From a virus, in IMG/VR virus record IMGVR_UViG_3300021378_000113, positions 1 through 28,870 of that record: a stretch of 28,870 nucleotides of DNA; one strand, given 5' to 3'. The notes beneath the pieces were generated by a model. The model searched no databases. It was given only the letters and a program-made list of their open reading frames with translations, and was not told where the DNA came from. The translations under genes were made by a program, and so were the position numbers. Of the stretch, positions 1 through 28,870 are shown one piece after another. The stretch's first letter is position 1. Every line of letters starts with the position of its first letter.

Positions 1-46
1 CTAGGCGCTTTATTTCTGCCTGTACATCTTTTTTGTTTATAGCCAT
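1..46 (-). CDS. 5' fragment of the 60-residue acidic protein (duplicate of the 28601-28783 gene)
   Basis: ATG is at 46-44 and the frame runs off the contig edge. The visible peptide begins MAINKKDVQAEIKRL, against MAINKKDVEAEIKRL in the full copy at the other end. It overlaps the stop of the sigma-like gene by 10 bases, the same arrangement as in the full copy. It is a contig-end duplicate, not a second gene. Confidence 0.8.
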   Translation of the reverse strand, partial: MAINKKDVQAEIKRL

Positions 47-133
47 TCGTAGTCTCCGTTTATATAATCCTCGTAATCTTCTGCAATGTTTTCCTTTAGT
101 TTCTCTTTTGATTTCTTTATAGAGTAGAATATT
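1..133. repeat. Terminal redundancy, left copy
   Basis: Matches 28738-28870 over 133 bases. Positions 27-133 are identical, and four differences fall at 17, 22, 23 and 26. The repeat carries the start of the 60-residue acidic protein gene and the 3' end of the sigma-like gene, so the genome map is circular (circular or circularly permuted DNA). The differences lie in codons of the small gene and three of the four are synonymous. Confidence 0.9.
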
Positions 134-570
134 GTCTTTGTGCTTATTCCTGTTTCTGCAGCTATCTGCCTCATGCTCATGCCTGAGTCTCTGTAAACTT
201 TAAACAGCAGCTCGTCAAACCATTCCCATGTATTCATCTCTTTTCGCATCCTGAGTTCTAGATTAAACTCTGCTTCTCCTTTGGATATGTACTCGTAATT
301 AACTCCCATCTTTTCAATGTATTCTAAAGGTACTTTTTGCAGCTTCTTTTTTTCTGCTCTTAAATCGCAGACAATCGCTCTCAATACTAAATAGATGTAG
401 CTCTTGTTTATCTTGCCCTCTTCGTTTACAATCTTAAAAGGCTTGTAGTATTTCGTTAGCCTGATATACATCTCCTGCACTATATCCTCAGCGTAAAACT
501 CTTCGCCTAAGCTTTTGACTATCCTAATGTAGTCGTCATGCAACTCAGCAACTTTTGAAAGCCATCTCAT
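37..570 (-). CDS. Sigma-70-family-like transcription factor
   Basis: A 177-residue protein with the layout of a small ECF-type sigma factor. Residues about 5-75 resemble region 2 (YAEDIVQEMYIRL recalls the DAEDIVQE segment of ECF sigmas). Residues about 130-158 form a region-4-like helix-turn-helix (MSMRQIAAETGISTKTIFYSIKKS). The inferred role is to direct host RNA polymerase to phage promoters. It stands alone after a terminator and a 280-base spacer, and its end overlaps the start of the gene leading into the terminase operon, a natural place for a late-gene activator. The bipartite motif ahead of late genes in this window is its obvious candidate target. It could instead be a DNA-binding regulator that only resembles a sigma factor. 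The family call is fairly firm; the promoter link is inference. Confidence 0.72.
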   Translation of the reverse strand: MRWLSKVAELHDDYIRIVKSLGEEFYAEDIVQEMYIRLTKYYKPFKIVNEEGKINKSYIYLVLRAIVCDLRAEKKKLQKVPLEYIEKMGVNYEYISKGEAEFNLELRMRKEMNTWEWFDELLFKVYRDSGMSMRQIAAETGISTKTIFYSIKKSKEKLKENIAEDYEDYINGDYEWL

Positions 571-584
571 GATTAGTATCTAAA

Positions 585-592
585 CAAATGTA
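585..592 (-). promoter_or_regulatory. TAnnTTTG-type box upstream of the sigma-like gene
   Basis: The minus strand reads TACATTTG 14 bases before the ATG at 570, matching the Bacteroidetes -7 consensus TAnnTTTG. No clear TTG element is seen about 20 bases upstream, so only half of the expected promoter is present. An imperfect dyad (CAAC-AGAAA-GTTG) lies further upstream near 630-642 and could be an operator. Confidence 0.4.
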
Positions 593-728
593 GTGATTAT
601 TTTCTAATAGTTGTAAGACGCATTTATCAACAGAAAGTTGTTAAAAAATGTTTTGATTCTATTAGAGCCTCAACATTTATGCTTAAATCCCTTTATCTAC
701 AAGCCTTTTGTAATTTATTAAAACTTAT

Positions 729-752
729 TTCCCCCAATTATTCCCCCAATTC
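729..752. repeat. Two tandem 12-base repeats
   Basis: The plus strand reads TTCCCCCAATT followed by A (729-740) and again TTCCCCCAATT followed by C (741-752). The block of five Cs is striking in AT-rich spacer DNA. It lies between the terminator at 760-786 and the sigma-like gene. The function is unknown; a protein-binding site or packaging/recombination site is possible. The rest of the spacer 571-851 holds no credible gene. Confidence 0.7.
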
Positions 753-759
753 ATAAAAC

Positions 760-786
760 AAAAAAACCCCTCATTTTATAGAGGGG
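760..786 (-). terminator. Rho-independent terminator of the early operon
   Basis: The minus strand gives CCCCTC, an 8-base loop, GAGGGG (786-767), then a run of seven Ts (766-760). It lies 66 bases after the stop of the SSB-like-tail gene at 852 and ahead of the sigma-like gene, so it separates the recombination genes from the sigma unit. Confidence 0.85.
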
Positions 787-851
787 TAAAACGTATGTTT
801 TAGCGTTGTTTTGGGGTCATCCACTTGCATCGCTTTTTTCTGTACAGATTC

Positions 852-1094
852 TTAAAAAGGTAAATCGCTTGCAGGTAAATCCTGTGGTATGCTTTGCTTT
901 GGAGCTTCTGCTTCCTGATAAGGTTCTGAGAATTTAACGCTGAAATACTTAGTTCCGCTTTTAGATTCGTTTAGCCACATAGCCATGTCCTTCATTTGAC
1001 CATCTACCATTGCCTTGCCTTTGTAATCAGGCTGCTGTTCCGTTTTTTTGTAATCGTTTTTAAAGATTGCTCCGCTGTTGTTTTTCTGTTCCAT
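852..1094 (-). CDS. DUF736-like small protein with SSB-like C-terminal tail
   Basis: An 80-residue protein. The N-terminal half (GAIFKND, PDYKGKA, then MAMWLNESKSGTKYFSVKF) resembles DUF736 proteins of mobile elements and phages. The C-terminus ends DLPASDLPF, an acidic-hydrophobic tip like the DDDIPF tail by which bacterial SSBs recruit partners. It is the last gene of the ERF/YqaJ-like nuclease/RHH cluster, so a single-strand DNA-binding or recombination accessory role is likely. This is inferred: the protein is too short for a full OB-fold SSB. A terminator follows it. Confidence 0.6.
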   Translation of the reverse strand: MEQKNNSGAIFKNDYKKTEQQPDYKGKAMVDGQMKDMAMWLNESKSGTKYFSVKFSEPYQEAEAPKQSIPQDLPASDLPF

Positions 1095-1262
1095 TTATTT
1101 TGATTGTTTATTAAGATATTCGTTTATTATTTGGCGCATAAGTTCTGATGTTGTTACGCCCTGAAATCTAGCAACTTTTACTAGATCCCATTTATCTTGT
1201 AAGTTTAACCTTACGCTGATAGTTTTCACTTTGCCTTCGTCTCCAAGCTTTCCTCTGCCCAT
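1095..1262 (-). CDS. Ribbon-helix-helix (Arc/CopG-type) regulator, 55 aa
   Basis: A 55-residue frame. After a short basic lead (MGRGKLGDEGK), residues about 13-19 (KTISVRL) have the alternating pattern of an RHH beta strand, and residues about 23-51 form two predicted helices separated by GVTTSE (VKVARFQGVTTSELMRQII). That is the Arc/MetJ/CopG plan of a dimeric DNA-binding repressor. The ATG at 1262 overlaps the end of the nuclease gene by 37 bases; a GTG at 1229 overlapping that gene's stop is an alternative start but would remove the basic N-terminus. The stop is directly followed by the next ATG at 1094. It is likely an autoregulator or early-gene repressor; no operator can be assigned. 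Confidence 0.75.
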   Translation of the reverse strand: MGRGKLGDEGKVKTISVRLNLQDKWDLVKVARFQGVTTSELMRQIINEYLNKQSK

Positions 1263-1933
1263 AGTTCTTTGATTAGTTTATCGTAATATTCTCTGCATTC
1301 ATCTATGCGCTCATAGATGGCTTTTATTACATCCTTGTCGTATCTTACTTCAAATACTTTGATTCGTTTTTTTGCAGGTATATGGTCAAAGTTATGCTTT
1401 GCCTCAACCTCTGCCCTCAGCTCTTCGCTTTCATCAATCAAATGATGCTGCCAATGCGCTCGCCTTATCTCATCCTCAACTATCTGCTCAGGAGTATTTA
1501 ACAAGCAATAACAAAGCAAGCTTTTACGCTTGCCTGTTAAAGCCATGTAACCCTGCAACTGATAAAAATAGTCTTTGTTTGGTATATCCTCAGCAAACCA
1601 TGGAAAGGTAGTTCCGTCATAGCTGCTCTTTATATCTAGCAAAGTTTTATCTGTGTTTACATCAGGCGTACCTGTTAAATAATCATTCTTAAAATGGTCA
1701 TCATTTTTATAAAGCAAACCTAGCTCCAAAACATCTTGGCATAAATCAATGCCATAGCGCTCCACTTGGTTGCCCTTATCTGTGTATCTACTTGAAAACT
1801 CTTTACGTATTCCGTAAACCTCTTCTAAGGCTAATTGCTGCAAATAGGTTTTAGTAGTCTTGCTTAACGTTTCTGTTTTACTTCTGCTGTTGGTCATTAT
1901 CTTGCCAATAGCTGAACATCTGATTTTTAACAT
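1226..1933 (-). CDS. YqaJ/lambda-Exo-like PD-(D/E)XK exonuclease
   Basis: A 235-residue protein with the PD-(D/E)XK nuclease signature: E58 in a helix (KGNQVERYG), D91 in GTPDV, and D100-x-K102 in LLDIKSS, followed by a Gln-containing helix (YFYQLQGYMAL, near residues 122-132) as in lambda exonuclease and YqaJ. Such enzymes resect dsDNA to load an annealing protein. It directly follows the ERF gene with a 7-base overlap, forming a two-component recombination pair comparable to Exo/Beta or YqaJ/RecT. It probably acts in recombination-dependent replication or end repair. It could be confused with a RecB-like or Cas4-like nuclease, but the partner gene favours the exonuclease role. Confidence 0.8.
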   Translation of the reverse strand: MLKIRCSAIGKIMTNSRSKTETLSKTTKTYLQQLALEEVYGIRKEFSSRYTDKGNQVERYGIDLCQDVLELGLLYKNDDHFKNDYLTGTPDVNTDKTLLDIKSSYDGTTFPWFAEDIPNKDYFYQLQGYMALTGKRKSLLCYCLLNTPEQIVEDEIRRAHWQHHLIDESEELRAEVEAKHNFDHIPAKKRIKVFEVRYDKDVIKAIYERIDECREYYDKLIKELWAEESLETKAK

Positions 1934-2466
1934 AACTCTAAAGCTTTTAATTGTGCTGTGTTTAATTCAAACTTACCTGTAATAGCTTCCTTTTCTACTT
2001 TGCCATCCTGTAATGCTTTTATAGCATCTTTAAATCTAGCATCTGTAAGCTTTTTCTTTTTAGGCGCTGCCTTCTTATCATGCGTGTTTGTAGTATCTGC
2101 GTCTTTGGTATCGTCAATAAGAAACAAACCGTTTAAAGCATACTTACGAGCGTATGAGCTGCTGCTTCCAAAACTCTGAGCAATATCCATTCCTTTGCGA
2201 GTAGGATCGATTCCTGCCTGAGCTTTTACTGCTTGCATTTTATCTCCGTCTGTTATCATTGCAGTAGCCTCTACATACATATAGCCTGCCGCTTCCTTAA
2301 CCTCATCTGTAAGATTCAATACTAAGCCATTCAACAAAGGCTTGACCGCCTCCATTATATCCTCGCAAGACCTGTACTTGTAGTTACCAAACTTGTTAAA
2401 CTGATTCTTTGGAGCTTTTAACTCCTTTTGGATTGTTGCCAATCTCTCAATAATTGATTTTTTCAT
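1927..2466 (-). CDS. erf: ERF-superfamily single-strand annealing protein
   Basis: A 179-residue protein with ERF family hallmarks: an N-terminal segment with NQFNKFGNYKYRSCEDI, then MITDGD, and the SFGSSSSYARKYALNGLFLI segment near residues 98-118 that characterises ERF proteins. A Lys-rich linker (KKAAPKKKK, about 132-140) leads to a short C-terminal region. ERF anneals complementary ssDNA in phage recombination. The ATG at 2466 lies 25 bases after a TATATTTG box, so this gene may open its own transcript with the nuclease, RHH and SSB-like-tail genes. It overlaps the nuclease gene by 7 bases. Confidence 0.85.
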   Translation of the reverse strand: MKKSIIERLATIQKELKAPKNQFNKFGNYKYRSCEDIMEAVKPLLNGLVLNLTDEVKEAAGYMYVEATAMITDGDKMQAVKAQAGIDPTRKGMDIAQSFGSSSSYARKYALNGLFLIDDTKDADTTNTHDKKAAPKKKKLTDARFKDAIKALQDGKVEKEAITGKFELNTAQLKALELC

Positions 2467-2490
2467 AGTGTGTATTTTAAATATGTATTA

Positions 2491-2498
2491 CAAATATA
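2491..2498 (-). promoter_or_regulatory. TAnnTTTG box before the ERF gene
   Basis: The minus strand reads TATATTTG, followed by TAATAC, 24 bases before the ERF ATG. The same TTGTTATA...TTTGTAA context recurs at 7809. It sits in the 3' flank of the NinG-like gene. No clear TTG is found 19-22 bases upstream. Confidence 0.45.
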
Positions 2499-2505
2499 AC
2501 AAAAA

Positions 2506-3027
2506 TTATTTAATTTCTTTCGTTTTTCTCTTGTAAGTTTCTATTATATCCCTGAGTTCTTGCCTTGTATATTTCCTAACCTTATGCGCCTGCTCATGCA
2601 ATTCTATAAGCGCCTCGCCTCCTATTCTTTGCTCTATTCCTATCTGATAATTTAGCAGGTTAGCATGGAGATGCTGATTGCAATAAACGCATTGGCCATG
2701 TACGTTAAGTTCATTGAATCTTACGCTGCCAAAACCTCCTGCCGAGTAGTAATGCCCTGCGTCAAATTTGGATCCTAAAGGCTTATCGCAACTGACGCAG
2801 TTTTTATTCTTGTCTCTTGCTCTAATGTAAGCATTGAAATAGGTTTGCGCTTTCTTTGTTAAACTCTGCGCAGTTTCTAACTGTTCTTTTAGTTCTTTTT
2901 TTTCTTTTTTCCAATTCTTTTGCTTTGCAGTTTCTACCCATACTTTAACGCATTCAGACTTAAAGCAGTATTTTTGGTTAAAGTGCTTTGCGTCAAATTT
3001 ATCTTTGCAGTTTTTACAACGTGGCAT
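2506..3027 (-). CDS. ninG: NinG/Rap-like recombination endonuclease
   Basis: A 173-residue protein with the NinG layout: an N-terminal Zn knuckle (C4, C7, C21, C26), a Lys/Glu-rich coiled-coil-like linker (about 31-60), then an HNH-like zinc domain with C77-x2-C80, the DAGHYYSAGG segment including H92, and C113-x2-C116 followed by H119/H121. Lambda Rap is a structure-specific nuclease that cuts recombination junctions. It sits between the Zn-ribbon gene and ERF, consistent with a recombination module. The NinG call is strong. The substrate in this phage is inferred. Confidence 0.85.
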   Translation of the reverse strand: MPRCKNCKDKFDAKHFNQKYCFKSECVKVWVETAKQKNWKKEKKELKEQLETAQSLTKKAQTYFNAYIRARDKNKNCVSCDKPLGSKFDAGHYYSAGGFGSVRFNELNVHGQCVYCNQHLHANLLNYQIGIEQRIGGEALIELHEQAHKVRKYTRQELRDIIETYKRKTKEIK

Positions 3028-3178
3028 CGTCTTTTTGAAATATGTAAACCTCTTCTACGTTACAATCTATGTTAGTGCAGTTGTGTACGTTTATTACGCC
3101 TTCGCCTTGTAAATTAAAGTCTTCGTATTCGTGTTGTTCTTGCCAATTTATAGCTTGGCTGCATTGTGGGCATTTCAT
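3014..3178 (-). CDS. 54-aa zinc-ribbon protein
   Basis: A short frame with two CxxC-like half sites: C3-P-x-C6 at the N-terminus and C34-x4-C39 (NCTNIDC), typical of a single treble-clef or zinc ribbon. Its ATG overlaps the TGA of the upstream 97-residue gene as ATGA, and it overlaps the NinG-like start by 14 bases, so it fills the gap exactly. Small Zn ribbons of this plan are common in flavobacterial phages, usually without known function. DNA or RNA binding in the recombination operon is plausible. Confidence 0.78.
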   Translation of the reverse strand: MKCPQCSQAINWQEQHEYEDFNLQGEGVINVHNCTNIDCNVEEVYIFQKDDATL

Positions 3179-3468
3179 AATCCTTGTTTTAAGTTTTCAA
3201 CTAATTTATTAAGCTTGTCTATTTCGTGTTTTTGTTCTGCAATGATTATTTGATGGCGCATATTAGCTTTACATTCTAAATAGTATTCGTCTTCAAACTG
3301 TAAAAACACGTTGTGAAAGTGTTCTATGTCATTAGCGCTCTCCTGCATTGATTGAATTAAGTCTGTTCTGTGTTCGTGTTTTTCTCGCAGCTCTTCTAAG
3401 CTTGACTTAAACTTTATTAAGGTAGTTTTTAAGTTTATCTTTGCTTTTAGTATTTCTAGTGAGTTCAT
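3175..3468 (-). CDS. Coiled-coil hypothetical protein, 97 aa
   Basis: A 97-residue, mostly helical, charged protein with Leu/Ile heptad-like spacing at both ends (ILKAKINLKTTLIKFKSSLEEL near the start, EIDKLNKLVENLKQGL at the end). I do not recognise a family. It lies between the PAPS-reductase-like and Zn-ribbon genes and is coupled to the latter by ATGA. Its ATG follows a TAAAACAACACT leader of the type seen before several early genes. A structural or adaptor role in the replication operon is only a guess. Confidence 0.65.
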   Translation of the reverse strand: MNSLEILKAKINLKTTLIKFKSSLEELREKHEHRTDLIQSMQESANDIEHFHNVFLQFEDEYYLECKANMRHQIIIAEQKHEIDKLNKLVENLKQGL

Positions 3469-3477
3469 AGTGTTGTT

Positions 3478-4320
3478 TTATAATCCGCAATATCCGCTGT
3501 CGCAATCGTTAAAGTCATCGTCAAAAAGCGAATGCTGAGATTTATAGCTTTTAATTTTATCGTAAGTTATTCCTGTTTTCCAAGTTGATGCCTTAGCCTC
3601 CCTTTCTTTTTTAGCAAACCATTCAAATTTTGAAGGCTGTTTGTTGCTCATGTGTTTAAGCAATAGCTCAGGTCTATGAAAGCAACCTACGCAATTATTC
3701 ATGTATGCAAATCTTACAGGCTTATCCTTCCAATATTCCTCAATATTATCCTTAAATATGCCGTCATTAATAAGCGGAAATTTGCAAATTCTGTAAGGTA
3801 ATGTTTTCCATTTATTGCGCCCATTCTTTTCGCCTACCTTAAACTTAAACTTTTCAACGCCTTGCTCCATGCGTTCAATCATGTTTTTAGCTCTTCTTTG
3901 TTCATTAGCTCTAAATCCAATTCTCATTTCTACAGGCAATTCAGTATTTTCATAACACCATTGAGCAATGGGTTCAACTTTCATCTTTACTGTACAAATT
4001 CTTTGAACCTTATTAGGCAAAAATTGCTTACCGTTTTTATTCATTATAACATCGTCAAAGGTATCTGCGCTTATCCAAGTTATCTCTGAGCCTATGTATT
4101 GCTCTAAATCTAGCATTGTATATATAATCGCATCCTCCTCAAGCGTACCTATAAACTCCTTGCCTATCCTATCAGATACTTGTTGTCTAATTTTAGCATC
4201 AGGAAACATACAGCTGAAATCATTTGTTCTGACTAGGCTAAATATATTAAAATCTGCAGGATATTCCTTTGCAATGTAGCTAGATGTTTTACCTCCTGAT
4301 ATGCTATTGACTGTTGTCAT
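3478..4320 (-). CDS. PAPS reductase / adenine nucleotide alpha-hydrolase superfamily protein
   Basis: A 280-residue protein with the PP-loop SGGKTSSY at residues 8-15, which binds ATP or adenylyl-sulfate. Cysteines at 109, 179, 210 and 213 (CVGC) recall the iron-sulfur or sulfur-handling cysteines of CysH and DndC proteins. The C-terminus is Asp-rich with two further cysteines. Phage members are usually annotated as phosphoadenosine phosphosulfate reductases, but few have a tested role. Sulfur modification of nucleic acid or anti-restriction are options. Its ATG overlaps the stop of the ATPase gene as ATGA, so the two are translationally coupled. No dnd partner genes are visible. Confidence 0.78.
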   Translation of the reverse strand: MTTVNSISGGKTSSYIAKEYPADFNIFSLVRTNDFSCMFPDAKIRQQVSDRIGKEFIGTLEEDAIIYTMLDLEQYIGSEITWISADTFDDVIMNKNGKQFLPNKVQRICTVKMKVEPIAQWCYENTELPVEMRIGFRANEQRRAKNMIERMEQGVEKFKFKVGEKNGRNKWKTLPYRICKFPLINDGIFKDNIEEYWKDKPVRFAYMNNCVGCFHRPELLLKHMSNKQPSKFEWFAKKEREAKASTWKTGITYDKIKSYKSQHSLFDDDFNDCDSGYCGL

Positions 4321-5171
4321 CGTATGTTTTTTAAAGGATTAACGCCTGCAATAGTAAAACCTAATCCGCTGTTAAATTCGCAAAAGATATAATCGTCTAG
4401 CAGAGTTTGTTGCCCTCCTGTATCTGTATCTTTTATCTTATCAACTGAAATCAAAGTTATATATTTCATTGATTCGTGTTTTACTAGCCTATGAATGACT
4501 AGGAAGTCATCGCAGCGATTTAAAAAGCTCTTGCCGCCTTCAATGTGCGCAGCCATTGGTGGGCGTAAATGCCCTTCCCACATATGCCCCTTTTGGAATA
4601 TATTGCCTCCCCTTCCGCTCTCAGATGTTGGGTGCGTATTTATGTAAATAGTTTTGCCTGTTTCATTTACAAACTGCCTAGCCATATTTAAAAACTCGTA
4701 GTTTCCTTCGTAACCCATTTTTCTGTCTAAGCCTGTATAAGGATCAATTAGGCAGGCATCTGCATCTGATTGCCTGAATATCTCTAGCAGCTCTGCAGGT
4801 TTGTATAGTTTGCTGTTATCTACAAAATCAAAATATTGCTCTAGGAACGTAGAGGCGCTTGTTATTTGTTGGCGGCTTAATCTATTGTAAGGCGTATCTG
4901 TGTACATCTGAATCATGTCTCTGAGGATTTGACCGTAACTATTTTCCCCTGCCCATAAACAGAATTTTAAATCATGCTTTAGCGCTAGAGTTAAAAAGTA
5001 CCAAAATATAAAGTACGATTTACCTACGTTATCATGTCCTAAAATTATATTGAGCTGTTTAGGTTTGAAAACTATGTTTTTATCTAGCTCGCAATCTAGC
5101 TGTAAACCTTGCTTTATTTTGCCATCTCTATAGTCTAGCAAATATTTTAATTGTTGTCCTTTTTTAAGCAT
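4317..5171 (-). CDS. RecA/DnaB-type ATPase, probable replicative helicase
   Basis: A 284-residue protein with Walker A GHDNVGKS (45-52), Walker B ending in D143 (ACLIDPY) and a sensor-like H180 in INTHPTSE, the core of a DnaB/RepA (AAA_25-like) ring ATPase. It lacks the N-terminal primase-binding domain of DnaB, like the short RepA-type helicases of plasmids and phages. It is expected to unwind DNA at the phage origin and recruit host factors. It overlaps the upstream DUF6291 gene by 8 bases and is ATGA-coupled to the next gene. It could be a helicase loader rather than the helicase itself. Confidence 0.75.
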   Translation of the reverse strand: MLKKGQQLKYLLDYRDGKIKQGLQLDCELDKNIVFKPKQLNIILGHDNVGKSYFIFWYFLTLALKHDLKFCLWAGENSYGQILRDMIQMYTDTPYNRLSRQQITSASTFLEQYFDFVDNSKLYKPAELLEIFRQSDADACLIDPYTGLDRKMGYEGNYEFLNMARQFVNETGKTIYINTHPTSESGRGGNIFQKGHMWEGHLRPPMAAHIEGGKSFLNRCDDFLVIHRLVKHESMKYITLISVDKIKDTDTGGQQTLLDDYIFCEFNSGLGFTIAGVNPLKNIR

Positions 5172-5739
5172 ATCCTAACCTCTTTGCTTTTTGTATTAAT
5201 TTATCTTCGTCTAGCTTTGGTTCTTTTTTAAGCCAATTCTTTGCAGTTAAATATAATGATTTGTATTTAGTGTTTTGTTTAAAGTTTTCTATTGCCTCTA
5301 AAACTGAATTAATTTGATCCTGAGAATAATCTTTGTTTAGCTTATTAAATTGCTCTACAGAAATAGACAAATGAGCGAAGCTCTTATATATATCTGTATC
5401 ACTTACACTTACACTTACACTAACACTATCGGTTATTTTTGTTATAGGTTTGTAACACTTGTTATCTTTGTTATCTTTTCCCCATCTTTTAGCCATTCCT
5501 TTTTTACCTGCCTCGCTTTTCTTTTGCCTAATTTTCTCGTATTTCTTTAAATCTCTTTTTAAGCTCTGCCTGATAGGTTCGAAGCATAGGTCTGTGATAA
5601 TGTCATCGGTTACAGGATCCTTGTCGTTGACGTACTCTAATGTATGTTTAAATAGCTTTCCTGCCTGTTCATCCGTTAGCTTCTTAACGGTATGAATTAA
5701 ATCGCAGTAGAGTAAAAAGCTTTTCTTATTGTCTGCCAT
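5164..5739 (-). CDS. DUF6291-like replication protein with (Val-Ser)n linker
   Basis: A 191-residue protein. Residues about 5-70 (KSFLLYCDLIHTVKKL, then AGKLFKHTLEYVND) match the DUF6291-type N-terminus of flavobacterial phages. Residues about 71-95 are Lys-rich. A repeated Ser-Val stretch (DSVSVSVSVSDTD, about 105-117) links to a helical C-terminus (residues about 130-180) resembling DnaD-like replication initiators. Position before the helicase supports an initiator or loader role. The linker is encoded by a tandem hexamer repeat that may double as origin iterons, as in lambda O. Its leader contains interleaved stems (5751-5828), suggesting post-transcriptional or attenuation control. Confidence 0.7.
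   Translation of the reverse strand: MADNKKSFLLYCDLIHTVKKLTDEQAGKLFKHTLEYVNDKDPVTDDIITDLCFEPIRQSLKRDLKKYEKIRQKKSEAGKKGMAKRWGKDNKDNKCYKPITKITDSVSVSVSVSDTDIYKSFAHLSISVEQFNKLNKDYSQDQINSVLEAIENFKQNTKYKSLYLTAKNWLKKEPKLDEDKLIQKAKRLGYA
5400..5429. repeat. Hexamer tandem repeat in the replication gene (candidate iterons)
   Basis: The plus strand shows ACTTAC repeated three times then ACTAAC, ending ACACTAT; the coding strand alternates GTA/GTT and AGT codons for Val-Ser. An AT-rich alternating stretch (TATATATA) lies immediately beside it at 5385-5394. A related sequence (ACACTTAC...TAACACTAT) occurs in the gene's own leader at 5784-5805. Confidence 0.6.
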
Positions 5740-5750
5740 AAATTTAAGTT

Positions 5751-5828
5751 AAAAAAAAGTGCTACGCTTTCGGTGGGTAGGAGACACTTACTAACGTAAC
5801 ACTATAAAAATTCGATTGTCCTACCAAC
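5751..5828 (-). ncRNA. Structured 5' leader with two interleaved stems and a U8 tract
   Basis: On the minus strand, arm A (5828-5819, GTTGGTAGGA) pairs with A' (5782-5773, TCCTACCCAC): 9 of 10 pairs. Arm B (5802-5795, GTGTTACG) pairs with B' (5766-5759, CGTAGCAC): 8 pairs with one G-U. Eight Us follow B' directly (5758-5751). The order A-B-A'-B' means the stems are interleaved, so they either form a pseudoknot or exclude each other. The linker between A' and B' is only 6 bases, which favours alternative terminator/antiterminator states. Arm A begins where transcription from the TATATTTG box at 5834 should start. It precedes the replication genes by 12-90 bases. No known riboswitch class is recognised. 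Confidence 0.5.
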
Positions 5829-5833
5829 TTGCG

Positions 5834-5841
5834 CAAATATA
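5834..5841 (-). promoter_or_regulatory. TAnnTTTG box for the replication operon
   Basis: The minus strand reads TATATTTG at 5841-5834, followed by GCGCAAG, placing a start point near 5828-5830, at the first base of the structured leader. It sits just after the stop of the DnaA-like gene. No TTG element is seen at the expected distance upstream; the region there is T-rich. Confidence 0.45.
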
Positions 5842-5842
5842 A

Positions 5843-6226
5843 TTAAATTTTGTAATAATTTTTTTCTAATCTTCTTTTAATTCTATACAAATGTTCAATT
5901 GTTGTTGCCTTTTTAATATCTACAGTAATGTCTTTTTGATATGCTTCAATTTCTTTACTTGCGATATTAATACCAAAAATATCCATGTATTCCTCAATAT
6001 CAACCATTAAATTAAAATCGTTGCATTCTAGCAAATTGTGATAAGATTTTATTCCATGAATGACTGTAGCATGATTTTTATTAAAAAATTTACCAATAGT
6101 TTTAAAATTGTAATTTTGTTCCCTCATTAAATTAAATAAAAACATTCTTTTATGAACCTTTACTCTTTTCCTGCAAGGTTTATTTAATTCATCTCTTTTA
6201 ATTATGTGTTTAATTAAGTGTTCCAT
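5843..6226 (-). CDS. DnaA domain IV-like DNA-binding protein
   Basis: A 127-residue protein. Residues about 24-64 (HKRMFLFNLMREQ, then NFKTIGKFFNKNHATVIHGIKSY) resemble the C-terminal DnaA domain that recognises DnaA boxes through a helix-turn-helix (compare the conserved DHTTVLHA segment). The AAA+ part of DnaA is absent. It may bind the phage origin or a host DnaA box, or redirect or mimic host DnaA. The gene ends next to the replication-operon promoter and structured leader. It is more AT-rich than the tail genes and Lys/Asn/Ile-rich. An alternative is a general phage repressor with a similar fold. Confidence 0.7.
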   Translation of the reverse strand: MEHLIKHIIKRDELNKPCRKRVKVHKRMFLFNLMREQNYNFKTIGKFFNKNHATVIHGIKSYHNLLECNDFNLMVDIEEYMDIFGINIASKEIEAYQKDITVDIKKATTIEHLYRIKRRLEKNYYKI

Positions 6227-6262
6227 ATATCCAAGTTATTAGCGCGCAGTAAATAGCTTCTA

Positions 6263-6505
6263 TTAATCGCATTGTTCAATTTTTATAATTAGTTCCTTCC
6301 ACAAGTTGAATGCAGCCTTTGCATCCTGTTTATTATATCCTTTGACATATTTTATCGCATAGCTTACAGGAGCGCTTGTGTCGCTTCCTTTATATGTCTT
6401 GTACGTTATTCTGTATGTTTTAAGCATTGTTTGGTGCATTAAGTAATCAAAATATAGGGAATCGTTAAAGTTATCCCAAAATTCTAGTTTAAATGGATCA
6501 TTCAT
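6263..6505 (-). CDS. Hypothetical protein, 80 aa
   Basis: An 80-residue soluble protein. The middle (KTYRITYKTYKGSDTSAPVSY) looks like a beta hairpin, and the end (AKAAFNLWKELIIKIEQ) a helix. I do not recognise the family. It overlaps the preceding gene by 8 bases and belongs to the block of small early proteins between the metallophosphoesterase and the DnaA-like gene, where host-takeover proteins are usually found. No membrane segment or metal motif. Confidence 0.6.
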   Translation of the reverse strand: MNDPFKLEFWDNFNDSLYFDYLMHQTMLKTYRITYKTYKGSDTSAPVSYAIKYVKGYNKQDAKAAFNLWKELIIKIEQCD

Positions 6506-6755
6506 CGTTTAAAAGTTTTTCTAGTTTATTACAAAGATTCGTATCTGAGTATTCTCTGCCATCCTGTAGCAATGTATCAGGCAAAACGGTATAGTATATT
6601 GTATCTGATTCTGCCCATGTTATCTCGTCATTCATTGAATTAAAGCTTACAGGATATTGCTCGGATCCTATCTCTGTTTCTATTGCAACCTGATAGGCAA
6701 CGTCTCCAATGTAAAATATTACAATGTCATCGTCTTGGTGTTCTATTTCAATCAT
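6498..6755 (-). CDS. Acidic hypothetical protein, 85 aa
   Basis: An 85-residue, strongly acidic protein, beta-strand-rich at the N-terminus (IVIFYIGDVAYQVAI) with a helical acidic end (LCNKLEKLLNDE). Unrecognised. The start overlaps the previous gene's stop as ATGA (6752-6755), and its own end overlaps the next gene by 8 bases, so it is embedded in a coupled small-gene operon. Small acidic early proteins often mimic DNA or bind host enzymes, but nothing specific supports that here. Confidence 0.6.
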   Translation of the reverse strand: MIEIEHQDDDIVIFYIGDVAYQVAIETEIGSEQYPVSFNSMNDEITWAESDTIYYTVLPDTLLQDGREYSDTNLCNKLEKLLNDE

Positions 6756-6952
6756 AAGCTTTTGATGTATTTTTTAGCCTGCTGCTTCATGTAATCAGTA
6801 TCTAACCATTCAAGCAGCTCTATTGTGTTAAACGTCATGGTAAAATCTTTACCGTATTCATCTTTTCCGCAGAGGAATGTTTCATTGTCTGCTGTTGACA
6901 TAAATGTATTAATGTCATGTAATCGTTTTCTTATTTCTATTTTCTTGCTCAT
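6752..6952 (-). CDS. Conserved phage hypothetical protein, 66 aa
   Basis: A 66-residue protein whose second half (FLCGKDEYGKDFTMTFN, then ELLEWLDTDYMKQQAKKYI) resembles a small protein family I associate with flavobacterial phages; no function is known. Its start codon overlaps the stop of the 26-residue membrane peptide gene as TAATG (6952), and its stop overlaps the next start as ATGA. This coupling supports the chosen start. Confidence 0.65.
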   Translation of the reverse strand: MSKKIEIRKRLHDINTFMSTADNETFLCGKDEYGKDFTMTFNTIELLEWLDTDYMKQQAKKYIKSL

Positions 6953-7032
6953 TATCTAAAAATTAAAAGTGTGTAATAAAATATAACTATTAAGCTGCAT
7001 ACGCATAAAGCGCCAAGTATTGTATCCTTCAT
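6952..7032 (-). CDS. 26-aa single-pass membrane micropeptide
   Basis: A 26-residue frame beginning MKDTILGALCVCSL and ending LLIFR, nearly all hydrophobic between residues 5 and 25: one membrane span with a short charged head and a C-terminal Arg. Both ends share a base with neighbours as TAATG (start with the stop of the 7032-7250 gene, stop with the start at 6952), so the frame fills the gap exactly and would be translated by coupling. The function is unknown. Small phage membrane peptides can inhibit superinfection or disturb the host membrane. It is too short for statistical support from coding bias. Confidence 0.55.
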   Translation of the reverse strand: MKDTILGALCVCSLIVIFYYTLLIFR

Positions 7033-7250
7033 TATTTAAGTGTATTAAGTTGTTTAGTAAATCGTTCGTTTAATCTGTCTATGCACATTTCCCATATTTC
7101 TATGTTGTGCGTGTTTTTGTTGCGTATAGAATCAAATTCTAATCCTGCGCCAAAGTGATTGGACCATACTGCTCTGTTTACCCTTTCATAAAAGCTAAAC
7201 TTTGCTTCTTCAATCTCTAATAAAATCTTTAATTTTTCTGTTCTGTTCAT
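7032..7250 (-). CDS. Hypothetical helical protein, 72 aa
   Basis: A 72-residue, mostly helical, charged protein (TEKLKILLEIEEAKFSFYE at the start, MCIDRLNERFTKQL near the end) with no recognised domain. It follows a hairpin terminator at 7262-7286, so it may be under separate or read-through control. The leader TTTTTAACACTATAAAG before the ATG resembles the A-rich early leaders. It is coupled by TAATG to the membrane micropeptide. Confidence 0.6.
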   Translation of the reverse strand: MNRTEKLKILLEIEEAKFSFYERVNRAVWSNHFGAGLEFDSIRNKNTHNIEIWEMCIDRLNERFTKQLNTLK

Positions 7251-7261
7251 CTTTATAGTGT

Positions 7262-7286
7262 TAAAAAGGCGGCTTTTACACCGCCT
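7262..7286 (-). terminator. Rho-independent terminator or attenuator in the small-gene operon
   Basis: The minus strand has AGGCGG, an 8-base loop, CCGCCT (7286-7267), then Ts (7266-7263). It lies just after the stop of the 75-residue gene at 7294 and 12 bases before the ATG at 7250. It can terminate the short transcript starting near 7803 or attenuate it. Confidence 0.75.
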
Positions 7287-7293
7287 GTTGGTT

Positions 7294-7521
7294 TTATTTG
7301 TTAGTGTCTTTTTCTATTGCTTTTTTTCTTGAGTCTATTACAGATTTACAATTTTGAATATCCTCACTCCACCTAAAAATCTTTTTAAGTCTTGGTTTAG
7401 GTTGATTCTTTTCAGACTCTATTAATTCTTTATAATAGTCTATTTGTTTATTAAATTTACTTATATCTCTTTTATATTCAGTTAACCAATAAGATTTAGG
7501 CATTGTTGATGTAAATTCCAT
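7294..7521 (-). CDS. Hypothetical basic helical protein, 75 aa
   Basis: A 75-residue, Lys-rich, helical protein (YKRDISKFNKQIDYYKELI near the N-terminus; SVIDSRKKAIEKDTNK at the C-terminus) with a central Pro/Lys turn (NQPKPRLKK). Unrecognised. The ATG follows the early-type leader AAAAAAACATAAA. It is the last gene before the terminator at 7262-7286. Nucleic-acid binding would fit the charge but is not shown by any motif. Confidence 0.6.
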   Translation of the reverse strand: MEFTSTMPKSYWLTEYKRDISKFNKQIDYYKELIESEKNQPKPRLKKIFRWSEDIQNCKSVIDSRKKAIEKDTNK

Positions 7522-7542
7522 TTTATGTTTTTTTAAGTGTTA

Positions 7543-7770
7543 TTATTTACTAAACTGTATATGGTTTAATCTCATTATTGCGTCTCTTTTTGACTTGGCG
7601 GAAATTATACCGCAATCATTAAAGTAACAAGTATAACCTTCCTTTAATCCTATCAGTATAGGCGTTCTGTCTACATTAGGTAGGTCGTAGTTTGTATCTC
7701 TGTCATCTACATACATTACCGCCTCGTGTGAATAAATATCTTTAAACGATTTTACTTTTTTAATTTTCAT
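7543..7770 (-). CDS. Hypothetical protein, 75 aa, first gene of the small-gene operon
   Basis: A 75-residue soluble protein with a beta-rich centre (TPILIGLKEGYTCYFNDCGII) and a helix near the end (KRDAIMRLNHI). No family recognised. It is preceded by the leader TTTAAAAAACACAC directly before ATG and by a TATATTTG box 38 bases upstream, so it is probably the first gene of an early transcript. Confidence 0.62.
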   Translation of the reverse strand: MKIKKVKSFKDIYSHEAVMYVDDRDTNYDLPNVDRTPILIGLKEGYTCYFNDCGIISAKSKRDAIMRLNHIQFSK

Positions 7771-7808
7771 TGTGTGTTTTTTAAAGTGTTATTAATTAAT
7801 TTGTCTTA

Positions 7809-7816
7809 CAAATATA
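7809..7816 (-). promoter_or_regulatory. Early promoter (TAnnTTTG with upstream TTG)
   Basis: The minus strand reads TATATTTG at 7816-7809, with TTG 22 bases upstream (7841-7839), close to the Bacteroidetes TTG-N19-22-TAnnTTTG pattern. It is in the only 98-base spacer between the metallophosphoesterase gene and the small-gene block. The predicted start is near 7803, giving a 30-base leader. Confidence 0.55.
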
Positions 7817-7863
7817 TAACAATTATTTCAATTATTAACAATTTACAAAAGAAATTAACAATT
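7817..7863. repeat. Three TAACAATT repeats in an AT-rich spacer
   Basis: TAACAATT occurs at 7817-7824, 7836-7843 and 7856-7863 on the plus strand, at 19- and 20-base intervals (about two helical turns), in almost pure A/T DNA. The repeats overlap or flank the early promoter. They could be operators for a dimeric regulator such as the RHH protein, or iterons in a DNA-unwinding region. Confidence 0.55.
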
Positions 7864-7867
7864 TTAT

Positions 7868-8899
7868 TTAAAAAAGATGTGTAAGCCTTGCTATTTGACC
7901 GTTTTGATAATGGTGTATAAAGCCCTCAACCGCCTGAGGAGCGTGCTGAAATCCTTTTCTGTGATGCCATGAGTCCGTCGCTGATGGAGATCGCAAGCTT
8001 TCGACAGTTACGCCTGCGTAGTCTTTTGACGATTTGTGATGAACATGATGGGTGTAAACGTATCTGTGTTTTGTTTTACTCCATTCAATAGGAAATTCTT
8101 GAGCCATCAACAAAGGCAAATCTGCGTGCTTAGCGCCATCGCCATGAGTCGTGCCAATAAGATTGTTTCCGTATCTGTAGCCTTTACGATGAGCCATACT
8201 ACAATCAAATGTGATATTTTTATTGTTTTGGAAATAGGTTTGTATAACGTCTGCCAAAAAAAAGCCTGACATCATATCGTGATTACTAGGATTAAAAGTA
8301 AAATGCACATCTGCGACTGCAATTAACTCAAGCAATACATCAACATAAAGCTGTTTAGCTATTAAGAAATTACTGTACCACATTCCTGATGTGTCTTGAT
8401 TTGTGCCGCTTGTCGTTGTATTCTTTGGCGTATCTATGTGAAGTATATCGTTACCACCGATAAATAAAATCTTGTCTATAGGAAAACCTTGCGCTTTATT
8501 TAAAATGCCTTGTACGCCCTCCTTAACCCTCTTTACAGCTATTTGGTTGTTATATGACTCTCCTGTTTCAAATGAATCTGCAAGCTTGCCTATGTGAATA
8601 TCTGCAGGATCTAAGACCAACAAATGTTCCTTTTTTCCTAGCTTTCTTTCTATCTCAGGATATACAGGAGCAAATTGTTTTAAATCTTTTATAAGCTGTT
8701 TACTAAGTTCCTCTAGCTGCTTCTGTGATTCGTCTTTATGTAATGGGTTTTTAAAGAATAGGCTCGCATCTTTTGTTTTTAGCCATCCATGTTTTACGCT
8801 TTCAACATCTACGCCTGCCTGCTCTGCTGCTGCCTTAACGCCTCTGTATTGGAATATTAATTGCTGCTCGTCAACTGTTAACCTATATCTTTTATTCAT
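7868..8899 (-). CDS. Calcineurin-like metallophosphoesterase
   Basis: A 343-residue protein with the dinuclear-metal phosphoesterase motifs in order: DIH (D100, H102), GGND (D151), PSNHD (N206, H207), THGD (H252) and the His-rich THHVHH (283-288). Residues about 8-45 look like a small helix-turn-helix, followed by a helical linker (56-90). The set fits an SbcD/Mre11-like or other nucleic-acid phosphodiesterase. No SbcC-like ATPase partner is visible. It overlaps the u-spanin-like gene as ATGA (8896-8899), so it is co-transcribed with the lysis genes yet borders the early region. The substrate is unknown; DNA repair, host DNA degradation or second-messenger cleavage are possible. Confidence 0.8.
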   Translation of the reverse strand: MNKRYRLTVDEQQLIFQYRGVKAAAEQAGVDVESVKHGWLKTKDASLFFKNPLHKDESQKQLEELSKQLIKDLKQFAPVYPEIERKLGKKEHLLVLDPADIHIGKLADSFETGESYNNQIAVKRVKEGVQGILNKAQGFPIDKILFIGGNDILHIDTPKNTTTSGTNQDTSGMWYSNFLIAKQLYVDVLLELIAVADVHFTFNPSNHDMMSGFFLADVIQTYFQNNKNITFDCSMAHRKGYRYGNNLIGTTHGDGAKHADLPLLMAQEFPIEWSKTKHRYVYTHHVHHKSSKDYAGVTVESLRSPSATDSWHHRKGFQHAPQAVEGFIHHYQNGQIARLTHLF

Positions 8900-9306
8900 A
8901 AGAATTTATTTACAATCCTTCCTGCCATATACATCAAAAAGCCTAGCGCACAAACTCCGATAATTAACCAAAAATAATTAGGTTGCTTCTGCGCTTTAGC
9001 TCTCTGTACTTCGACTCTTGTCTCTAGCCTTATAGTATCTCTGTGTATCTTGTATTCTATTCGTGTTTCTAACCTTGTTTTAGGCACAAAAACATTCTCA
9101 TAGTGTACTATCGTATCTTTGCTAGAAAAGTATTTTTCGTAAACTATTGTGTCATGCCTAACTATTGGAATGCTGTCAATAGTTGCTATTCTAATCGTAT
9201 CACTTGAAATAAGCGGTTCTAAGCCCTTTTTAAGCGCCTTCCTATAGTGATAGTTCGCTGAGCAACTAAACAGCGTTAAAACGCAAATAAGGCTATAAAT
9301 TCGCAT
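8896..9306 (-). CDS. u-spanin-like lipoprotein with C-terminal membrane anchor
   Basis: A 136-residue protein with a short signal and lipobox (TLFSC, lipidated C15 expected) and a C-terminal membrane span (YFWLIIGVCALGFLMYMAG, 111-129) followed by basic residues. The segment between is rich in beta-prone repeats of the type DTIxx (residues 36, 52, 64 and 90). An outer-membrane lipoprotein that is also tied to the inner membrane is the defining layout of unimolecular spanins such as T1 gp11 (about the same length), which fuse the two membranes in the last step of lysis. It directly follows the amidase gene with a 14-base overlap. Primary sequence similarity among spanins is low, so the call rests on topology and position. 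Confidence 0.75.
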   Translation of the reverse strand: MRIYSLICVLTLFSCSANYHYRKALKKGLEPLISSDTIRIATIDSIPIVRHDTIVYEKYFSSKDTIVHYENVFVPKTRLETRIEYKIHRDTIRLETRVEVQRAKAQKQPNYFWLIIGVCALGFLMYMAGRIVNKFL

Positions 9307-9706
9307 ACTCTAGCTTTGCATTGAATGATGGGCAGGCTTTATTGGCGAAGTCTCTGTGTCCAAAAATCTGCATATCTGCATTATATTTATAAATCAATTT
9401 AATCATTAGTTTTATTAAAGAATCCTTTTGCGCTGTTGTTCGTGTATCCTTTGCTTTGCTCATGTCTTTAGTCATGCCTCCCACGTATGCGATCCCTATA
9501 GAATCCTGATTCTGCCCTGATGTATGAGCGCCTGATTTCTTTATGCTTCGGCCTCGCTCTATTGTTCCATCGATATGTATAAGGAAATGGTAGCCTATTG
9601 TATTGAATCCTCTAGCCTTATGCCATCTAGTAATGTCATCTACGTCATGCTCTCTGCCCTCAGGAGTCGCTGTGCAATGAATTATGATTTTATTTATCTT
9701 TCGCAT
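9293..9706 (-). CDS. Endolysin: N-acetylmuramoyl-L-alanine amidase (Amidase_2)
   Basis: A 137-residue protein matching T7-lysozyme-type amidases in length and layout: zinc ligands H10 (IIIHCTA), H117 (FGHRDF) and C125 (KACPSF), catalytic Y39 in IGYHF and K123. It cuts the bond between MurNAc and L-Ala in peptidoglycan. There is no signal peptide, so holin is needed for release. It overlaps the holin stop by 17 bases and the spanin start by 14, forming a compact holin-endolysin-spanin cassette. Confidence 0.93.
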   Translation of the reverse strand: MRKINKIIIHCTATPEGREHDVDDITRWHKARGFNTIGYHFLIHIDGTIERGRSIKKSGAHTSGQNQDSIGIAYVGGMTKDMSKAKDTRTTAQKDSLIKLMIKLIYKYNADMQIFGHRDFANKACPSFNAKLEYANL

Positions 9707-10163
9707 TTATGTCTTTAAAGTCTTGCGTAACTTCTTTTGCTCTTGCAAACAGGTTCTTTAATGAATCCCAAATGTCGATGCCTTTGACCGCTTTTATATT
9801 TTCGTTCAAAGAAATTACCTCAATACTTACTAAAACTAAAGCAAGTATTTTTGTTATAAGAAGCTCTACGCTAAAAAATGTTAACACTATATCGTTGATA
9901 ATGTAGTAATCAATCAAATAAAATAGCATTACGGTAACCTCATAAAGCAGGATCTTAGAAATTACTGCGCTGAGCTTCCTAGAAGTTATTGGCGTTCCAA
10001 GTTTTTTAGATTTCCAAACGCCTGTAATAGTGTCAACAATAACAGAAACACCGATAAGAATTAGGATTCCACTAATGGGTAAAAAGAATGATGAAATAAT
10101 AGCAAGCAGCTGCATAGAGTAAGCCTTTAGTTTTAGTTGTAATATTAAGAACTGCGTTTTCAT
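9690..10163 (-). CDS. Holin (phage_holin_4-like)
   Basis: A 157-residue protein with three hydrophobic segments (about 18-45, 66-87, 92-116) and the diagnostic cytoplasmic loop DTITGVWKSKKLGTPITSRKL between the first two, as in phage_holin_4 family proteins. The C-terminus is charged and soluble. It makes inner-membrane holes that let the amidase reach the wall. The start codon overlaps the stop of the 50-residue membrane protein as ATGA (10160-10163). Confidence 0.88.
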   Translation of the reverse strand: MKTQFLILQLKLKAYSMQLLAIISSFFLPISGILILIGVSVIVDTITGVWKSKKLGTPITSRKLSAVISKILLYEVTVMLFYLIDYYIINDIVLTFFSVELLITKILALVLVSIEVISLNENIKAVKGIDIWDSLKNLFARAKEVTQDFKDINAKDK

Positions 10164-10312
10164 TGTTCAAGTTGTTCGGTAAGTTGGTATGTTATGTAAA
10201 TTAAGAGAAATAACCCAATAGCCTTTACGTGAAAAGTATTATCGTAGATCATTCCAAAGGCTGCAATGTAGCCAAACACGAAATATAATATTGCTAAAAC
10301 TTTCGTATGCAT
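10160..10312 (-). CDS. 50-aa two-TM membrane protein in the lysis cassette
   Basis: A 50-residue frame with two hydrophobic segments (VLAILYFVFGYIAAFGMIY, about 5-23; AIGLFLLIYITYQL, about 31-44) and an acidic, soluble end (TEQLEQ). The start shares a base with the stop of the upstream gene (TAATG at 10312) and the stop overlaps the holin start as ATGA, so the frame exactly fills the gap. By position it may be an antiholin or pinholin-like partner of the neighbouring holin. No sequence family is recognised. Confidence 0.68.
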   Translation of the reverse strand: MHTKVLAILYFVFGYIAAFGMIYDNTFHVKAIGLFLLIYITYQLTEQLEQ

Positions 10313-10572
10313 TATTCTACAGGTATGGGTTCTGACCATTCAGAAGTAGCCATTAAAGTTAAAGCTTCTTCGTGCGTTAAAGTTTGTAAAGGCACAACCG
10401 TACCGTCTGTTATAAAAGTTGGTTCGTGTTCGTCAAACCACTTAATTACAAACTCTGTTCCGTCTAAAGAATATCTCAAATATTCGTTGTTTTCTTCAGG
10501 TACTTGTGTAAAGTCTACGTTGTCTATATCCGTTGTAGATATTATTGCGTATACATTTGGTAAATGTGACAT
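10312..10572 (-). CDS. Hypothetical protein, 86 aa, between fibre and lysis genes
   Basis: An 86-residue acidic protein with beta-rich segments (NVYAIISTTDI, YSLDGTEFVIKWF) and an end of EWSEPIPVE. Similar short proteins are common after fibre genes in flavobacterial phages, where they may be virion or chaperone-type accessories. No enzyme motif or membrane segment is seen. Coupled by TAATG to the following 50-residue membrane protein. A frame on the other strand here (10307-10585) is a shadow. Confidence 0.65.
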   Translation of the reverse strand: MSHLPNVYAIISTTDIDNVDFTQVPEENNEYLRYSLDGTEFVIKWFDEHEPTFITDGTVVPLQTLTHEEALTLMATSEWSEPIPVE

Positions 10573-10592
10573 AGTTTTGTTTTAATTCGTTT

Positions 10593-11408
10593 TTATGTTG
10601 GTACGTCTGTACTTCTATTGGCTTCTACCATAAATAAAGACCTTGCTATTCGTGTATCTGTACCTACGCTTGTCATTGTCCACGTTGCACCATTCCACGT
10701 TGCATTGTCGCCCATTCTAAACCAAATTAATGGTAATAAACTTGTAAGGTCATTAGGTACACCACCGTTATAGATAGATGTCACATCGCTTAAAGTTAAT
10801 TCAGAAGTCCATACTGCAAGTTCATCTAAATTGCCTTTCCAATAATTACCATAAGTATCTTCGCTAATCCTATCAATAACATTGTTTGTTCCCGCATTAT
10901 AGGTTGCGTTATATGTTTCTACTCCGTCAGTATATGCCTTTAAATTTGTAGCACTTGAATTATAAGTTATTACTATGTTATGCCAATTTCCGTCTCTAAT
11001 AATTGCAGGAGTCAAAGCCACATACGAACCACCATTAACATAACACATTTTATTGGAAAGTAGACCACCACTTAAAACTGTCGTACCAAACAAAAAGAAA
11101 CCACTTGGACCACCAAATACTTGGTCACGTACTGAACCACCTGTTGTTGCTTTTACCCACATTGAAACACTAAAGTCTGTTGGTAATGTTATAGCGCTTG
11201 GTATCATAAAGTATTCATCAATTCCGTCAAAGCTGAAGGAGTTTAAATTGCTGAAAGGTGGCGTACCTCCTGTTCCTGTTATGTTAGTTTCTCCGCTTGG
11301 AGATAACGTTTGACTTTTACCCCAATTTATAGTGTTATCTATTGCGCCTTGTCCGTAGTCAATCGTATTATTTATTGCTGCTTTTCCCCAATCTATTGTA
11401 TTGCTCAT
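10593..11408 (-). CDS. LamG/concanavalin-like receptor-binding protein with N-terminal 11-residue repeats
   Basis: A 271-residue protein. Residues 3-35 hold three 11-residue repeats (NTIDWGKAAIN, NTIDYGQGAID, NTINWGKSQTL). A Ser/Gly/Thr-rich linker follows, then a LamG_3-type jelly roll (SFSFDGIDEYFMIPS, DFSVSMWVKA, DGNWHNIVITYN, GNLDELAVWTSELTLSDVTSIYNGG). The end (EANRSTDVPT) matches its upstream paralogue. LamG domains bind glycans, so this is probably a tail fibre or virion-surface adhesin. The N-terminal repeats may anchor it to the tail. A TGCAACA-N15-AGTTAT motif immediately precedes the ATG, suggesting its own late promoter. Confidence 0.78.
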   Translation of the reverse strand: MSNTIDWGKAAINNTIDYGQGAIDNTINWGKSQTLSPSGETNITGTGGTPPFSNLNSFSFDGIDEYFMIPSAITLPTDFSVSMWVKATTGGSVRDQVFGGPSGFFLFGTTVLSGGLLSNKMCYVNGGSYVALTPAIIRDGNWHNIVITYNSSATNLKAYTDGVETYNATYNAGTNNVIDRISEDTYGNYWKGNLDELAVWTSELTLSDVTSIYNGGVPNDLTSLLPLIWFRMGDNATWNGATWTMTSVGTDTRIARSLFMVEANRSTDVPT

Positions 11409-11411
11409 ATA

Positions 11412-11442
11412 TAAATAACTTTTTTTTCGTGTTTCTGTTGCA
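11412..11442 (-). promoter_or_regulatory. Candidate late promoter before the second LamG gene
   Basis: The minus strand has TGCAACA (11442-11436), 15 bases, then AGTTATTTA (11420-11412), three bases before the ATG at 11408. It is an exact match to the upstream half of the shared motif, with one change in the downstream half. Confidence 0.5.
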
Positions 11443-11443
11443 T

Positions 11444-12205
11444 TTAAGGAACGTCTGCGCTTCGTGTTACTCCGTTTGTTAATGTTCCGTTATTGCCTCC
11501 GCTTCCGCTATCTGTTGCAGTTGTTCCACTACCTTCAAAACGCCACCAAGATACTAAACCACTTATGCTTGAAATATCTGAAGGAGTACCGCCTCCATAG
11601 ATAGATGTTATGTCGCTTTGTGATAACTCTGTATTAAAAATACTTACTTCGTCCATTGTACCGCTAATTTGAGATGCTGACGCGTTATATTTTCCTATTG
11701 TCAAAGGTGCTGTTGTGTTTTTCATTGCAGTATATGATTGTTTTATTACATTAGTAGATGTTTCTAAACTTCCGTTTATGTATATTTTCATACCATCTGC
11801 CGCATTACTACCGCCAACACCGCTATAAGTAGTAACTATATGAAACCAACTTCCTGTAGTTAGTTGTGTTGTGGAGTCTATACTCTGTTGGTTATTTCCA
11901 CCATTATTTTTTATAAAAAACCTTACTTTGTCACTATTGCTGAACATTCCTATAGCATACTCTCTATTCGGACTGCCATTGTCTTTTCCAATAAATACAT
12001 TAGTAGCACCGCTTAAACTATCTAAATTAACCCAAAAAGAAATAGAAAAAGGCGAATCAGTAGTACCATTTCCAAAAGATAAATTGCTATTGTCTGTAAC
12101 ATTTACAAAATCGTCAATTCCGTCAAGCAATATAGACTTTGTATTGCTAAAGCTTGGTGTACCGCTTTCAGACTGCGCTATGATTCCGTGCGTACTTACT
12201 AACAT
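11444..12205 (-). CDS. LamG-domain fibre/adhesin protein (paralogue 1)
   Basis: A 253-residue protein, almost entirely one LamG_3-like jelly roll: KSILLDGIDDFVNV, PFSISFWVNLDSL, GSWFHIVTTYSG, MKIYINGSLE, SGTMDEVSIFNTELSQSDITSIYGGG, then VSWWRFEG. The end (TRSADVP) parallels its neighbour. It is expected to bind polysaccharide or another glycan on the host surface. It begins directly at the previous gene's stop (TAATG at 12205). Together with the following LamG gene it forms a tandem duplication that has diverged, mainly at the N-terminus. Residues 1-12 could be a hydrophobic lead but not a convincing signal peptide. Confidence 0.78.
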   Translation of the reverse strand: MLVSTHGIIAQSESGTPSFSNTKSILLDGIDDFVNVTDNSNLSFGNGTTDSPFSISFWVNLDSLSGATNVFIGKDNGSPNREYAIGMFSNSDKVRFFIKNNGGNNQQSIDSTTQLTTGSWFHIVTTYSGVGGSNAADGMKIYINGSLETSTNVIKQSYTAMKNTTAPLTIGKYNASASQISGTMDEVSIFNTELSQSDITSIYGGGTPSDISSISGLVSWWRFEGSGTTATDSGSGGNNGTLTNGVTRSADVP

Positions 12206-12657
12206 TATGCTTCAAGGTTTCCAGCAACATACCAAAGGTCTGTACTCTTTTTAATCAATGTTGCAATGCCATATTGACCAACAATTTTAAGCTTGTTACC
12301 TTCTGCGTATAAATTAACTCCAAAAGATTTGCCTATACTTGTTTGACCTGTTCCAAGTTGCGCTACTAAAATTTGTGTACCTATTGGAAAAGCTACTGCG
12401 CTATTTAAAGGTATTATAATTTCATTTGCAGATGCGTTGTTTATTTCTACCATTTTATTTTGGTCTGTAAGCACCAAAGTATATGTAGCAGATTGCGTGT
12501 TAAATTCAATTTCTGTAAGTCCGCCTTTTAATTCTGCGCCTGTTATCTTTTTAGAAACATAACCGCCTGCGCCATCATCCTCAGCGATAGCAAACTCGTC
12601 TGTTCCTTCTAGATTACTTGCCTTTGCTGTTAGTTGGCTTATCCGTATTTCTGCCAT
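12205..12657 (-). CDS. Fibre-base/virion structural protein, 150 aa
   Basis: A 150-residue protein starting MAEIRISQLTAKASNLEGTD, a lead seen on many flavobacterial and other phage fibre proteins (MAExxISxLxxA). The second half is beta-rich (NKMVEINNASANEIIIP, IGTQILVAQLGTGQTSI, STDLWYVAGN) and resembles the repeat-like tip domains of fibres. It directly precedes the LamG proteins (TAATG), so it probably forms part of the same host-contact structure. No enzymatic residues are evident. Confidence 0.7.
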   Translation of the reverse strand: MAEIRISQLTAKASNLEGTDEFAIAEDDGAGGYVSKKITGAELKGGLTEIEFNTQSATYTLVLTDQNKMVEINNASANEIIIPLNSAVAFPIGTQILVAQLGTGQTSIGKSFGVNLYAEGNKLKIVGQYGIATLIKKSTDLWYVAGNLEA

Positions 12658-12724
12658 AATATTTATTTAAAAATGTTTCTAAACGCTTTACGTTCTTTTC
12701 CTTTGCTGTATATTTTCTTTTCAT
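12614..12724 (-). CDS. Possible 36-aa basic peptide
   Basis: A short Lys/Arg-rich frame (starts MKRKYTAKEKNVKRL, ends TNSKGK). Its ATG overlaps the stop of the connector gene as ATGA (12721-12724), and it fills the 63-base gap before the fibre-base gene, overlapping that gene by 44 bases. The coupling supports translation. The overlap and lack of any recognised family argue for caution. Confidence 0.4.
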   Translation of the reverse strand: MKRKYTAKEKNVKRLETFLNKYYGRNTDKPTNSKGK

Positions 12725-13221
12725 AAAACCCAACCTGCGAAGCCATTGTCTGTACTTGGATTTACGTCGGATCCTGTGTTACTTGAATACTCAGGAAATA
12801 ACGTACTGTTATCGCATATATAGTCAATGAACCTTTGTTTGTAATATTCTGCTGTTTGCCTTTCTTGCTCCCTTAAAAAATCAACCTCTTCTTTGCTTGC
12901 TGTTTCGCTGTTTTCGCTGCCATGTTTATAAATTCCTTTGTTGCCGATGGTATAAGCTCCGTAAGGCAAATACATGACCATTGCGTAATGTATTAAACAA
13001 GGCTTAATATAATCTTTAAGAAGGCTTAAATAAGGATCTGCAAGCGTTCCTGCAATAATATCTGCTTGTATCTTTTCTAGCAAATCCGTTCCTGTCATAT
13101 TTTGTATATGAATGTCCTGAGCCTGCGAAATATACTGAATGAATTTGTCAGTATCTATGTTACCGTTTGCCGATGTAAATTTAACTAGGTCAGCTCGTGA
13201 AATAAGTAGTGCTTTTGCCAT
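12721..13221 (-). CDS. Head-tail connector-like protein, 166 aa
   Basis: A 166-residue, mainly helical protein. It has the plan of short adaptor (head completion) proteins: an N-terminal helix pair (TDKFIQYISQAQDIHIQNMTG), a central LLKDYIKPCLIHYAMVMYLPYGAYTIGNKGI segment and a C-terminal helix (FLREQERQTAEYYKQRFIDYI). Similar proteins follow the portal in Bacteroidetes phages (DUF6712-like). It starts directly at the portal stop (TAATG at 13221), matching an adaptor that docks under the portal ring. The function is inferred from position and length rather than from a catalytic motif. Confidence 0.68.
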   Translation of the reverse strand: MAKALLISRADLVKFTSANGNIDTDKFIQYISQAQDIHIQNMTGTDLLEKIQADIIAGTLADPYLSLLKDYIKPCLIHYAMVMYLPYGAYTIGNKGIYKHGSENSETASKEEVDFLREQERQTAEYYKQRFIDYICDNSTLFPEYSSNTGSDVNPSTDNGFAGWVL

Positions 13222-15008
13222 TATCTTGCGTCTTTTGGTAGGTTAGGATTTTTGTCAGAAAAACCTTTATTAGGCATTACGTTTGGCATCATAGCAACCT
13301 CAGGTTCATTTTTAACTCTGTAGCCATAGGAGCGAGCTTTTGCAATGCTTATCTGTGATGTTTTAGGCGAGCCAATAGATGCGCTTTTATTAAAGCTTAC
13401 ATACGTTCTTCGCTGCCATTTATGGTGGCATCTAGGACCGCCCTTGTAAAGCCAAATGCTATACGTATCGCTGCCGCCTTCGCCAAAACCTTTATTTACT
13501 ATCTGACCGCTTAATCTTGTTATGTCTTCTTTTCTATAAACTTTGCTTGCTCTCATCATTGCTCTGCAAAAATCACGCTCAGGCGCATTATTGCCTACAT
13601 ATTGGTAACGCACTTTAAAAAACAATCCATCTATTTCTTTATCTTGCTCAGAGTTTTGATTTGGCGATGCGCTTCCTGTTCTAACTAAATTTACAAGCTT
13701 GTTTAAGGTTGTTTGTTTAGGCATTAATTCCTTAGTCCATTCTGCGACCTGCTTGTCAAAGTCATCCTCTAAATCGTAATTTACATCTCTGACATCTAAA
13801 AGCTCAAAACCTTCCTGCTCAGCATCTTCGCCTAGCTCTAAAAAATCTTGCAATTCTTTACTTAATCCGCTAAGCTCTAAGCCTGTTTCCTCTTGTACTT
13901 GCTCCTCAGTCATTGCATTCTCTAAATCAACAAACTCCAAAGGCTTTAACGTTCTAAAGAATAGGTTTAAACTGATTCCGTTATAGGCTAGAATCTGCTC
14001 AAAAGCATCTAGCAACAATTCCTGCATTGGCGCAATTATCATGTTTGAGAAAAGCGCAAAAGAGTCTTTTAATTCATCGGCATTTGATGAGAATCCGTTA
14101 CTGCTTGCTATTCCGAATAAAAGCGGGCTAGTGACGTTGTGAGAAAGCATAATTTTTCTTAAACATTCCTCGCTAAGCGTAGAGTATAAGTCAGGCGCAT
14201 CATTTACAGGCATTGCATCGACTGTCGTCTTGCTCTCTTGGTTGTTATTGAAGCTGACGATGACCTTGTCTCCTGTTGTTCCTGTAAGCTGAGAAAGCAC
14301 CTTGTTTTTAATCATTAGCTGCTGCTCTTCCGCAGGGACTCCATTGTTAAAATTGACAACGCTACGACCTGAGAAACCTCTCTCAACCTCGTTAATAAGG
14401 TATTCACTAATATCCTCTTCTAAAACGGTGTAAGGAATGCCTCCTGTATAATCTACTAAGGCGTAGTATTTCATGCCTACGCTGTAAGGCTTTACGAAAA
14501 ATATTTCTTGAGGATCATTTGAGCATCCGAAAGCGCTGATTCTTTTAGGTTCGTATTTTTTAACATCTGTCCAATCGTCAGAGTAGTAGTAACCTTCGAC
14601 TTTTCCGTCTTCGTTGCACTTTTCAGCTCGCAATAATTGTACAGGTATATGGTGCACCTGAGCAATTTTTTTTCTGTCCTTAGTGTAGATTACCTGCATA
14701 GCGCACTGCCCAAGTAGTTTAATATCTGTGCATAGATGCCTTACGCATTCTTTACTTAATAGCGCCATCATGTGAGCGTAATCGTTAGGCTTTCTGCTTG
14801 CATCTGTAGCTGATAGGCCTCTGCCATATACTAAACGGATAACGTTGTTTATAATAGCGTTATTTGTTGTGCTATTCGTGTATCTGTCGATGAGATACCC
14901 ATAATAATTGTTGTCATCTCCGTACTCAACCCAATTTTCTCGTTTTGATTCTTTGATTACAGGAGCCTCATAACCTGAAAGCTCTAATATGTGAACGTTG
15001 TTACTCAT
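13221..15008 (-). CDS. Portal protein with C-terminal Cys/His extension
   Basis: A 595-residue protein. The first two thirds fit a phage portal: an N-terminal wing (WVEYGDDNNYYGYLIDRY, NNAIINNVIRLVYGRGL), the KMKYYALVDY-like stem region and a helical NEFLRKI-like tail (ECLRKIMLSHNVTSPLLFGI, then SNADELKDSFALF). Residues about 380-440 are acidic. From about 470 on there is an extra domain with RDFCRAMM and GGPRCHHKWQRR that resembles, loosely, the C-terminal Cys/His/Arg segment of Mu F-type minor head proteins. A portal fused to part of a head-morphogenesis protein would explain the length and the lack of a separate minor head gene. It overlaps the preceding gene by 8 bases. Confidence 0.8.
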   Translation of the reverse strand: MSNNVHILELSGYEAPVIKESKRENWVEYGDDNNYYGYLIDRYTNSTTNNAIINNVIRLVYGRGLSATDASRKPNDYAHMMALLSKECVRHLCTDIKLLGQCAMQVIYTKDRKKIAQVHHIPVQLLRAEKCNEDGKVEGYYYSDDWTDVKKYEPKRISAFGCSNDPQEIFFVKPYSVGMKYYALVDYTGGIPYTVLEEDISEYLINEVERGFSGRSVVNFNNGVPAEEQQLMIKNKVLSQLTGTTGDKVIVSFNNNQESKTTVDAMPVNDAPDLYSTLSEECLRKIMLSHNVTSPLLFGIASSNGFSSNADELKDSFALFSNMIIAPMQELLLDAFEQILAYNGISLNLFFRTLKPLEFVDLENAMTEEQVQEETGLELSGLSKELQDFLELGEDAEQEGFELLDVRDVNYDLEDDFDKQVAEWTKELMPKQTTLNKLVNLVRTGSASPNQNSEQDKEIDGLFFKVRYQYVGNNAPERDFCRAMMRASKVYRKEDITRLSGQIVNKGFGEGGSDTYSIWLYKGGPRCHHKWQRRTYVSFNKSASIGSPKTSQISIAKARSYGYRVKNEPEVAMMPNVMPNKGFSDKNPNLPKDAR

Positions 15009-15351
15009 ACATTATAAATTCATTTGTGCTGACGTTAGAGATGTACTCGCCATCATTTACGGAATAATTAACTACAGGCGTTTGGTCAGTTACAAAGATT
15101 CTGTCTTTATGCACTATCGTTGCGCCATTCCTAATTTCTAGGGTATAAAAGGTATCTTTAATAAGGCTAAAAGTTCCATTTACAAACGTTGCGTTTATAG
15201 TATCGTAATAATCTCCATTTACGCTGCTTGTAATTGTTATCTCAGTTTCTACATTAGTAGATTCGCCTCTGATAAATAAACCGTCATAGGTTTGGCTTCT
15301 AGGTATAAAGCTAAAACTCTGCTCTGTCAATATAGGCTGTAGTATTATCAT
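15001..15351 (-). CDS. Beta-rich structural protein, 116 aa
   Basis: A 116-residue, nearly all-beta protein (FSFIPRSQTYDGLFIRGE, ETEITITSSVNGDYY, TFYTLEIRNGATIVHKDRIFV), resembling an Ig-like or small virion accessory fold. Not recognised at family level. It opens the portal transcription unit after the terminator at 15405-15432, is preceded by the AGTTATATA late motif, and overlaps the portal start by 8 bases. A head decoration, connector or tail-tip role is possible. Confidence 0.65.
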   Translation of the reverse strand: MIILQPILTEQSFSFIPRSQTYDGLFIRGESTNVETEITITSSVNGDYYDTINATFVNGTFSLIKDTFYTLEIRNGATIVHKDRIFVTDQTPVVNYSVNDGEYISNVSTNEFIMYE

Positions 15352-15357
15352 GCTGTA

Positions 15358-15388
15358 TATATAACTGATTTTGATATTATTTGTTTCT
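15358..15388 (-). promoter_or_regulatory. Candidate late promoter of the portal unit
   Basis: The minus strand has AGTTATATA (15366-15358) preceded at 15 bases by AGAAACA (15388-15382), a 5 of 7 match to TGCAACA. It is 6 bases before the ATG at 15351 and downstream of a terminator. Confidence 0.45.
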
Positions 15389-15404
15389 TATTGGATCCTA
15401 AACA

Positions 15405-15432
15405 CAAAAAAAGCGCCTATTTCTAGACGCTT
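15405..15432 (-). terminator. Rho-independent terminator after the tail tube gene
   Basis: The minus strand has AAGCGTCT, a 6-base loop, AGGCGCTT (15432-15411; 8 pairs with one G-T), then a T run to 15406. It is 29 bases after the stop at 15461 and before the candidate late promoter at 15358-15388. Confidence 0.85.
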
Positions 15433-15460
15433 AATTACACATTATGAAAGGTAAGGAAAC

Positions 15461-16057
15461 TTATACTGTTCCGTCATTGATAATAGCATCTCCTGCGCTA
15501 TTTGCAAATAATGTTTTTAGAGCCGCCTCAGACGACGCTAATAAGAAGTTCGCAGGTAGTTCCTCTTGAGCTGTGAACGTCAGCGAGTAGCCGTTGAAGT
15601 CTCCGAGCGCCGCTCCGCTAGAAATTTCTCCTGCAGAAACGTCTGCGCCTTGATCTAAGCCCATTAAAAAGAATTGGTCTGTCATAGTCCTCACAATGAT
15701 TCTTGGACGACCATACGCCAAAAGTTTCACATTCTTGTGAGTTACAACGTCTTGTCTCTTTAATGCTGCTACTAAAGTTTGTTCAAAGAAGGTTGTCCCA
15801 TTGTCACGTGAGCTGTTTATAGCTGTCGTGAACGAATTGGCTGTACTCTTCAATTCGAATTTGTAAAGAGTTAATTGAGTTGTATCGTCGACAGGAATCC
15901 AATCTGTAATTTCGTCAACGTTATCTCCTGTTCCGTAAGTTACATACGTTGGAGAATCTGAGTTTAGGTCCTCGTAATTGATTAGATACATGGCTTTTAA
16001 TCCGCTTACGGAATCCTTGCATTGTTCAATTCGACCTGCTGTGATATCACACGCCAT
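15461..16057 (-). CDS. Probable major tail tube / virion structural protein
   Basis: A 198-residue protein, beta-rich, beginning MACDITAGRIEQCKDSVSGL, a start typical of a conserved structural protein encoded after the capsid in flavobacterial phages. Other landmarks are TTQLTLYKFELKSTANSF, TFFEQTLVAALKRQD and YSLTFTAQEELPANFLL. Length and predicted fold fit a tail tube subunit, though a second head protein is not excluded. It is flanked by terminators on both sides (16078-16109 before it, 15405-15432 after it), so its dose can be set separately from the capsid and portal. Confidence 0.6.
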   Translation of the reverse strand: MACDITAGRIEQCKDSVSGLKAMYLINYEDLNSDSPTYVTYGTGDNVDEITDWIPVDDTTQLTLYKFELKSTANSFTTAINSSRDNGTTFFEQTLVAALKRQDVVTHKNVKLLAYGRPRIIVRTMTDQFFLMGLDQGADVSAGEISSGAALGDFNGYSLTFTAQEELPANFLLASSEAALKTLFANSAGDAIINDGTV

Positions 16058-16077
16058 TTTATTTAAGTTTTATGAAT

Positions 16078-16109
16078 AAAAAAAGGCAGGCAATCTTACC
16101 CACCTTTTT
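16078..16109 (-). terminator. Hairpin terminator or attenuator after the capsid gene
   Basis: The minus strand has AAAAAGGTGGGT, a 6-base loop, GCCTGCCTTTTT (12 pairs including three G-T), then Ts to 16078. It lies 18 bases after the capsid stop at 16127 and 20 bases before the tail tube ATG at 16057. It probably reduces expression of the downstream genes relative to capsid. Confidence 0.75.
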
Positions 16110-16126
16110 CTAATTCTGATTAATTA

Positions 16127-17064
16127 TTAAGAATAAACTACGCAATCGTTAGCAATACCCACTTGAGCGCCACAAGACATACGCATTACAATTCTCACGT
16201 TATCTGATCCGTCGTATAAATGAACAGGAATTACAGCCGCCTCTTGGTGGTCTGAAAGTAGAGATGTTCCGAAGTAAAGGTTGCTAGTTTGAGCTGCTAC
16301 CATGTTATCATCTGCCAATCCGTTAGCAACAAATACAGGAATACCATCAAAAGATAATGCTCCGTTAGTGTACCATTGCGTACCCTTGTTGTCTGTACCG
16401 TTAGCTCCAAGACCTGCTGCTGCAAATCCGCCAAGCGCTCTTACGTAAGCTCTTGCAACGTTAGAAGCAACATACAATTTAAGATCCTCAGCGCCGTAAA
16501 CAGTTGTAGGAATAGCGTCGACCACCTTTCCCATCTCGTCGATGACGTTTGCTGCGTCTATACCTGCAACAACCTTAGCGATGTCCTGAGCTGCAGGAAG
16601 GCCTGCTGCATTTAAGATTGTTACGATACCATCGTAAGCATTTGCTCCTGCAACACCTGACCATAATAAAGTCTCGTTAGATGCAGCTACTTTAGAAGCA
16701 ACATAACCTAGTAGGTAATCTTCAAAAGACTTAGGAATGTCTGCGAATGCAGATGCTCCCATCTCAGCCGCTGACCATGAATTATGGAATTGAGAGCGAC
16801 AAAGCTGTAGGTTTACTTGCATATCTTTAACCTGTAAAACAGATTCGCCCATAGTTACGGTACGAGTATCGTCAAAGTCGCAAGTTGCGTCAGTTAATAA
16901 TGTGTTAGTATCCAAAGTCTGTAAAACTTCTTTGAATTTAACGTTTTCTAAAACGGTTACTCCACCGTTTTCAATAGTTGGTGCGCTTAAAAGTGCCGCA
17001 GAGATGTATTACCTGCTGCTTGACCTGCATAAGTGCTTCCGGGAAAAGTTGGCTGTTCTGCCAT
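16127..17064 (-). CDS. Major capsid protein, frameshifted by one base near the N-terminus
   Basis: The main open frame runs from 16915 without a good upstream gene. A short frame from the ATG at 17064 (MAEQPTFPGSTYAGQAAGNT) reaches a stop at 16987. In the other frame the protein continues upstream of 16915 with ALLSAPTIENGGVTVLENV. Joining them needs one extra base around 17000-17013 and gives about 312 residues, a normal capsid size. The lead MAEQPTFPG, the DATCDF segment and the QLCRSQFHNSWSAAEMG segment are typical of major capsid proteins of flavobacterial phages. It follows the protease and scaffold genes. The frameshift is most simply an assembly or sequencing error in an essential gene. 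Confidence 0.8.
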
Positions 17065-17087
17065 AATTTTTAGGTTTTAATTATTAA

Positions 17088-17711
17088 TTATTTATTTAAT
17101 TTTCTGTAAATTCTGTCTAGAGTAGTTTCTGTTCTATTCTGAGCGTACAAAATTCGCTCTGTTTCTTGTTTGTTCTCAGGATTAAAAGAAATAGGCTTTA
17201 CTGCAGGATCCAATTCCTCTGCTGATAATTTCGTTTTTTCCTCAACTACTTCCTCAGTTACTTCCTCAACTTTAGAAAGTTTTTCAATTTGAGACTTAAG
17301 CTCTTCGTTTTCTTTTTTCAAAGCTTCGATTTCTGAGAAATAAGTTTCTTTGCTTACAGATTCCACTACCTTTTTAACAGGCTTAGCTTCCTCTGTTGCC
17401 ATTTCTTCCTCTTTTTCTTCGTATTCCTTTTCTGCTTCCTCTTCAATAACTTCCTCTTCTGCTGCCTCTTCTTTGATTTCTGCTATAATGCCTTCCTCAG
17501 CAATTACTAAAATCATTTCATCCTCCATTTTGTACTCGCCAATAGGTAACGGTATTCTTTGTTCGTCTTCTGTGATTATTACAACCTCAGCCTCTGCCTC
17601 AAAAGCATCTGCCTCAATAATTGTAACGCCATCTTCTAGCTTTCTTTGTTCTAGCTTTATCTCCATTCCGAGCAGCTCTCGTACTTTGTTAAGTAATGTT
17701 ATTTCTTTCAT
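17088..17711 (-). CDS. Acidic scaffold protein
   Basis: A 207-residue, extremely acidic protein. Residues about 1-75 form an ordered N-terminus (LLNKVRELLGMEIKLEQRKL, then EDEQRIPLPIGEYKMEDEM). Residues about 80-110 are almost all Glu/Ala. A heptad-like coiled coil follows (YFSEIEALKKENEELKSQI, about 123-145). The C-terminus is basic (TTLDRIYRKLNK), as expected for docking to capsid subunits. Charge, coiled coil and position between the protease and capsid genes indicate the internal scaffold that guides procapsid assembly and is later cleaved out. It has its own late-type motif upstream (17731-17761). Confidence 0.82.
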   Translation of the reverse strand: MKEITLLNKVRELLGMEIKLEQRKLEDGVTIIEADAFEAEAEVVIITEDEQRIPLPIGEYKMEDEMILVIAEEGIIAEIKEEAAEEEVIEEEAEKEYEEKEEEMATEEAKPVKKVVESVSKETYFSEIEALKKENEELKSQIEKLSKVEEVTEEVVEEKTKLSAEELDPAVKPISFNPENKQETERILYAQNRTETTLDRIYRKLNK

Positions 17712-17730
17712 TTTATTATTTGTTTCTAGG

Positions 17731-17761
17731 TATATAACTGAATAATGCTATTTCTGTTGCA
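17731..17761 (-). promoter_or_regulatory. Candidate late promoter of the scaffold-capsid unit
   Basis: The minus strand has TGCAACA (17761-17755), 15 bases, AGTTATATA (17739-17731): the full shared motif without mismatch, 19 bases before the scaffold ATG. Confidence 0.6.
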
Positions 17762-17769
17762 AATTGGTT

Positions 17770-18123
17770 TTAATTAGCCGCTATACAAGCAGCGCAATCA
17801 ACGTAATTGACTACTGAATCTATATGCAAACCTGAGCCTGAAATTGTTTCTGTAACGGTATAGCATCCATTATGATGAGCATTAGCAAAATCAAAATAGT
17901 AAACATTACCTACGATTAACTCTGTTCCATGTATATGAACGTTGTGATGATGGCCTGTAGAACAATGCGTTATTTTGTACTTATAGGCGCTAGATACATC
18001 TCTAGTAGTTCTGCCAATGCCTTGCGCCCATATAGAACCATCGCAACATTTTACGTCGTATGTTCCGTTTTTACATAGGCAAGCTTTCCTGCCTCCTAGT
18101 CTCCCTGTTTGGCTGCTTTTCAT
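17770..18123 (-). CDS. Cys/His-rich structural or accessory protein, 117 aa
   Basis: A 117-residue protein with cysteines in pairs (KACLCKNGTYDVKCCDGS near 14-29; CAAC near the end) and a His cluster (HCSTGHHHNVHIHG, about 53-66). Beta-rich, and it may bind metal or form disulfides. Similar proteins with VGNVYYFDFANAHHNGCYTV occur near head genes in flavobacterial phages, with unknown role. Coupled by ATGA to the protease gene (18120-18123). Virion decoration or a tail-tip role are options. Confidence 0.6.
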   Translation of the reverse strand: MKSSQTGRLGGRKACLCKNGTYDVKCCDGSIWAQGIGRTTRDVSSAYKYKITHCSTGHHHNVHIHGTELIVGNVYYFDFANAHHNGCYTVTETISGSGLHIDSVVNYVDCAACIAAN

Positions 18124-18692
18124 TTTAACAAATCTTTTAATTTGTTTATGATTTCTTGCTTTTCTGTGTTTTTTCTAAGGTCATACTTGTCGGCAAAATA
18201 TCCTTCAATAGAAAAGCCTTTAATAGTACCCTCCTTTGCGTCGTTGTATATTTTCTCGTCATCTACTTTCATGCTAACCATCCAAGTGCCTGCAGGAACA
18301 TCCATTCCGTACAAAGCTGTCTTATCTTTTGCAGGATCCTCAACAATCCAAGATTCCACAATAGTCATATTGTCAATCTTTTTCTCATGCTCATAGGTAG
18401 CATTCTGATGGTTTGACTTTTTAAAGAATAACTCGCTTGCCTTTCTTACGGTATCTTTGCTAAAATATATATAGTATTCGTCTCCGTTATCATTGCGTCT
18501 GTAAATAGATTTGTCAGGAATAAGCGCAGGACCCATTAAGATGCGTTTCTCGCTGTCTATTTCCTTCAACAATAATTCGTGTTTATTTAGCGCAATGAAG
18601 TTACTCTCAATCGCAGGAGTTTCAACTAGACTAATCGCATCTATACCGCTAGCCTCGTCATTCTCGTCAATAATTAGCTCTACTATTCTCAT
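18120..18692 (-). CDS. XkdF-like prohead serine protease
   Basis: A 190-residue protein resembling phage XkdF/S78-type prohead proteases: GPALIPDKSIYRR (54-66), EYYIYFSKDTVRKASELFF (72-90), candidate catalytic H102 in ATYEHEKK, VESWIVEDP (112-120), PAGTWMVSMKV (133-143) and the Ser-containing GFSIEGYF (159-166, S161). It should cleave scaffold and capsid N-termini during maturation. The next genes but one are the scaffold and capsid, the classical protease-scaffold-capsid order. A late-type motif with an exact TGCAACA element precedes it. Confidence 0.83.
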   Translation of the reverse strand: MRIVELIIDENDEASGIDAISLVETPAIESNFIALNKHELLLKEIDSEKRILMGPALIPDKSIYRRNDNGDEYYIYFSKDTVRKASELFFKKSNHQNATYEHEKKIDNMTIVESWIVEDPAKDKTALYGMDVPAGTWMVSMKVDDEKIYNDAKEGTIKGFSIEGYFADKYDLRKNTEKQEIINKLKDLLK

Positions 18693-18695
18693 GTC

Positions 18696-18726
18696 TATAT
18701 AACTTAATTTTATTTAAAGTGTTGCA
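18696..18726 (-). promoter_or_regulatory. Candidate late promoter of the protease unit
   Basis: The minus strand has TGCAACA (18726-18720), 15 bases, AGTTATATA (18704-18696), three bases before the protease ATG. The TGCAACA half lies in the last codons of the tape measure gene. Confidence 0.6.
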
Positions 18727-20678
18727 TTTTGTACTCTGTTCCTATCTAGCGCCTGAGCTGTTGTAACCTCTCCGCTGACGACATAGGCCTGAGTAGGCTG
18801 CTGCTGTAATTCAGCGAGTTGATTCACGCCTGAGTCTCCGACAACGTTAAAATTAGGCGTTTGCGCTCCGCCTCCGCCTCCTGCAGGCAAATCTCCGCCT
18901 CCTGTATCGCCTCCTGTTCCTAATGCGCTAAGACCTTGAGCTGTTGCTGCTATAGATGCCGCAATACTTATTCCTGCTGATATATTGTTTTGTAATACTG
19001 CTGCTGATGCTGCTGCAACTGATGCGCCTGCTGTTGGTATAGCTAAAGCTGTTCCCTGAGCAACTGCCGCTGCGTTTGCTGCTTGCGTGTTTATAATAGT
19101 TTTAGCAATACCTACTGCATTCTCTGCAATCAATGCTGCCGCTTGTAGTTTTTTATTGTCTCCAAATAAAGACTTAGCAAGATTTATTCCTGCTTCAATA
19201 TTTGCAAACTCTGCCTCTCTAATTGAATTTTTTGTATCTGCTACGATTTTAGCTGCTTCAATAGCTTTTGCATCTAAAGCATCCTGTTGGTCTTGCGCCT
19301 CTTGACCATATTTTAAATTAATATCATTAAGTTCGTTTGCTTTTGCTATTTCAATTTCCTTTAAGGCTTCTGCATTGCCTTCTGCTAAAGTTTCAAGCCT
19401 AAAATATTTATCTTGTACTGCAAGCACTTCACGTTCTTGATCTGTTAAAGTGTTTTGATAGTTTTGTTCTGAAATTGCTTCAAGCTCATCTAAAAAAGAA
19501 TTTTCTAAGTCTTCAATATTTTGTAAACGTTGTCGCTCTATTTCTGCAAGTTTTTCTGCTTGTAATTTTGCAGCATCTCTTGCTGCCTTATTATTTTCAT
19601 TTCTTTTGTCTCTACGGTCTTTTTCCTGTTTCGCTTCTAATACTTCTATGTCATCAAAAGCTTTTTCTTGTATTTTTTTTAGCTCTAGCATTTGAGCCAT
19701 TAAAGCATCGCGTTCTTTTTTGTTAAGCTCTCCTTTTTCGCCAAGCGACTCTGCTAATGTTAACTTTTTGGCTTCTTGCTCTAATATCCTGTATTGTTCT
19801 GCTGCAGCTTTGCCTTTTGCTTCCACATTTTCAATAAATCCAATAGCCGCCTGCAATTCTGCTTCTGCAATGTCTTTGCCTTGCGCTTGTAAAAGTCTTA
19901 CTTGCTGTTCTCTAGCTTCTTGTTCGGCATCTAATTGGTTGCTTAGCTCTTGCTGCTGATTTCTCCTTTTAGCTAATTCTTGGTCAAGGCGATATATTTC
20001 ATTTTGATGCCTCCTTTCTCTTTCCTCTTCTGCTTTTTGTTCTTGTTCGTCTAATTTATTTAAGGCATAACTAAGCGCTGCTATTGCAGTTATAACCACG
20101 CCAATTCCTGTTAAGGCAAAAGCTTTGGATGCTGCTGTCATGCCTTGAAATGCTTTTACTGCAACGCTTCCAAACTGTTTAAATGAAGGTATGGCTTCAC
20201 GTATTCCTTGAACGCCTTGCTGAATTGCTAAAGCGCTTTGTACTTTAAGTAATGCTTTTTCAAGTTGTTCGGATTCGCCACCAACTAAACCCATTACGCC
20301 TTGCACCGCTGCAAAACCACTTGTCGCACCTGTTAACGCACCTCCTAACTTTTGACCTAAAGTAGTTGCTGCTGAATCAACCGCTAAATCTGTTTGTATT
20401 TGTACCTTGCGATAATCTCCAACTTTTGTTAAAAGTTCTTGGTACTCTCTGCTTGTGGTGTCTCCTGCGGCAGCTAATTCGTAAAGTCGATCCTCAGCCT
20501 CGCCCATTCTTGTCGTAAGCGGTTGCAGTTCGCCGTAGACTTGTTCAAATGTTTTGTTTAAGCCTTCTACAGAATCGTTTGCAACTTCTGCTGCTTTTGC
20601 TACATCCTCAATTTGCTTTTCTGCCTCATCAAAGCCTTTAGTTTTTGCCTCTAAAGTAACTGTCTTATTTGTTGCCAT
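18714..20678 (-). CDS. Tail tape measure protein
   Basis: A 654-residue protein with long Glu/Gln/Ala/Lys-rich helices (about 210-480), a hydrophobic segment near 185-205 (AFALTGIGVVITAIAALSYAL), an Ala-rich hydrophobic region (about 520-590) and a Gly-rich linker (GGDTGGGDLPAGGGGGA) before a short C-terminal tail. This is the composition of a siphovirus tape measure. At about 1.5 angstrom per residue it predicts a tail near 100 nm. It starts at the stop of the 56-residue gene (TAATG, 20678). The tail assembly chaperone gene that usually lies next to it is about 5 kb upstream here. Confidence 0.85.
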   Translation of the reverse strand: MATNKTVTLEAKTKGFDEAEKQIEDVAKAAEVANDSVEGLNKTFEQVYGELQPLTTRMGEAEDRLYELAAAGDTTSREYQELLTKVGDYRKVQIQTDLAVDSAATTLGQKLGGALTGATSGFAAVQGVMGLVGGESEQLEKALLKVQSALAIQQGVQGIREAIPSFKQFGSVAVKAFQGMTAASKAFALTGIGVVITAIAALSYALNKLDEQEQKAEEERERRHQNEIYRLDQELAKRRNQQQELSNQLDAEQEAREQQVRLLQAQGKDIAEAELQAAIGFIENVEAKGKAAAEQYRILEQEAKKLTLAESLGEKGELNKKERDALMAQMLELKKIQEKAFDDIEVLEAKQEKDRRDKRNENNKAARDAAKLQAEKLAEIERQRLQNIEDLENSFLDELEAISEQNYQNTLTDQEREVLAVQDKYFRLETLAEGNAEALKEIEIAKANELNDINLKYGQEAQDQQDALDAKAIEAAKIVADTKNSIREAEFANIEAGINLAKSLFGDNKKLQAAALIAENAVGIAKTIINTQAANAAAVAQGTALAIPTAGASVAAASAAVLQNNISAGISIAASIAATAQGLSALGTGGDTGGGDLPAGGGGGAQTPNFNVVGDSGVNQLAELQQQPTQAYVVSGEVTTAQALDRNRVQNATL

Positions 20679-20848
20679 TATTTAAGAATTTTTTTAACTC
20701 GTTTTTTTATAACCTGCTCTCGCTTTTTTTGCTTGTAAGTTTCCTTAATTCCTTTTGGCATTGCGTATAATCCTTTCGCTACTTGTATGTTATAGCTTTC
20801 CTCTATAAAGTCGTCTATTTGTAGTAAGTCTATTATGTTCTTTAACAT
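20678..20848 (-). CDS. 56-aa basic protein between tail and tape measure genes
   Basis: A 56-residue frame: a short acidic-hydrophobic helix (MLKNIIDLLQIDDFIEE) followed by a basic half ending in KKRVKKILK. Start and stop each share a base with the neighbouring genes (TAATG at 20848 and 20678), so it fills the 169-base gap exactly. No family recognised. The position just before the tape measure suggests a tail assembly factor. Confidence 0.7.
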   Translation of the reverse strand: MLKNIIDLLQIDDFIEESYNIQVAKGLYAMPKGIKETYKQKKREQVIKKRVKKILK

Positions 20849-23241
20849 TACGGTTGTTGTTGTATAAATATTTGATTTGCTACTTGTGTTCCATCAGGAT
20901 AATCATAAGTAACAGTAATTGTGTAAATCTGAACATCTCCCTGTTCTGTTCTTATCCTTATAAAATCCTCCGAGTTTATGTAGTTTGCATTATCCTCAGT
21001 TACAAGCAAATCTAATGTATTAGGATTCGCAGGAATGCAAACCTCTACTGAGCCATCTGTTGACAATGTACTTGGCGTTATGGTTACGCCTGCATCTGTT
21101 GTTGTTATAGTTGCATTATTTGTGCCATTAGGAAATAATATGCGTACATCAATACATTGCGCTTGGTCAGATGGTTGAATAGGTACAGGTGGTTTGCCTC
21201 CGCCCTCTCCGATAACCTCAGTAAAATCATTTAATAAAACGAAATCAACTTGGCCTGTGGTTAGGTTAGACTTCATGTCATTAATGGTATAGCGTTTGTC
21301 TCTGATTACAAGCCTGTCATTTAGCTTGAGATTTGTAAGCAAGCTAATCGGTAAATATGTTTTTATACTTGTTTCTCTGTTCTTTAGATTAAAAAGATTG
21401 CTAAGGTAAGGCCTATAGTAAACGCTATACAATGTGTTTGGCACAATAGCATCTAGGAGCGTGCTAATATCTGCATTGAAGTTAAGCGTATAGTTTACGT
21501 TTTGGTATAAAAGATCCTGACCAAAAGGAACGTATGTAATTAATTCCTCAGGCGTTGTATTATCTGTAAATCTAAACGATGTTGCAAGGTTGTCATATTG
21601 GTATAATATAACAGGCTTTGGCGTGTACTGATTGCCATCTACATTCAATGCTTCGCCTATCTGTAGGTTAGTACCTTGAAATTTCTGCATCATGAGATTC
21701 TCAAAAGGTAATTTTACATTGAAATCGCCACCATCATAATTGAATGATTGCCTCGTGTTTCCGTAGCTTCTGCTTGTTAAATCTCTAAATATTGTATTTG
21801 TTGCGCTCTCGCTTTCCTCATACTCAAAGCTCAGATTTTTAAACAGCTTAACTCTGTCTATATTTATGCTTTCAACATCTGTATATTCTGTAATATCCAC
21901 AACAGCGCCTTTGTTATACCAATCTGCTAAAGGTTCTATTTGAAATTGATCAGCCTCTGTTCCGTAGCAAGTCAAGTTAAACATTTTTAGGATGCCTGCA
22001 AAGAAATCTGCCACCTTCATTTTAGGAACGTAGTTTATAACGTTCATCTCAGCAGTCAATGCAATGTTGTTTGCTGTAGCTGTATATATGTTTGGGATTG
22101 TTGCAGAAACTCCGCCTGCTATATATATGACTGCCTCCTGCGTGTAATTTATGGTAAAATCTAGGTTTATTGCATCGTCAGCTTTAACATTAAATTTTAG
22201 CTGCTTATTCAGTATTTCTGTATTGTTGTCTAAAGCCACAAGAAAATCGCCTGTTCCTGAGCCTTCTAATGTTTGTACTAGCTGATTGTTTTGGAATACA
22301 TCAATGTAATAAGTATCGCTTGTACTTGCGCTAGTTACGTTTATAGATATTCTGTGAAATATGTCTAGTATTTCAAATCCTGATGCGCTTGTACCCGGAA
22401 ACATATCAGCAGGAGATTCAAAGCCATATGTAAGCGTATTATCTGCTATACTAAAATATGTACTTGCAGGGTTCGTGTTTTCGCCTGTTGCGTAATTAAT
22501 TGCTGTAATATCTAAAACCTCAGGAGCTGTTAAAAATTTAAAACTATTGGAGTTTTGGCATAATAAAAAAGCTTTGTTAAATCTAGGATCCGAAAAGAAT
22601 GTGCCGCTAAATGTTATACCGTGTCTTGTTTGTAAAGCATTGAATACTGCTAAAATCTGAATGGCAGGGAATAGCTCGTCATAATGTACTGCGCCTGTTC
22701 CTGTACTATAATTAATATCTGTACTACCTCCATTACCATAGGTTATATCTCTGTCAAATATTAGCGGATATCTTACGCCATAATTAAATGCTCCGTTTGT
22801 GATTCTGTTCTTTACTTCTATTGCATCGTAAGGATGGTTATAAACATCTAGCTCAGTAACATCGCTCAACATCTCATCGCCAAACTTATCCTTAAGGCTT
22901 AAAACATCTCCGTAAAAAGTTATTTGATAGCTGTAAGCTTTATTGTTTTTTACCTCTGCTTTTTCTAGGCTTATTTTACCCCTACGGAATGGCGTTAAAT
23001 CAATCTCTATATTTGCATCTCGCCTGATGTTAAAGTCTAAAGTGCTGTTTACATCATTCTGATAAAAGTGTTCAAATATTTTATTGTTGGTAGGAGTTGC
23101 AGGCACCGAAAAAGACTGCGAGAAATCGGTAAAAACTTTGCTTATATCTTGAACGTTCTGTTGCGTAGATGTTACGCTGATAGTTTCGTCATCAAATAAA
23201 TCTAGCCTTTGTCCTTCTATGTAAACCTGTACTATTCGCAT
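20848..23241 (-). CDS. Large beta-rich tail protein (distal tail/hub-like), 797 aa
   Basis: A 797-residue protein opening MRIVQVYIEGQRLDLFDDE, then a segment typical of flavobacterial tail proteins (VFTDFSQSFSVPATPTNNKI; FNIRRDANIEIDLTPFRRG). The N-terminus resembles Dit/hub proteins that attach to the tail end. The centre (about 150-640) is beta-rich and Asn/Thr-rich. Near 690 a Gly/Pro hinge (GEGGGKPPVPIQPSD) leads to a C-terminal Ig-like region (residues about 705-797). It probably forms the tail tip and contacts host glycans or peptidoglycan. It begins at the stop of the 370-residue gene (TAATG at 23241). Confidence 0.72.
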   Translation of the reverse strand: MRIVQVYIEGQRLDLFDDETISVTSTQQNVQDISKVFTDFSQSFSVPATPTNNKIFEHFYQNDVNSTLDFNIRRDANIEIDLTPFRRGKISLEKAEVKNNKAYSYQITFYGDVLSLKDKFGDEMLSDVTELDVYNHPYDAIEVKNRITNGAFNYGVRYPLIFDRDITYGNGGSTDINYSTGTGAVHYDELFPAIQILAVFNALQTRHGITFSGTFFSDPRFNKAFLLCQNSNSFKFLTAPEVLDITAINYATGENTNPASTYFSIADNTLTYGFESPADMFPGTSASGFEILDIFHRISINVTSASTSDTYYIDVFQNNQLVQTLEGSGTGDFLVALDNNTEILNKQLKFNVKADDAINLDFTINYTQEAVIYIAGGVSATIPNIYTATANNIALTAEMNVINYVPKMKVADFFAGILKMFNLTCYGTEADQFQIEPLADWYNKGAVVDITEYTDVESINIDRVKLFKNLSFEYEESESATNTIFRDLTSRSYGNTRQSFNYDGGDFNVKLPFENLMMQKFQGTNLQIGEALNVDGNQYTPKPVILYQYDNLATSFRFTDNTTPEELITYVPFGQDLLYQNVNYTLNFNADISTLLDAIVPNTLYSVYYRPYLSNLFNLKNRETSIKTYLPISLLTNLKLNDRLVIRDKRYTINDMKSNLTTGQVDFVLLNDFTEVIGEGGGKPPVPIQPSDQAQCIDVRILFPNGTNNATITTTDAGVTITPSTLSTDGSVEVCIPANPNTLDLLVTEDNANYINSEDFIRIRTEQGDVQIYTITVTYDYPDGTQVANQIFIQQQP

Positions 23242-24353
23242 TATACTACAGTTTGAATTAAATCGTAAGCAAAATCAAAAGTAAGCTCGTAATTTATAAC
23301 GCCTTTATTTATGCCTCTTTGCTTTAATAGGCTTTTTGTTTGAACGTTTACAGGCGTATATACTGCAGTAAATAATCCGTCTTTTTGCTCAGGATCGTAT
23401 AGCATAACTTTTTCAGATAGCAATAGCTCTTGTATATACTCTCCGTATAAATCATTTACCCATCCTGTATTTAGCTTTATTGATTCCGTTCCGTTTTTAT
23501 TAAATTCTCTTACTTGACCGTCAGAGCTAGGATAAGAAGGCAACGTGCTTGGATTTACTTTGTAGGTTTCTGCCTTTACGTTTACGTTTCGCGTTTTTGC
23601 TTTTTGAAAAAAGATACGCGCCCAACTTCCATAACGATTTATGAAGTCAACAGCTACAGGCGAATATTTTGGTTCGCATTGTGGTCTAAAGTATGCAGTC
23701 CAACGCACAGACGTTCCGCTTACTAAATACTCCACTTTGTTACCATCTGCAATGTAAGGCAAATAAACTCTGCTAAATGTTTTTATGCCATCTAAGGTTG
23801 CTGTTACTGTATGCGTTGCTCCACTAGATAGGTTCGTATATCTGATTGCATCCGTTGCTGCTAAATCAATATCAAAGCTTCCTGCCATGTTTATAATTAC
23901 AGCAGATGAAAGAGCGCTGTCATGATTGTAGAAATATGTACCCTCAGATAAAAATGGCGTGTTATTATAAGTATTTAGCGTTTCCATGTAATAGTTCAAG
24001 CCATACATAAACTCTTTAATATCGCTTGTTCCACCCGGAGTAATTAACGTATAATCTCCGTTGGTTTCTCTTTTGTATCTCTTAAAAACTACGTTTACTT
24101 TAAAATTCGTGTTTATATCCGCATCGTAAGTATTGTATAAATTCGGCCAATTTGTAAAGGTGTAATATTCGTTTACATATGGCGAGATATTATAATACGT
24201 CTTTATGTTGTTTGTAGCAGGAATTAACTTGCTTAAAGTATATTGCGGAGATAAAGGTTGCGGACCTGTTTGCCAAATAAACAGCTCTAGCTTTGAGCCT
24301 GTTTGCCCTGCTTCTGCTATTTCAATATTATAAGGCGAGCGTGAAGGTATCAT
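23241..24353 (-). CDS. Tail structural protein, 370 aa
   Basis: A 370-residue, beta-rich, Tyr/Asn/Thr-rich protein starting MIPSRSPYNIEIAEAGQTGS, with KLELFIWQTG, INPSTLPSYPS-like turns and an ending of NYELTFDFAYDLIQTVV. I do not recognise an exact family. It lies between the neck/tail-completion genes and the large tail-tip protein, with ATGA coupling to the former (24350-24353) and TAATG to the latter. A distal tail, baseplate or tail-tube-associated component is likely. No enzyme motif is visible. Confidence 0.65.
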   Translation of the reverse strand: MIPSRSPYNIEIAEAGQTGSKLELFIWQTGPQPLSPQYTLSKLIPATNNIKTYYNISPYVNEYYTFTNWPNLYNTYDADINTNFKVNVVFKRYKRETNGDYTLITPGGTSDIKEFMYGLNYYMETLNTYNNTPFLSEGTYFYNHDSALSSAVIINMAGSFDIDLAATDAIRYTNLSSGATHTVTATLDGIKTFSRVYLPYIADGNKVEYLVSGTSVRWTAYFRPQCEPKYSPVAVDFINRYGSWARIFFQKAKTRNVNVKAETYKVNPSTLPSYPSSDGQVREFNKNGTESIKLNTGWVNDLYGEYIQELLLSEKVMLYDPEQKDGLFTAVYTPVNVQTKSLLKQRGINKGVINYELTFDFAYDLIQTVV

Positions 24354-24934
24354 TGTTTAAAGTTTTCTTGAGTTATTTTTTCTAGTAAATTTTCCATGCT
24401 GTTTTCTAAATCTAATCCGTATTTTTCTAGCAAATCATTAGGCAATCTTTTGAAATACTTTTCAAATGGCTTTGTAAAAAACAGCGAAGGTTTTATACCT
24501 CTGTTGTAAATGTTTCCTGCTATTATGTGAGCAATCGCTTTGTAATTTCCTTTTTTAAACCTGCCCTTTTCATCTCTGAGCCTAACATTTTTACGCTTTG
24601 CCCATGCTGTTAAACTCTTTACAAAGCTTCCCCAAGTTCCTCTATACCTTCCGCTTCCGAATTTGTATTGCGAGTTTGGAGCTTGCTGCCCTGTTATTTT
24701 TGCATTAGGCGAAATTTTGCTAGGATCCTTTCCCTTGACTCCCTCATCCTGAAACCAACCGTAATCATCCATTGTGAAGCTAATCTGTATAGAGTTCTTA
24801 GATTCTTTTACATACGATTTTAAGCTTTGAGCAAGCGCCCCTGAGCTTCTAGGCATTCCTTTCCTAGCCTCTTTGATAACCTTATCTCTAAAGTCATCTA
24901 AAACCTTCTGTACGTTCTCTAATTCCATTAGCAA
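24350..24934 (-). CDS. HK97 gp10-like neck/tail completion protein
   Basis: A 194-residue basic protein. It has RSSGALAQSLKSYV (residues about 25-38) and the WFQDEGVKGKDPSK and PSLFFTKPFEKYF segments expected in HK97 gp10-type head-tail joining proteins, which carry the G-x-L-x-x-S pattern at the N-terminus and a P-x-x-F near the end. A Lys/Arg-rich middle (AWAKRKNVRLRDEKGRFKKG) is notable. It overlaps the tail terminator-like gene by 7 bases. Gene order (gp10-like next to a terminator-like gene) supports the call. Confidence 0.7.
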   Translation of the reverse strand: MLMELENVQKVLDDFRDKVIKEARKGMPRSSGALAQSLKSYVKESKNSIQISFTMDDYGWFQDEGVKGKDPSKISPNAKITGQQAPNSQYKFGSGRYRGTWGSFVKSLTAWAKRKNVRLRDEKGRFKKGNYKAIAHIIAGNIYNRGIKPSLFFTKPFEKYFKRLPNDLLEKYGLDLENSMENLLEKITQENFKQ

Positions 24935-25380
24935 ATAGTCATTCCGTTTGGTATCAAAATATCTAGTGTCATCGCATGACCTGCGAGCTTATTCTCAAAG
25001 CGTTCTGTAAATGGTTCGCAAGTTGGATTGCCATCTATTTGGAATTTATCAGTCCATAAATCTCCCCTTCTTAACAAATCGTAACACCTGTTAAGAACAG
25101 CTAACATAGTATTAAGTATGTAAAGCTCGTTATCATTGCCATCGAATTTGTTTACTGTTTCTTGCTTTGATATGTCTGTAATATCCATCGCCAAGATTGA
25201 AATATTGTAGCGTATAACATTCTCTTCAAATGTTGCTGTATTTACAATGATATGCACAAGCGGAAATATCGTTTGTTTATTTAGGTCAACGTCAAAGATG
25301 TCTCCCTGAGTCACGGTGTTTACTAGAGCATCATTTGTAAAATGCTCTTTTAGTTTATCTATAATATCAAAGTAATTCAT
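24928..25380 (-). CDS. Tail terminator-like protein, 150 aa
   Basis: A 150-residue alpha/beta protein: an N-terminal helix (FDIIDKLKEHFTND), strand pairs (FPLVHIIVNTATF, VIRYNISILAMDI), a helical centre (YILNTMLAVLNRCYDLLRRGD) and a C-terminal strand (KLAGHAMTLDILIP). This layout and length fit tail terminator/completion proteins, which cap the tail tube. It is ATGA-coupled to the frameshift product of the chaperone gene (25377-25380) and overlaps the gp10-like gene. The precise family is not certain. Confidence 0.68.
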   Translation of the reverse strand: MNYFDIIDKLKEHFTNDALVNTVTQGDIFDVDLNKQTIFPLVHIIVNTATFEENVIRYNISILAMDITDISKQETVNKFDGNDNELYILNTMLAVLNRCYDLLRRGDLWTDKFQIDGNPTCEPFTERFENKLAGHAMTLDILIPNGMTIC

Positions 25381-25649
25381 CGCTTCATATTTTGTTTAAA
25401 TTCTCTTGCTTCAATTTCGTTTTTTTGCTTTTCGAACGTGAGATACGTGAGACATTGAGTAAGTCTTGTTGCTGTAACTTCGTCAAGCTTGGTAAAATCT
25501 CCTTTAGCGAGCGCATAGATGCTTCCATACCATCCCCATTGTTTGCTAAATTGATGTCGTTCTGAGTATTCGTTGAAGCTGTCATCTTCTTCGTCTCTTT
25601 CTGTAAATAACTGATTGTACTGCTCAGTAATTCGCTTCCTAAAGTCCAA
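25377..25649 (-). CDS. -1 frame C-terminal domain of the tail assembly chaperone
   Basis: A 90-codon frame whose only upstream start is a TTG inside a T9 run, so it is better read as a -1 frameshift extension of the 26137 gene: 163 codons plus about 90 give a 253-residue product. It looks like real protein (FSKQWGWYGSIYALAKGD, TQCLTYLTFEKQKNEIE), resembling conserved tail-chaperone C-termini in flavobacterial phages. Its stop overlaps the tail terminator-like start as ATGA, which supports translation to this end. It shares 265 bases with the zero-frame end of the parent gene. A homopolymer sequencing error is the main alternative. Confidence 0.65.
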   Translation of the reverse strand: MDFRKRITEQYNQLFTERDEEDDSFNEYSERHQFSKQWGWYGSIYALAKGDFTKLDEVTATRLTQCLTYLTFEKQKNEIEAREFKQNMKR

Positions 25650-26137
25650 AAAAAAACAGACGCGCTTATTGCAACATCTAAAGGAGCAAATCGCATTAAT
25701 TCCTGCATATCTTCATTTGGTTCGTAATCTACTATTTCGTACTTGTCTTTGTTCGTGTTTTTGATTGGCCTAAACATTACAGCCATTGCCTTGTGGTATG
25801 TTTTCCAATTCTGCAAATGATTCTCTAAGTCAACGTATTCCCCTAGCGTTATGTCATCTAATTTTGGAATAAATCCAAACTCAATATTTTTGATTTTAAA
25901 CTGTCTAATTAACTGCGGTCTTTCATTAAATACTTTTGTAAAATGGGCAATCAATTCATTTAAATCCTTCATTTGAATTTTAGCAACCTCGTTTAATTTT
26001 ATGCCGCAAAATATCTGTATCATTTTCTGAGCAATAAATTCCTCGTCGTTACTCTTTTCCTTCATAGCAATAAAATCCTGATACCTAGATAATGGTATTT
26101 CGGATAGGCTTGTAGGCAATAGTAAATCTACTTTCAT
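25385..26137 (-). CDS. Tail assembly chaperone (zero-frame product)
   Basis: A 250-residue protein. Residues 1-163 are the shared part: an N-terminus with LLLPTSLSEIPLSRYQDFIAM, a helical middle and an end at APLDVAISASVFF. The zero-frame C-terminus (WTLGSELLSSTISYLQKET, then NNGDGMEASMRSLKEIL) is protein-like but Lys/Ser-rich at the very end. Lambda G/GT-type chaperones bind the tape measure and guide tail assembly; most use -1 frameshifting as proposed here at 25648-25656. A late-type motif (AGTTATATA) lies 3 bases before the ATG. Unlike lambda, the two predicted products have almost the same length. Confidence 0.68.
   Translation of the reverse strand: MKVDLLLPTSLSEIPLSRYQDFIAMKEKSNDEEFIAQKMIQIFCGIKLNEVAKIQMKDLNELIAHFTKVFNERPQLIRQFKIKNIEFGFIPKLDDITLGEYVDLENHLQNWKTYHKAMAVMFRPIKNTNKDKYEIVDYEPNEDMQELMRFAPLDVAISASVFFWTLGSELLSSTISYLQKETKKMTASTNTQNDINLANNGDGMEASMRSLKEILPSLTKLQQQDLLNVSRISRSKSKKTKLKQENLNKI
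25646..25657 (-). other. Candidate -1 ribosomal frameshift site (T9 run)
   Basis: The coding strand reads G-TTTTTTTTT-GG at 25657-25646; codons GTT TTT TTT TGG in the zero frame become GTT TTT TTT TTG after a -1 step. The run satisfies the X-XXY-YYZ slippery pattern with all Ts. Confidence 0.6.
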
Positions 26138-26140
26138 AAT

Positions 26141-26171
26141 TATATAACTGATTTATGTGATTTTTGTACAC
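26141..26171 (-). promoter_or_regulatory. Candidate late promoter of the tail unit
   Basis: The minus strand has AGTTATATA (26149-26141), 3 bases before the chaperone ATG; 15 bases upstream is GTGTACA (26171-26165), which keeps only the final ACA of the upstream element. This is the weakest upstream half of the six copies. Confidence 0.35.
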
Positions 26172-27331
26172 TACAGAATATTGTAGCTTCCGTAATTCTT
26201 ATTCATTCCTAGCGTTTCCATCTCATGGTAGCGGACTGCGTCAAGCGCATGATTAAAATTGTCAATGGGTTTATTTAATCGCTTACCTGCTTTGTCAACA
26301 TCCCAACAATAAGACCTCAGCTCTTTTATTAGGTTTGTGCTGCTAGATGTAACTAGATAGCTTTGCGCCTGCATTACATCAATTCCATAGTTAACAGAAT
26401 CTCTGCCCTTTGTTACTCCTTTTATCGTGATTCCGTAGCGTTGTATGTCTGCGATGCTTTTAGGTTCTGCTGAGTCTGCGTAAACAGGTATAGATTTAGG
26501 CAATACTTTTGCTATATCGCTATTTAACATTCCTGTTTGGTATTTTACTTCGTTTAGGATTCGTGTTTCATTATGTTTATAGACTTCAATGATTGCGCTA
26601 GGATCGTTTGTGTAGCCAAAGTCAAGCCCTATACCTATCAATCTAGCATCCTGAGGAATCTTGTCAATAATTTTATAGTTGGTAAATACTGCGCCTTGTA
26701 ATTGTCCGAGTTCGCCGAGTCCGTAAACCTTCCACCAATTAGACCAATAACTACTCGTAGCTGCTTTTAAGCGATTCTTTTCAATCTGCTGAACAATACC
26801 CTCATCTAGGCCTTCATTGTCCTTGTAGGTTAAAATAATAAAATCAGCATCTGATTCGTCTTTTAGTTCGGTATGTACCCAAAACTCATTGGCAGGGTTA
26901 AAATCTAAAAAGACCTCTCGCTTTGTTCTTATTGCGAGTTCATTGTAAGCCTCAAAGTTTACATTATTGCACTCATTGATGTAAAGAATGTCTCTTCTCG
27001 CTCCTCTGAGTTTGCTGCTGTCATCGGCAGAAAAAAATTCTATAAAGCTACCGTTTGCAAATTCGTATTTTAAATGAGATTTATTAAAGCGCTCATCGAA
27101 ATATCTATTTGTCCATTTCATGATTTTAAGAAAGTCTCTTAATGCTCCCCTCCTTAAATGCGGAATGCTCTCGGCTATTATGCTAATCTCTAGGCCTGAT
27201 TGTTTAGTTGCTTTATCTATGAGAATGGGCAGGATCCCAAACGTCTTGCCTGCAGATGTGCCGCCTTGAATAATTTTAATTCGCTTTTTTAAAGCGAGTA
27301 TCTTATTTATCGCTGTCGTTCTCTGTAACAT
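26171..27331 (-). CDS. terL: Terminase large subunit (Terminase_3/PBSX-like)
   Basis: A 386-residue protein with all main terminase motifs: Walker A GGTSAGKT (23-30), Walker B DILYINE with catalytic E120 (114-120), coupling motif FNPAN (144-148), and nuclease acids D237 (GLDFGY), D286 (YADSAEP) and D364 (HALDAVRY). It packages DNA and cuts concatemers. It overlaps the small-subunit gene by 29 bases. The short length (most are 420-600) is within the range of the PBSX/Terminase_3 group. The packaging mode (cos or headful) cannot be read from sequence alone. Confidence 0.93.
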   Translation of the reverse strand: MLQRTTAINKILALKKRIKIIQGGTSAGKTFGILPILIDKATKQSGLEISIIAESIPHLRRGALRDFLKIMKWTNRYFDERFNKSHLKYEFANGSFIEFFSADDSSKLRGARRDILYINECNNVNFEAYNELAIRTKREVFLDFNPANEFWVHTELKDESDADFIILTYKDNEGLDEGIVQQIEKNRLKAATSSYWSNWWKVYGLGELGQLQGAVFTNYKIIDKIPQDARLIGIGLDFGYTNDPSAIIEVYKHNETRILNEVKYQTGMLNSDIAKVLPKSIPVYADSAEPKSIADIQRYGITIKGVTKGRDSVNYGIDVMQAQSYLVTSSSTNLIKELRSYCWDVDKAGKRLNKPIDNFNHALDAVRYHEMETLGMNKNYGSYNIL

Positions 27332-27635
27332 CAGGAAATAAAGGTTGTTCTATATTATGCTGCTCTATTTGTTGTATTGGCGCTCCGTAAGCTGAATCTA
27401 GCAGTTTCTGATATGCTTGCGTATCTCCTTCTCTAGCTCTTTTAATCAATGCTAAGGTCATTAAATCCTCTTGACTCATGTTTTCCTTTTCGCCTGTTAA
27501 TGGATTCTTTAGGTCTTGCTCAACGCTTAGCCATTTCTTTGCTATTGTACTTCTGTTTTTGCTGCCTACAGGTCTGCCCTTTGGGTTTCCGCTTTGCCCT
27601 TTTTTGTATGGTATTAAGTTCTCTTCGTTAGCCAT
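27303..27635 (-). CDS. DUF5681-type protein, probable terminase small subunit
   Basis: A 110-residue protein starting with the DUF5681 signature (YKKGQSGNPKGRPVGSKNR, residues 10-28), a basic, probably disordered DNA-binding lead, followed by helices (SQEDLMTLALIKRAREGD, QAYQKLLDSAYG) and an acidic C-terminus. DUF5681 proteins lie directly before terL in many phages and are taken as small terminase subunits that recognise the packaging site. The 29-base overlap with terL supports this. There is no classical winged helix, so the role is inferred from context. Confidence 0.72.
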   Translation of the reverse strand: MANEENLIPYKKGQSGNPKGRPVGSKNRSTIAKKWLSVEQDLKNPLTGEKENMSQEDLMTLALIKRAREGDTQAYQKLLDSAYGAPIQQIEQHNIEQPLFPDVTENDSDK

Positions 27636-27644
27636 GATATTATT

Positions 27645-28157
27645 TTAATTCAAAATTCGGCATTCGTGTCCTTGTTCTATTAATTTGTTATAAGTATTTT
27701 CTTTATGTTCTTCGTCTTTACATATTATTTCTATTCTATACAAATTATCAATAGTATCTGATATGTCTTTTATTTCAGGATCTTGATTTAACAAAACAGG
27801 TAAATCTAAACCCCAATCTTCTAACTCATCAACATCCCATTCATTAGCCAAGTCATCCCAATCCCACTCACCAAAGCCTACATTATCTTTAATAATAAAT
27901 TCTCTTTGTTGTTTCTCTGTTAGTTGGTCTGCTTTTATTATATGCACTTCTTTTAAACCTGCTTCTTTGCAAGCTCTCAATCTCATGTTGCCACCTAGTA
28001 CAATATTATCATTGTCAACTACTATTGGGCGTATCTCTAGCATCTCAGGAAACTCCTTTATTGAGCTTACAAGTTTCTTGAATTTATCATCCTTTATAAG
28101 TCTAGGATTGTTTGGGTTATTCTTTACCTCTGATATTTTTACCTTTTCTGTTTTCAT
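27645..28157 (-). CDS. ParB/Srx-fold nuclease-domain protein
   Basis: A 170-residue protein. Residues about 5-105 are a ParB-like domain: KISEVKNNPNNPRLI, then IRPIVVDNDNIVLGGNMRLRACKEAGLKEV (box with GGxxRLxA). A Trp/Asp-rich stretch follows (FGEWDWDDLANEWDVDEL), then a C-terminal part (YRIEIICKDEEHKENTYNKLIEQGHE) seen on phage ParB-like proteins next to terminase genes. Such proteins are often linked to DNA methylases, but none is present here. It could bind or nick phage DNA for packaging or regulation. The ATG follows the leader TAAAAAAACACGA. Confidence 0.8.
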   Translation of the reverse strand: MKTEKVKISEVKNNPNNPRLIKDDKFKKLVSSIKEFPEMLEIRPIVVDNDNIVLGGNMRLRACKEAGLKEVHIIKADQLTEKQQREFIIKDNVGFGEWDWDDLANEWDVDELEDWGLDLPVLLNQDPEIKDISDTIDNLYRIEIICKDEEHKENTYNKLIEQGHECRILN

Positions 28158-28167
28158 TCGTGTTTTT

Positions 28168-28590
28168 TTAGTATGCCTCGTAAACTTGTTTCATTTTATC
28201 AGCAATATCTCTTACGCAACTACTGCAGGTTGTTCCTGTGTCTTGTTTAACCTTGAATACTCTGTTGTATATCTTTATGAGTTTTACCTTGTCATGATGG
28301 TTTGCGCCTTTGCACCATCGTTCTGTATCATTATCCCAATGCTCTGCCATAAACTCTGATAGCCATTTGTATTCGTGTTCCTCTAGGCAATTCGGATTTC
28401 TGCGCCAAATCTTATTTAAAAATTCCTTACGCTCATCGCATCCGCAATCATCTCCTGCTAACCATTTAACCGCAGCTTTTATGCCTGTAGCTTCTGAAAT
28501 CTTTTCTACAATATCGCCTAAACCTTCCGCAGGCTGTTGCTTTTTCCATTCTTTGTACTCCTTTGTACGTTTGTCTAGTTTCTTTTTCAT
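28168..28590 (-). CDS. Cys-rich protein of the GLGD-DCGC type, 140 aa
   Basis: A 140-residue protein with AEGLGDIVEKISEATGIKAAVKWLAGDDCGCDERKEFLNKI (about 21-61), a segment that recurs in flavobacterial phage proteins of unknown function, and a C-terminal CSSC (about residues 122-125) followed by a helix. The two CxC/CxxC sites (DCGC near 49-52 and CSSC) suggest metal or redox chemistry. It opens the terminase operon and lies downstream of a good TGCAACA-N15-GGTTATACT match (28665-28695). The role is unknown; a packaging or regulatory function fits the position. Confidence 0.68.
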   Translation of the reverse strand: MKKKLDKRTKEYKEWKKQQPAEGLGDIVEKISEATGIKAAVKWLAGDDCGCDERKEFLNKIWRRNPNCLEEHEYKWLSEFMAEHWDNDTERWCKGANHHDKVKLIKIYNRVFKVKQDTGTTCSSCVRDIADKMKQVYEAY

Positions 28591-28600
28591 TCGTTTTTAT

Positions 28601-28783
28601 TTAGGATCCGCAATAAAGGCAATCGTCATCGTCTTGCTCAGGATTGTTTTCAATCTCAGGGTTAAGTATAACCTTTAATTCATAAATCTGTTGCATTAGC
28701 TCCATGTCTTCATACATATCGCCTGTTATTTTTGATTCTAGGCGCTTTATTTCCGCCTCAACGTCTTTTTTGTTTATAGCCAT
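28601..28783 (-). CDS. Small acidic protein with C-terminal CxxC, 60 aa
   Basis: A 60-residue protein: a charged helical N-terminus (KDVEAEIKRLESKI, then YELKVIL) and an acidic tail ending EQDDDDCLYCGS. The final C-x2-C may bind zinc or iron with a partner. Its start overlaps the sigma-like gene by 10 bases across the contig junction, so the two are coupled. No family recognised. The left contig end holds a partial copy with one amino-acid change (E to Q at residue 9). Confidence 0.68.
   Translation of the reverse strand: MAINKKDVEAEIKRLESKITGDMYEDMELMQQIYELKVILNPEIENNPEQDDDDCLYCGS
28665..28695 (-). promoter_or_regulatory. Candidate late promoter of the terminase operon
   Basis: The minus strand has TGCAACA (28695-28689), 15 bases, GGTTATACT (28673-28665). 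The upstream half is exact and the downstream core GTTATA is kept. It is inside the 60-residue gene, 74 bases before the ATG at 28590. Confidence 0.45.
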
Positions 28784-28870
28784 TCGTAGTCTCCGTTTAT
28801 ATAATCCTCGTAATCTTCTGCAATGTTTTCCTTTAGTTTCTCTTTTGATTTCTTTATAGAGTAGAATATT
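28738..28870. repeat. Terminal redundancy, right copy (contains the sigma-like gene 3' end)
   Basis: Repeats positions 1-133 with four substitutions at 28754, 28759, 28760 and 28763. Bases 28774-28870 repeat the last codons of the sigma-like gene and stop at the contig edge. It confirms circular gene order: sigma-like gene, then the 60-residue gene, then the terminase operon. Confidence 0.9.

What the first reader, a model, noticed from the sequence alone, without database searches (positions are those of the whole stretch)
11412..28695. Bipartite motif TGCAACA-N15-AGTTATATA ahead of six late transcription units: a candidate phage-specific promoter
On the minus strand, TGCAACA-N15-AGTTAT(A/T)TA occurs with exactly 15 bases of spacer at 11442-11412 (LamG 2), 17761-17731 (scaffold) and 18726-18696 (protease), and as TGCAACA-N15-GGTTATACT at 28695-28665 (terminase operon). 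AGTTATATA with a weaker upstream half, still at N15 after ACA, is at 15388-15358 (portal unit) and 26171-26141 (tail chaperone). All precede virion genes. None precedes early genes, which have TAnnTTTG boxes instead. The phage encodes a sigma-like protein (570-37) that could read it. At several sites the motif ends 3-6 bases from ATG, so transcripts would be nearly leaderless, or the motif may act in translation or as an activator site.
Basis: partly seen in the sequence, partly recalled or inferred. Interest (0 to 1): 0.85.

Follow-up and report, generated by a model that had tools for sequence, protein, structure and literature searches.

The report
Phage sigma factor's own late promoters
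A small aquatic phage, probably of Bacteroidota bacteria, carries its own ECF-type sigma factor and a matching promoter (TGCAACA-15 bases-AGTTATATA) in front of its virion genes, placed so that most of the messages should begin exactly at the start codon; the pairing is conserved in dozens of relatives, but no RNA has been measured.

Summary
The motif is real. Five of the six sites stand: ACA-N15-AGTTATnTA occurs 5 times in the window against 0.01 expected. The sixth (28695-28665, 'terminase') lies inside a conserved coding ORF and is dropped. In about 100 related contigs the spacer is 15 (14 and 16 as lineage variants), the motif is on the sense strand only, and in most sites the ATG starts exactly 12 bases after the A of AGTTA. 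That is where a transcription start is expected, so most late mRNAs should be leaderless; where the ATG lies further on, position +12 is still A in 13 of 14 sites. The 'sigma-like' protein (570-37) is an ECF-type sigma factor, encoded just before the terminase genes, itself behind a host-type TAnnTTTG box, and present in every long related contig tested. Where it has diverged, the -10 letters change together at the late promoters of that genome (AGTTA, CGTTT, ACTTA/G), while the ATG geometry stays fixed. Cultured Nonlabens phage P12024S repeats the design (CGTTA, 7 operons); Flavobacterium phage FpV9, without the sigma, shows none. Best reading: a phage ECF sigma drives leaderless late transcription. 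No such promoter turned up in the open papers searched. Transcript starts and sigma binding remain unmeasured.

The parts
18696..18726 (-). Late promoter of the head protease unit: -35 TGCAACA 18726-18720, N15, -10 AGTTATATA 18704-18696, predicted start at A18692 = first base of ATG (leaderless)
   Evidence: conserved before protease orthologs in relatives
11412..11442 (-). Late promoter of the LamG-like gene 11408-10593: TGCAACA 11442-11436, AGTTATTTA 11420-11412, predicted start A11408 = ATG (leaderless)
   Evidence: found only in the window and not before LamG2 orthologs
26141..26171 (-). Late promoter of the tail unit 26137 onward: ACA 26167-26165, AGTTATATA 26149-26141, predicted start A26137 = ATG (leaderless)
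   Evidence: conserved in 9 of 14 dereplicated orthologs
15358..15388 (-). Late promoter of the portal unit: ACA 15384-15382, AGTTATATA 15366-15358, predicted start A15354, 3-base leader to ATG 15351; a terminator-like hairpin (15432-15411) lies just upstream
17731..17761 (-). Late promoter of the scaffold-like/capsid unit: TGCAACA 17761-17755, AGTTATATA 17739-17731, predicted start A17727, 16-base leader to ATG 17711
37..570 (-). Phage ECF-type sigma factor (177 aa), the predicted reader of the late promoters
   Evidence: TIGR02937 43.9 bits against cut-off 42.9; PDB profile hits SigL and SigW; Foldseek top hits ECF sigma factors
585..592 (-). Host-type -7 box TACATTTG of the sigma gene
   Evidence: in 10 of 14 dereplicated orthologs
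28665..28695 (-). Claimed sixth site; judged coding sequence, not a promoter
28601..28783 (-). Conserved 60-aa ORF that contains the claimed sixth site; follows the sigma gene once the ends are joined

Best explanation
The motif is the late promoter of a lineage of small phages, apparently lytic, whose hosts are probably Bacteroidota. The phage encodes an ECF-type sigma factor, itself expressed early or in mid-infection from a host-type TAnnTTTG promoter. The sigma redirects host core RNA polymerase to TGCAACA (-34 to -28), N15, AGTTATATA (-12 to -4) in front of the separate virion-gene units. Transcription starts at the A that is +12 from the A of AGTTA. At most sites this A is the first base of ATG, so the late mRNA is leaderless; at the others a leader of a few to about 29 bases follows. 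Shown here: the sites, their statistics, conservation, geometry, sigma homology, co-occurrence and concerted divergence of the -10. Inferred: that this sigma binds these sites, the exact start, the late timing, and translation of leaderless mRNA.
For: Strict motif 5 against 0.01 expected. In portal-family relatives TGCAACA/AGTTATA spacing is 15 in 22 of 22 and at no other spacing from 8 to 23; ACA-N15-AGTTATA is 69 sense, 0 antisense. IMG/VR scan: 82 stretches at N15, over ten of them with two sites, against 32 at N14 with none holding two. Spacer-by-ATG-offset table peaks at (15,12) with 28 dereplicated sites, then 12 at (14,12), most other cells 0-4. Where ATG is elsewhere, +12 is still A in 13 of 14 sites, P about 0.002. 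Sites precede protease, portal-unit, tail and scaffold-unit orthologs, not early genes. Sigma: TIGR02937 above cut-off; PDB profile and Foldseek agree. Sigma homologs in all family records of 19.4 kb or more that were tested. Concerted -10 change within genomes: AGTTA; CGTTT at 4 operons; ACTTA/G with N14 at 3 operons; CGTTA at 7 operons in P12024S (0 of 20,000 shuffles). FpV9, without the sigma, lacks the motif.
Against: No transcript 5' ends, no binding data, host unknown. Sigma homology is just above the curated cut-off in the window and below it in most divergent relatives. The AlphaFold model has pTM 0.42, so only the single domains are trusted. L095/L155 mix AGTTA and CGTTA in one genome. 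Sites in relatives are partly related by descent, so the counts are not all independent, and the genome table used for the concertedness shuffle was compiled by hand.
Confidence: 0.85

Rival explanations
1. The sites are late promoters, but a host ECF or other sigma (or the primary sigma helped by a phage activator) reads them, and the phage sigma-like protein does something else.
For: Bacteroidota are known to encode many ECF sigmas (own knowledge); the phage protein could act on other targets; the host is unknown.
Against: The sigma occurs in every long related contig tested, near the terminase genes, and -10 letters shift together within genomes whose sigma has diverged. FpV9, with a related terminase but no sigma, lacks the motif.
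Confidence: 0.1
2. The motif is a translation-initiation or RNA-level signal next to ATG, not a promoter.
For: ATG sits at a fixed distance in most sites.
Against: Two of the five sites in the window, and a dozen in relatives, have the ATG further downstream while the N15 spacing and an A at +12 stay. A -35-like half upstream with rigid spacing is not expected of a ribosome signal. In the portal unit a terminator-like hairpin lies directly upstream.
Confidence: 0.04
3. Chance plus shared descent: AT-rich sequence inherited with neighbouring genes.
For: The loose form of the motif is barely above chance.
Against: Strict form 5 against 0.01; none antisense in relatives; the LamG site in the window lies before a gene whose orthologs lack it; the same geometry with other letters in P12024S.
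Confidence: 0.01

Closest known systems
ECF (group 4) sigma factors and their promoters (e.g. B. subtilis SigW, M. tuberculosis SigL)
   Same: Two-domain sigma of about 170-190 aa; -35 with an AAC core and a fixed spacer to a short -10; TGCAAC-N16-AGTTA resembles TGAAAC-N16-CGTA of SigW (consensus from memory)
   Different: Encoded by a phage and apparently serving virion genes; no anti-sigma gene identified; ATG fused to the start site
Phage-encoded late sigma factors (T4 gp55, SPO1 gp28 and gp33/34; own knowledge)
   Same: Phage protein redirects host core polymerase to late genes
   Different: ECF type with both -35 and -10 halves; T4 late promoters have only a -10 and need a co-activator; probably a phage of Bacteroidota
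Bacteroidota primary-sigma promoters (-33 TTTG, -7 TAHHTTTG; F. johnsoniae, PMC6847099)
   Same: -7/-10 element begins at about -12; used here by early genes and the sigma gene
   Different: Other letters, strong -35 half, and 87% of the predicted host transcripts have leaders over 10 nt, whereas the late phage units are mostly predicted leaderless
Nonlabens phages P12024S/L (Inhavirus)
   Same: Sigma-70 region 2 protein just before the terminase genes and CGTTA-N7-ATG late promoters with the same geometry
   Different: 25% sigma identity, other -35 and -10 letters; promoter system not described in the papers searched

Membership tests
ECF sigma factor | Full-length match to the sigma70-ECF family over its curated cut-off | tested here: met
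   TIGR02937 43.9 bits against 42.9, residues 12-161
ECF sigma factor | sigma2 and sigma4 domains in about 170-190 aa with only a linker between | tested here: met
   Predicted helices 2-76 and 97-170; Foldseek top hits ECF sigmas, probability 1.00, but TM-score about 0.35 because domain orientation is uncertain
ECF sigma factor | Pfam Sigma70_r2 and Sigma70_r4_2 over the gathering score | tested here: not met
   Sigma70_r4_2 18.9 bits against 25.7 for the window protein; Sigma70_r2 at E below 0.01 in 9 of 19 members. So the family is reached by TIGR02937 and fold, not by Pfam; 'ECF-type' is used with that reserve
ECF sigma factor | Directs core RNA polymerase to a specific promoter | not testable with these tools
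   Only the concerted divergence of promoter and sigma
Phage late promoter | Precedes virion genes and not early genes | tested here: met
Phage late promoter | Active late in infection | not testable with these tools
   No expression data
Leaderless transcription unit | Transcript 5' end at or next to the start codon | tested here: inconclusive
   Geometry and A at +12 fit; no 5' ends measured
Bacteroidota primary-sigma promoter | TAnnTTTG -7 element | tested here: not met
   Absent upstream of nearly all late-unit orthologs

The most novel reading that the evidence does not exclude
A whole phage lineage switches the host both to a new sigma factor and to a new way of starting translation: late promoters are built so that mRNA begins at AUG, in hosts whose own mRNAs mostly have leaders. 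Sigma and promoter letters co-diverge between phages, keeping each phage's late programme separate.
Probability: 0.65. Interest if true: 0.75.

Novelty: new variant of a known kind. Interest (0 to 1): 0.64.

Why it matters
Late gene control in Bacteroidota phages is little described in the papers searched. This gives a concrete cascade (host sigma, then phage ECF sigma, then leaderless virion mRNAs) visible in dozens of environmental phages and in a cultured one (P12024S), so it can be tested now. It also offers a set of naturally diverged sigma-promoter pairs for the Bacteroidota, and a handle for finding late genes of unknown function by their promoter.

Tried and rejected
Loose motif scans (3 mismatches) are near chance. 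The 28695-28665 site was rejected as coding. The N14 spacing scan of IMG/VR served as a background control; a few of its hits are genuine family members with 14-base spacers. Non-family N15 hits in IMG/VR look like background or one repeated coding sequence. No nucleotide relatives of the late region in the phage collection, and no sigma homolog there by tblastn with the window protein; P12024S was reached through the portal. Genome collection: no convincing prophage, one weak 26% hit. The sigma-70 consensus scan was at chance level and uninformative. Literature searches found no description of this promoter; the library holds open papers only, and the original P12024S genome paper was not read.

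Full report
WHAT IS THERE. The window is a 28,870-base IMG/VR virus record with nearly all genes on the minus strand. Its two ends overlap by about 133 bases with a few mismatches, so the genome closes on itself. Read on the minus strand, the gene at 570-37 is then followed directly by the 60-aa ORF 28783-28601 and the terminase genes. Terminase, portal, a head protease and virion proteins are recognised; ERF, NinG and an amidase lie in the other half.

THE OBSERVATION. ACA-N15-AGTTATNTA occurs five times in the window, all on the minus strand, against 0.01 expected from shuffles. Three of these have the ATG exactly seven bases after AGTTA, against 0.06 expected. TGCAACA itself is present at three of the five. 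The loose form (3 mismatches) is near chance, so the strict form carries the claim. The sixth site (28695-28665) is coding: MQQIYELKVI in a conserved ORF, changing at synonymous positions in relatives.

RELATIVES. Eighty IMG/VR loci encode a relative of the portal, 58 to 96% identical. In them and the window, TGCAACA and AGTTATA are 15 apart in 22 of 22 cases and never at another spacing from 8 to 23; ACA-N15-AGTTATA is on the sense strand 69 times and on the antisense strand never. A blind scan of 2.9 million viral contigs gave 82 stretches at N15 and 32 at N14; over ten N15 stretches hold two sites, no N14 stretch does, and the family sites nearly all have ATG three bases after AGTTATATA. 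By gene, counted with an exact pattern on dereplicated orthologs, the motif precedes the protease (7 of 15 at N15 and 4 at N14/16), the gene 15351-15001 at the head of the portal unit (16 of 22) and the tail unit at 26137 (9 of 14); more have close variants by eye. In the scaffold unit most relatives have the site before an extra small ORF. Portal, terminase and nearly all early genes lack it; ERF orthologs gave one match.

GEOMETRY. Counting dereplicated sites by spacer and by distance to ATG gives one peak, spacer 15 and ATG at +12 from the A of AGTTA (28 sites), with a shoulder at spacer 14 (12); most other cells hold 0 to 4, and the antisense strand shows no peak. In Flavobacterium the -7 element begins at -12 (PMC6847099), so an element beginning at AGTTA puts +1 at or next to the A of ATG. 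If ATG alone fixed the distance, +12 should be free when ATG lies elsewhere; yet in 14 such sites +12 is A in 13 and the dinucleotide at -1/+1 is TA in 9 (P about 0.002 against an A content of 53%). This favours a transcription start over a translation signal.

THE SIGMA. The 177-aa product of 570-37 passes the curated cut-off of the sigma70-ECF family TIGR02937 (43.9 against 42.9 bits). A profile of 19 homologs hits PDB ECF sigmas SigL and SigW, weakly (E 0.008 and 0.015); an AlphaFold model has two helical domains (mean pLDDT 78.7, pTM 0.42), and the top Foldseek matches are ECF sigmas. It misses the Pfam gathering scores. The gene has a TAnnTTTG box upstream in 10 of 14 dereplicated orthologs, as ERF does in 15 of 20. 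TIGR02937 finds the sigma in every family record longer than 19.4 kb that was tested; one 19.2-kb fragment lacks it.

CONCERTED DIVERGENCE. Genomes with 43-44% sigma identity have CGTTT instead of AGTTA at protease, scaffold-unit, portal-unit and tail promoters; the lineage at 33% has ACTTA/G and a 14-base spacer at three promoters. Cultured Nonlabens phage P12024S has a sigma-70 region 2 protein (25% identity) before its terminase and CGTTA, spacer 15-16, ATG at +12 (once +11), at seven operons. Flavobacterium phage FpV9, whose terminase is 53% identical, has no such sigma and no such motif. Agreement of the -10 letters within genomes was 0.96 and was reached by none of 20,000 shuffles of a hand-compiled table; L095/L155 are exceptions. 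Several operons changing letters together is what a trans-acting reader predicts.

MECHANISM. Host primary sigma transcribes early genes and the phage sigma; the phage sigma then directs core polymerase to the virion units, and most of these mRNAs start at AUG. The terminase genes have no late motif and probably follow from the sigma gene's own host-type promoter (inference). Timing, binding and leaderless translation are inferred.

NOVELTY. Phage sigma factors for late genes are known. An ECF-type one with both promoter halves, a fused start codon and co-diverging specificity in phages probably of Bacteroidota was not found in the open literature searched. It is rated a new variant of a known kind.

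Noticed in passing
window 1-133 and 28738-28870: The two ends are near-identical over 133 bases with a few mismatches, so the record is a closed (circularly permuted or circular) genome of about 28.7 kb although classed linear.
   Followed up: partly
L273 (NC_018271), 167, 3019, 5400, 21269, 23949, 25189, 26790: Cultured P12024S carries seven CGTTA-type late promoters, most with an AAAACAAA upstream half.
   Followed up: partly
L183, L175, L168, L165: A subset of relatives uses a 14-base spacer with the ATG distance unchanged.
   Followed up: partly
window 15432-15411: A terminator-like hairpin with a T run lies directly upstream of the portal-unit promoter; similar sequence precedes the promoter in relatives.
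   Followed up: no
window 18692-17088: Protease (18692-18120) and scaffold-like protein (17711-17088) match the two halves of one PHROG (24921), suggesting a split protease-scaffold gene with a promoter before each half.
   Followed up: no
L095, L155: One lineage has AGTTA before the protease but CGTTA before the portal unit.
   Followed up: no
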